This document shows positions 1-64,000 of a stretch of DNA of 64,000 nt, piece by piece. The DNA is from Cyrtodaria siliqua (taxonomy: Eukaryota; Mollusca; Bivalvia; Adapedonta; Hiatellidae), in the NCBI GenBank assembly GCA_037043455.1, contig JAWPHD010005082.1, forward strand, positions 1 to 64,000, given 5' to 3'. The first letter of the stretch is position 1. Every line of letters begins with the position of its first letter. The notes below the pieces were generated by a model. That model saw only the letters and a program-made list of their open reading frames with translations, searched no databases and was not told where the DNA came from. Position numbers and translations under genes: made by a program.

Positions 1-299
1 AATATAATAAACGAGGTGCCTGGTTGTATTTTTTAATGGAATAGTGAAGAAAAAACGTACATATTACTATTACCTGAACAGTAATGTTCTCTTGAAAGCT
101 GTGTTTCTATAGTTTGTATTCTCATCCTAGGCGTTTGTGCCTATTATGATGAAATGTTATACATATATAATCAGCAACACCTGAACGTAGGTATATACAG
201 TCGAATAGAAAATTCAGCATTCACAGAGCACAATCAACTAAAACCATGCATTCAAACTAAACATTAATTACAAGTATAAATAGAACCAACGTATGTGAC
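1..299. other. AT-rich stretch, nothing recognised
   Basis: No open frame of note, no splice-bounded exon and no repeat family shared with the rest of the window was seen here. Confidence 0.5.
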
Positions 300-440
300 C
301 ACCACAAACATAAACTGGGTAACAATAGGGTACCGACTTAGAACGGTCAGTGGCAAAAGCGCCGCTGCGGGCTTTAAACGGAATTCTAGGGTGCACCAAA
401 CCTCACTCTTACCCTACAGCACACCGTGCAACCGGCAATC
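300..440 (-). mobile_element. 3' tail fragment of a Penelope-like element
   Basis: The reverse complement aligns by eye with 58530-58640, the tail lying downstream of the Penelope-like RT relic at 56.5-58.4 kb. Shared blocks include a gcaccct stretch, a region around 'agcggc', and 'accgttc' followed by 'cggta'. A shorter version occurs at 37396-37425, downstream of the RT C-terminus at 36.8-37.1 kb. Three RT-associated or tail-only occurrences suggest a 3' UTR module of one family. No RT coding sequence adjoins this copy. Confidence 0.5.
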
Positions 441-1657
441 CCGATGACGGTCAGCTCACACAATAACAGTTCGCAGATTGTGTAAACAATTCAGGATGCA
501 ATTTATTCACTAATCGCCGTCTGGATTTGTTGCTAAATGCTTTAAGTGTATGTTGGTAAAATTTGATCAGAATTAGTTCACTTGTAAAAGTTTTATCGCA
601 TTTTAAAATGCAAAGGTTTAGATTTTATCATGAAAATATTGACATTGTCTCATATTAATGCATCTCTTTGGTGGTTTTTGTTTTTTTGTTTCAAATCACG
701 CAGTAATATATCAATATGAAGCATCAGTTGTGCAAAATAGCAAGTCTACACGTCCACAAATAAATTATACATTGGCTTCCAAACAGGTCGGTGTAAAACA
801 TTTTGGATATCCATTTTACAGTTTATTTCCTATAATGCTATCACGGATACCAGTCAGTGGCTATCCCGATAAAATGTAAAACAATCTATTGTGTACCCTA
901 AAGCTTGATCTTTATAAATTATGCTGAAATATTAGTCTACTTTTAGTCACAATAAACGTAATTAAATTCTATAAACGTTTACTTATATTCTGAACGTGTT
1001 TCTCTTATACATTTTCTTAAAAATATATATATTTGTACCATAGCTCTAATGGTTTTCCTTTGTTCTTGTTTATGATATAATGTTCATAAACCTGAATGTC
1101 TGAGCATAAACCGTGCTATAACTGCCGGTATATTTCAGCGGTGCTATAAATGACAGATTCGGCTGTTATACCATGGTCTACCCAATTTTATTTTGTAAAG
1201 ATAGTTCTGTTGCGAGTTACATATGTAAAACACAACTAACCATTACCAAAACCGCACTCCTTGACATTGGATTTGCCCAATAATAGACAAAGGCCATTAG
1301 CTGCAATAATCAAAACGCGGGTCATGCTCATGCCGCTTGAAACTGCTATTTCTTGATTGGATCGAGCAGTTATTTTTTACTGAAAACTGCATCGCCCTTA
1401 AACTTCTTCACACACGTAGTTGGATAAATGGCTATGGTACAAAACATGTATACCATATGTTTTCGTATGCGATTTATACTGCACTCTCGGGCCTGTGACC
1501 CCGAGAAGCAATATAAATCGCATATACTCGAAAATGTATGCTATAAATATTACATATATATATATACATTTATTGTTTGATATATAAACATATATAGCCT
1601 ATTTTTAGGCACACTACACGTAATTAAATTCTCGAAACCTGACGTTATATATATTAA
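441..1657. other. AT-rich non-coding stretch
   Basis: No supportable gene. A short open frame near 660-880 has no splice context or recognisable motif. A short inverted pair (gcgatttatactgc / gcaatataaatcgc, 1469-1523) is the only structure noted. Confidence 0.45.
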
Positions 1658-1658
1658 G

Positions 1659-1705
<47 letters not shown>
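1658..1705. repeat. (TA)n microsatellite
   Basis: About 48 bases of uninterrupted TA dinucleotide. Further short TA tracts lie at 1555-1566 and 1927-1942. Confidence 0.9.
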
Positions 1706-1706
<1 letters not shown>

Positions 1707-1719
1707 TTAAAGTCACCAG

Positions 1720-2265
1720 GATACTGGGTCTCTCAATTTGAACACATTTATTGGGACCACCATGAAATAGTGTGAATATACGTTTTTGGTATTTTTTTAT
1801 GAATTATGTACACCTACGGGTATCCCCATATAGTCGTAACTCAACGGGTAATTTAACTGTTAACGCCTTTTATTCTCAAACCATAATACTGGGTCTGACC
1901 CAACATTTTTGCTGGGTCTTGTTAAAATATATATATATATATACCGCATCACTAGTTTATTGGGTCATTGTGAATTTCCCAATATATTGGGTCCTGAACT
2001 TTGACCTCTGAGTATATATATATACACACTTAGCACATTATCAAGGGGAGATAACTCCTACTCAGGGGCCCAATAAACGTGTAAAATAAGTTATGTGCGA
2101 GAGGTTTAATTAGGTAAATGTAGTTCTGTTAAACATACATGTATTTTTGGGTCGTTGAATTGTTGGGTCAAGACCCAATAGGCAGATTGAGGACCCATCT
2201 ACAAGGTAATGACCCAATATATCGAGTGTAAAAATCATTTTTGACCCAATAAACTGGTGTCTTCA
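1720..2265. repeat. Foldback repeat built on ATTGGGTC
   Basis: The motif attgggtc or ctgggtc recurs on the + strand at about 1728, 1755, 1890, 1958 and 1985. It appears inverted (gacccaat) at about 2173, 2211 and 2250. The arms near 1949-1995 and 2207-2262 pair as inverted repeats: agtttattgggtc against gacccaataaact. This is the architecture of a degenerate foldback/MITE-like insertion. No transposase is present. Confidence 0.5.
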
Positions 2266-2284
2266 AAAAATTTGAAATTATTGA

Positions 2285-2942
2285 ACTTTTTATACAATTT
2301 AATCAGAAAATTCCTCTCTGCTTCCATGGCGATCATCATCATGTTCGTCATCTGAAAAAGGAAATCCAGAATCTTCCTTCTAAATTTGTTTTAGTTCCTG
2401 CAGACAAAGCCTCTAACAATACGATTACACTATATCAATACTGTAAATGCAGATGTAGCCAGCACTTCTGCTTATCTTACCACACCGTTGCTGGAAAATG
2501 ATATAGTTTCGCATCGTATGTCCTGTTTGGAGTCTATGAAGGTTTCTGTAAGTAATAAGCAGAATAAACTTCCCACTATATATTGGATTTCAAAACTTCA
2601 CAAAAATCTACTCAAGGCACCTTTTATCGCAAATTCTAGTTCATTCACCATTACTAATTTGTCAAAACTGTTGACCGCGATTAGAAAACAATACAGTATT
2701 ACCAAAAGTTTGTTTGAAAATTCAGGAATCTATCTGTTTTGGTCCTTAAAATACGGTAAGCACTTCCATGCCTCTTCTAAAAGCGCCTACGACTTATCCA
2801 GTCTATACACGACTCTAGCACATAACCTGATGAAATATAAATTGATTCAGCTTAATATGCAAAAAACATTTGCTAATGATGGGACGTTTTATTCCCTGCC
2901 GTCGCAGGCGGTAGCAGGATATAGTAATGTTGTACGCCCGTA
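2285..2942 (+). pseudogene. Penelope-like reverse transcriptase, N-terminal/finger part, decayed
   Basis: A frame from 2488 contains YWISKLHKN, the diagnostic 'YWxPKLHK' finger motif of Penelope-like element RTs. It continues with FIANSSS, LSKLLTAI, a NLFWS-like IYLFWSLK, and a YDLSSLYTTLAHNL block equivalent to 'YDFSTLYTTLPHNL'. Upstream (2300-2480) other frames hold 'ADKAS' and 'HHHHVRHLKKEIQNLP'-like pieces, so the copy is frameshifted. It ends before the palm catalytic motif and runs into a gtacgt/gtccgtcc tract at 2943-2970. It is an inactive 5' fragment. Other pieces of the same class lie at 36.8-37.1 and 56.5-58.4 kb. Confidence 0.8.
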
Positions 2943-2970
2943 AGTACGTACGTACGTCCGTCCGTCGTTT

Positions 2971-3961
2971 GTTGTAATTTCTATATGCCCATTTTTCTCA
3001 TAAACGTTTGAATAACCTGCAAGTGTCCGTGAATACTACTATTTCTGCTTTAATGTTTCACTATTTGTGATATTCGACCGTGACCAAACAAATATGTGCA
3101 TACTATGTTTAATACAGGTGCTTAGTAATGCACCAGTGCATTTAAAATTGTGCATACTTCTATGCAGCGATGGATGTATGTGAATATACAATAATAAATA
3201 GCATCCTAAATGATTTGAAGCGATTTCGGAGAGGTATTGGTGTCAATACAAATACAAATATAAGAACCCTCCTAATATTCCTCAGTTTAATTATTGTTTA
3301 TGAACATTTTTGGAAACGTCGACGACTCGATAGTTTTGGGTGATACATTATAAATATAAGAAGTTTATATGGCTAACATACATATAATTCAACTAAAATG
3401 TACTTTTATCACAAAACAAGAACGCTTCATATGAATAATTGTTAATGATTCAAATAACAAAACCTAACGAATTGTCCAGTTTTCTATACGAAACTGTTTC
3501 TTTTAACAAAATTAAATCGTACTGAAGATGGGGGCTAGTTTATTCATTATGAACTTTGATCATATAGCTGAAACACATTTTCGTGGTTTGAACAATCTCA
3601 ATCAAACCGAGACTGCAATAGTTTTTGTATTTATCGTGTTCGGCGATTTCAAGACTTCTCCTTTCATACTTTTTATACGTATTTGGATTGCTACCGATAC
3701 TGACCTCCAGACTATAGCTTGTTTTGAATCACTGTACCAAACTCGTTTCATAAAATAAATATTAAATATGAAATAACTTTACATATTCTATAAATAATTT
3801 ATCCATTTTCACACAAATTAACGTTTACATTTTAAACAAGATATTATTTTCACTTTTGAAATGGTTATAGTAGTGAATGTTATGTTTAATCAGACAATCT
3901 AAATAACCAATTGTACATTAACGTTACAATGACCCATTCTGTTCTTCTGTTATACGTAACA
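2971..3961. other. AT-rich stretch without a gene
   Basis: An open frame at 3528-3758 has no recognisable motif and no flanking splice signals. Nothing else is supportable. Confidence 0.4.
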
Positions 3962-4050
3962 ATGTTCTTCCATAGTATTGTTAATGACCACAACGATCGT
4001 AATTGGGTGCATAAACAGAAGGCACAGAATTCGATTTTGGACAGTTACAG
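3962..4050 (+). CDS. Candidate short coding exon with a strong 5' splice site (speculative)
   Basis: Sequence ending at 4050 abuts a near-consensus donor (ACAG|gtaagc). Two overlapping ATG frames are open to it. From 3962 the frame reads 29 codons and ends in phase 2. From 3984 it reads 22 codons and ends in phase 1, which would join the exon at 8342 in frame. A tag acceptor (cttccatag) lies at 3968-3976 if this is an internal exon. There is no homology support, so this could be chance. Confidence 0.2.
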
Positions 4051-4163
4051 GTAAGCGTAGCGTATGTTGTAGGAAAACTATAGTTTTCTTTTACAATGTA
4101 TGTTGTACATGAGTGCTCATTTATTAAATAATTGTTTCGTTTTTTATCTGGTTTAGTTTTAAA

Positions 4164-4235
4164 CGGCGGTAGTAAATGGCGTAATCTATGAATCGCGTTA
4201 GTGCTTTATGGTAAATTTGCCATTTACTATCGGCG
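4164..4235. repeat. Short imperfect palindrome
   Basis: Arms at 4164-4180 (ending gtagtaaatggc) and 4219-4235 (starting gccatttactat) pair at about 15 of 17 positions. A third inverted partial copy (ccatttactaccg) follows near 4280. Likely a small foldback repeat. Confidence 0.45.
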
Positions 4236-4250
4236 ATTAAAACCGCATAA

Positions 4251-4898
4251 ACGCCGAAAAACGATATTCATGGATTTTTCCATTTACTACCGTCAAACCC
4301 AAATTAATTCATGTATTTACATTATTTTTCCGTCACTATAATAGCATCAGCAAACATGCTAATGAAATAAAATCTAAAAGAGAGACCAATACCGTCAGTG
4401 TCTTTTCATGCAGTGTAATAGCCATTTTCTATTCAGTAATACACGCCGGGTGCAAGCGCAGAGCCTGCATGCAATGCGTACAGTACGTACACCTCCTTGA
4501 GTTGAATAGCCAATTTCTATGCGTGCACAGCCGAGCGTATAGTAGGGACTACGTGAAAAGTGAAGTTTATTCACAATCAAAAGATATCATTTTTCAAAGG
4601 AAAATATCAAATGCAAATGTTATTAAATTAATTTAACCAGTTTGCAAAAATTATAAATATATACTAAACGACATTTTGCAAGGTTTTTTTATTTATTTTT
4701 TGCGTTTATTTTTAATTAAAATGTCTCCAAGATCGATTGTATTGTTATGTAAATGTTAGAAATTATCCACATGCCCTATAAATCTGGTGACCGATCAAAT
4801 ATATGTATTGAAAGAAGTAAAATCGGAATTATGCTCTGCAAAACGTCTCATCATATCATGTAATAACTATGCAAACTAGTTTAAAAATTCTAAAGTAA
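4251..4898. other. No gene seen
   Basis: AT-rich sequence up to the tetranucleotide array. A 61-codon minus-strand frame here has no recognisable feature. Confidence 0.4.
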
Positions 4899-5120
4899 TG
4901 ATGGTTGGTTGGTTGGTTGGTTGGTTGGTTGGTTGATTGATTGGTTGGTTGGTTGGTTGGTTGGTTGGTTGGTTGGTTGGTTGGTTGTTTGGTTGTTTGG
5001 TTGGATGATTGGTTGGTTGGTTGGATGATTGATTGGTTGGTTGGTTGGTTGGTAGGTCGGTCGGTCGGTCGGTCGGTTGGGTGGTTGGGTGGGTGGTTGG
5101 TTGGTTGGGTGGGTGGTTGG
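4899..5120. repeat. (TTGG)n tetranucleotide array
   Basis: About 220 bases of ttgg units with variant blocks (gattgatt, tcggtcgg, gggtgggt). Because the period is 4 and the motif has no stop codons, both strands carry low-complexity open frames (Pro/Thr/Asn/Gln on minus, Val/Gly/Trp/Leu on plus). These are artefacts of the repeat. Confidence 0.9.
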
Positions 5121-5500
5121 TTTTCTGCACAGTTTATGCTATATATGACGGTCGATGTTTTTGTTGTGGTTGCAGACTACCCATTTTTTCCTGCAAGTTC
5201 GTGTAGTGTCAATAATAAATATCATTGACCTCTAACGTATATGTAGTGGTTTATCGTTGTGGTAAATCCGACAGTGTCTATGGCTAGATTCTTAACAATG
5301 CTCTTTCATACAAATGTTATATCTAATCAAATTGAAGATTCTTATATTCCAAATGTTGAAACATTACAAAGTTTGAGTATAAGTATGCAAATGCTATACG
5401 TACTTCTGAAAAAAATCCATTTGTAATTGTTTCTATACGGAATTTTGAAAAAATTACCGATTTAATTCTCTTCAGTAATGCTCTCAGTTTTTTTCGTTTT
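5121..5500. other. No gene seen
   Basis: AT-rich sequence between the tetranucleotide array and the hairpin-ended element, without splice-bounded or motif-bearing open frames. Confidence 0.4.
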
Positions 5501-6679
5501 AGCTCTACTAGTCGAGCTTATGGGATGCTATGTTGTCCGTCGTCCGCCAGTCCGTCCGTCGTTAACGTTTGCCTTGTTGACACTCTGGCTCCTTCATTTT
5601 TCATTCGATCTTTACCAAACTCATACAGTGGTTATACATTCATAAGATCTCGGACGAGTTCTTGAATCAGTCAGATCCGATTGCTAATTGTTGAATTATC
5701 TGCCCATGAATTGGCAAAAATGCATAATTTAGCCTTGTGGGCTCTGTTGCTCCTCCATTTTCATCTGATCTTATCCAACCTTTACCAGATTACTAATATT
5801 AATGAAAGCTCACACAAGTTAAAAGACTCAGCCAAATCGGATCACTCCTGTGTTACATGTATGGCCCTTGATTTAGTTACAAATGCTGTATTTTGCCTCG
5901 TTAAGACGATAGGGCCTTCATTTTTGATTCAATCTTTACCAAACTTAACCAGATTATTAATATCAAAAAAAGCTTGGGCGAGTACGAAATCCAGCCAGAT
6001 CGGACTAGTAACGTCAGAGTAATGGCCATAGATTTAGTTTAAAATGCTGCATTTTGCTTCGTTAAGGTCGTCATTTGGTCGGATTTCAACGAATCTTTGC
6101 AGGGATAATAAGTGCCAAGCCTAGTCGTGCATATCATCACCGAGTTTCGGTTGAATGATTTTGGTGGTTATGGCCATTTAAGGTTGTTTTAATACACAAA
6201 CTTGTCCGGACTATTTCTCCTGAACCCCTGGCCGGATTTCAACAAAACATTTTAGAGATAATCTGTACCTTTTGGCGGAGTTGTGGCATTTTAAAGGTTT
6301 TTATACACAAACTTACTACGAACTACTTCTCCTGAACCACTTGCCGGATTTCAACGAAACTTGGCGAGGATGATCAGTATCAAGTCTAATTGCGCATATC
6401 GTCGCCGTAATATCTTCTATAAATGTGAAAGGGCCTCCTTTTTATAATAACGCCTGCCCGGCTTCTTTACATCTGGAATTGTTTAAATACATATCAATAT
6501 CGTAAACACTCCGTTTGCATTATATTGCTGGTCTCAATGTTGATTTTTCGTGCATGTTAGAAATTTATAAAAATGTTGACACTTGGATCAAATATGACCC
6601 ATCAATAAGACCTATCTTGTGAAAACAAATTAAATACGTTATACCTGTAGATAATCCACAGGCCCTCTTGGGCCTTTTG
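5501..6679 (+). mobile_element. Hairpin-ended modular repeat element, copy 1
   Basis: The left end is a decayed hairpin (agctctact...agct) followed by 'cttatggg' and a gtccgtcgtccg stretch. The core holds about three ~160-bp units ('tttaccaaact', 'attaatatcaa', 'atggccctt'), then about two and a half ~150-bp units ('ccggatttcaacgaaac', 'catatcgtcgcc'). The right end is the hairpin AGGCCC-TCTT-GGGCCT at 6660-6675. Flanks cgttttag and gtttttag may be an imperfect 8-bp target duplication. No protein is encoded. The other copies with this plan are 16153-18622, 49379-50841 and 58855-62646. Confidence 0.65.
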
Positions 6680-7031
6680 TGTTTTTAGTATGTCTATATC
6701 GTAAAAAATCACTGTTGAGTTAAAATATTTCTCTAAGTTAATCATATTGTCTTATCAATTAAAGAAATCTCAATAGATAAGCGTCCTTTGTGTAAATGTT
6801 AATGTCGCTCCTCGTTTTACTCATTTCTGTTTTGGAATTGATGAAATAAATTAATGGGAATACTAATCAATACGTTCAAATTATGTTTTGTTCTTATTTG
6901 GGTTTCTTAGTCTCACTTTACATGTTCCCATATTAACTTTGCAAAATCAATTTTGTTTTTGCACAATTCATGGAGGCCCGCAATATTCCATTTTAATATT
7001 ACTTAGTCAGTGTTGCTACTGTTCTATGACT
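6680..7031. other. No gene seen
   Basis: AT-rich sequence between the repeat element and the minus-strand open frame. Confidence 0.4.
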
Positions 7032-7400
7032 CTAATCAAGTTGTAAATGGTTCTTTATCGAAACACGGTTGTTCGTACTTGACCGACCTTTACCTTTAGC
7101 AGCTTCCAATTTTTCAAGTGTTAGTTCAAAGCCCTTTTGCGCTTCTGTAATATCTACATGCCGGAAGTATAGTCTACCACCGTATGTTTTTCTATTAATG
7201 TTCTGACTGGATTGGATATATTTTCTTCCCATCCGCAAACCGTTTAAATTTAACCCCCGTGCATTCTGCACTTTGGATTATTTTTTCAATGGTTTCACGG
7301 GTAGGTTGATTGCCCTTTTGTTATTGCCCTAAAATGATTTTGTTTCCGCTTCACTTCTCCGACAATTTGCATCGGTACCGTCTAAACTTATTGGTATTTA
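7032..7400 (-). pseudogene. Unrecognised protein-like sequence, probably broken
   Basis: On the minus strand a 79-codon frame (7271 to 7032) has balanced, protein-like composition, with KYIQSSQN, YGGRLYFRH and FELTLEKLEAAKGKGR blocks and a normal stop. Immediately upstream a different frame (about 7350-7190) reads RETIEKIIQSAE and VKFKRFADGKKIYPI, as if one coding sequence were split by a frameshift near 7200. I do not recognise the family. It could be a mobile-element protein fragment or an exon of a minus-strand gene. Confidence 0.3.
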
Positions 7401-8341
7401 TTGTTAGGATGTTCTATGTTTTACAATAGGGAAATGAAATAGGCTCATTTGTATGTGAGCCATTTCGAGTTTGATAAAGGCAAGAAACCAGTTTAAATAG
7501 TAAATAGCGTATTTCCGGTTTTTGGTGACTTCCATTCATAACTTCCGTTTATTTTAGTTCAGTAGCCACAATCTGTTTTGCATCATCGAGCATGTCATGC
7601 TTTAGTATCAGTCTATATACTATATACCTATCATACTTGCTACGCTTACGCTAAAAGATTGATGATTGAACATTAACTTGGATTTACAGACATGAATTAT
7701 TGTCCTTGTTCGGAGGTTTTCTGGAATATTATTTCTCATTTCAAAACAAGTGATCGCATTCTAAGCACTACACAGAAAGGTCGAAAATAGTCTTCCGGAA
7801 TAGTGTTTGTTGTCATCTTGACATAAGTGACATATCTCCAACGAATGTTTCTTTTCAAAACTTGACGAAATATCAAGACACATCAGTTTTCAGAACAACA
7901 TTTTGATTTATAAAAAACTATGCACTTTAACGTCCTGAGAAGCTATCAATGCTATAGATCGCATTTTCAAAAACTTTTTTTCTGAGAAGAGTACCATTTT
8001 AAAACCAGTTTTAGGGCAAGATTCATTATATATAATATATGATTTCGGATTCAGTTTCTCTATATTCGGAAACTGGGCACTGCTACCTTAATACAGTTTA
8101 ACACGTTTGTAGAAGAGACATTTGTTTACCCTTTTTGACACCATCATCTTCTAATTTGACATCGCGAAATCATTGTCAAGAGACTTAGTTCAACATCACC
8201 TTACACTCAAGTACTGTTACAAATTACAAAAACAAACAAATACAAACAATCATGACTTTGAACTGTTTAACTGTCAAATTTTTCGCACAATGCTATGCAA
8301 TTAACACTATTATTGAACGTGTATGTTTATATTTTAACTAG
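7401..8341. other. No gene seen
   Basis: AT-rich sequence without recognisable coding or repeat content, ending in the acceptor of the candidate exon at 8342. Confidence 0.4.
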
Positions 8342-8454
8342 CAAAAGTCCCGGAACGCCGAAAGACATTAAACATGAAACAAACACCAACAGGCACTGAG
8401 ATGAGTATACTGATTAGTCACGAAGCATCATCACAGAAATCCCGGTTCATATCG
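8342..8454 (+). CDS. Candidate upstream exon of the kinase-KEN gene
   Basis: 113 nt bounded by a pyrimidine-rich acceptor (ttaactag) and a strong donor (TCG|gtaagaaa). Only one frame is open, entering in phase 1 and leaving in phase 0. This fits the phase-0 acceptor of the next exon at 21925. It encodes about 37 residues, basic and Ser/Thr-rich (VPERRKTLNMKQ, SHEASSQKSRF), with no recognised domain. The exon at 47272-47384 has the same length and phases, though the sequences do not look alike. Assignment to the gene is inferred from phase, strand and splice signals only. The distance to the next exon is 13.5 kb. Confidence 0.45.
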
Positions 8455-8680
8455 GTAAGAAATAGTTTCTACATAGGAGACTAGAGTATACATGATTCAC
8501 AGATACAGATGACGAACGATTTTTGGGGTTTTAATGGAAATCTTAAATTTTAAACAAAACAAATAAAGACTTTTACATAATGCAACAAAATGTACATGCC
8601 TAATATAATGACATATGTACGAGTGAATATTGTAATTTGTTTAATCCAGTTTGGTAAATTGCCTAACGTTATTTGCCCGT

Positions 8681-8902
8681 ATAATTAAGATAGTAATGTA
8701 GCCATTCTTGCAAGCTGTGAACATTAAATTGCAAACCACCACATTTCCAGTTATAGTATATAATTAAGATATTAAAGTAGCCATTCTCGCAAACTGCGGG
8801 TGAATATTAAATTGCAAACCACAACATTCCCGGTTATAGTATATAATTAAATATTAAAGAAGCCTTTCTCGCCAGCTCCACATTCCCAGTTATAGTATAC
8901 AA
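8681..8902. repeat. Tandem repeat, ~80-bp unit, three copies
   Basis: Units start at about 8681, 8760 and 8843, each beginning ataattaa and ending ttatagtata. Shared internal blocks are 'gccattct', 'attaaattgcaaacca' and 'acattcc'. The third unit is shortened. No coding potential. Confidence 0.8.
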
Positions 8903-9039
8903 TTATTTAATTACTTAGTATTCAATGGTTTGAACTATTTTGTATCAGAGAGAATGACTATTGACCCAAGAAGGGTAATATTGCAAAGGGTAAATAGTTT
9001 TAATCCATTGACTTCTAAGGAATTAAACATTTGTTTTAT

Positions 9040-10330
9040 CATAAAATGTAGGTTTAAGGTGATCTATATGGATCACTATTCGTCCGTCCAAACTAGGTCG
9101 ACACGATATCGAAGATGGCCGCCATTACCGGGCCAAAACAGACTTCAAAAGTTTTTCTTTATTAATGACTTGTCAACCCCTAGACTATAAAATTCGTATA
9201 AATGAAGTTCCTGGGTCAAAAATGGCTGCGCCCCGGGGTCCGACGCTTGAATATATTGAGATTTTGAATATTTTTCTCAGAAACCGCTTGCCAATTTTGA
9301 CCAAATTGCACATGGATGATGCTGAGGTCAGTGCCGCTTAAATTGATACAAATTCGGTCAATGCGACAATCTTCTCAAGGACCACTGAACAGATTTCGAC
9401 AGTTGTTAGATCACCTGAGCCGAAGGCTCAAGGTGAACCATATGGATCACACTTCGTTCGTCCGTCCCGTTCGTGCGTTCGTCCTTGACCAAACCTTGTA
9501 TTGATGAACCTTAGATGAATGCTTTTCAAATTTATTAAAATTAGGTCCGCTCGACATCCCAGATGGCCGCTTTTACCATAAAAGGTCGAAACCTTCAAAC
9601 ATCTTCTTCAGAAGACATGTCACAGTTTTACATAGTTATAAAGTGAAAATCTTTAAAAAATAGTCTTCTCAGAGACAGCTTGGTCAAATTTGACGAACTT
9701 CACATGGATGATCGTTAGGTGAATATTTTTCAAATTTGTTAAAAGTGGGTCAACGCGACATAGAAAAATCTTTAAATTACTACTTGTACACTGGGTACCT
9801 AGGGCCGTTGGTTCAAATTCCACTGGAGGTAAACTGTTGTTGCTGTTTTTTGCTATTTTTTCCTTCATTTTTATTATTGTTTCCTGTTTGGATTCGTTTT
9901 TTCTTTTGTTTGATTTTTCTAAAGTTTGTATATAAAGTGTTTGCATGTTTTACATACTTATATAGGGAAAACTTTAAAAAAAAATGTCTGAAACCGTAAG
10001 ACACAAAGCTCTCATATATTGCATGTAGTATCAGCTTATGGTCCTCTACGAAGTGTGTTTAAATGAAGACCCTGGGGTCTGTCATAGTTTTACAAAGTTA
10101 TATATGACAAATCTTTAAAAAATCTTCTTCTCAGAAACCGCAAGGTCAATTTTGACCAAACTTGAGATAGATGATTCTTAGGTAAATGTTTTCAAATTGT
10201 TAAAATTAGGTCAGTGCGATATCCAAGATGGCCACCATAGAAAAAATCGTTTAATTACTTCTTGTACACTTGCAACCTAGGGCAGTGGGTTCAAATCCCA
10301 CTTTAGATAAACTTATTTTTTATTCTTCAA
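9040..10330. repeat. Dispersed repeat mosaic with hairpin boundary and tRNA T-arm
   Basis: Two similar blocks begin at about 9056 and 9430 with 'atggatcac' then 'cgtccgtcc', followed by 'atggccgc' and 'tctcagaaaccgc'/'ttgaccaa' modules. The second block starts at a hairpin, 9411-9436 (TCACCT-GAGCC-gaa-GGCTC-A-AGGTGA). Two tRNA T-arm-like segments occur, at 9807-9823 (degenerate) and 10285-10301 (perfect). The Ala/Gly-poor open frames across here are by-products. Confidence 0.6.
10285..10301 (+). other. Perfect tRNA T-arm / Pol III B-box sequence
   Basis: GTGGG-TTCAAAT-CCCAC is a perfect 5-bp stem and 7-nt loop, matching the B-box consensus GGTTCRANNCC. No cloverleaf or A-box precedes it. The same 17-mer, or a near copy, recurs at 9807, 17044(-), 29130(-), 51155 and 59761, always within repeats. 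It is therefore a conserved module and not a tRNA gene. Confidence 0.6.
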
Positions 10331-10849
10331 TTTTATTATTGTTTCTGTTTGGTTGTTAAAAAGCTATTCTTTTTTTTCTTCTTTTTTTTAGGTTTATCTT
10401 TTTAAAACTTTAATTACCTCTCATGAACAGACTTAATAAAAACCGAGGCAGCTACTGTTCTCTCTTGTTTGTTTGTTGCTTCCAAGGGATCACCTTTTCA
10501 GTATTTATTGTAGAAACAATTTATTTTGTGCACTACTATGACATTTTGATAAACTAGGGAATTAATGTTTTACTTCGTAATAATTAATAAAAAAGAAATA
10601 ATGGCTTAAAATTATTTTCTTATTATATAATGTTATATAATGCGTATCATAGAAAAGGAAATATCTCCGAAACAATATAGTAAGTTTTTCTCTGTTGATA
10701 TTGTAGATATAATAGATCCGCTCGCTAAGCCTTAGTTTTAATTCTCGATGGGGAATTAGTACGAACGGGTGGTTTTAAAATGAGCATTGTTTTGAAAATT
10801 ATTTTCGTTAAACCAGCAGATTTACTTTCATATAAAGCAGCTTATTTTA

Positions 10850-11598
10850 CTTCCATGGCAGCATTAATATTACAAAAAAATGAGATTAAAATGCATTGAA
10901 CACAGTTGCTGATGAAATTATGAATAGAATTGGAGGCTGGCTTTCCAAGGGAAATGTTTTGACGATTGAATGAGTAGATTATTATGTAAACAGGGTGAAG
11001 TATAGGCCTTTGAGAGGCAGCTCTTATTTCGAGTTACCAGAAAAACTTTCTTATCCTAAAAAAAGGTCTAATAAATATATAAAAAAAAAGAGAAAAATAT
11101 AATGAATGCTTTAGGTGGTGCCATCTGGCATTTACATTTCCTGCTGCTAAAGATCCCCAAAGAATAACAAAGTACAAAAAACATATTGATGATCTTGATT
11201 ACAAGGGAATTACATTTCCTGTTACTATGAAGCAAATTCAAAAAATAGAAAAACAAAATAATATGTTTTAACATATTTGGATATGGTGATAATGGAGTGT
11301 ACCCTTTGTTTGTGATATGCTTTTGATTACTGAAAAATAAAAAATAAAATCTACATGTGGATAAAAGATTTTAATCGCTTAATGTATAACCACACATCTC
11401 ACAAAGCAAATAGAATGGTTTTGCAAAACATGCTTGCAGTGCTTTACATCTGAAAAGTCTTGAAAAAGCACAATGACTGTCTTTCATATAATGGCAAACA
11501 ATCAGTAAAAATGCCAGAGGAAAATGAAATGATTTACTTTAACAACTTCAATATGCAGCTAATTGTCCCGTTTGTTATATACGCAGACTTTGAAGGAC
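10850..11598 (+). pseudogene. Polinton-type DNA polymerase B, N-terminal part, decayed
   Basis: Scattered over three frames are blocks typical of the B-family polymerase of Polinton/Maverick elements: NRIGGWLSKG-like (about 10922), YRPLRGSSYFELP (about 11005), the FRWCHLAFTFPAAKDP-like region (about 11110), LDYKGITFPV (about 11195), GYGDNGVYPL (about 11280), MWIKDFNRLMYNHT (about 11353), a Cys/His cluster (CKTC...F...HNDC, about 11430) and VPFVIYADFEGLT, the exonuclease I motif (11568-11601). It has several stops and frameshifts. The reading breaks at the ExoI motif, where a 3.3-kb insertion begins. Confidence 0.8.
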
Positions 11599-12044
11599 TC
11601 ACTACACACTTCGATTCTACTGTGTTGGCCATAGGCAGTAAATTCCAATTTTCCATTCTGAATCAAGCATTTACAGTCTAAAAGTGTTTTTTTGGGAAAA
11701 TACAGTAACTGCTGCTCATAAAAATCCACAAAATCTGGTACATAGCCCAGTTTGGTTTTTTTTAATGTGAGTGGTGGCAGTCAAGGTACTCTTTTCGGCT
11801 TTCACTAAACAGTTTGCACCTACATTCATACGCATTTTGAGCACCCACAAATGTGTCACATTTTGCTGTCAGTGTCGTCTAATCGCTATTCATCCAATCT
11901 CACACTATTGTTTTCTCACCTGCAACAAAAAAGAAAATATCCATGGGCAATTATTAAAACATCTCAAAACGAAGAACACACCCCTACATTTTATGGTGTA
12001 AAAATCATCCTACAGTCACATGCAAGGGAGCTAAGTGCATAGTG
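11599..12044. repeat. Terminal direct repeat, left copy
   Basis: Near-identical by eye to 14537-14913. Shared landmarks are 'cactacacacttcgatt', 'ttggccataggcagt', 'aatcaagcatttacagtc', 'cccacaaatgt' and 'gctaagtgcatagtg'. This copy has about 80 extra bases (roughly 11755-11835) absent from the right copy. Confidence 0.85.
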
Positions 12045-14536
12045 TGCTCATGTGTGTGCATGTCTTCACAATCATAACCGCAACAACTATAGATCACTAT
12101 CTAACAAAAAAAAAAATATAGATACTTTTGTCATAGATTACATGAGATTACGGCTCAAAATGCAACATGCATCAGTTTGCTTCGTGCCATATTCATGGAG
12201 CGAAACAATCAGGAATTTTAATCTGTATCAAGAGTAGAAAATATTCAGTAACTTTTGTATTCTAAGAGATTGTGTTCTTAAATTCTGTAGGCTTTGTGTT
12301 GGATATATAATCTAAAAAAAGTGTGATGTTTGTCTTTCAGGCAGTGTTTCTTAATTTATTAATTGTTCACCTATGCCCATATATGATTTTTTTTTTAATT
12401 AATTTATTTTTTATTAAATGATGCTTTCTGAAACAGAAGTAGTGGTTAGACTTATTTTCCAGTCAAAAATAGTTTATTATATTAACTGTTTTACAATGCC
12501 ATTAAAGGCCATTCAAGTTGATGTCATCACAGGCATGGCTCCAATAAAACAAGCCCTTCATTCAACTCTCAAATTGGCATCTTCTACCAGCTTCCTGTAT
12601 AAAAAGATAAAATGGCCTTTACTTAGCACATGATTACAATATTGATAATAATGTCGCTAAATATTACTATTTGAAAACCTAGCCGTTGTACAAAACAAAA
12701 TGTAGGGGAAAAATCTGAAAATATACACAAAAGTGATTTAAAAGGGGAACAAATACATAAAACCAGCAGGGGAGTTAACTAGGAAACACTAAATGACACC
12801 ACAACTTGCGAAAAGCAGAAAAACAACCGAAAACCACAGGCATGCAGATTAGTTTTCAAGAAATTGTAACAATACAGATAACGCTACCAAATGTAGATGA
12901 ACATCGCTTAGCTTAAAAGTCTATGAAATTATAACAATCGGTATATTTCATAAAATGTCTGTCAATTGCATGTTATATCGAAGCTCTTAATTAATCGCAT
13001 TGAAACGCATTGCATGCACTTTATACATAGTTGTTGAATTCATCTTAAATTACAGTCAGTCAGTCACAGTCAGTCAATCAGTCAGTCAGTCAGTCAGTCA
13101 CAAAACATTTTCCAAATGAAAATCAGTGATCAACTGCTTGCGACCGACTGCAGTGTTTCTCCAGACGACACTGTACACCTACTCAAAGCAGTGAAAATTG
13201 AATGCAGACCATTTGGATCAGAGCGAAAAAGATAGCAGCATAATACTATACGTAATGCAGCACAACAAGTAACATGCCAAAAATAAATTCAGTACAGATA
13301 TGCGAAAAGAATTATCTAGGCGACACAGGCAATCTTTACTGTGAAAATGATAGAACCAGAATTAAATGTTTTATTATGACGCGAAATTCACTTGAATTTC
13401 AATGATGTAATTCGCGTACATTTTTTTTATTTAAACATATATTAGCACAGTTTTATTTCTTAGTGCAAAATAACATTTATAATCACAATTCAGAACCGAA
13501 AACACTTTTAACGCCATTTTTTAATTTACGTAAAAAGAGACGATGAAGAATATAACAGTACATTAAAGTTTTGTCTGGAATTCTTATACAAACAGACACA
13601 CAATTTATTGGATGTTTTTTTATTTGACATGACGCGAAATTTGTATGAAATGCGCATGAAAAAATATCACGAGAGAACAAACTGCCTGCGTACAAAAGGA
13701 ATACAAGAAATGAGATGAATACGCTAAAAGCTGGAACGCCTCATTCAGCTAACACCAAGCATGAAACAATTTTGTGTCTCGGCAAATGTGCAACTGCAAT
13801 CGACAAATCTTCCCAAAAGACACAGCGGTTCGAAAAAGGTTGTTACACAACTTTAAAGCAAACAAGGAAGAGCGACTAAGTTAATAAACATATTTGATGA
13901 ACATTCTCGACAAATAAGACACACCGAACAGCGGTTTTGAAATTTGTTGCACTGCATAAGTGGGTGGGGTATGTTTCTAATATTGTCAATAGCAGAAATA
14001 AAGAATTTGCTATACAAACACATACCTGTTAGATGTCATATGAAGCTGCTTTCCGTGAACATGTCCCTGGCATAGTGTCGGTACATTGTATCCATTTGAA
14101 CCCAACCGAGACGAGAACTAAACTTCCAGAAACAATTTATCGACTCGCAAGCACAACATTTTTTTGGCAAATACAATCGAATATCCATCTTTTGCGGAAT
14201 AGTTGATACTGCATGTACATGTGTATGCACTGAAATATGCACTGAAAACATTTATATTGCGTTTCATCGCCTGGAATCCATATCGACATTACGGACGTGA
14301 TTTGGGAGTTCACTACAATCAGCATACACAAAGTAATCCATGTTGATCAAAGTATGGTCCATTTTCATGTGCAAAATCACTAATTTATGGCCAAATTCAA
14401 CTGAAGTTCATTGCAATTCATCACAAAATGTTCAATTCAACTTTTTCACACAGTTGAAAACATCAATCTCAGAAATATTGATCTGTGTCAATGAAAGCTG
14501 TACTGAAAGCGTCTGGCTGATTGTTTCTTCAATGAC
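12045..14536. other. Interior of the direct-repeat-flanked insertion
   Basis: AT-rich, with no recognisable protein. A (CAGT)n tract lies at 13052-13099. Minus-strand frames near 13483-13695 and 14036-14331 are short and motif-free. The bases next to the left repeat do not look like a tRNA primer site, and those before the right repeat are not purine-rich. This argues against a standard LTR retroelement. Confidence 0.5.
13052..13099. repeat. (CAGT)n microsatellite
   Basis: Interrupted tetranucleotide cagt/cagtcaat tract of about 48 bases. Confidence 0.8.
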
Positions 14537-14913
14537 TCACTACACACTTCGATTTTACCTTTGTTGGCCATAGGCAGTTAAGTCCAATTTTCCATTCTGA
14601 ATCAAGCATTTACAGTCTAAAAGTACTTTTTTGGGAAAATACAGTTACTGCTGCTCATAAAAATCCACAAAATCTGGTACATAGCCCAGTTTGTTTGAGC
14701 ACCCACAAATGTCTCACATTTTGCTGTCAGTGTCGTCTAATCGCTATTCATCCAATCTCACACTATTGTTTTCTCACCTGCAACAAGAAAAGAAAATATC
14801 CATGGGCAATTATTAAAATATCTCAAACCGAAGAACACACTCCTACTTTTTATGGTGTAAGAATCATCCTACAGTCACCTACAGTCATATGCAAGGGAGC
14901 TAAGTGCATAGTG
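14537..14913. repeat. Terminal direct repeat, right copy
   Basis: Partner of 11599-12044. It ends ...gtgcatagtga and is followed by gacctgaagc, where polymerase-like coding resumes. Confidence 0.85.
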
Positions 14914-14914
14914 A

Positions 14915-16152
14915 GACCTGAAGCAATAATAAAAGTATTTCTTCAGATTCAAATAATCCCGAAAACTCATAAACAGAGACATACCAACAACATACCGACT
15001 GTGGTTATGGGTACAAGGTTGTTTGTTGTTATGATGATAAATATACCAAGCCTGTCGTTACATACAAAGGAACAAACGCTGTTTAAGAGTTTTTAGAAAA
15101 AAACGATAGAGGAAGAAAGATATTGCAAGAAACACGAATGCATATTTTAAAAAAGATTTGACGATGACGGTAGAAGAAGAAAAAAATTCAGGGCAGCTGA
15201 AAATGTAATATTTGCGATAAACTTTACATGACATGTGATAAGTCAGTTAGAGATCATTGCCACTTTATGTCCCAATCACTCTATAACTTATTAAAAAACA
15301 GTCCATCGTTTCAATATACTTCGCAAGAATACTCTGGTAATAAGTTGGAGCTGATAAGAAGAAAAGGTGTCTTATGAATATATGAATAGCTTTGAACGTT
15401 TTAAAGAAAAATAACCTCCCAAAAAGATAGTTTTTATTCTCAGTTAAATGACGTTCACATCTTGGATGCAGATTCTGAACATGCTAGTAAAATATGGAAG
15501 ACATTTAAGATTAAAAACATGGGAGATATCAGAATTTGTATTTGAAATAGCAATGTATTGCTGCTGGCTAATGATTCTGAACATTTCAGAAAAATGTGTT
15601 TTGAGTACTACACATTAGATCCTTGCCATTACTTCAGCAATCATGGACTGGCTTGGAATGCATGTCTTAACATGACTGGAATTTGATTTAAATACCGATA
15701 TCGATCAGTACCTGTTCATAGAAAAAGGACTAATGGGTGGTGTAAGTTACATTGCAACCAGATATTCAAAAACTAACAATAAATACATGAAAATCTATGA
15801 CAGCAGTGAAGAAGCAAATATATAATGTATCTTGACGCTTATAACTTGTATGGGTGGGCTATGTGGCGACCATTACCAACTGGTAATTTCAAATGGGTTG
15901 GCAAATTCGAGAAAGGAAAATCAAATTATATTGTTGAGTGTGATTTCGAATATCTTGAAGAGTTGTATGACTTACATAATGACTACCCTCTCTCTCCAGA
16001 AACTTTGGAAATAAAAGACGAGCTGTTATCAGACTTGAAGAAGAAGTTTAATTTGGGGCCAAGCAAAGTTAAGAAACTTGTCACAACATTGAAGGATAAA
16101 AAAACAAATGTTACTCACTACAGAAATTTAAAACTTTGGCTAAAGGTTAAAA
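14915..16152 (+). pseudogene. Polinton-type DNA polymerase B, middle part, decayed
   Basis: Blocks in shifting frames follow the family order: a DSNNPE-like start (about 14945), KVVCC and YTKPVVTYKGTNAV (about 15015-15080), EEERYCKKHE-like (about 15100), RDHCH (15251), FSRYLQ-like LELIRRKGV (about 15348), MNSFERFKEKNLP (15379-15420), DVHILDADSEHA (about 15450), YYTLDPCHYFSNHGLAWNA (15605-15660), and GGVSYIATRYSKTNNKYMK (about 15735-15790). The longest intact stretch is 15825-16140, with YLDAYNLYGWAM, the polymerase A-motif region, then LPTGNFKW and LSPETLEIKDE. It is cut after HYRNLKLWLK by the element at 16153. Confidence 0.85.
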
Positions 16153-18622
16153 CAAGAGGCCCAAGAGGGCCTGTATGGCTCTACTGGCTATATGATGTCC
16201 ATGGTGGGGTTGGGAGGGATAGAAGGATTGTTTTTCAGGTATAGAAGTGCCAAACTATTTTTTTATAAAGTGTCTTATATAGGGGGAGGGATGTATTTGG
16301 CTCAAGTTTGACTAACTTTTATAACAAATCAAACTTTCGTTAATAAAAAGACTTAAACCGAGTTTGACATGTGACCCCAGAGTCACCATTTGAACAAACT
16401 TCGTAGAGGACCATAAGCTGAGTGTAAATACAAAATATTAAACTGTTGGCTCTTGTAGTTTTAGAGAAGAAGATTTTTTTAGTTTTCCCCTATATCAGTC
16501 GATGTAAAACAGTGAGCCCTTGGCCAAGGCCAAATTTGACCCCAAGGTCACCATTTGAACAAACTTGGTAGAAGACAATAAGCTGATGGTAAATACAAAA
16601 TATTAAACCTTTGGCTCTTATAGTTTCAGAGAAGAAGATTTTTGAAATATTCCCCCATATAAGTCTATGTAAAACTGTGACCCCTGAGGCGGGGCAAAAT
16701 TTGACACCAGGGTCACCTTTGAATAAAACTGGCTGATAATATACTAAAATATATAAAAAGTATTAAACCTTTATCTCTTGTAGTTTCAAAGAAGAAGATT
16801 TTTGAAGTTTTTCCCTATAACACTACGTAAAACTGATCCAACAAGGGCCTCTAAGCTCCCAATTAAAGAAAAATGAACGAAGGTTTCTTATGAGAATTTT
16901 TTTTTTAAATGTTATGAAAATATTTAAAAAAATATAAAAAAAAATAAAAAAATAAAAAAAAATAATAAAAAATATAATATTTAGAAAAAATATGAATTGT
17001 TTTAACCGATGAACCAATGTTTCTTATGGACAAAAAGCCTCCAGTGAGATTTGAACCCACGTCTCCTGGGGTTTCCAGTGTATATTACCAAAAATTGAAA
17101 ATAACTCCGACGTTACTGGTTTCATCTGGCTGGTTTTCAAACTCTTCTGAGCTTTCATTGATATCAACTATCTGACCAAGTTTGGGAAAGATCGTATAAA
17201 AAATGAAGGCACTAGAGTGTTCACAAGGCTGAACATGGCATTTTTCAATAATTCAAGGGCACATAACTCTTGTATTCCTGCTTCGATATAGTTGCTTTTC
17301 AAACTAGTCCAAGCTTTCATTGATATTAACAATCTTATAAAGTTTGGTAAAGATCGGATACAAAACTAAGGCACTATCGTCTTAAAGAGGCAAAATACAG
17401 TATTTTTAAGTAAATCAAGGGTCATAACTCCGGTGTTACTGGTCCGATCTGGCTGGTTTTAGAACTTATCTGAGCTTTTATCAATATTAACTATCTGTGC
17501 AAATTTGGTAAAGATCAATAAATAAATGCAGGTGCTAGAGTGTTCACGAGGCAACAAAATGTATTATTCAGAAAAATCAGGGGCCATAACTCGGTGTTAC
17601 TTCTTCGATTAGGTTGGTTTTCAAAGTTGTCTGAGATTTTATTGATATCAACAATCTGTGGAAGTTTGATAAAGATCAAATAATAAATGAAGGTGCTGGA
17701 TGTTTACAAGGCTTAATATGGCATTTGTTAACAAAACAACGGCCATAACTCTGATGTTACTAACCCAATTTAACTGGTTTCAGATCTTGTCTAAGCTTTT
17801 ATCATGTTTATTGGTATTAACAATGGTGCAAGTTCGGTAAAGATCAAATAATAAATGAAGCTGCTAGAGTGTTCACATGGCAACAAACGGCATTTTTCAG
17901 GGGAAAAAACAAGGGCCATAACTCCGGTGTTACTCATTTGATTTTGCTGATTTTCAAACTTGTCTAAGCTTTCATTGATATTAACAATCTGTGCAAGTTT
18001 TATAAAGATCTATTAATAAATGAAGGTGCTGAATGTTTACAAGGCTTAATATGGCATTTGTTAACAAAACAACGGCCATAACTCTGATGTTACTAACCCA
18101 ATTTAACTGGTTTCAGATCTTGTCTAAGCTTTTATCATGTTTATTGGTATTAACCATGTGTGCAAGTTCGGTAAAGATCAAATAATAAATGAAGCTGCTA
18201 GAGTGTTCACATGGCAACAAACGGCATTTTTCAGGAAAAAAACAAGGGCCATAACTCCGGTGTTACTCATTTGATTTTGGCTGATTTTCAAACTTGTCTA
18301 AGCTTTCATTAATATTAACAATCTGTGCAAGTTTAATAAAGATCAAATAATAAATAAAGGTGCTAGAGGGTTTACAAGGCTTAATATAGTATTTTTTTAG
18401 CAAAACAAGAGCCATAACTTCGGTGTAATTAATTCGATCTGGCTGTTTTTCGAACTTGTCCGAGCTTTCATTGATATTAAGACACTGGCAAAGTTTCGTA
18501 AAGACCCGATTAATGATGAAGGCCTTAGAGTGTTCACGATGCAAAAGTTAACGAACAACGGACGGACGACGGACGACGAACGACTCGTCATCCCATAATA
18601 CACGGGATACTCCAGTCGCAAT
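16153..18622 (-). mobile_element. Hairpin-ended modular repeat element, copy 2, inserted in the polymerase relic
   Basis: Flanked by the 8-bp direct repeat ggttaaaa (16145-16152 and 18623-18630), a clear target-site duplication. In + orientation it begins with the hairpin AGGCCC-AAGA-GGGCCT (16157-16172). It continues with three ~170-bp units ('gaccccagggtcaccatttg', 16290-16830), an A-rich tract (16875-16995), a T-arm module (17044-17060) and about nine ~160-bp units ('ggccataactccggtgttac', 17086-18540). It ends with ggacggacgacgg (18561-18575) and 'catcccata'. Read on the minus strand this matches the order of the other copies. No proteins. Confidence 0.75.
17044..17060 (-). other. tRNA T-arm / B-box module
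   Basis: The reverse complement reads GTGGG-TTCAAAT-CTCAC, a T-arm with one weak pair. It sits inside the hairpin-ended element, between the two tandem-unit families. Confidence 0.5.
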
Positions 18623-19445
18623 GGTTAAAAGTATATAGACTTCAGTATTACAAAAGGAACAGCTGGTAAAAATGCTTTCGAAAACTATTTCTTCAAGCTA
18701 AATGAATAATTCAGTTTTTGGCAAAACCATGGAAGACTTGAGAAAAGGAATTAATGTTAAACTAACACACGACGAGGAAGTCCTTTTAAAATATGCAGCA
18801 AGACCATCATTTATTTCTAGTAAAAAAATGTATTTGCTATTAACAAAATAAAAGAAAGGCTGGTCCTAAATCGTCCTTATTATGTTGGCCTGTGTATTCT
18901 GGACTTGCCAAAATACTTAATGTAAGATTTACACTACAATTGTACTAAAAACAAATACAATGAAAATGCTTAAGTTATTGTTTACTGACACTGATTCATT
19001 ATGTTATGAAATCAGGACAGAAGATGTGTGTGCTGATCTTTACAAAGATAGGGACATTTTTAACGACTTCGATTACAATTCAAAAAGTAAATTTTATTTT
19101 GATGATAACACAAAGATTATTGGTGAAATGAAAGACGAAGCTTGTGGTGCAATAATCGTAGAGTTTGTTAGATTGAGAAGGAAATCATACTCTTACATTT
19201 TGGTTAATAATACTGAAAAAAGAAAATGCAAAGGTGTCAAACAATGTGTTGTTTAAAAACAAATAACACATGATAACTACAAAAACATTTTATTCACAGC
19301 AACGGAAGCTCACCATAAAATGAAAGTTATCAGATCTAACAAACAAGCTAAACAGGTATGAAATTAATAAATAAAAAGTTGGTCTGCATATGATGGCAAA
19401 ATATACATTTTAGACAATGGGCAAGATACGCTAGCATATAAATAA
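18623..19445 (+). pseudogene. Polinton-type DNA polymerase B, C-terminal part, decayed
   Basis: After the inserted element the polymerase resumes with NSVFGKTMEDLRKG-like sequence (about 18705-18745), VKLTHDEEVLLKYA (about 18752) and ERLVLNRPYYVGLCILDLPK (18850-18915). KLLFTDTDSLCYEI (18966-19010) contains the DTD catalytic motif C. Then come GEMKDEACGAIIVEFVRLR, KGVKQCVV, THDNYKNILF (about 19268), HHKMKVIRS (about 19312) and a YILDNGQDTLAYK-like end (about 19408-19445). The catalytic aspartates of motif C are preserved within a frameshifted relic. No Polinton integrase, ATPase or capsid gene was seen nearby. Confidence 0.85.
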
Positions 19446-21924
19446 GCGTCCTCCTACTTAGGTAGCTGCATGGGGATAAATCTGGTTAGCCACGATGAGG
19501 ATTTCCCTGTTTCTTCTGACTTTGTTTGATCTCTCTACACATCATATTATTAATTGCCCTACGAGTAGTTTAGAAATTGGGGTGTCCCGGGAAGTTCTTA
19601 CTGAACGGGTTTACAAAACGAGTATAAAATTTGTTGTTGGGGCTTGATGGTACTGCGTCTTCCCAGCTCGGAACTGATTGGAAGTTGTTTAGACCCAAGG
19701 GGAAAACTGCGCCAGATTCCTCAATTTCTATATTACTCTTAAAAGCAAACCTGCAGAGCCAAAAAGTATATCTAGAACTTCTGTGCCGTCAAGAGGCTAT
19801 TTGCTGGTATCAACAGGAAAAGAACAAACAGTATAAAACCACTGTTTATGAATTACTAAGTACTGCATAGTCGTAGATGTAGTTTAAGTCTCAGGTTAGC
19901 ATCCATGTGATCAGAACCCTAGTTCGTCTTAACACTTACAACAGTCAACAAAGAAAGCGTACACCCAGATGTGCATAATCAACCTCATTACGAATAGTAT
20001 AATGCTCCAAACGTGTACGTCTTACATGTGTTCAGACATCGTAACTTTGTGTTTGAGAAGGTGTTAACGTTTGACATTCACGAAAGGAGTTAAAAGTTTG
20101 ACAATCATGAGACAATACAGAATACCAGCATTTAACAAGATGACAGATATCTTGTGTTTTCCAATTCCACTCCATGCATATTGGTTTTGCTCTATTTTTA
20201 CTTTGCGGAACTCAAATTCTGTTATTGAAGGAACTGTCCATACAAATGTATCACGTTATAAATGAATATCTTTTACAAATTTTAAAACTTTGAGAAACTA
20301 AATTTGAATTATTGTTAATTTTTTCATTACGAATTTTATTTTTATATTCTAGAAATGGATCTGCTAAATTTCTTTTTTGACAGAGCGATATACTTTACTT
20401 TTGTCTCTTTGTAAATCGTTCTCTGATGCAGGCTTATAAACGGATGACACTATCATTTAAGGATGTTGGCTGGGCAAGTTTTGACAGTCTAAACATTTTA
20501 TAAATGTTTATTTAACCATATCGTGATTATTGGTATCTAATTTAGGACAACGATATTTAAAAAAATAGCTTGAACAGTTATATTAGGTGATGCTTATGTG
20601 TCAGAAGTACGGTTGATTTTGTTTTTACAAAAGATAAAACCAGGTTCAAGATACCAGATAATGTATGTCAAAAGTATCTTAGCGACATGTTTGATATATA
20701 AGGGTATAATGAACACCAATACCTTACCTTTAGGATAAGTTACATATTAGATACTCCACAATGCGAAAGTAAAAATGTTATCATATTTCGGAACTATAAG
20801 ATGGAACAGTGTCTCACTGAATGCAAATATTTCGAGTCTTGTAAATAGACATATATGTAAGAAATTTATGTTAATATCCATTGAAACGTTTTTATTTCTT
20901 AATTTATGTCTAAAGCAAAACATTGTTTTATTGCCAATCCTTATTCTTAAACTACCGTCTTATTATTTAGCTGTTGTTCTGTAAATCACTATTTGTTATT
21001 CTCAAACTGTAAACACGCTTTAAAGAGGGCCTCAATGAACATTGGCTCTAACGACTGAGTCACCCTCTTTAAATAAAGAAGTTACATTCTTACTATTCTT
21101 CCTACGACTAAGATCCCTCGGCCACCAATCGAATTTAATACATGTGTATGTCGATGAGTGAGTCGATAACTAAGCCTGAAAACAAATTAATTAAGGACCT
21201 ACTTCCCAGCCCTACCTGGTAATTTAACAAGAAAAGGAAAGGTTGTCTTTTTACTGATAGTAAGCTGCATAATCGATTGGCTCAGGTATATAAATTGACG
21301 CCCGATTATAGTTTTTTCTTTGTACAAGTATAGCATTTATATATCTAGGATAAAGCTTTACAATAATTTATACTTTACCTTTATGAAGGAAAAACAAGTT
21401 TACATTTTACCTATTCAAAAAACTTATTTTTTTGGTAATATTTTATTGCTTTAAGAATTTAAAAATAAACCAAAACACAATTAAAACCCGACTTTTATGT
21501 AATTATGTGGTGGGTGAGACAGGCGACATGATCACTATGTTCATGGCGATGTGCTATTTCAGAAGTATTGTAATAACCTTCACTACACGCTGTCAAGGTA
21601 GATAAATGCGATGTGATGGCGATGCAAAAATAATTGTTTTATATGTTTATGTATCGGTATGCTTTTATTCTTGATAACTCCAGTTACATTATATGCAATA
21701 CTATAATGATTATGGACGTTTGATTCCCGGAATTCGACTTTAAACAATGTTACTTTGCCTTAGGTTTATAGAGCCATTGTATCACAACTAGTACATGGAT
21801 GAATCTTATTTGCACAGACAATGTATGTAGTGTTGATATAGGTATATATTATTATTTAATTTGGTAATTCAAACCAGCGAACCAGACTTTCGGATTAATA
21901 TAATGTGGTTATGCTTCATTCCAG
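19446..21924. other. No supported gene
   Basis: Open frames at 19631-19870, 20071-20265 and 20775-20984 lack recognisable motifs and clear splice borders. This is intronic if the exon at 8342 belongs to the gene, otherwise intergenic. No tandem repeat was noticed. Confidence 0.4.
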
Positions 21925-22285
21925 AAAGAAGAAATAGAGAAACTTAAAAATGATGCTCAAAATGAGCATTTCGATGACTCTTCAACGCCTTTATTAGCAA
22001 GACACGTTTCAGTTATGATCGACGAATCTGTGGAAGATGAAATCATTTGTAAAGAAAGTTCAGCTACCCCGTACTCGCCAAAATTTGAGAGAGAAAGACA
22101 TTCTAGTAAACATAAACCAGATAGATTTGAAAGCAATCTAAGTGCAATTAAACGTTCTTATACAACTGATAAACTTCTTGGCACAATGCATATAACAGGG
22201 GCGTCGTCCTTTGTAGGATTCAATAGTGAGCAAGGGAGGGAAAAGAGCCCTGAAACGACCATTGACAGTGTTAACAAAAGACAAG
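21925..22285 (+). CDS. Kinase-KEN gene, exon A
   Basis: 361 nt between an acceptor (ttcattccag) and a donor (ACAAG|gtaaac), phase 0 to 1. It encodes about 120 residues. It starts with a charged helical KEEIEKLK, followed by Ser/Glu/Lys-rich, probably disordered sequence (DESVEDEI, FERERHSSKHKPDRF). Near residues 79-86 is YTTDKLLG, echoing YHTDKLLG at the start of the kinase domain in the 62764 exon, but no glycine loop follows. No membrane segment and no domain I recognise. The next exon completes its split codon (G+TT) and stays open. Confidence 0.75.
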
Positions 22286-22693
22286 GTAAACTCTTAGTTA
22301 TCATCATTATGATTTAATATTTTTATTACATTTGAATAGAAAAAAGAACGTAATTTTCTACAAAAGATTGTGAGAATTTGCCTTCTGCTTAAACCAACGT
22401 TCACTTGCCATGCTATTTATAAATTGTAGCAACTTTGGATATTTCTCCTTATAAGGAAAATATAGTTAATTTCTCCATACTTTTTTGTAGTAATAAATTA
22501 CACGTATGCACGACTAAAAATGTATTATATCAACTGAATTAACCTTAATTTTTTTTAAAAATCAAACTCTTAGGCATCCACAACAATATATAAAACTGTT
22601 TTTTAACAAATTAAAGGAGAAGTTTATACACAGTTTAAATTGTGATACAGCGTATGTATAGCATTAGTTTGAGTATTGCGGAGTATGTTTTAG

Positions 22694-22827
22694 TTGATAT
22701 GGATCATATGTTACCGGTTACTGTTTCGTCCTTTTTAGAATCTAGCAAAAGTATAGTGGAATTTTCGCCCACTCCACAAAGACTAATGGAAGACATTTGC
22801 CGAGAGCAGAAAGGAGCCGATTTGAAG
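22694..22827 (+). CDS. Kinase-KEN gene, exon B
   Basis: 134 nt, acceptor tatgttttag, donor TTGAAG|gtaact, phase 1 to 0. It encodes about 45 residues (LPVTVSSFLESSKSIVEFS, PTPQRLMEDICREQKG) with no recognised domain. The exon starts TTGATATGG, and the split valine codon with exon A keeps the frame. The upstream ATG at 22642 falls in the intron and is not needed as a start. Confidence 0.7.
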
Positions 22828-22939
22828 GTAACTATATACTCTGTGTACAGTTCTCTTACGTTTTTTGATGAACGTTTACTTTATAGTATGATCAGCAATA
22901 TAAATATTATCAAAATACATATTAATTTAATTATACAAA

Positions 22940-23155
22940 CTTTCATGAGAGGTAAAATAAGGTGCAACACCACTCATGCCCCAGCACCGGCTAAGCAGTA
23001 TTCGTAACAGTAGTTCTAAATGTTATAATGAAGAAATCAGAGCTTAACAGTTTGTACCACGAGAGAGAAACGGAATTGTACTATTTAAAATGACATTAAC
23101 TTACACTAGCAATTAAACAAAACGTACATATTGAACGTGGTCTTAAGTGTGTGTG

Positions 23156-23187
<32 letters not shown>

Positions 23188-24745
23188 TGCTTGCGTGCGT
23201 GCGTTCGTGCATGTGTGTATGTCCTTGTAGTGTGTGTGTGTGTGTGTGTGTGATACGGAAAAGAGGATTCCTTGGAAGCAAGAAACTCAAACAAGAGAGA
23301 AAAGTAGCATACGTGGATTTATTGACTCTGTTCCTGAGACGTAATATAAGTTGCAGCACAATCTCTCGAGCCCTAACACCGACTTAAGCGGTATTCACTA
23401 CTTTAAAGCCACACAGAGTGAGTGGGCTAGAATATCCCAAAGGACCAGTAAGTAATACAATTACTGATTCGTTGTCGGGTTGACTTTCTAAAGCCGCCAC
23501 ACATCACTAGATGAACACTAGTGTGATTGTCAATACATATTGAGAAGTGGATACCTTGGAAACAACGAATACATTCAATTGAGAAAAGTAGAAGACTCTG
23601 TTTTATTAAGTCTTTTAATGAACTGTAATTTAATAAATATCGAAAAAGTGATCCCTTGGAAGCAACAAACACAAACAAGAGAGAAAAGTAGCAGACTCGG
23701 TTTCATTGAGTACTTATAATATGAAACACGTCTCACGCCTCTAAGTTGCAACACTTTACACGCTATACATATCACCGCCTTAAGAGGTATTCTACTTTAA
23801 AAGCATAATGATTGGTCTCGAAGATGGAATGCAACAGTAAGTAATTACATTACTGTTTATTAGACGGGGAGACTTTTTACAACTGCCACAAATCACGAAA
23901 CAAACGCTAGTATGAATGTCAATAAATACTGAAAAAATATACCTTGCAAGCAAAGAACCCAAGCGTAAGAGAAACATTTTATTGAGTATGTTAAATAAAT
24001 ACTGTGATCCTTTGGAAGCAAAAACACAAACAAGAGAGAAAAGTAGCAGACTCGGTTGTATTAAGTCTGTTCGTGAGAGGTAATTATAAGATGCAACACC
24101 TCTCACGCCTCCTAGCACCGGATTAAGCGAAATTCTACTTTAAAGCAATACATAATGGGCTTGATGATCCCAAAGGACCAGTAAATAATAACACTACTGA
24201 TTTGTAGTCGGGGTGACATTTTACGGCCGCCACACAGCACTAAACAAAGGCTAAGGTGAATGTCAATAAATACTAAAAGAGTGATCTCATGGAAACAACA
24301 AACACAAATAAGATAAAAGTAGCAGACTCGGTTTTATTGAGTCTGTTCATGAGAGGTAATTATAAGATGCAACACCTCTCACCTCATAGCACCGGCTTAA
24401 GCGATATTCTACTTTAAAAGGAAAACAGAATGGGCTTGATGATCCCAAAGAATCAGTAAAAATAACACTACTGATTTGTAGTCGGGGCGACTTTTAAAAG
24501 CTGCCACACAGACTACACAAACGCTAGTGTGAATGTCAATAAATACTGAAAGGGTGATCCCTTGGAAGCAACAAACACAAACAAGAGAGAAAAGTAGCAG
24601 ATTCGGTTTTATTGAGTCTGTTCATGAGAGGTAATTATACGATGCAACACCTCTCACGCCTCTTAGCACCGACTTAAGCGATATTCTATTTTAAAGCAAC
24701 ACAGAATGAGCTTGATGATCCCAAAGGACCAGTAAGTTGCAATAT
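22940..24745. repeat. Structured ~300-bp tandem repeat array
   Basis: About six diverged units. Landmarks per unit are 'ggaagcaacaaacacaaa', 'gagagaaaagtagcagactc', two consecutive hairpins, 'ctagcaccgg', 'cccaaaggaccagtaa', 'gtagtcggg' and 'aatgtcaataaatact'. Hairpin 1 is CAGACTC/GAGTCTG (for example 24323-24345). Hairpin 2 is TGAGAGGT/ACCTCTCA (for example 24350-24381), and reaches 10 bp at 24072-24107. A dispersed relative at 35940-36525 keeps both stems with compensatory changes. The minus-strand open frames here are repeat by-products. The array lies within the intron between exons B and C. Confidence 0.8.
23146..23252. repeat. (GT)n / (GTGC)n microsatellite
   Basis: Two GT runs (about 23147-23169 and 23230-23252) separated by a gtgcgtgc tract. 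The open frames on both strands are artefacts. Confidence 0.9.
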
Positions 24746-25807
24746 CTCTTGCACCGGCTTATGTACTATTAGTGTTCATTAAATTATTAATATTTATTGA
24801 TTTCTAGAACTTCTTCAACTAATCTGTTTAAATTTTGTCCTAATCTGAAAGAAATAGGGTTTTATAAAACAAGTTTCCTTAAGCACGGGCTGCACAATTG
24901 CGATCCATCTTTACGCCAAGGATGTATTTTTTGCAATTCAATATGTTTTTGTTTTCTTTTTCTTTTGGTATTTTTGCTAGTTTGTGTTTTAAGTAAAACA
25001 TCCTAATATTTTGATTTGCTTCGTGTTGTTTTGTTCTTAATTTTGACTTGCAAGCATGAGTTTAAATATCCATAAACCACTGATTTTAGAAAAAAATACA
25101 TTCTTGAACAAATGTTAAATCTATGTTTTTAAACAAGACGGGATAACTTTTTTTTCCATTTTCCAAACAAAAAGAGTTTGACTTATATATCTGTATTATC
25201 AGATAAACTAAACTATCAGTTGTCTGTGGTTCTTTCTGAAACCGAAATGCTTATCGGGAAAATTGAAGAAAAAAAACTTTTACGCTACTTTCTATTAGCT
25301 TACCTTTTCATGGAAACTGGACAACAATAAACGTTTTCGAAGTATTGAACTGTCAAGTGATGATTTTATAAATAGGCTAAAACTGAGAAATTATTTAGAA
25401 TACAAGCCCAGTTTCTATCATACGTCTAACGATCGATATATTCAGCAACGTCGTGATACAGTAAAGTTTAATGAATTAAAAATATAAAACAGGTTTGCGG
25501 GTATATTCAACATTTCATTTCTAAAATAGTGTTTTGTATTGTTCCATCATTCCCTGGAATGTTATAAAAATGCGCCTACAAAACCAATGTAATATTTTCC
25601 CTGACATCATTGTAACTATAACAAGGGTAGCTCCGTCTATCAAACAGGTACAGGTTGTACAAGTTGCCTCTCTTTAGTTGCTGCATACGCAAAATCTCGA
25701 TCACTTTTTTAAGCACACCTGGATTATATCTAAAATGAATCCGATTTTACCGTATGCATTCCTCAAGTATGCTAACTATCTCCTGAGTTTTGAATTACTT
25801 TCTTCAG
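24746..25807. other. Intronic sequence, no feature
   Basis: Intron between exons B and C. A 69-codon frame at 24797-25006 is not splice-bounded and has no known motif. Confidence 0.4.
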
Positions 25808-26102
25808 AAAAACAAAAGAGTGGACATAATACAAGATACGGGTGAAAATACAAATGCAAAAAAGGCGCCTTTAAACACCAATAGGACAAGGGCTTCGACG
25901 TTTTCCGGATTCACCGACCACCATAAGGTCCTACAGAAAAGGTCTTCGTCGTGTTCAGAATTCACCAACAGTTCTATCATCAGCAAACCAAGTGCTCCGT
26001 CGATTTCACGAATCACCGACCATAAAACCATCGTTGATGTTAAGGAAACCGATAAGCTTACACATTCTAAAACAAAGGACGAAATAGAAGATCATCCAGA
26101 CG
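25808..26102 (+). CDS. Kinase-KEN gene, exon C (Ser/Thr-rich, internal repeats)
   Basis: 295 nt, acceptor actttcttcag, donor CAGACG|gtaatg, phase 0 to 1. It encodes about 98 residues, rich in Ser, Thr and Lys. Three degenerate ~17-residue repeats are visible: STFSGFTDHHKVLQK, SSSCSEFTNSSIISK and APSISRITDHKTIVD. They are followed by an acidic/lysine tail (KTKDEIEDHPDG). Such sequence suggests a flexible, phosphorylatable linker, but no family is recognised. The downstream exon at 41099 completes the codon (G+AT). Confidence 0.75.
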
Positions 26103-27229
26103 GTAATGTTTTCATTTTATCTCAAACAAATATATATATACATACATAAGACCTGCATATGGACAGGTTTCATTCTAGTATTCATCGTCGTATTTTGCCC
26201 GCCGTCCCCACATAGGTCATTTTGTTAACGTTTACTTAACGACATCGTCAACAAAATTAGAACATACTGATTCAAATTAACTTTTTCAATGGTTTTGGGA
26301 TAATGGCTTTTTTAATTTGTAAAGAATAAGTAAAGCTGACATTCAGGCACATTTAATAAAAGTATCTAGAACATTTAAAAGCTAGTTCTTCTCCAAACGA
26401 GTATACAATGTGGACAGCATTTTTTTGTTTTCAAAAAATTAGCCCTAGGCTATCAAGTTTAAACAAATAAAGTTCCAGTGTTGAAAAATGATGGCCATCG
26501 GGAGGTTACATCTTATAAACACTTTTTTTCTGTCGGCCTTTATTATTTATTTACTACAAATACATGTTACAATGTCTGTCAAAGACTATTGATTAATATT
26601 TACCTATTTTAAATTTATAAACTAAACCAGTATACAACTCATACGGATGTGAGCTTGGGCGTTAGCAGAACTTTTTCTGAAACCGCTTAACCGATGTTGC
26701 CAAACTGTTATAGAGATGTTACTTTATGCTTGAGTACCTTACATTCCGTATTATAATTGATCGCTAGGCACCAAACTATAAAGTTTGTACGTTTTGTCTC
26801 CCCGATGTGAAACATATCTCCGCGCCGGTGGTCCCAATTTGTTAGAGATATATAGAGATTTTACATGTTTAACATGGATTTATACTTGAAGGTCAAAGGC
26901 GTTAGCAGCACTTTCTCGGAAATAACTTTGTAAATGTTACTGAAATTTCACATGGATGGTTCTGATACAGAACGGATTGTATTGGTTAAACAGACATTTA
27001 AGATTTTCGCTGTTACTAAGATTATTCGAAAGAATACGAAACTGTTATTTTAAGAACCGCACCATAGATAGTGGTAATTCCTTTTTAGACTGGATAGCTA
27101 GATAATAATCTATCAAGTTTGTGTTTCGCCTTGACCCTGGTTAAACAGAAGTGGACAAAGAAGGCATGTATCACTCTACTGGCTTTATGGAGTCTGTGGT
27201 TTGGGTTAGGTGGTGAGTAAATTAGTTGT
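26103..27229. other. Intronic sequence with a weak repeat pair
   Basis: No gene. Blocks at about 26655-26715 and 26895-26960 share 'gcgttagcag' followed by 'actttctcgg/actttttctg' and 'aatgtt', suggesting a degenerate ~240-bp repeat. Confidence 0.4.
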
Positions 27230-29060
27230 TGTAGCACTTATAACAAAACTCTTTACCATGCACTGAGCAAAATGGCAGTCGAATATATAAATAACTGCAA
27301 GTTCCCCAAGTTGTACCCCTGTAGAGGGGCTCCTTTACACGTGTTATATATGTTGTACCTCAAGTCTCTAAATGACCATTGCAAATTAGAATTAAATGCA
27401 TTCACGTTTGGACAAGAAATGCATCTTTTTTACCTGATTATCCCATAGGGATGGAGCCAAAAACGAATCATTTATTATGCATCTGCACATTCGTAACTAA
27501 GAAATACACCTCAAATGAGCTTGAAATCTCAAAGATAGAGGGAGTTAACGTCACAAGGCGGACATTTCGTAATAGTAAATAACTGCGAGTTCCCCATGTT
27601 TTACCCCTGTAGTGGGGCGCTTTATGCCTTTATGCAGGAGGTGAAACCCGCTTTATATACTCCCTAAATGACCATACCAATGTAGAATCAAATGCATTCA
27701 CAATTGGAGACGATATGCGTTTTTAGGTGTGTGTGTGTTTGCTGGATTACCCACTAGGGTATCCCAGTGGATGGAGCCAAAATATCAAATCTTATTGCGC
27801 ATCTACACATCCTTAACTAAGAAACACCACACATGAACTTGATATCTCAAAGGGTATAGAAGACGTTAGCGTCACAGGGCAGAAACTATGTAATAATACA
27901 TTCCAGTAAGTTCCCCCAAGTTGTAAGCCTGTAGAGGGGATGCTTTATGCAGGAGGAGGTCAAAACCCGTTTTATATAGTATGTTGTGCCTCGAGTCATT
28001 CAATGACCAAACAAAACAGGAATCATAACCATTCACATTCGGACAATATATGCATTTGTGTGGCTTTTGACACGATTACCCCCTAGCCAAAGTGGGTGAA
28101 GACAAAATCGATGACGATATTGTGCATCTACACATCCTAACAAAGAAAAACACCGTACAAGAACATGAAATCTCAAAGAGTATAGAAGGAGTAAGTGGCA
28201 TAAGGCCGAAACTCTGAATAGTAAATTACTGCAAGCTCCCTCAAAGTTGTACCACTATAAAGGGGCCCCTTCACACACAAGGACAAACCCCATTTTATAA
28301 ATATTGGGTTATAAATGGTGTGCCTCGAGTCCCTAAATGATCATACCAAATTAGAATCTAATACATTCCCCACTGGACAAGATGCTATTTGTTGTGTTTT
28401 TTTAACCTGATTTCCCTCTGTTGAGCCCCCGAGGATGGAGCCAAGATATGAACACTTATTGCGCATCTACAAATCCTTAACTAAGAAATACACCAACATG
28501 AACTTGAAATCTCAAATGGTATGGAAGGAATTAACTTCACAATCCCGAGACTCGTAAAAGTAAATTACTGCAAGTTCCCGATGTTTTACTCATGTAGAGG
28601 GGGCCCTTTACGCTGGAGGTCCAACTCGGGTCCCTAAATGACCATACCAAAATAGAATCGTAACCATTCACATCTACACAAGGTGAGTATATTTCTTTGT
28701 TTTTTTACCCGATTAACCCGCCAGGGAGCCCCATTTGCAAGAGCCAAAATCCAAAACATTATTGCGAATTTACACACCCTAACTAAGAAATAAATCACAC
28801 AGAACTTGAGATCTCAAAGGGTATACAAGGAGTTACCGTCACAAGGCTGGAACTCTCTCATAGGCAATTACTGCAAGCTCCCCAAATTCTACCCCTGTAG
28901 AGCGACACCGATATACAGGAGGAAACAACTCGTTTCGCATTTCTTGTGCATAGAGTCCATAAATGATCATTTAAAATTAGAATCAAATTCATACACATTT
29001 GGACAAGATATGTTTTTTTTCTGATTTTGACCCAATTACACCCGAGGGGGCTCCAGTCGG
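27230..29060 (+). repeat. Tandem repeat array, ~325-bp unit
   Basis: About six copies. Each carries 'actgcaagttcccc', 'acccctgtagaggggc', 'cctcgagtccctaaatgaccat', 'ttcacatttggaca', 'gaacttgaaatctcaaagg' and 'aggagttaacgtcacaagg'. Starts are near 27292, 27580, 27903, 28229, 28570 and 28867. The same unit occurs in the opposite orientation at 59880-61080 and as a fragment near 49490. Non-coding. Confidence 0.8.
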
Positions 29061-29129
29061 CGGAGACAAAATCTGAGAAATTGCTGAACACCATTGCGTC
29101 ATAAAATTAAAACAAAATGTTAAACCACA

Positions 29130-29146
29130 GTGGGATTTGAACCCAC
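29130..29146 (-). other. Perfect tRNA T-arm / B-box module
   Basis: The reverse complement is GTGGG-TTCAAAT-CCCAC. It sits between the 325-bp array and a fragment of the ~160-bp unit (29190-29265), the same neighbourhood order as in the hairpin-ended elements. Confidence 0.6.
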
Positions 29147-29271
29147 ACCGCAGGTTCTCAATATAGCATATTGCATATTTAAGAAAATTAATGGTCATAA
29201 GTCTAGTGTTACTGGTCCGATCCGGCTGGTTTTCGACCTTGTCCCAGCTTTCATTGATATTAACAATCAGG

Positions 29272-30372
29272 CAATGGAGAGACCCGCTTTTGTGTAGGTG
29301 AAGTTCCTTTTCAGTCAGGCGTGGATTTGGCAATGCATTCGCGCTGAGTAATAGTGCGGAAAGTCTTTTCCTTTTAAAGGACAAGGTGACCTTGACCTTT
29401 GACTTGCCGACCCAAAAATCAATAGGTTCCTTGACTATTGACAGAAAAGAATAGGATTCATTGTCTCACCAGGAGCAATGTAGCTATGAATTTGTATATG
29501 GGTAACAATAATGGTTTCAAAGTTATCGTTCGGAATGCTTAATAGTTTCAAAGGTCAAGGTTTGAGGTTTGACTTAGCAACCGGACAGTGTTTTCTTTCA
29601 AAGTTAACGTCCGGAATATTCTACAAGGTTCTAAAGGTCAATGTCACCTTGGCCTTTGACCTAGAGACCCCTAAAAGAATATAGGCCTGGGTCTCACCAT
29701 AAGAAACAATATTGTGGAGTTTCAAGAGCTTTAGTAGAAAAATGGTTAAGAAATGATGCGTTTTGCTTTCAAAGGTCACGGTGCCCTTTGACATACTGAC
29801 CGAAAATATAAAGTTCCTTGTCTCACTAGGATCAATGTAGCTATAACGTTTTATATGGGTGAAGCAAATAGTTTCATAATTATCATCCAGAATGCATAAT
29901 TGTTTCAAATATCAAGGTGACCTTGACCTATGACCTAACTACCAAACTTTCAAAGGTCTAGGTCACCAATATTGGGAGTTTGACATACATGAAACAGGAG
30001 CGTAAATGTTGTTGAAAATAAACAAATACTGTACAAAATTTCATAAAACCGTCTCTATCATGTTACTAGATAAACGTTTCCGTTCAGTGTTTTAAGTATT
30101 TTTATAAGCTTATGTCTGACAGTCGTCGGCTGTATATTCTTATAATGTAAGTCACCGCCTGCGTGTGTTTATGATGATTGCAGTCACTTCCTTGTTTACC
30201 ATTATCAGCAGTTTGCCATATACTAAAGGACAAAAGAAACTCTGTATTAATAATCAAATATGTTGACGGTTGCATCAAAATATATTGACGTGCATTTAAC
30301 TAAAAACTATAATTTTAATTCAGTACATAGTATTTAAGTCTCCTATTAATATTCCTCTATTTTTGTCTGAAT
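29272..30372 (+). repeat. Long inverted repeat, left copy ('aggtcaaggt' family)
   Basis: About 1.1 kb matching the reverse complement of 44071-45019 over its whole length. Outer end 'caatggagagacccgctt', inner end 'ctctatttttgtctgaat'. It contains several ~190-bp subunits with 'caaggtgaccttgacctttgac', one more than the right copy. No protein. Confidence 0.8.
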
Positions 30373-30390
30373 CTGATTATATCAGATTAT

Positions 30391-31556
30391 TCATATTATT
30401 TTGGCTCTTGTAGTTTCAGAGAAGAAGATTTGTTTGTGCTCCCCCCCCCTCCCGCAACCCATCCACCATAAAAGTCTATGTAAAACAGTGAACCACGGGG
30501 CGGGGTCACCATTTGAAAAAACTTGGTAAAGGCCCATTATCTTATAGTAAATAAAAAATATTAAACCTCTGGCTCTTGCAGTTTCCGAGAAGATTATTTT
30601 CCTATATAAGACTATGTAAAACTGTGATCCCCCGGGTGGGACCAAATTTGACACCAGGGTCACCATTTGAACGAACTTGGTAGAGGACCATAAGCTTATA
30701 GCAAAAGCAAAATATTAAACCTCTGGCTCTTGCAGGTCCAGAGAAGAAGATTTTTTCAGTTTTTCCCTATACAAGCCTATGTAAAACTGTGACCCATGGG
30801 CGGGGCCAAATGTGTCCCCAGATAAGTCTATGTAAAACTTTGACACCCGGGGCTGGGTGTCCATTTGAATTTTTTTTGTAAAGGACCATAATCTTATAGT
30901 AAATGAAAAATATTAAACCTCTGGCTCTTGCAGTTTCAGAGAAGATTTTTTCCTTATATAAGTCTATGTAAAACTGTGATCCCTCGGAGCGGGGCCAAAT
31001 TTGACACCAGGGTCACCATTTGAACAAACTTGGTAGATGACCATAAGCTTATAGCAAATGCAAAATATTAAACTTCTGACTCTTGCAGTTCCAGAGAAGT
31101 AGAATTTTTCTGTTTTTCCTATACAAGCCTATGTAAAAATGTGACCCCCGAGGCGGGGCCAACTGTGACCCCAGGGTCATCATTTGAACAAACTTGGTAA
31201 AGGACCATAATCTCATAGTAAATGCAAAATATTAAACCTCTGGCTCTTGCAGTTTCAGAGAAGATTTTTTCCCTATATAAGTCTATGTAAAACTGTGATC
31301 CCCCGGAGCGGGGCCAAATTTGACACCAGGGTCACCATTTGAACAAACTTGGTAGATGACCATAAGCTTATAGCAAATGCAAAATATTAAACCTCTGACT
31401 CTTGCAGTTCCAGAGAAGTAGATTTTTTCAGTTTTTCCTGTACAAGCCTATGTAAAAATGTGACCCCCGAGGCGGGGCCAACTGTAACCCCAGGGTCATC
31501 ATTTGAACAAACTTGGTAAAGGACCATAATCTCATAGTAAATGCAAAATATTATCT
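30391..31556 (+). repeat. Tandem repeat array, ~160-170-bp unit with a dimeric higher-order period
   Basis: About seven copies containing 'tctggctcttgcagtttcag', 'tctatgtaaaactgtgac', 'ggggccaaatttgacacc' and 'catttgaacaaacttggta'. From about 30905 two unit types alternate, and a dimer of about 315 bp is nearly repeated (about 30925-31240 and 31240-31555), implying recent duplication. The same unit occurs at 16290-16830 and in fragments near 10030 and 51350. Minus-strand frames here are not genes. Confidence 0.8.
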
Positions 31557-32737
31557 GGCCAAAACAGACATCAAACACCACTGAACCAAAACCTTGCTAT
31601 GGTTTGCGTATCTCCGTTTGATGCAGACGTTTCTCACACAGTTTGTTGAAACCCCATCAGGTGATAATAGAGAACTAGTGCATGGGACATTTGTTGCGTG
31701 AATTTTTTTAAATATTTAAACGGCCCTAGCAGAATTTATCGAACGAAAGCGGTGGAAAATAAAAAAGGGTTATGAAGGAATTAGAAGCGCAGAAAAGATG
31801 TATAAAAATATTTAAAGGGGCGTAACTCTGCCATAAATCATTGAGCCGCAGCAACACAAATGTAATGCGTATCTCCACATCATACCGACACTTTTGCCGA
31901 GATATTTTGGAACTTAAATTGAAGGTGCTATAACCTCGAGTTTGCGTACACATCAAAAGTAAGTTAAAATAGTATGCTTTAATATTAACCTATAGGGTAT
32001 CAATATTTCCATATCATATGCATACTGCATTCTGCTTAATTAGTGCTTATAATTTAAAGTTGAGTTGCACAATATTAAAAACGTTTTACAAATTGTATTT
32101 AATTGAATGCAATTTAATTTTTAAAAATTGTCCGGACTGAAGTTTTTAAAAAGGACAGAACGAATACATATTGGAGTCTGTGACTCAGTCTCTGGCTGTT
32201 TCCTGTTAACTGGGGTTCCAAAGAAGCTAGATCGCGTTGCATTGCGAGACAAAATTCCGAAATGCTACATACACCACGACTATCATGCATAGAATAAGAA
32301 TAAGTAATAAAAGCCACTTCATTCTAAAATTGTACCAATATTTTCAGTAATCGCACCTTTGTATTTACTATTGTTTCATTTTGATAGAACAATCAAACAT
32401 AATTTCATAAAATAACACTGTTAGACTAGATGATTAATCCGAGCCTTGTCTGAACGTACCAGCCCTTTTTTACGATTTTGATATTTCTTCTGGCCGTGTC
32501 CTCAATAATCCTTTGATGGAAGTTCACAAACTTTTATAAGATGCATCAGTATGAAGTGGAATTTTTCATATCTTGGTAAACATGACACGTTCCGGTCCAA
32601 TGATTATTGACCGTTGATTATATTCACACAAATTATTGTCCAAACTACATGTGTATTCCTCCATATCTCCATGATGGACTTCATGAAACAATTAGAAGCA
32701 TCAGACAGTTTGAAGTGGAGACGTGCGATATGTCTAG
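31557..32737. other. Intronic, no gene
   Basis: AT-rich sequence. At 32430-32505 there is a partial copy of the terminal repeat of the next element ('taatccgagcctt', 'accagcccttttttacgat'). Confidence 0.45.
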
Positions 32738-34050
32738 TTAATCCCAGCCTTCTCTGACCTTGCAAGCCCTTTTTTACGATTTTGATATTTTTTCTAGTTG
32801 TCTGCAGTCAGAGGAACTCCTATAGTAAAAACTGGGGATCGCTCGAGGGAGCTACCAACAGTATCTACGGCGTCGTGTCAATTAGATGAACTTATTATTT
32901 AATGATTTATATTCCCAGCTGCAGTGATAAAACTGCATATTTATTAATTGTATTATGTTTTGAAGAACGAAATATTCCCAATGAATATCCTATACAACTT
33001 TAGTAAGCTTCATAAAACACATATTTTGGTTCAAAGAGGTAAATAAATATATTGATTGATACTGATACTGGTTTGCTAAATGTAACCGAACAGAAAATAG
33101 TGTTTATTGTAATGTTTCTTGTTATTTGATATAATTCAAAGAAAAAACAACTACATGTAACAGAGCAGAAATAAGTTCACTTCAATGTTAAAAATGTCAA
33201 CATCCGATAACAAGCTCGCGCACGCGCTGTTAAGAGGGACTCTCAAAGGGTAGTCAATAAGAATTGATTGACAGCTGTACAGAAGTAGTAGTCGAATTGC
33301 TAAAACAAAACGCATCAATCTTGATCATTATCCCTATTCGACGCCCCATTCCGTAAGAAAGACGTTTATGACCGAACAATATTAACGAGATGTCAATTGA
33401 AAATACCTGCATCTCCAGTATAATCATATCTGACCGATCAATGTTTTACTGCAGTATTGTATTTTGCCAGTATTGTGTATGCCTATATGTTATATAAACA
33501 GGGTTATATATATAAATTGGGTTTTTCGTTATTATCGTCTGCTGCCGTCATCTTGGGAAACATTGTTTAAATACTGGAAAACAATTTAAAAAATATAACT
33601 GCGCATGCATGGTAAGCGCAAGACTTCCCCATGCCGACTCAAAATAAAGTTCATCTTATATTATGCCTAAATTTGCGGGGAAATTAGTGCTGGGCAGAAA
33701 AGCATCTATATTTCGGTATATATTTACTTTTTCGTATACGACGATTCGTCTGATGATGACAATTTTATCATTTTAATAAATTAAACTGATATTTTGTCGT
33801 TTGTTTACGGAAACTCAGATACTACTTGCATACCAGTGACAGTTTGTGATCCATGAAATTTTAATTCAGTGCATATTTACCTTGATATCTTGTCTTAAAA
33901 TCAAGCAGGTGGGCCGTGGCTCATTGTTATTCTCTCTAGCAGGTGAGGAAATCCCCGTGTTTTTACTATAGGAGTTTCTCTGACCGTACACAGCCAGAAG
34001 AAATATGTCTTTAAAAAAGGGCTGGTACGGTCAGAGAAGGCTCGGATTAG
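32738..34050. mobile_element. Non-autonomous element with ~100-bp terminal inverted repeats
   Basis: The left arm at 32738-32839 (taatcccagccttctctgacc ... cctatagtaaaaac) is the inverted partner of 33951-34050 (gtttttactatagg ... ggtcagagaaggctcggatta). The 1.1-kb interior has no transposase. A solo partial arm lies just upstream at 32430-32505. Confidence 0.65.
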
Positions 34051-34062
34051 CAGAATGAATAG

Positions 34063-34512
34063 AGATCAGACTACACCAATTACCAACCAATCATCGGGCA
34101 GGGAAAAGGTTCCAGGGTAAATTCGGAGCTATTACACTGAATCTCTTAATTTTGATTGGTTGTCAAGATAAACAAACAAAACAAATCTTGCTAAAAAAAT
34201 AAAATTCAACTTTTGAAGAGTACTTATAAAGGTTAAATCATACATTTGTGCAATGTATTCATAATGTGTTGCATAATCAAAAAAAGAAGTATATTTTACA
34301 TTTTCCTCATGTTTCTACATGCAAGTAGGTGGGTCAGCACCATCCGACCCAAACAACTTGTTCAAAACATACTCTGTATGTTTTTTTGATAAAACTAAGA
34401 TAGGTCTTTCAAAACAAGTAATAAAAATATAGCTTCCTGTATTAGGGAACTCAGTACAGAGCTTAGAGCTATAAAGTAGGCCTATGGAAAATGAATTGGT
34501 GTAATATGACCT
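34063..34512. mobile_element. MITE, copy 1
   Basis: About 450 bp beginning agatcagactacaccaatta and ending gaattggtgtaatatgacct. These ends are inverted repeats, about 17 of 19 matching in the best copy. Related copies lie at 54393-54708 (internally deleted) and 55940-56400. A minus-strand frame of 89 codons inside it is not conserved between copies and is not a gene. Confidence 0.65.
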
Positions 34513-35454
34513 AGTGCAATACCGGGTTATATCGGACACCTTCGGGAATTTTCTTATATACGCACCGTTAGAAAAACAATACAAGGATAAACTCGGTTGT
34601 TACTATTGTTACGGTTCCATTCCAATGTGCTATACTACGAATACGTTCCGCAAATGTATTTTAATCGAGTTAACACGTGTTTGAAGTAATAAACCATCGG
34701 CTGGGGAGTATCGGACAGTCAGCGGGTTGTATCGGACATCAAAAAAGGGTTCATCGGACATGCATTTTTCAACTAATATGAAGTCATTTAATGTGTTAAT
34801 AACAAATAAACATGATTACCAGCTAGGTAGTAGGTATTTTATTAGTAAATGAGAATAATTGCGTCAGAAATACACAGCCTCCGATGCTATGAACAAAACA
34901 TGAATTGCGTATAACATGTTCTTATACAGTTACGATAATTTTAAAATGACGCAAATGCTTAAAGGTACATATAATGTGTACCTTCACCTTCTTACCACAA
35001 ATGTTAGCCCAACGACAAGAAAGGAGTAACGTGCTTAACAACTTTTCTATTAACATGCACCTACTCGGAGGCCAGTTGTCTTTAATAAACAAATCGCAAA
35101 AAGAAGATAAGCGCATGTTGATCTTCTCTGATTTCAGAACTGTAATTGTCACCATCATGGTTCAATACTTTATAAACTATATTCTTATGAAACAGGTGTG
35201 CTGCAAATAATGTTAGTAAATGCGGCCCATATACAAGTACAAGCATTTAATGCACAAGGGTAAGATCTTCCCTTAATACATTAATAAACACCAAGGCCTA
35301 GTCTACCGTGAAATAGATTTGCCATATTATTTTGAAGTACATGCCTTTTGAATTTAGTAAATTGCAACTGAGTTTCTCATGACGCGGGACAGTTTACAAA
35401 ATCTTACGGTCGCTATTTGTTTTGTTTTTTTGTGTGCGTTTTTTTTTTCTACAG
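34513..35454. other. Intronic, no supported gene
   Basis: Contains a recurring tatcggaca motif (about 34530, 34709, 34733, 34752; inverted near 35880) of unknown meaning. Overlapping frames on both strands at 34922-35210 have protein-like stretches but no recognised motif or consistent splice borders. Confidence 0.35.
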
Positions 35455-35532
35455 CGAAACCGTTGTGTACACTGAATTAGTCCCAGGTCAACACCCATCA
35501 TTATGTGAATTATCAGAGGCCCGTGAATTGAT
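35455..35532 (+). CDS. Orphan candidate exon with strong splice sites
   Basis: 78 nt preceded by a long T-tract acceptor (ttttttctacag) and followed by gtaagt. Only the phase-2 frame is open (ETVVYTELVPGQHPSLCEL...), giving a 26-codon symmetric exon. It cannot be used between exons C and D1 of the kinase-KEN gene, because that junction is phase 1 and phase 1 meets a stop here. It could be an exon of another or nested transcript, or chance. No family recognised. Confidence 0.3.
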
Positions 35533-35939
35533 GTAAGTTAGGGTTTAGTTAGAATTGAAGGATTGTACATTTAACTTATTTTAGAAGCGTAACGGTCTAG
35601 TTTTTACAAGTAGCGATCGTTGTTATGCACCGCGACATGTGCGATCATGTTTATACGGATCGCGCGCTGTGACGATCCTTATTGATCGCTTCTGGTAAAG
35701 TAGCGAGGGAAATGTTAATATTGTAAATATTATGTATTGTAAATATTATTTAGGGCTAGATTTCCATCGCTAATTTATTAGATCTAGAAACGATACGGTT
35801 ATTATTTTCTAGGCAAAATTACCCGCACATCTCTATTCAACACGAACATTAATGTCATAGTATCAGGTGAGATTTCTGTCCGATACAACCCAATGTGAAA
35901 AAAGTATGATAATGGACCTATGGAAACGGCCGAGCACGT

Positions 35940-36525
35940 CACATACGAAATATTGCAGTCTCGGTTTGATTGAGACTGTTCATGAGCGGTAGTGAAATAT
36001 GCTGGCTACCGCTCACGCCCTCTAGCCCCGGGTTGAGCAGAACCCAATATTCATAAGATCAACAGTACACAATTTTAACCATCCCAAAGATGGCATGCAT
36101 ACGGCGGTGGACATGGAGTTATATGCTTCCCCATGTCGTACGGCGTATGGTCCCAGTATCTAATAAAATTAAATGCCCCGAAGAGCGAAATAAAAATAAT
36201 GGAATTTAGTTGGGAGCAGCGGTTATGAAGCCTGCGTATCACAAGTAACAGCCAAAAGACTAAATTAAAAAGCAGACAACATATCCTATAAGTGGTTAAA
36301 CAATACTAAGAGCCTTTTATAGGCCGGAGTAGTGGAACCACCGAATCAAAAATTAAGTAAGAAAACAAAAGAAATTGAAAATGTACCACCGATAACTAAA
36401 TGTAAGTATCGGGCTCAGCGATCTCCAAAGATCGAATGAATAACAGTACTGATTGCAAGCGCGGGGAGACGTTTTACTGCCGCCACTCTGCACAAGCAAC
36501 GCCACTGTGCTATAAAAAAAGTTAA
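35940..36525. repeat. Dispersed relative of the structured repeat at 22.9-24.7 kb
   Basis: Two diverged half-units (35950-36130 and 36400-36525). Hairpin 1 is CAGTCTC/GAGACTG (35956-35978). Hairpin 2 is TGAGCGGTAG/CTACCGCTCA (35983-36015). A third hairpin with a CCAA(A) loop occurs as CCATC/GATGG (36079-36093) and CGATCT/AGATCG (36419-36434). Also shared are 'ctctagccccgg', 'gccgccac' and 'cagtactgatt'. Confidence 0.7.
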
Positions 36526-36799
36526 ATGAAGTTAAAGTTACTTTTTACACACGGGGTTTACCGGACACTTGTTTTTTTTTTATCTTTTGATATTTCCCCA
36601 CTGAAATTGAATTTTTTTTTGCATTTAGATTTCTTTTTAATTATTAAATAAACAAAAGAAAAAAAAGAAAATAATTTCACATTCACTATCCTTTATTTTC
36701 TAGTTGTGAAACCGCTGTTTAAAATTCCCGCGCTTTCTTATTTTTCAGTCAGATAATGAAAGGGTGATAACTACTACAATCTGGTCCACAACCAATCAA

Positions 36800-37470
36800 A
36801 ACAGTCAATACATACCAACCTTAAAAATACTTCTGCGACTAGGCATATCACAACCCTCTTTTTATGGAGATAAGATCTATAAACTTTGAAAGTCTGACGG
36901 GTTTCCTGACCGCTTTACAAATTTAATCAGGAAGTTCATCTGAAAAGGATATAACCCTTTGGTTTACAGCGCACTGCATGATTAGTGATTGACCCCTCTA
37001 CAGTCAGTTATTACACCTCACTTTTCACTTGTGCGATGACTGGACTACCTCTTGGGACTCTATGATTGTACCTACTGAAACCCCAACTAAGGGAGGTGGG
37101 TGCATGAGCTTTCGTCCCTCGCGTTTTCTGGACGTACCCCAGATTGGTTTTCTCTTTAGCTGCAACTACTAGGCCTATGGTTGTTCAGTACGATTCTGGA
37201 TACTTCCTGAGATGTTTATTATTTTGTATGTGTTTCTTTAGTTAGTTTCTCTGAATTCGAACTTTATTGTAAGAGAATTCCTTTTGATGGGATGTATTTT
37301 TGTTTACACTGTCTTGTCTATTTAGGCGCTGAAGACGAGATAATATCGAGGATTGTGCGCATATAAAATCGATTCAAGCTAACCAGTAGGACTTATTGCC
37401 TACTGACCGTTCCAAGTCGGTAACCCTTTCTGTCGTTTTTTGTCCCTTTCAATGTATTTTCAAGTCCTTG
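36800..37470 (+). pseudogene. Penelope-like RT, C-terminal fragment and 3' tail
   Basis: Frames around 36810-37050 read LKILLRLGISQPSFYGDKIYKL, then DRFTNLIRKFI and GYNPLVYSA. These correspond to the thumb/C-terminal region of the Penelope-like RT family, as at 58000-58200. A 3' tail with 'ctgaccgttccaagtcggta' follows at 37396-37425, shared with 58590 and, inverted, with 300-440. The RT core is missing, so this is a 5'-truncated copy. Confidence 0.65.
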
Positions 37471-38215
37471 TTTGCAGTACAGTGCGGACCTACAATGCCA
37501 TTGCGTTCGGACGCTGTGGTTTTTTTAGGACCCAATATCTCATTTTTGCCTGTTTACAAAAGTATCAAGCGTCGAAGATGATCAAGACTAATGTTATGCA
37601 GGTCAATCCATAACAACACACACTGAAAATGAATGCTGGCCTATCTTCAACTTGACACATCCAACCGAGGACAATGTAAATTGTATGCACATTAAAACAC
37701 ATTTTCTACTTACGATTACTTGTATATGTCTAACTCCAAAATGTCAACGTCTCTCTCTCTCTCTCTCTCTCTCCCCGAACATGTGAAGTAAAATGGCCGC
37801 TTCTGAATAAACAAATAGACTAAGCTATGACGTCACGCTATTCCGTTAATACATTACTTTAATGAAACACCTCCCTATTTTTTTGCGTTTTCACCAGTGA
37901 GATCTAAATCACATTTACACACATTATAACTAAATCATACACGTATACAAAACTTCCTTGGAATTTTATTAGAACAAAACATACTTCACCTTGATTCCAA
38001 AACGTATACAGAAAATGGAATCCACAAATAACTGTATCTATACACGAGGGGTACAGCAAATTTACGCTTCAGTGCTCACTATATACGCTATATGGAATCG
38101 GCAATTAGGTCAAACCTAAAAACAGTTATAGAGCGTCCTAATGATTTCCATACACAGTAATAGTTAACTGAATTTACATATTCATGAATAATAACGCTCT
38201 ATGAAAAAGATACTA
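37471..38215. other. Intronic, no gene
   Basis: Contains a (CT)n tract at 37750-37773. Otherwise unremarkable. Confidence 0.45.
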
Positions 38216-40800
38216 GAAAAAAAAGTCTGGTTCAAGCCCTCTTACCTATGAAGAAATGTTAAGCAGTCTTCAGCGAATATCTAATTTTAAAAAAGTCCTG
38301 GCTTAAGTGGCTTTACTGCGGAATTTTCAAGTTTTGCTGGCGAGATATCGGGCTCTTTGTCGTAAGATTTATAAATGAAGGTTTTAATAAAGGTGAACTA
38401 TCCATCTCTCAGAAACTAGTGGTTATTATTTGTATACCGAAAGGGAAAAATATACGCAGATACGCAACTCCTCAAGAACTGGTGACCAATCTCACTTTTA
38501 AATGTTGCATGTATTAATTAAGTTACATTCGACAAGTATAGCGCAGAAACTAAAACAAGTTTTACCGTTGATTATCCATGAGGATCAAACTGGCTTCATT
38601 GCCTGTAGATAAATGGGGGAAATACTAGACTACTATATGATTTAATGTTCTATGCAGGTAACTATAACATTCCAGGACTATTATTACGCTTTGACTTTTA
38701 AAAGGCCTTTGATTCAGTTGCTGCTTTATTTTTGAAGTCCTTGATTATTTCAAATTTGGGCCTTCTTTTACTGAATGGATAAAAGTTTTGTGCACAAAAA
38801 TCGTATCGTGTGTTTCAGCAAATGGCCATCTCTCAGAATGGTTTAGTCTTCAGAGTGGTTGCCGACAAGGCGATCCGCTATCACCGTATAATTGTTATTC
38901 TCTGTGCAGAGATACTGGTTGTTCTCATCAGAAATAATCCCAATATAAAATGTATTAAAGTCGAGTCCACAGAACACAATATGCACATGTTACATCTTTA
39001 ATGTTAGATGGTTCAGAGAATTCACTTTTAAGTGTTAAAATGTCTGGCCTTAATATTATTTTGGCTAAAACGCTAAGTCATATGGATAGGTTCAATGAAA
39101 AAAAAAGTAATACTAAAATATGTGAAGACTGTGAATGATCATGGGAAAACGAATTTACAGTGTCGGGTATAAAATGTTCTGTATCTCTAAACAATGTAAG
39201 ACATGAACTAAGAAAAAATCTTGAAGGTAAAACAATATTTTTAAACTGGTCTAAAAGAATACTAACATGTATTGGAACAGTAATAAATACCTTAGCTATG
39301 CCCAGATAAATCGTCTTATTTTAACTTTACCAACTCCGAAGCCAGACAAGATTCAAGAATTAAAGAAACTTTTTTTTAACTTGGGGGATGGAAAACCTGA
39401 TAAGGTCAAAATATCTACTATCTGTCTTAATTACTCGTAAAGTGGTCTTCGAATGTTGGATTTGGGCATATTCTTTATTTCACTCAAACTTACTTGGATC
39501 AGAAGATTATTATCAGGCAAAAGATGTCTCTGAATATTCTCAATGAATTGTATGCATGCATTTTTTAAATTCTCTTGTTTTGGCGCTGATTATGCATCTA
39601 GACATATAAATAATATGCATAATCCATTCTGGAAAGATATCTTTATCAGCTATAAACTGTTTGCATGTAGTTCAGATCCAAACTGTTGGAGTAATTTTGA
39701 TTGTGTCGCTTTATGGCATAATCCACATATTAAGGTCGAACACTCTTCCATTTTTAAGACATTGGTATTTAGAAGGAGTAACTTTCATAAATTACATTAT
39801 GAACCATAACGGAAATGTTTTGACACTAATAGAATTTAGGTGTATCGGAAGTAAATCAAATCCCATTGAGTCCAATGCAATATTGTCCAAGCTTTCTAGT
39901 TAGCCATTTTTCAAAATGAAATTCAAACTAAGATTCACTTACATGTTCTCAGTCATGAGACCTGCCTCTCTAGAAAACTGCTGAGAATAGTAGGGGTCAT
40001 GTGGCATATAAGAAAATAACATTCTGATCTTTGTTGACACCGTGAACAAACTGCATTCATTCGGCACCTCTTAAAGGTGTTCTACTTTCACTTTCAAAAC
40101 TTTCAAGTTGATAAATAAAATCATCATACAACCATGCAAATGTTTTTTAGCTATAACAAACAAGTCAATAAAGTCATTTCAGCTAGAAAAGCAGGCCTTA
40201 AATACTCAAAAATGCCTTTTATCACACAAAAAGTTAGGGATTATATATTTGGGAACTCCTTTTGACTACACCAGGCATGAATACTACAGTGATTTATTTC
40301 CTGTATACCTTTAGCCAAAAAAAAAATAACATTCAAACCATTTTTTTAGAAATAAAGGAATAGTGGCATCAGTCATTTAGTTATCTAAATACATGTTATC
40401 CTTCATATAGGAATAAGTCTGTAAGATGAAAAGGAATGCAGATCCATTTATGATGCAATGCTATCCGATAAAACTGCAACACAGTTAGCAAAAAAATGGA
40501 TAAATGATTTGCATAAAATATACTGGTCGGAAAAAAATTATCTACCATTCAACTCGACAAAATACTCGAATATGCAATGGTTTCAATTTAGAATAAATCA
40601 TAGAATTTTGGGAACAAAATATAAAAATTATTTCTAAAACAGATCTTTGTTCTTTTCGCAATGAAGATATAGAAACAATAAAACACCTATTTTATGAACG
40701 TAATGTAGCATCAGCATTTTGCCAAGCACTTTCAAATTTCTTTCATAATAAAGTAAGGACTTCGCCTCGGTTGATATTATTTTCCTCAGGTTGACAATAT
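38216..40800 (+). mobile_element. L1/Tx1-type non-LTR retrotransposon ORF2 relic
   Basis: RT-family blocks in shifting frames: LTYEEML near the start (about 38243), LKQVLPLIIHEDQTGFIACR (about 38545-38610), YNIPGLLL and FDFxKAFDS (about 38660-38715), FGPSFTEWIKVLCTKIVSCVSANGHLSEWFSLQSGCRQGDPLS-like sequence broken over frames (38755-38885), and CAEILVVLIRNNPNIKCIKVE (about 38905-38965). The FADD-box region is decayed (LMLDGSENSL). Then come LNWSKRILT (39244), KLLFFNLG-like (about 39375), a FWKDIF stretch (about 39629) and INHRILGTKY near 40590. The endonuclease is absent, so the copy is 5'-truncated. It ends directly against the partial exon at 40825. Confidence 0.8.
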
Positions 40801-40824
40801 CCACTGTCACCCTCACATTTAAAA

Positions 40825-40870
40825 GCAGATGTGCAAATTAGAAGGGGAAAGCAACACAAAGACAATAAAG
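40825..40870 (+). pseudogene. 3' fragment of a third copy of exon D
   Basis: 46 nt matching the end of exon 41601-41738 (ADVQIRRGKQHKDNK against ADLLNRRGKQHKDNK). It retains the same donor (AAAG|gtaact) and about 45 bases of matching intron. The 5' two thirds and the acceptor are missing, replaced by the LINE relic. Without an acceptor it should not be spliced in. Confidence 0.75.
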
Positions 40871-41098
40871 GTAACTGCCGTGTGGTATAACAATCTATGT
40901 ATTCACATTACTGGTTACTGAGGAGCAAGACCTAATATTTCCTGTATACAGAGAAGCTAGAGACCTGGATTGTATGTTACAACATTCTTTGAGGCAAGCT
41001 TAACTTTGACAATTAAAAAGGTGATGATTTTATCTTTGATTGTTTTAACATTTCACACTATATTACAATATATGACGTTTTACTTATATACTTTTTAG

Positions 41099-41236
41099 AT
41101 TCTCAAACTGCTATGGCATGTTCTCAGCATGAAGGCGATCCAGACTCTTTTAGTTCAAGCTCTAAATCTAAAGGTGGTGACGATTCGAAGGCAGATTTAC
41201 AAAACAGAAGAGGAAAGCAACAAATAGACAAGAAAA
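41099..41236 (+). CDS. Kinase-KEN gene, exon D1
   Basis: 138 nt, acceptor tatactttttag, phase 1 to 1, encoding 46 residues rich in Ser and Lys (SQTAMACSQHEGD, SSSSKSKGGDD). It is a tandem duplicate of D2, with aligned length and about 60 bp of similar intron upstream. Its donor is weaker (GAAAA|gtgtgt) than that of D2, and read-through would hit TGA within four codons. Three Glu codons of D2 are Lys here. It may be an optional exon. Confidence 0.65.
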
Positions 41237-41600
41237 GTGTGTGATAAGGCTATGTGTATTATTATTTACGTATTATATTCACTGAGGTATGACAATATAT
41301 TGATTGTCGCTCGTATAATTTAACTCTAATGAGAATAAACCAAATCAATGCAGCAGCAAATGCAATGCCAAACAGTCATATCAAAAACTGGAATAATACA
41401 ATAATATGTAAAATAAGAGACTGTACTGTGACAAATGCGAAACAATGCCCTTAAAATTGGATACACATTATACAACAATACTACATAATTATGGAGTGAA
41501 GGCTACGCTAGTTACCTCGCGTGCGCATTACAACAGTGTTTAACGTCTTTGGTTGTTTCAACACTTCACAATACATGACATTTTCTTATATCCTTTTAAG

Positions 41601-41738
41601 GTTCTCAAACTGCTCTGGCATGTTCTCAGCATGAAGGCGATCAAGAGTCTCCTATTTCCAGCTCTGAATCTGAGGGTAGTGACGATTCAGAGGCAGATTT
41701 GCTAAACAGAAGGGGAAAGCAACATAAAGACAATAAAG
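41601..41738 (+). CDS. Kinase-KEN gene, exon D2
   Basis: 138 nt, acceptor tatccttttaag, donor ATAAAG|gtaact, phase 1 to 1, 46 residues. An acidic serine cluster (SSSESEGSDDSEAD) has the pattern of casein kinase 2 sites, followed by a basic RRGKQHKDNK end. It joins the exon at 47272 in frame (G+AG). As a phase 1-1 exon it can be added or skipped without changing the frame. Confidence 0.75.
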
Positions 41739-41833
41739 GTAACTGGCATGTGGTAACGCTCTGTGTATTCGTACTGAGTAGCTTACAGAAAGCCTTATTC
41801 AATACTGCATAATTGTGCTTGCTCGTGTTGTTT

Positions 41834-41835
<2 letters not shown>

Positions 41836-41874
<39 letters not shown>
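41836..41874. repeat. (CT)n microsatellite
   Basis: Uninterrupted CT run in the intron after exon D2. Open frames across it are artefacts. Confidence 0.9.
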
Positions 41875-41877
<3 letters not shown>

Positions 41878-42398
41878 ATGTACTTCAAACATTCAGACGG
41901 AAAACTACCAGAAACCCGAAGTGACAAACATTACCCCTTTGTATACTCATGACATAAGCCGAGCCATCCAGCGAACTGTTGAGCCAGCCCTACAAACGTA
42001 GTGACCGCTTTCAACAGCCAGAAAGTATGTCGCACCACCCCAACATCATTCAGCTTAGGTAAACAAGCCAACACACCAGATGGCATCAAACTTGCTGTAT
42101 AAATAGCGAGCAAGTAAATCGCGCACCCATTATCACTTAACCAACCGATATACTTAAATCACATGAGTTTGCTGCATGAACAGCCAGCAAGTAGGTCGCA
42201 TTCCCCACTTCCAACTCTCCCACACATCCCCCACCCAACATCATTCCATAGCTGTGTGAACAGCCATCAAGTAGGCAGCACAATATCAGGCCAATACACC
42301 AACTGAATCATCTTGCAACATCTAGAGCCATGCATTACTCAATGATAATCTTGCAGGATAATGCAAATAACCTACATTATTTACCTTAAATATAAGCC

Positions 42399-42990
42399 TA
42401 ATAATACTAAAGACATGTGTGAAGTTTCAATCCAATATAAGAAGTAGTTTCCAAGATCAAGGCTTACACACACAACTTTAACCGATTTGTTCTAAGTATA
42501 AAAGCGGCCGTAGTTTGTTAAAATTAAAGCATGAGTTATAGAACCTGGTTATATAATGTTTCTAATAATGCCAAAAACATTTGTGAAGTTTCAATCCATT
42601 ATGTGAAGTAGTTTCCAAGATACAAGCTTACATACAAAACTGTAACCGATTTATTCTAAGTATAAAAGGGGCCATACATTGTTAAAAAAAAAAGCATGAG
42701 CTATATAACCTGGATCTGGGATGTTTGTATAGTATTTTCTGATATACAGACTTACATACAAAACGTTAACCAGCTTACATACACTATTTAAAACTTTAAC
42801 CAATTTTTTTTTTCAAAGTCTAACAGGGGACATAATTGTGTTACATTAAAAGCATGGGGTATAGAACCTATCTCTGTGATGTTGTCTAATGGTGCCGAAT
42901 ACATGTGTAAAGTTTCAATCCATTATGTGAAGTAGGTTCCGAGAAAAAAGCTTACAAACATAACTTAACCAAGAGACGCAGATACAAACG
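42399..42990 (+). repeat. Tandem repeat, ~164-bp unit
   Basis: Units near 42399, 42563 and 42887 share 'gaagtttcaatccattatg', 'gaagtagtttccaagat', 'accgatttattctaagtataaa' and 'agcatgagttat'. An intervening unit is truncated. Non-coding. Confidence 0.75.
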
Positions 42991-44070
42991 ACGACACAGA
43001 CAATACGTGATATGTTCAAGACACCGCTGCATTTAATGTTAAGCATAACCATTCCAAACAGTATGTTAGGCATGCGATCTACTATTCAAACATAATATAA
43101 ATAGTTACATAGGGAAAACTACTGACTATGCATATAAACAATACACACAACTCTCGCACTATGATTGAACGAAATTACAAATCTGACGAAAGGAGAAAAG
43201 AGAACAAATATGACAACAACAAGAACAGAATATAATCAAATGACTGAATGTGCTGAATGTCGCCTACAGAGATGGTAAATACTAGTTATAGCTTTGTTGA
43301 CGATTTTTTTCCAGTAACATGATACGGACGAACCATGGCTTTATGACCTGTTGTACAATATATTGGTTTTCAACAACATTCAATCTCCTGTTTCTAATAA
43401 AAGAAACGTAACTTTCTTAGGGTCAGTATATATGAAGTGTTATTTGTTCAATTAATCGCTTTGTTAATTTACCAGTGATCGATACTTCCTCCATATTTTC
43501 TAAAGTATGCATGAAATACAAAATTTAACGTATGCACGTGATGCACGGGTCGTTGCATATGTACTCTGGAATACATGCAACTTTCTTCCTTAATTTTGTC
43601 GCACGACAACATTTATCAAGAATCCACAGGTTTTGTAAAATTTAGTAAGGTTTTCTTTAGCCATGTTTAGGTAAAGAGAAGCGTGAAGACGCCGTCAGAT
43701 AGCTGTTGAACGGAGAACGTATGAAGTTTATTTTGGCGTGCATAAATGCATTATAATAAGACTAACAACGTCTGTGAGAGACTATATTGACCAAAAGGAC
43801 GTCCAGGTGTGACGTCACGTTAAGTTGACGTGTATTTTCGTCTCAAGTACCTTCGTCAGCGTTTCCGCACTCCAGCCAAGGATTTGGATTTGTACAAATC
43901 CTTGCTCCAGCGAAAACTCGTGAAACCGCCGTAAACGTAAGGGGTCCTCCAAACAACCGAATGCGTGCCAGGACCATTTAACCGAATACGTTGTTATTAT
44001 TTGCTTCCCGCGTTACTAGACGTAAGACGTAACGCTTGGTTTCGCTTATGAACTTTTATCTGACGCTCAT
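42991..44070. other. Intronic, no gene
   Basis: A partial copy of the 29.3/44.1 kb repeat family is visible at about 43315-43400 ('gttttcaacaacatt', 'ctcctgtttc'). Near 43878 a 9-bp hairpin (aaggatttg/caaatcctt) occurs. Nothing else. Confidence 0.4.
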
Positions 44071-45019
44071 ATTCAGACAAAAATAGAGGAATATTAATAG
44101 GAGACCTAAATACTATGTACTGAATTAAAATTATAGTTTTTAGTTAAATGCACGTCAATATATTTTGATGCAACCGTCAACATATTTGATTATTAATACA
44201 GAGTTTCTTTTGTCCTTTAGTATATGTCAAACTCCTGATAATGGTAAACAAGGAAGTGACTGCAGTCATCATAAACACACGCAGGCGATGATTTACATTA
44301 TAAGAATATACAGCCGGCGACTGTCAGACATAAGCTTACAAAAGTACTTAAAACACTGAACGGAAACGTTTATCTAGTAACATGATAGAGACGGTTTTAT
44401 GAAATTTTGTACAGTATTTTTTTTTAATTTTCAACAACATTTACGCTCCTGTTTCATGTATTTTAAACTCCCAATATTGGTGACCTAGACCCTTGAAAGT
44501 TTGGTAGCTAGGTCATAGGTCGAAGGTCACCGTGACCTTTGAAAGCAAAACGCACCATTTCTTAATCATTTTTCAACTAAAGCTCTTGAAACTCCACAAT
44601 ATTGTTTCTTATGGTGAGACCCAGGCCTATATTCTTTTAGGGGTCTCTAGGTCAAAGGTCAAGGTGACATTGACCTTTAGAACCTTGTAGAATATTCCGG
44701 ACGTTAACTTTGAAAGAAAACACTGTCCGGTTGCTAAGTCAAACCTTGACCTTTGAAACTATTAAGCATTCCGGACGATAACTTTGAAACCATTATTGTT
44801 ACCCATATACAAATTCATAGCTACATTGCTCCTGGTGAGACAATGAATCCTATTCTTTTCTGTTAATAGTCAAGGAACTTATTGATTTTTGAGTCAGCAA
44901 GTCAAAGGTCAAGGTCACCTTGTCCTTTAAAAGCTCTATTACCCAGCGCGAATGCATTGCCAAACCCACGCCTAACTGAAAAGGAACTTCATCTACACGG
45001 AAGCGGGTTTCTCCATTGT
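44071..45019 (-). repeat. Long inverted repeat, right copy
   Basis: Reverse complement of 29272-30372, shorter by one internal subunit. Together the two copies bracket 13.7 kb containing exons D1 and D2. Open frames at 44850-45131 are antisense repeat sequence. Confidence 0.8.
44649..44661 (+). promoter_or_regulatory. Perfect DR1 nuclear-receptor half-site pair in repeat
   Basis: AGGTCA-A-AGGTCA matches the direct-repeat-1 consensus used by RXR-, HNF4- and PPAR-type receptors. Near copies occur in both long repeats (about 29648 inverted; 44902). Any function is speculative, since the motif is part of a repeat family. Confidence 0.25.
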
Positions 45020-47271
45020 CACAAATGGAGAATACGGATGTATACTGCAGGCAATGGGGCACGTAAAATGTACTTCCCCACGGGGAAAGACTAAAATGGT
45101 GAAGCAATGTGGCAACATAGGCGAGGTGCACCCGTCGATTTGTATGAGTGCAAGTGTTAGTAAAAGTGTGGATATATGTAAAAAGCTTAAATTTATGATA
45201 GGACCAGCCATATCTGGGTACCTAAGTTATTAACATTAAACAGTAAAAATCTCTCAATCCCATGCTTTCTCCCAGGTCAGCGCAACATACTCAGACAGAT
45301 AAATTCTGTAAGATATAATATAGGAAAGTAAATTTAATAACTACCTGTACTCAAAAGGGTTTGATTAATCTTGTAATTTGTTTCGATTTGTAATCCGGTG
45401 TACAATACAAAATATCGCTTGAAGACTTTAAAAAAAAAATGGGAGGCCTTCTGCAAAATCTCCATATTTATTTTGGCTGGGAAATTAATATTTGCTAATC
45501 ACCATGACTAATTACCAAACAAAACCAACGGCACTCTCGGTAAAACCTTAATAATTCAATTTAAATAAACGTAACTCCCAGATCCACTGTGTACAACACA
45601 CAGTAATTCAAGGTACAACGCGAACATAAAGGGAGGTAATCTAAAAAAAAGTACAGAACTGATATACGCGCTATACGCTGCATGGTGAATTCATAAAAAT
45701 ATGGACAAAGAAAGTTGAGTAGGTTTCTACTGAATGTATGGTATGATAGTACTTTAATGAAAAAGTATTAGCACAATTTAGGCTAAATATGGTACTCGAT
45801 CTATAGGCAATAGGTATAAGTATGTATAGGTAAGCATATGTGTGATTGAGTGTATAAATGTATGAATAAGTGACACCGTAGTATATGTTGGCATCTAGTA
45901 TGTAAAAAAACACCCGCCCAACTCTACAGTCAATGTAAATATACGCGATGTAAACTGAAAAAAAAACAGCAACAGCACCTTTTAGGCCATAAGAATATGA
46001 CCTGCGCAACTCTCTGGTCAACTCTCTGGTCGTTGTAAAATTACGCGAGGTAAATACGAGAACCGCGAAAAGCGGCACGCGTTAGGAACAGCACCTTGTA
46101 GGCCATATTGAACAAAAATACCAGTATCCTTGCTGTTAAGAACCCAACGCGCATAAACAAAACAATCCGAAAGCAATGGATAAGACAAGCTAATATAGTA
46201 ATATAGTAATGTATACTATTTGGTACGCGGCATAAGATATCAAAAACATCGTTTCGCAGCGATAACAGCAGTGCTAAATGGTAGTGCCCAATTCCAGTCG
46301 TTGTCCCACCATTTATGGCATTTGATTTTGGAGTAACAAGTATAAAAGGACCAGTAACTATTAAGCAAGTAATTATAACAGTTAAAAGCCATTTAAAAAT
46401 AAGGTATGTGACCGTTTAAAAATAACTTACAGTAATAACGTTGTATTAACTCATATTCTTGTACACATTAATGATAAAATATAGGAACAGTAAATACGCC
46501 ACATACCATTTAGGAATAAGTCTAACTCTACCAAACACAAGGCCCCAACACAAAAACAAAAACATAAACAAACGGTATGAACCGAGCAGTCCCCAGTTCG
46601 ATGCCCATAGGTATAACTATTCTGCAAATCGACACGCTAATCACCCCAAGATAGCGTAATAAAGGCATATCTCTCATCAATCCCCAGTACATATGATATG
46701 AGTAAAGCTACCTGAGGACCAGGCATTAAATAGGCCTGTTGGCCAGGCCTATGTCACTTTCAAATTTAAAAATTACGTTTTAAGTCCAGACTCTATTGTA
46801 CCCATCTCTTTAAGATACCTAACGGTTTATCAAGTTATTGGTGGAGGAATTATAAACCTTAGAACTACACACACACACGCACACACTATTACTCAGCCAT
46901 TATTCAACAAAACCTCTTGAAACTGCACTTGATTGTTTTTCTTGATGAGACCCAAACCCCAATTATTTGTTGAGTCAATAGGTCAAAGGGTCAAGGTCAC
47001 GCACAGTTTCCATTAGGAAAGCTGTCTATATTAAAACACCCACTAAGGTTGCTATTGCTCTGGGTTTTATTTATGTTGTACTGTAAGTTAATAAAAAAGC
47101 CGTTCCGATTATGTTTATATCCAAGACATAGCAAAACCCGTACATTGGCAACTTGATACGACAATATTACCAGAGTAAACATGTATGTATATAACATAAA
47201 GAAACCCAAATATATCACAATTTGAATATTGTTTTATAAATGTAAATAAGGCAATGTTGTATTCCATGCAG
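45020..47271. other. Intronic, no gene
   Basis: AT-rich. Short duplication 'actctctggtca/aactctctggtcg' near 46010-46030 and another 'ggtcaaagggtcaaggtcac' repeat fragment at 46980-47000. Frames at 45671-46078 (minus) and 46459-46659 are motif-free. Confidence 0.4.
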
Positions 47272-47384
47272 AGGATGACGGCAGACAAAGAAGATCAACT
47301 GAGCAACAAAAGCATATTAATAAACTGGATGATGAAGTGATGGATCTGCAGACATCAAACAGCCACTTAGAAAACGCCGAAGAG
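47272..47384 (+). CDS. Kinase-KEN gene, exon E (coiled coil)
   Basis: 113 nt, acceptor ttccatgcag, donor GAAGAG|gtgggt, phase 1 to 0. It encodes about 38 highly charged residues (RQRRSTEQQKHINKLDDEV, MDLQTSNSHLENAEE). The leucine/hydrophobic spacing fits a short coiled coil, which could support dimerisation just upstream of the kinase. That role is inferred. Kinase-KEN enzymes of the IRE1/RNase L class are active as dimers or oligomers. It joins the phase-0 acceptor at 62764. Confidence 0.75.
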
Positions 47385-47636
47385 GTGGGTTTTAAAACTA
47401 TATCTAAAATCGTTCGAAATGAGGTTTTTGCAATACCTCAGAAGCAATATGTGAATTAAAATAGCCTGAACTATAGCTGAGTATAAGGCGGGCGATAAGC
47501 AAATGGGAAGGGGTTTATTCTTGTTGTACAGCCAAATTCAAGCTGGCGAAACACTTCCATAAACTCGCATACTTATGTGAGAAACGTATACTAGGACATT
47601 GTATTTCATCCGTCGTTCAACGTTGTTTCAAAAAAG

Positions 47637-47712
47637 ATCGCTCAACACGGGATTCGAATTATAGTCGTCCTAATTCACACTCGTACCCTTACCATTAGGC
47701 CACAGAGCTAAC
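47637..47712 (-). pseudogene. tRNA-like sequence (tRNA pseudogene or SINE head)
   Basis: On the minus strand the sequence begins gctctgtggcctaatgg, an A-box-like D-arm, and ends with 'ttcgaatccc' and 'gttgagc', which pairs partly with the 5' end. T-stem pairing is poor and no clean anticodon arm is visible, so it is not a functional tRNA. Confidence 0.4.
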
Positions 47713-47960
47713 TGATAACATGCTTTTCACTACATATATTCCTTTGATAATAGATTGCGTTCAATTATTGATTTTAATGCATGTCGTGCTCAGATCGTCC
47801 GATCCATTCAGGATTTTAGTATAAAAGAGTGTAGTAGAGAACATACGAAATCGAACTTTCTTTCTAATGGGAAAAAGTAAATTCTTAAAATTATAGATAC
47901 CCATATTAACGTTTATAATGCTAACCTAGGTTTTCGTTCCTGGATAGAATCAGTACTTTA

Positions 47961-48070
47961 TACATACCGCCATCCGTAAGCATCGACACTTTCTCACATA
48001 CAAGTCCAGCTCCCATTGGGTTTGAACCCGCAGCGGTGAAAAGTGAGACGGTTTTAAACGCAGCATCTTT
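47961..48070 (-). mobile_element. tRNA-derived SINE, copy 1
   Basis: On the minus strand it carries a B-box (GGGTTCAAACCC, 48017-48030) and then 'gggagctggact' and 'gtgagaaagtgtcgatgctt', ending 'acggatggcgg'. The same arrangement occurs at 54222-54360. Confidence 0.6.
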
Positions 48071-49378
48071 AAATAAAATACTCTTGGAAAGTAGTGATAA
48101 TTGTCAAAAGGTCATTTGTTTCATTAACAGGAAGAAAATAATATATACATTTATTTCAAAAATAATTATTTCTAATTGACTTTCATGAATAAGTATTGAA
48201 AAGTTTGCAGCTGTAGTAATTATTCCGTCAAATAGTTGACACTGTCGTGAACAGTAGGTAAAAGTCTAATCAAATACGAACCATTAACATACTATGGACG
48301 TTATTTGATACGTTTACGACTTACGGTTACATTTTACGGTTAAATAAGCATGCGTATTCGTTAATATAGTAGGCAGTCCAAGGGCAAAAAAACCCACATG
48401 TTTGATGGTATTTTTGAGTAGAATTTGGCATCGATGTTTATTTAAGTCTTTATAGTTTCCGATCACGATAGTGGTGGATGCCAGCTTGGCTTTTCAGTGT
48501 TCCTGGGTGTCAAAAACATGGTCAAAGTACAAAATAGTGCAAAAATGATTATTTTAACCCTAATTAGGGTATATTATCACTTCCATTCACTTATTTAGGT
48601 ATATAACTGTTATTAAATATTTGGTAACTGTAAAAGAACTAAAATGCGATACATAATTTATAGTACTTGAAATTGCGGTACAAAGGTCATTTAATTGCAA
48701 AACAAGTTATGCTATAGTTGTATATGCATAATGAATGATAACTATGGTTTTGAGAGATCAATATAACCCAAAGCGTGGTTAACATCACAGTTCATTGTGA
48801 GATAAAATGACAAATGCTTTTAAATGGCAGAATACAAGAATAGCTGGTCCAGGGAATAGACAAGAACAGTTGGCCTGCGGAAGATTGTAGGAATAGTTGA
48901 TCTGCGGGAAATTCAAGGACAAGTTTTTTATGTTAAGAGGTTACATACCTAATGTAAAAACACTTCTAAATTCATTGTTTAAATTGTGATCACTTTATTT
49001 TGTATATCCATGCGGAGGAAACTATGATCATAATATTATTCGTGTAATTTCCAAATGTGTTGCACCTTTGTGGCTTTTCCAATTCCTGCACATGTATCAT
49101 TCTACATATCTTCCTTTAATTCCAAAAAATAATATAATGCGGTGGCCAGTTTATATTAATTTGACCAACACCAATGTTCAATAAATAAACGTACTGCTCG
49201 CATATGTCTGTGTTTAAGTTATGTTTATTCTTACACAGGACTAAACGGCTCTTATATCAAGGGTTGTCGTCATAAAATTCCCATCAGTACTTCTTTTAAA
49301 AAATTGGGGAAAAAAACACAAAACAACAAGATCCACAACAGAAACTTAAACCCTTGACCCATGCTGACAATTTAAACA
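48071..49378. other. Intronic, no gene
   Basis: AT-rich unique-looking sequence, no motif. Confidence 0.4.
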
Positions 49379-50841
49379 AGAGGCCCTAGTTCTAATTTGG
49401 TATGGTAAGTTACGGACTCGAAATACACAACAATTGTTAAATATGTTTTGACCGCCTGTACGCAGGCAGGCGGTCAAAAACACATTTTATGTAATTGTTG
49501 TGCCTCGAGTCCCTAAATAACCATACTAAATTAGAACTTTGCGTTGTTTTTAGTAAAAACAAATGTCTCCCTTACAGGAGAAGAGACCAAAAATCCACCA
49601 AATATCATTCAGCTGGAACACGTTGGAGGTATAATGTGCAACTGGGCTTGATAATGGTCATCCCTACCAAGTTTCATGGAAATCCATGCAGGGGATCAGG
49701 AGAAGTTGTCGGGACAAAACTTATGTATGCGCAGCTAGGCTTGATACTGATTATCCTTGCCAAGTTGCGTTGAAATCCGCCCAGGGGTTCAGCAAAACTA
49801 GTCCATACAAATTATGTCCATTAATACATTTAAAGGGCCATAACTCTGCCAAAAATCTTTCAACCGGAACACGGTGATACTAGACTTGATACTGATCAAT
49901 CTTGCGAAGTTTCGTTGAAATCCAGCCAAGGGTTCAGGAGAACTAGTCCGGGCAAAGCGTCTGTAGTAAAACATTTAAAGGGCTATAACTCTGCCAAAAT
50001 CATTCAACCAGAACATGGTAACGATAGGCACAACTAGGCTTGTTACTGATCAATCTTGCGAAGTTTCGTTGAAATCCGGCCAGGGGTTCAAAAGAACTAG
50101 TCCATACAAATTATGTGTATTAAAATCTTTAAAGGACCATAACTCCGCCAAAAACCATTCAACCGGAACAAGGTGACGATATGCACAACTAGGCTTGGTA
50201 CTGATCATCCCTGCAAAGTTTTGCTGAAATACGGCAATATGAAGGCCATATCATAAAAATCTGGTAAAGTTTGGTAAAGATCGGATGAAAAATGAAGGTG
50301 CTAGAGTGTTGACATCAAAAAGCAATAAGGTTCAATCTAGTTGGTTTTCGAAATCGTCCAGGCTTTCATTCATATTCAAAATCTGGTAAAGTTTGGTAAA
50401 GATCGGATGAAAAATGGAGGGGCTAAAATGTTGACAAGACAAAATATGGCCATTTTCGTTAATTCAAGGGCAATAACTCCGATGTTACTGATCCGATCTG
50501 GCTAGTTTTCAAACTCATCCGATCTCTCATTGATATAAAGACACTGACAAAGTTGTCTTAAGATCGAATACACAATGAAGGTGCTAGAGTGTAAACAAGG
50601 CTTAAATGGCATTTTCAGCAAAACAAGGGTCATAACACTGGTGTTACTAACCGATCTGGCTGGTTTTCGAACTCTTCCGAGCTTTCATTGATATAAAGAC
50701 ATTGGCAAAGTTTCGTAAAGATCCAATTAATAATGAAGTCTCTATCGCGTAAACAAGACAAAAGTTAACGGACGGATGACGGACGACGGACGGACGACGG
50801 ACACTCGCCATCGCATAAGCTCTACTGGCCGAAGTAGAGCT
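49379..50841 (-). mobile_element. Hairpin-ended modular repeat element, copy 3
   Basis: Begins acaagaggccc (half of the right-end hairpin). It continues with a fragment of the 325-bp unit (49490-49530), about four ~155-bp units ('gaaatccggccaggggttca', 'aactctgccaaaa'; 49620-50240) and about three ~160-bp units ('gttttcgaactc', 'ttggtaaagatcgga'; 50260-50740). A ggacgacggacgg tract (50770-50800) follows, and a terminal hairpin AGCTCTACT-ggccga-AGTAGAGCT (50818-50841) closes it. Read on minus, the module order matches copies 1 and 4. Confidence 0.7.
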
Positions 50842-50859
50842 AAAAACAGAAACGTCTTC

Positions 50860-51560
50860 TTCTCTGAAAATACAAAAATACAAGTGCCAGGGGTATAATA
50901 TTTTGCATTCACTATTAACGTACATCCCGGGGCTCACAGTTTTGCATAGAGTTATACAGGGACAATCGTTAAGAAATCTTCTTTCCAAAGCCGATTTGTC
51001 AATTTTGTCCAAACTTCACGTGGATGAACCTTAAGTGAATGGTTTACATATTTGTTAAAATTACGTCAATGTGACATCCAAGACAGCCACCATAGAATGA
51101 CCACTATATCATAGAATGTTTTAATTACTTCTTGTACACTGGGAACCTATTACTGTGGGTTCAAATCTCACTGGAGGTAATTTCTTTTTCTTAACTCTTC
51201 ATTTTTATTATTGTGTCATGTTTGGTTTTTTAAAGGACAATACTATTTTTTCTGTAGCTTAGTTAAAAAAAAAATCAGTTTGTCTTCTTTTTAAATTAAA
51301 ACTGTATGAAGTTTGGTCAAAATTGACCAAACGGTTTTTGAGAAGAAAACTTTTTAAAGATTGTCCATATATATCCATATGTAAAACAGTGTCCCACGGC
51401 GTGGGGACAGATGTGATCCTAGGGTCACCAGTTGAACAAACTCCGTACAGGACCATACGTTGATACTACTTGCAATTTATGAGAGCTCTGTGCCTTGTGG
51501 ATTCAGAGAAGAAGATTGTTTAAGTTTTCCCAATATAGGTCTATGTAAAACATGTAAAAT
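50860..51560. repeat. Repeat mosaic with tRNA T-arm module
   Basis: Fragments of the ~170-bp unit (50865-50950; 51360-51550), the 'catccaagacagccaccat' module and a T-arm (51155-51171, GTGGG-TTCAAAT-CTCAC), in the same order as at 10200-10300. Not coding. Confidence 0.6.
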
Positions 51561-53079
51561 CTCTATATTCACTAGCAATGCAAACAAATGCTAGAAAAAG
51601 AAAAATATAATATATAATCGGTCGTCAAATTATATACATGGGGCCCATTTTAGTACGCATCTTAGATAATTGTAATCGCGGATCACAGTCAACTTACTTT
51701 TACCAGTTCAATGTAAAGCATGTACACTTTAAAAAGAAAATGTGTTGAACTAGCAAACCTTTCATAAACATACACAAACACATTTATATTTCGATTTTAG
51801 ATTTTGACTTACGATCAAAATTATCATAAAATATTTAATAAAACGGACCCTTTAGCTACAATCGGTCATGGAGCATGCTAGCAGCGAATGCGCACGCTTT
51901 CCATGTTTTTTCTTTTACCAAGTAGCGTTGAGAAATAGGTCCTTAAACACTTCCGCTGGCTTCCTGTGTAGATGTAGTACTTATATATAGCAATATACAC
52001 GCCAGAGAATCGCACCGCCAGCATTGCTTTTGCAATACCGAGAGTTTAAGTCGGAGGATTTCCGGTAATGCAGGCGAGCGATCAAAATTGCCAGAATTGA
52101 GGTTGGTGTTCAACATTCTGGACGATTGTTTTTGTATTTAAACATTTTTTCAAAAATCGAAGAATGTCATGTCCTAGCTAACTGACCAAATCGACTATCC
52201 CCAAAATGTGTGTATCGACCATCTACGCCTGTTTGAGAAATCCTTTATGTCGTATGCAGTTTATGTGGGGGAAATCGCATAACACATTTAGATGCTATAT
52301 TTTTAATATTCAGACTCTTTACATTTATCTTGTCAATTTCCCAGGCCATAGATATAGATGTCTGACGTAATATGCAAATTCTAGACACAAATATGGTAAA
52401 TTGAAAATGATTTATCGCAAAAAAATGCACGGCGATACAGGCGTGCAACTGATACTGCAGGCGTGCTATGAAATAAGAAAAAAAACTCAAGGTGTACATA
52501 TTCGTCGTTTTGAGAGATGCATATTTATTTTGTAGTATCATGTTATTATAATTATTGTTTAAATATACATTAACAAACAATCGATAACATCTAAATATCA
52601 TAACTTACCCGAAGAAAAATATAATTGACCTGTCAGTTCGGCACTTAAACAGCCCCAATAAGCACGCCAACTAAATATTGAATGTGTTCGAGGTTTAATG
52701 CAGCACCTACCGCGCTTTGAAAAGAGGTTTCTCCCCCGATATGTTTGGGATCGCTTTGGTTTTGTTCATGGTGTTGTTGTTTTGCGCAGAAGATACCAAT
52801 ATATGTCAGAATTAGTTTTCAAAGCGTTGTGATGACGCCTATGTAGACATTCGCATGACATAATCTGGTAAATTAATTTGAGTTAAAGCAACGTCAATAA
52901 TATATAGCATTCTATTTTAGACATTTTGTGACTGACTTTATTTTAGACGTCGTGCAAACGTTGCACCAAATTTGTCGGGAACTCCGATTATTTGATTTTA
53001 TTATTTCTTATGGCTTAGAGTAACGCCTCCCTTCAACTGGATTCGACCTCTCCGTCATTAAAATGAGCATTTTTTCAGT
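51561..53079. other. Intronic, no gene
   Basis: Nothing recognisable. A minus-strand frame at 52245-52601 lacks motifs and splice borders. Confidence 0.4.
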
Positions 53080-53280
53080 TGAATAAGATCATGGTCCAAT
53101 TTAGCAATTGAAATCGGTCTAACTCAATTGAAAATAGGTGCAATTAAATTAAAGAGTGGTCTAATTCAATTGAACCTCTCATTAAATGAATGAGACCTCT
53201 CTTTAATTAAATTAGACCAAGGCTCAACTGTTTGAAGAGAGTTTCAACTGAGATTATTTTAAGTTGGCGTTCCAGTAAAT
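53080..53280. repeat. Palindromic repeat with TCAATTGA motifs
   Basis: Multiple self-complementary caattga blocks. 'gtctaattcaattg' (about 53157) pairs with 'taattaaattagac' (about 53202). Nearby 'tttcagttgaa' pairs with 'tttcaactgag', giving a ~200-bp imperfect foldback. Confidence 0.5.
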
Positions 53281-53323
53281 ACTATTATAATATGGTCAGA
53301 ATATGTTCAATTAAAACAACTAG

Positions 53324-53379
53324 TTCGGCTAGCGTAGTGGATAGCACTTCGAAAGATTCCTGATTCGAGCCCTGGATGA
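53324..53379 (+). pseudogene. tRNA-like sequence, truncated
   Basis: 'ggctagcgtagtggatagca' resembles a tRNA D-arm/A-box, and 'tgattcgagccc' resembles a B-box. The spacing is too short for a complete anticodon arm, so this is a SINE head or decayed tRNA. Confidence 0.35.
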
Positions 53380-53849
53380 GGGGGGTTTTTTCCGAAAGAG
53401 TAAGATGTGAAATTATTTTTCGAAATGAAAAGTTAACACATGTGACGTGGCTTTGCATAGCGATTTGGTGTCCCGCTGTGGATTACTACTACATGTATTA
53501 TATCTTGTATTTATAAACGCATTACCGCCTATCATAAGGAGTTGGCCTTATTGACGTCTTTCCGTTAAAATAAAGAAATATACGGTAATCTTGAATGTAA
53601 TAGACATTCAAATTTACAATTCTATTTTTGAATCTATCTTTTTCTAAAACCTACTTGCATATAATTAAACCAAACGTACTGAAATTTGGAGTTTCTATAT
53701 CATCTTTGTTATTTTACCATGCATATGGTGAAGTATATATTCTAGAGCAATCGTGAAAATACAAGTTTTTTGACAATCTAACTATAACAATTGAAGACTC
53801 GTTGTGCAATTCTTCCTGCATTATGGAGTAGATTTTTTGTTTAATTACA

Positions 53850-54150
53850 GGTTAAAGTTTATGAAAAGGGGCATAACTCTGCATTATATAATTAATAAAG
53901 GAAACTGTATAGAGTTTCATGACTATAGGTCAATATTTTCTAAGTGATGAGCTAGCTAGGTTAGGTTGCACGTTAAAGATTTATAATAAGGGGCACAATT
54001 CTGCCGAATTGAAAGTCAGCGTTATTGGGCATTTCGACGGCATTGAATAATTGATAAAGAAGAACTGTAGTTGTATGACCATAGTTCAATCTTTTTGCCA
54101 AGCTATATTTGAATTGTGTGTTTACGTCATTTTAGCACATGTAAGGCAAT
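53850..54150. repeat. Degenerate tandem repeat, ~140-bp unit
   Basis: Units share 'ttaaagtttat', 'aaggggcataactctgc' and 'gactataggtcaat'. A further unit lies at 56405-56460. Another member of the 'ataactctgcc' superfamily. Confidence 0.55.
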
Positions 54151-54221
54151 ATATGATGGTCGAATTCCATTTTTGTTTGGTAGAGGCCGACCACCCCTTT
54201 TTTCCTGTGTAGAACTATTAC

Positions 54222-54360
54222 TGTATACCTCCAGCCATCCGTAAGAATCGACACTATCTCACTAGACAAGTTGAACTCCCAGTAGGATTCGAACCCGCAG
54301 CAGTGAGAGGCGAGAACGTTTAAGATGCAGCGTCTTTACTATCCCGGGCACAGAGGCCAT
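54222..54360 (-). mobile_element. tRNA-derived SINE, copy 2
   Basis: The minus strand starts 'atggcctctgtgcccgggat' and has a consensus B-box GGTTCGAATCC (54285-54295), followed by 'gggagttcaactt', 'gtgagatagtgtcgattctt' and 'acggatggctgg'. It matches copy 1 at 47961-48070. Confidence 0.65.
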
Positions 54361-54392
54361 GGAGGCCATTTTGCCAAGTTGTGAGACAGATT

Positions 54393-54708
54393 AGATCAGA
54401 CTACACCAATTACCAACCAATCAGCGGGCAGAGAAAAAGTTCCAGGGTAATTGCATAATCAAAGAAAGAAATATATTTTACATTTTCCTCAGGTTTCTAC
54501 ATGCAAGTAGGTGGGTCAGCACCATCCGACCCAAACAGCTTTTTCAAAACATACTCAATGTATGGCTTCTGTATGTTTTTTTGATAAAACTAAGAGATGT
54601 CTTACAACACAAGTAATAAAAAATATGGCTTCGTATATTAGGGAACTCAATACAGAGCTTAGAGCTATAAGGTAGGCCTATGGAAAATGAATTGGTGTAG
54701 TATGACCT
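54393..54708. mobile_element. MITE, copy 2 (internal deletion)
   Basis: Same ends as 34063-34512 (agatcagactacaccaatta ... gaattggtgtagtatgacct), lacking about 130 internal bases after 'ttccagggtaa'. Confidence 0.65.
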
Positions 54709-55939
54709 AAAGATAGATTCTGCATAGAGTAAAAGTGAAAGTAGACCTTTTTTTTCTTAATGCAATGATTTGAAAGTGTGAGAAATGTTGAATTATGGTG
54801 TATTTTGACTTTTCTTATAACTCATTTCATGGTTTTTAAATATTTGAAAGTTTTATGATGCAACATAGGTAATTTAAATTCCTTTATTGAGGGTAGTGGA
54901 CACGAAATTAGCCATACCTGACACCTGGTATACAAAATTAGCCTGTTATGCACATGTTTGACTAGTTAAAGGTATATCTAGTAAGTTTTATTCATTTCTG
55001 AGAGCTTTGCATACATTGTTTGGCAAAAATGTCAGAAAGCGACAATCTGCATCTGTCCGAAAAGATGTCGAAAAGCCGCTTTTGTCTGTTTTGAAAAAAA
55101 TGTTGAGGTAAACTCTGACTTTGAGTGCATCGCTTCTATACGGTTAGTGTCGATATGCAAATATGTTATGCGGTTTAATACATTTTACAAATTAAATAAA
55201 TTATTTAGTTGGCAAAAAATATGACCTTTTGTATGTTTTTAAAAAGTTTTTTGCTACCCAACCGCCTTCATTTTAATGAATTTTCATGGATCTGTACTTT
55301 AAACAGTGATTATTGGCTGCATGGTTACATGAAAACGACCTGTAAAGATGGTATAAACAATATCTAATAAAAAAATACAAGAAACAGTACAGTAACAGGC
55401 AATATTGTGTAATGAGCATATTGTAAAACATGGCATGGCCCTAAAAATGGAGTTGGGGAGGATAGTCTCAGAATTTATTTTTTTTCATTTCTAAATTAAA
55501 AAGTTGTATTTTCTTGATGGTTTCACATCTAGAACCTGCTGAATAATGTTAATTAATTCATTTGAAGGCAGATTTTGAATACATACAAAAACAGTGGCTT
55601 TTAATGGTAAAATCTGCTATTTTGACCCCTGAAAATCACAAATATCATTTTTGAGTAGATATTATTTTCAAGATAGCTTCAACTGGTTGAAAATCACATG
55701 TCAATTTAAAATCACTTTATTTGAAGCATAAAACGGTTGTCGAGATATGGCATTTTGAAGATTCTGGATTTAAGCGTAAAAACCGATGGAATTTTGCTTT
55801 AGCCAAAGCTCTTTTAAGCCTCAAATTTTGTCGAAAATGATTTTTTTCTTTAAAAGAATGACATCATTTCTCTCAGATCGAATGTATCAAACAATTTAGC
55901 CAGAAAAAAACAACTTCAGTCAGGTTTGAATGTCTCTTT
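54709..55939. other. Sequence between two MITE copies, no gene
   Basis: AT-rich, no open frame of note. The bracketing MITEs are direct, so a composite origin is possible but unsupported. Confidence 0.35.
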
Positions 55940-56400
55940 AGATCAGACTAAACCAATTACCAACCAATCAGCGGGCAGGGAAAAAGTTAAAGGGTAAATT
56001 CGGAGCTATTACACAGAATCTCTTAATTTTGATTGGTTGTCAAAGTAATCAAACCAAAAAATATTGCTAAAAAATTAAAATTCAACTTTTAAAAAGTACT
56101 TATAAAGGTTAAATCATACATTTGTGCAATGTATTCATAATGTGTTGCATAATCAAAGAAAGAAGGATATTTTACATTTTCCTCATGTTTCTACATGCAA
56201 GTAGGTGGGTCAGCACCATCCGACCCAAACCTTTTTTCAAAACATACACAATGTATGGCTTCTGTATGTTTTTTTGATAAAACTAAGATAGTTCTTACAA
56301 CACAAGTAATAAAAAATATAGCTTCCTATATTAGGGAACTCAGTACAGAGCTTAGAGCTATAAGGTAGGACTATGGAAAATGAATTGGTGAAGTATGACC
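55940..56400. mobile_element. MITE, copy 3
   Basis: Full-length relative of 34063-34512, with agatcagactaaaccaatta at the left and gaattggtgaagtatgacca at the right. Confidence 0.65.
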
Positions 56401-56544
56401 ATTAGGTGCATGTTAAAGTTTATAAAGGGGCATAACTCTGCCAAAATGAAAGTCAGAGTTATTGGGCACGTGTAGATTTCTTGAGGTAAGATTGGGTAAG
56501 TACGGGAGAATCGATGCCCACATTCTGTTATAAACGGTCGCTTT

Positions 56545-58420
56545 GGACCACTGGCTAGCGCAAGACGCTCTCGACATTGAAAAAAAGGTTCAATTAAATA
56601 GAATCTCTCTTCGTGCTAAAGCTTATGACAACTCTGGGATTAATTTATTTTGGTGAATTAAGAATTCAGGAGACGTTCTTGATAATATTTGAAAATAAAC
56701 GTCAAGTTGTATCTATAAGTACTTATGACTTTTAAACATTCTTTACAACTTTACCACATCACCTTATCAAAGACAAACGTATTGCTCTCATTCAAAAGAA
56801 CTTTCGCTAGAGAAAACCCCACATTTTGGGCCTGTAACAATTTAAAGCATTTTTACTAACGACTGGTTACACAATAATACTATGTGGACTTGCCAAGCAT
56901 TCATTTTCCCATTACATACTATTTTCGTCAGGTGTTGAACTAACGTTAATAGATAATTTGTTGGTATCCCTATGGGTAAGAACTGTGTACTGTGTACAGA
57001 TTTGCTATTGCATTGCTATGAAATAATTTATGTTGATTCTTTCACCAGATACTCAGAAAGATGTAAACGAAACCTTTATTGACACCTCTCGGTATCTGGA
57101 TGACATATCTTGAACACTGACAATCCTTCCTTTTCTACTACGGTTAATTGTATCTATCCTAAAAAAAACATTTCTGATCCTGTCGCATCTTTTCTCGATT
57201 TACATCTTTCTATTGAAAATGGTGCACTAATTAGTAAAAACTTAATTTGATATTGTTAATTATCCCCACTTACATGAGGGTATTCTTCGAGCTACGTCTT
57301 ATGGAGTCTATGTTTCTTAACTTATTCGTTTTTCTAGATCTTGTAGTCTTGTTGAGGACTTTAATATTCGTAATATTTGTATAACTAAGAGGCTACTCTA
57401 GCAGGGCTACCGTTACCATAAACTTCGAAAATCCTTTTGAACAATTTTATTATCGTAACCCTCACACCATATAACCGACAATCGCACAATCTGATATATA
57501 CTGAACCAAACAGCTAACGCACCAGTACACAATACCTCAATAATAACAATCAATAAATCAAAACAAATTTCATTCTGAACGAGACAAATATCTTGTCAAT
57601 AACGACTGTAAATTTAAAAAAATCATTCAAATCACCTGTCTCCAACGGTACCAGTCGGCATATAATAAGTTCATACATCAAAGGTATTGTCTACTGGTGC
57701 GTTAGCTGTTTGGTTCAGCATAGATTCAAATCGGTTCATATTTTGAAGCGCGGACGAGACAGTAGGTATTCTTATTTTACATAAAGCTATGCCTATTGAT
57801 AAAATATCAAACACTTAGTATGTTTAGATGTTCAGATATGTATGCAGATTATGTCAATTAGTTCTGGTAAGTCGAAAAAAGAAAAGTTATTGTATGTAAA
57901 CTATCGAAGGTTTACGCAATAAGCAAACTAAACACACCATATGAACCGATTTGAAACTATACCCGACGATGCGATTGCCGGTCCCTGATTACTTTTAAAA
58001 TATAAAAATAATTTAAGAACTCTTCAGCGACAAGGACTATCACAAACAGACCTCTATGGTGATGTGATTTACAAACGTCGTATGATCCATTTTGATAATC
58101 AGTTTCCTATTATCTTTATTAAACAAGTTTATCAAAATAGGTTATGAACCTATCATTTTTCAACGAAATGCATGTTTAGTGGTTGCCCATTTAATGTTCG
58201 CCATTATGCTTTCCTTTTTGATTGTTCGATGACCGGACAGATTGTGGACTCTACGATGACGTCTACCTAAATCCTCCAATGACGGTAGCGTTTGATCTTT
58301 GTCTTTAATCTTGTCTTGTCATACCCTTAACGGTTTGTTCTCGTGTTGCCCTGGCTTCTGCCATGTCACTGAGTACTTGCGTTGTGGTTTTCTGTGCTTT
58401 TTGTTTTATATATTCATATA
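56545..58420 (+). pseudogene. Penelope-like reverse transcriptase, palm to C-terminus, decayed and interrupted
   Basis: Frameshifted blocks follow the family order: STYDF-like and TLPHHLIKDKRIALIQKNF (56720-56810), KAFLLT-like (about 56843), a GIPMG-like loop (about 56965), SPDTQKDVNETFIDTSRYLDD (57043-57110) with the palm catalytic YLDD-type box, FLDLHLSIENGALIS (57190-57240), a TSYGVY-type block (about 57295), and LLQQGYRYHKLRKSF-like (about 57395-57440). It is then split by a ~510-bp foldback insertion and resumes at about 57986 with LRTLQRQGLSQTDLYGDVIYK and ACLVV. A 3' tail shared with 300-440 follows at 58530-58640. Confidence 0.8.
57475..57985. mobile_element. Foldback insertion inside the Penelope-like RT
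   Basis: Two nested stems. Arms 57501-57536 (ctgaaccaaacagctaac...) and 57683-57718 pair at 35 of 36 positions. Arms 57726-57740 (tcaaatcggttcata) and 57940-57954 pair at all 15. RT coding is interrupted exactly across this stretch. A 63-codon frame inside is not a gene. Confidence 0.65.
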
Positions 58421-58529
58421 CAAATGATCATTTATGTGTTGTATTGCCTATTAATGCTGTCGTGTTCGTTAGAGAAATGACCTGGGGAGAATATCGTTAT
58501 TTACACTGTCCCGTTTTAATGGGATGAAA

Positions 58530-58640
58530 ATTGGTTAAGAGCGAGGTTCGTGCACCCTAAAACCTGGTTTAAACCCCAGCGGCCCTTTTTGCCACTTACC
58601 GTTCAAAGGCGGTAAGCCCTATTGTCAGCCATTTATGTTT
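58530..58640 (+). mobile_element. Penelope-like element 3' tail
   Basis: Contains 'gttcgtgcacccta', 'cccagcggcc' and 'ccgttcaaaggcggta', shared with 300-440 (inverted) and partly with 37396-37425. Confidence 0.5.
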
Positions 58641-59760
58641 GTGATGTCATAATTTTACTTTTGTAATTATTGTTTGTTTATGTGCGTCTTTTTGGTTGAA
58701 TGTGGTCCTTGAATGCTACATTTCCTGTTCGAATGTTATATCTACTTTTGGGTTATTTGTCAATGTTATTTCAACAAACTATTCACAGAATATTTTCAGC
58801 GTATACTAGTCTAAGGTTGGAACGTGAAACCTATATTTTCTGGAGCGTTTTTAACTCTACTGGCCAAAGGCCAGCAGAGCTTATGGGATGACGAGTTGTC
58901 CGTCGTCCGCCGTCGTCCGTCGTCGAACGTTAACTTTTGCCTTGTGAGCCCGATATGGCCTTCATTAGTTATCAGATATTTACCAAACTTTAACAGTCTT
59001 TATATCAATGAAAGCTCGGACAATTTCGACAAACTGCTAGATCGAATTAGTTTCACCGGAGTTATGGCCCTTGATTTGCTGAAATATGTCATAATTCTGC
59101 CTTGTGAGCACTCTAGCACCTTCATTTATTATTTGATCCTTACCAAACTTGCACAGATTGTTAATATCAATAACAGATCGGAAATATTCGAAAACCCGCC
59201 AGATCGGTCAGCATCACCAGAGTTATGGCCTTTGATTTGCTGAAAAATGCCATTTTCTGCCTTGTGAACACTCTAGCACCTTCATTTATTATTTGATCTG
59301 TACAAAACGTGCACATATAATTAATATCAATTAAAGCTCAGACAAGTTCAAAAGCCAGCCAGATAGGATGAGTAACTTTAGAGTTATGGCCCTTATTTTG
59401 CTGGAAATGCCATTTTCTGTTTTGTGAACACACTAGCACCTTCATTTATTATTTGATCTTTACCAAACTTTGTCAGTGTTTTTGTATCAATAAAAGCTTG
59501 CAAAAGTTTGAAAGCCATTGAAATTAGATAGGTAAACCAGAGTTATGGCCCTTGTTTTGCTGAAAAGGCCATATTTTGCCTTGAGAACACTCTAGTATAT
59601 CACCTTCATTTATTATTTCATCTTTATGAAATATTGCCAGATTGTTAATATCAATGAAACGTCGCAAAAATTCGTAAACCAGCTTGATCGGCCTAGTTAC
59701 ACCAGACTTATAGCCCTTGATTCTAAAATATGCAATATGTCATATTGGAAACCTGGGGTC

Positions 59761-59777
59761 GTGGGTTCAAATCCCAC
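59761..59777 (+). other. Perfect tRNA T-arm / B-box module
   Basis: GTGGG-TTCAAAT-CCCAC, identical to 10285-10301. It is preceded by 'ggaaacctggggtc' and followed by a T-rich tract. Confidence 0.6.
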
Positions 59778-61128
59778 TCGGGGTTAACTTTTTTTTTTAA
59801 TTTTTTGAATTTTGGCTCCGCCCCGTGGGCCCCCTTAATGGTAATCTGGTCAAAAATCATTAAAAGTGCATATTTTGTCCAAATGTGAATGGATTTGATT
59901 CTACTTGTGTATGATCATATAAGGACTCGAGGCACAACATATTCAAAACGGGTTTTGTCCTCCTGCATATAGGGGCCTCTCTACGTAAAGGGGTACAATT
60001 TGGGAGCTTGTAGTATTACATAGTTTCGGCCTTGTGACGCTAATTCCTTCTATACTTTTTGAAAGCTCACGTTCATGTATGTTGTATTTCTTAGTAAAGA
60101 TGTGTAGATACGCAATAGGGTCTCGTTTTTTGGCTCTGCCCGATGTTGCCCACTGCGGGGTCATCAGGTCAAAAATCACAAAACAAAAATGCTAATCTTC
60201 TCCAAATGTGAATGGTTATGATTCTAGTTTGTTATGATCATTTAGGAACTCGAGGCACAACATATATAAAACAGGTTTTGACCTCCTGCATAAAGAAACC
60301 CATCTACAGGGATTCAACTTGGGAACTTGCAGTAATTCACTATTACGAGTTTCAGGCTTATGACGTTAACTCCTTTTATACCCTCTTTTGAGATTTCAAG
60401 TTCATGTGTAGTGTATTTCTTACTAAAGGATATGTAGATGCGCAATAAGTTGTCTTATTTTGGCTCAATCCGCTCGGGCCCCATAGAGGATAATCAGGTA
60501 AGAAACCACAAAACAAATGCATATCTCGTCTAAATGTGAATGCATTTGATTCTAATTTGGTATGGCCATTTAAATACTCAGATTATTTTTTTATAAAACA
60601 GGCTGTTTTGGCCTCCTATGTAAAGGGGTCCCCTTACAGAGGCACACATTGGGGAGATTGCAGAAATTTACTATATTAAAGTTTCGGCCTTATGACTAAC
60701 TCCTTCTATACCATTTGAGATTCCAAGTTCATGTATGGTGTCTTTCTTAGAATGTGAATATGCGCAATAATGTTTCGGATTTTGGCTTCATCCACTGGGG
60801 CCCCTTAGTGGGTAATCGGGTCAAAAATCACAAACGTATATATTGTTCAAATGTTAAGTGTTATGATTCAAATTTGGAATTGTCCTTTATGGACTTGAGG
60901 CACAACATATATTAATTTGGTTTTGATCTCCTGCATAAAGGGGCTCCTTCACAGGGGTATAATTTGGGGAACTTGTAGTAAATTACTATCATGGAGTTTC
61001 CACCTTGTGATGCTAACACCCTCTATACCCTTTGAGATTTCAAGCTAATGTGAGGATACGTAAATGATGCACAATAAGTTTTCGTATTTTGGCTCTATCA
61101 GATAGGGGATAATTGAGTAGAAACAACT

Positions 61129-61160
61129 CCCCCCTCCCCCTCCCCCTCCCCCTCCCCCCC
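61129..61160. repeat. (CCCCCT)n tract
   Basis: C-rich hexanucleotide run. The poly-glycine minus-strand frame across it is an artefact. The G-rich complement could form a quadruplex. Confidence 0.8.
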
Positions 61161-62763
61161 AATTCCACAGACACCATACAGCCAGTAGAGCAATACAGGC
61201 CCTCGTGGGTCTCTCGTTTTCTAAGGTATTTGGTTTATTACGTCTCTGGGTGTACGTATGCCTCGTTAAGACAATAGGGCCTTCATTTTTTATCCGATCT
61301 TTACCAAACTTTACCAGATTGTTAATATCAATGAGAGCTCGGACAAGTTCAAACACCAGCCAGATTGGACCATTTACATCGGAGTTGATGGCCCTTGGAT
61401 TTTCTTAAATACGCTATGTTTTGGCCTCATTAAGACGAAAGGGCCTTCATTTTGCCGGATTTCAGTGAAACTTTGCAAGGATGATCAAGAAACAAGCCTA
61501 GTTGTACATATCGTCACCGTGTTCAGGTTGAATGATTTTGGTGATGTTATGGCCTATTAAAGCTTTTAATACACAAACTTTGTCCTGACTAGTTCTCTTG
61601 AAACCCTGGCCGCATTTAAACGAAACCTTTTAGAAATGATCAATGCCATGTCTACACTACTCAAATTTTATAATCGGTCACCCAGGTTTTTTGAAAATAA
61701 CACGAATACTAAAAACTGGAAATCACCGAAACACATACCAATATTTTATTAAGTTTATCAACAAGGTTTTAGTGCAATCAAGGCAGATTAAGTTTTATAA
61801 ATCGCTAGCGATATTTGTTAAACGACGCCAGTTAAAATTTCAAATTAAAAATGAATTATTAAAACATATATAATTCTTTGAAAAGTGACCGATTATAAAA
61901 GTTGAGTAGTGTAGTTGTGCAAATCAACGCTGTGTTCCGGTTGAATGATTTTTGGCAGAATTGTGCACTTTAAAGGTTTTAATACACAAACTTTGTCTGG
62001 ACTAGTTCTCCTGAACCCCTCGCCAGATTTCAACGAAATTTGCAGGGATGATCAGCCCCAAGCCTAGTTGTGCATATCGTCGTCGCGTTTCGGTTGACAG
62101 ATTATTGGCGGAGTAATGTCCCTTTAAAGTTTTTTGATACACAAATATTTTCCGGACTAGTTCTCATGAGCAACTGGCTGGATTTCAACGAAACTTGACA
62201 AGGATGATCAGTATCAAGCCTAGATATGCATATCATTGCCATATTCCGGTTGAATGATTTTTGGCGGAGTTATGACCCTTTAAATGTTTTAATACATAAA
62301 CTTTGTCCAGATATCTCTTCTGAACTCTTGCCGGATTTCAGCAAATCATGGCAGGGATAATCAGTACCAAGCCTAGTTGCACCTTTCGTTGCCATGTTCT
62401 GGTTGAATGCATTTTGACAGAGTTATGACCCCTTAACGTTTTAATACACTAACTTAGTCCAGACTAGTTTTCCTGAACCTCTGGCTGGATTTCAACAACA
62501 CTTGGCAGCGGTGATCAGTACCAAGCCTAGTTGCGTATGTCATCGCCATGTTCCGGTTAAATGATTTTTGAAAGAGTTATAGCCCCTTTTACATAAACTT
62601 TATCTTGAGCCCGTAGAGCGTCCACAGGCCCTCTTGGGCCTCTTCTTAATGTACCATGTACGAAAAGCTTGCATGAGTGCAGTGATATACACAACTACTA
62701 CATGAAAAGATAATGTTCAATATCACGGCAAATTGTGAATGTCTTTTACTTCTTTACTTTCAG

Positions 62764-64000
62764 ATTAATTTACTTGAAACCCGTCGTAATACATGCCGCG
62801 TAGAAGGATCCAATATATACTACCATACGGATAAATTATTGGGAGTTGGATCTGTTTCACAAGTTTTTGAAGGAGCGATGATCTCTAACAGCAAAAGTGG
62901 TTCGCGAGGACTTAAGATAGCCGTAAAACGCATTAATCACGAAAGTAAACTCGATGCATCAAAAATACAAAAAAAGATACAAAAAGTGTATAGAGAAGTA
63001 GAACACCTGCAAAAAGTTGAACCATATCGGAGCATAAACATTGTCGGTTATTATGGATCTTGGATCGATCACCAAGTACTATACATTGCGTTTGAACTTT
63101 GCCAAGGAACATTACGTGATTACGTAAAAGACGAATACATACACATGAGGCAATCATTCAAATCAGTACAAGCTAACCAGTGCATGGCAAATGGCCTCAG
63201 CTTTTTGCATGCACTTGACATAGCGCATCGTGACCTTAAACCTGAAAATATATTGATTGTTCATGACGGGCAACGTATTCGAAAGGTTGTTTTAGCTGAT
63301 TTTGGGTCAGCAAAGGCCACAACAGAAAGTATGTTCTCTTTCACTGGCACATTAGGAACAATAGGCTACATAGCTCCTGAAGCATGGAATATGATTCGTA
63401 AATTGGAAAGCGAATCAGAAATAAATCCATATCTTAATAAAAAAAACGATATATTTTCGTTAGGCGTCTTATTTTATTTTTCTACAACATCGGGAAAGCA
63501 TCCTTATGGAAATCAGATGACGAGTCAAGAGGACATTGCACGTGGGTTACCTCCAGACTTTAGTAAAATAGAAAGTAGCAATGATCCACTACATCAGCTG
63601 TTAGAAAAGATGCTTATAACGGATCCAGTCGGCAGACCAACTTTTGACCAAATATGTAGTCATCCGGCACTATGGCAACCCGCAGACATTTTGGAATTCT
63701 TTGTAAAGAAAAGCGACGCGTTTGAAGCCTTGCTAAAAACCGATCCTTCACAATCGAGAAAATTGCAAAAAACCTACCTGTTACCAAATGGAAATTGGAT
63801 GCGAAAACTTCCCCAAAACCTGGGAAAATATCTGAAGCAGTACACCGTGAACGGCAAGAAGCTGTATGATGGGAAAGGATCAGCTGTACGGTTTCTACTG
63901 CGAGCAATCAGAAATGTCGAAAATCACTGTAGAGATTTTCCGGAAGATGTTCAATCCGAGTTGGGCAGCTATCCAGACGGCCACGCTGACTTCTGGATGA
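62764..64000 (+). CDS. Kinase-KEN endoribonuclease (IRE1/RNase L type), catalytic exon, runs off the window
   Basis: Acceptor ctttactttcag, phase 0, 412 open codons to the window end. Kinase motifs by residue in this exon: glycine loop GVGSVSQVFEG (27-37), IAVKR lysine 55, helix-C glutamate 78 in YREVEHL, hinge IAFELC (108-113), HRDLKPEN (155-162), DFG (179-181), GTIGYIAPE (198-206), DIFSLG (229-234). After HPALW (300-304) a KEN domain follows, with GKGSAVRFLLRAIRN and the R383-N384-x3-H388 signature matching the RNase residues of IRE1 and RNase L. About 20 more residues would be expected beyond the window. All kinase catalytic residues are present. In this family kinase-driven dimerisation activates RNA cleavage. 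No lumenal or ankyrin sensor is visible upstream. Confidence 0.9.
   Translation, partial: MNLLETRRNTCRVEGSNIYYHTDKLLGVGSVSQVFEGAMISNSKSGSRGLKIAVKRINHESKLDASKIQKKIQKVYREVEHLQKVEPYRSINIVGYYGSWIDHQVLYIAFELCQGTLRDYVKDEYIHMRQSFKSVQANQCMANGLSFLHALDIAHRDLKPENILIVHDGQRIRKVVLADFGSAKATTESMFSFTGTLGTIGYIAPEAWNMIRKLESESEINPYLNKKNDIFSLGVLFYFSTTSGKHPYGNQMTSQEDIARGLPPDFSKIESSNDPLHQLLEKMLITDPVGRPTFDQICSHPALWQPADILEFFVKKSDAFEALLKTDPSQSRKLQKTYLLPNGNWMRKLPQNLGKYLKQYTVNGKKLYDGKGSAVRFLLRAIRNVENHCRDFPEDVQSELGSYPDGHADFWM

Follow-up and report, generated by a model that had tools for sequence, protein, structure and literature searches.

Kinase-KEN exon of the window gene

The window (the whole stretch of 64,000 nucleotides analysed here, i.e. 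the first 64 kb of contig C5082) ends in a + strand exon that encodes a kinase and a KEN RNase domain together (window part 62764–64000; 429 aa, with the stop just outside the window). An earlier note, made from the letters alone, had read a kinase plus KEN exon with intact HRD, DFG and R-N-x3-H residues here and had proposed a search with the Pkinase and Ribonuc_2-5A profiles. Both Pfam profiles match the exon (8e-43 and 1.7e-13, respectively) and all of these residues, together with the catalytic K, are intact, which bears the reading out. The acceptor at 62764 lies at the 99.8th percentile of AGs, and the coding score around it is -2.4 on the upstream side and +5.9 on the downstream side. 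Met 62713 was rejected as a kinase start because the coding score ahead of the acceptor is negative.

Searches against PDB sequences point to IRE1. The best 16 sequences matched by the whole exon are all IRE1, and the KEN part alone matches 17 sequences at E ≤ 10, namely 16 of IRE1 and portal gp19 (E 0.88), with no RNase L chain among them. The predicted fold (a structure model) is IRE1-like, and no RNase L chain occurs among the Foldseek and VIA matches listed. The middle part of the kinase, searched alone, also has IRE1 as its best match (1.4e-25). A chimeric kinase was considered and rejected, there being no sign of a second parent; the N-lobe alone still finds IRE1 best, though weakly (0.011). 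Judged from sequence and predicted fold, the kinase-KEN exon is more similar to IRE1 than to RNase L. NCBIfam matched only bacterial-type kinase models on the window, and neither Rfam matches nor tRNA genes were found in it.

Several other elements are present in the window. Arrays of ~150–165 bp modules, some of which carry GGGCCATAACTC motifs, lie at 16372–16806, 17131–18546, 30472–31553, 49735–50235, 58959–59722 and 61912–62589; we take them to resemble the tandem modules of bivalve mobile elements. Two + strand frames (15810–16244 and 18921–19256) resemble fragments of a protein-primed DNA polymerase B of the Polinton/Maverick type; neither has Pfam support, and the former found none in a phage tblastn search or among viral contigs either. 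A 182-aa open frame at 2395–2943 (+), which resembles a retroelement fragment, has no Pfam match.

Exons upstream of the kinase exon

An exon chain was computed by dynamic programming over 19001–62763, with a codon table taken from the kinase exon alone and home-made splice-site scores. The best chain consists of nine exons on a single strand with consistent phases and scores 59.2 on the + strand; the reverse complement reaches 11.3, and none of 60 Markov simulations exceeds 21.9. Six of the nine were retained, with ~51 of the score between them when computed in the same way. The splice sites listed for them are all at or above the 95th percentile except for acceptor 22694 (score -3.2), which was replaced by 22739 (1.9).

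The retained exons, all on the + strand, are (i) probable exon 1 (21925–22285), the top-scoring upstream exon, which is internal and has no in-frame Met upstream, the contig starting at window base 1; (ii) probable exon 2 (22739–22827); (iii) probable exon 3 (25808–26102), which is Ser/Thr-rich and disordered by charge-hydropathy; (iv) probable exon 4 (41099–41236); (v) probable exon 5 (41601–41738), a duplicate of exon 4; and (vi) exon 6 (47272–47384; phase 2/0). Membership of the kinase gene is unproven for exons 1–5 and proven, through paralog linkage, for exon 6. Exons 4 and 5 share 71% amino acid identity, and their Ka and Ks values (0.14 and 0.21 by NG86; 0.16 and 0.15 by YN00) give no clear sign of constraint. 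A partial third copy of this unit (its 3′ part and flank) lies at 40817–40902 (+), matches the exon 5 region at 82.6% over 86 bp and is probably a remnant.

Three exon candidates were dropped: 29315–29385, entirely inside a window repeat; 36323–36401, within a 623-bp repeat segment (35898–36520); and 55568–55606, which at 39 bp is too short to judge. The 623-bp segment is 98% identical to sequence upstream of paralog L013 and recurs in pieces (87–94%) on C8 (L058), and by its sequence it is a dispersed repeat that mimics an exon.

The evidence for exon 6 comes from the genome as a whole. At E ≤ 1 it occurs at three places in 2.88 Gb: in the window, and on C17518 and C11958, where it lies ~0.5 and ~0.9 kb ahead of kinase paralogs L024 and L029. 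These two are the closest intact-frame paralogs (74% and 75% identical to the window protein, respectively). The AG, the GT and the phase are kept in both, and the L029 copy differs by a 9-bp in-frame length change. By this linkage, with conserved splice sites and phase, exon 6 is proven to be part of the same gene as the kinase exon, and the intron between them is 15.4 kb long in the window. The earlier note had proposed a phase-consistent lead-in of seven exons; six exons and the high chain score stand here, but only the 47272–47384/62764 junction is proven.

Composition of the N-terminal region and search for a sensor

For the N-terminal region, composition and relatives were computed from a 393-residue version in which exon 2 is longer. 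Ser makes up 14.8% and Thr 6.6% of it, D+E 18.6% and K+R 14.7%; the region is thus Ser/Thr-rich, as the earlier note had it, and acidic only mildly. In the window, the heptad pattern reaches significance (6/2000 and 2/2000 shuffles as high); in the two paralogs the heptad signal of exon 6 does not (281/2000 and 301/2000), and the proposed coiled coil is thus not conserved in them. Of the exons from which a disordered/coiled-coil N-terminus was read, the last, exon 6, is the only proven part of the gene.

The 393-aa version has no Pfam, PDB or database relative, and none of 5292 candidates in the protein database search reached E ≤ 10. No transmembrane-like segment is found in the chain, where the highest 19-residue Kyte–Doolittle mean is 0.79. 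Pfam was run on + frames with stops read as X, leaving out 41237–41600, 47385–47759 and the third frame of 41739–47271; it gave three matches, all below the curated cut-offs (E 0.0074, 0.069 and 0.19). No domain was found in the three + frames of 1–21924, where short exons could be missed. Ankyrin repeats have no Pfam match in the chain, in 1–21924 or in the scanned intron frames, and no lumenal sensor or transmembrane helix is found in the chain or in 1–21924. The domain and transmembrane search that had been proposed for the upstream exons thus found nothing in the visible chain. The window opens its contig and the 5′ end of the gene is hidden beyond it, where a sensor or ankyrin repeats may yet be encoded. 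The claim that neither sensor type is present fits the window chain and 14 of the 36 open family frames described below; for the window gene itself, the absence of a sensor is likely but unproven because the contig begins at window base 1.

An expanded family of kinase-KEN loci

A KEN profile search of the genome assembly (2.88 Gb in 26,948 contigs) gave 43 matches over the cut-off. When all 43 loci were compared with the window kinase-KEN by blastp, 42 matched it. The exception, L033, belongs together with L051 to a multi-exon IRE1-like gene on C9610, and only kinase and KEN pieces of that gene were seen. Open frames of at least 385 aa are present at 36 of the 42 loci, the window gene included, and the other 35 of these frames are 39–75% identical to the window protein. 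The six remaining loci, with frames below 385 aa, include L051, the IRE1-like exon. All seven key residues (K, D, N and D of the kinase; R, N and H of KEN) are kept in 34/36 frames, L048 and L049 being the exceptions, while less strict positions are kept in 35/36 (HRD Arg), 30/36 (DFG Phe), 34/36 (DFG Gly) and 26/36 (KEN Tyr).

Among 77 pairs with more than 70% identity, 70 fall within the dS limits, with a median dN/dS of 0.55 (range 0.16 to 1.21). The window gene gives 0.38 against L029 and 0.39 against L024. The pair L025/L021 (2.15 at a dS of 0.01) lies outside the limits. Pairs that are 97–98% identical may be alleles, which makes the gene number an upper estimate.

In 12 of 15 close pairs, homology extends 68 to 1440 bases ahead of the frame. 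This speaks against retrocopies, which we rejected, and duplication at the DNA level is therefore likelier. One locus, L035 (C11287:5000–10000), matches window 61261–64000 at 92.6% over 2757 bases, intron included; its kinase frame is split over two frames, and it is either a recent duplicate or the other haplotype. Taken on their sequences, these loci identify sensor-less kinase-RNases as an expanded family in this genome.

Architecture and phylogeny of the family

In 14/36 frames the stretch from the upstream in-frame stop to the kinase has a Met and contains no acceptor with a score above -3. With a stop that has no acceptor behind it and a Met beside the kinase, these members are, as far as their sequences tell, kinase-KEN alone (one example starts with MQKVDN), and they have no room for ankyrin repeats. 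In the remaining 22/36 frames the threshold used leaves room for an upstream coding exon, in several through weak acceptors only.

A tree was built from 21 of the 36 frames and 15 other proteins (eight IRE1 rows and seven sensor-less kinase-KEN proteins); named animal IRE1 and the C9610 gene were left out, and long branches were flagged. All 21 family members form one clade (100/100), separate from the eight IRE1 rows and from the seven other sensor-less proteins. The IRE1 rows, few or none of which are named animal IRE1, are grouped by a branch of their own (98/93), and the family lies outside that clade. A preceding tree, in which the window protein was the family's only representative, likewise placed it outside the other sensor-less group. 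Within the family there are two subclades, in agreement with the splice scores: the strongest acceptor from stop to kinase reaches 1.8 to 5.9 in all 10 rows of the window subclade and does not exceed 0.1 in any of the 11 rows of the other.

Alternative explanations

Our preferred reading, which we hold to be probable with some reserve, is that the window gene, of which the 3′ part is seen, belongs to an expanded family of IRE1-type kinase-KEN endoribonucleases that have no recognisable sensor and would work by the mechanism proposed below. Its most serious competitor, which we consider somewhat less than an even prospect, concerns the upstream exons: only 47272–47384 and the kinase exon would belong to this gene, which would have another first exon or exons, and 21925–41738 would be a different gene or decaying exons. 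Linkage to kinase paralogs is seen for exon 6 only, at all three of its places, and exons 1–5 were not found in ~10 kb (C17518) and 20 kb (C11958) upstream of L024 and L029. Exon 1 has no second place in the genome below E=2; a 12-residue resemblance to it on C11958 was dropped because it falls within another open frame. Besides exon 4, exon 5 also matches, more weakly, two exons with a conserved donor on C1427 and C8, both contigs without a KEN match. These two (L057 on C1427, ~984–1112; L058 on C8, reverse strand) are very alike copies of the acidic, Ser-rich exon 4/5 type, and such copies may, from their sequence, mark another gene family. Against this competitor, exons 1–5 are on the same strand with fitting phases, the chain score is far above the controls with the step from exon 5 to exon 6 included, and the paralog stretches examined are short relative to introns of 15 kb.

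That the gene is instead an ER-membrane IRE1 paralog, whose lumenal domain and transmembrane helix would lie on another contig, further 5′, and whose N-terminal part seen here would be a long cytosolic linker, we regard as unlikely. The kinase-KEN part is nearest to IRE1 in PDB and 5′ exons may be missing where the window opens its contig, but 1–21924 yielded neither a noteworthy chain nor a Pfam domain (though a short exon may have escaped detection), the sister subclade seems to consist of kinase-KEN alone, IRE1-like pieces are found separately on C9610, and the linker would have to be ~380 aa long. It is more improbable still, and indeed hardly credible, that the window gene has become a pseudogene or that most of the family consists of decaying duplicates. 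Short frames at six of the 42 loci (one of them an IRE1-like exon), the split frame of the nearest copy, L035, and the unclear constraint on exons 4 and 5 would fit such decay; 36 open frames, the retention of all seven key residues in nearly all of them, the median dN/dS and the still lower values for the window gene do not.

Comparison with known kinase-RNases

IRE1 and RNase L, the classical kinase-RNases, each work with a single sensor. The window gene resembles IRE1 (ERN1) in having a kinase followed by KEN, intact key residues and the same predicted fold, and 111/312 aligned residues are identical between human IRE1 and the window protein. It differs in that no lumenal or transmembrane part was found, kinase and KEN share one exon, and there are many copies in a clade of their own. 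RNase L is a kinase-KEN endoribonuclease without a lumenal domain and is similar in this respect, but no counterpart of its N-terminal, 2-5A-binding ankyrin repeats was found here.

Arabidopsis IRE1C is an IRE1 gene whose product has no sensor domain and is functional, according to PMC6788458. It is a plant gene beside plant IRE1A and IRE1B, in contrast to ~40 loci in a single genome with a clade of their own. Nine other proteins (P0004–P0008 and P0010–P0013; 380–555 aa) likewise consist of kinase-KEN and little else, P0012 having a longer N-terminal part; seven of the nine are in the tree, where they form a separate clade (100/100). Identity to the window protein is 30% for P0004 and 28% for P0012.

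For KEN domains separate from a kinase, expansions in Oikopleura and monocots are described in the section of PMC3710099 cited here, as are kinase-KEN proteins with ankyrin or CCCH in some cases. These lineage-specific KEN/HEPN expansions resemble the present one as growth of KEN within a single lineage; the difference, as far as that section goes, is that kinase and KEN are fused here. A literature search, going by titles and abstract openings, found no animal expansion of fused kinase-KEN genes. Protein searches, which reached proteins of up to ~1400 aa, gave no close relative of the kinase exon or the composite, and no animal IRE1 is named among the 120 matches listed, the composite search having scored just the candidates sharing most words. 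Going by the cited parts of these sources, what is new here is an animal expansion of fused kinase-KEN, while sensor-less IRE1 in a plant and KEN expansions apart from a kinase were already known.

Proposed mechanism and implications

We propose that the family proteins would be cytosolic and that a local concentration or a partner would bring two kinase domains together. The paired kinases would then bind nucleotide and trans-autophosphorylate, after which the KEN domains would pair in turn and cleave RNA, in the manner of IRE1 and RNase L. KEN activation through pairing of kinase domains is established for these two enzymes and, by analogy, likely applies here because the key residues and the predicted fold are intact. 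With neither transmembrane part nor sensor, activation would depend on concentration, a partner or a ligand. For members of the window subclade, such input would most naturally enter through the variable N-terminal exons; the largely disordered piece that they encode presumably sets the partner, the location or phospho-control.

The likeliest use would be inducible RNA decay in stress or defence, a role that we infer from expansion and moderate constraint. Expansion and moderate dN/dS values are compatible with the stress or antiviral trigger suggested earlier, and no more than that. According to the portion of PMC6307210 cited here, oyster, limpet and other invertebrates have OAS but no RNase L. 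More speculatively, and with clearly less confidence than in the reading above, an animal lineage possibly without RNase L may have turned the IRE1 core into ~40 free-standing cytosolic kinase-RNases, comprising a bare-enzyme subclade and a subclade with fast-changing N-terminal exons; these could plug into different triggers, perhaps OAS products.

When one genome has dozens of intact kinase-KEN genes, many of which leave no space for a sensor, the questions arise of which trigger activates them and which RNA they target. The minimal members are natural minimal enzymes for activation studies. If the animal is a bivalve-type mollusc, as the tandem modules suggest, the family is also a candidate effector in a group for which that portion of PMC6307210 reports OAS without RNase L.
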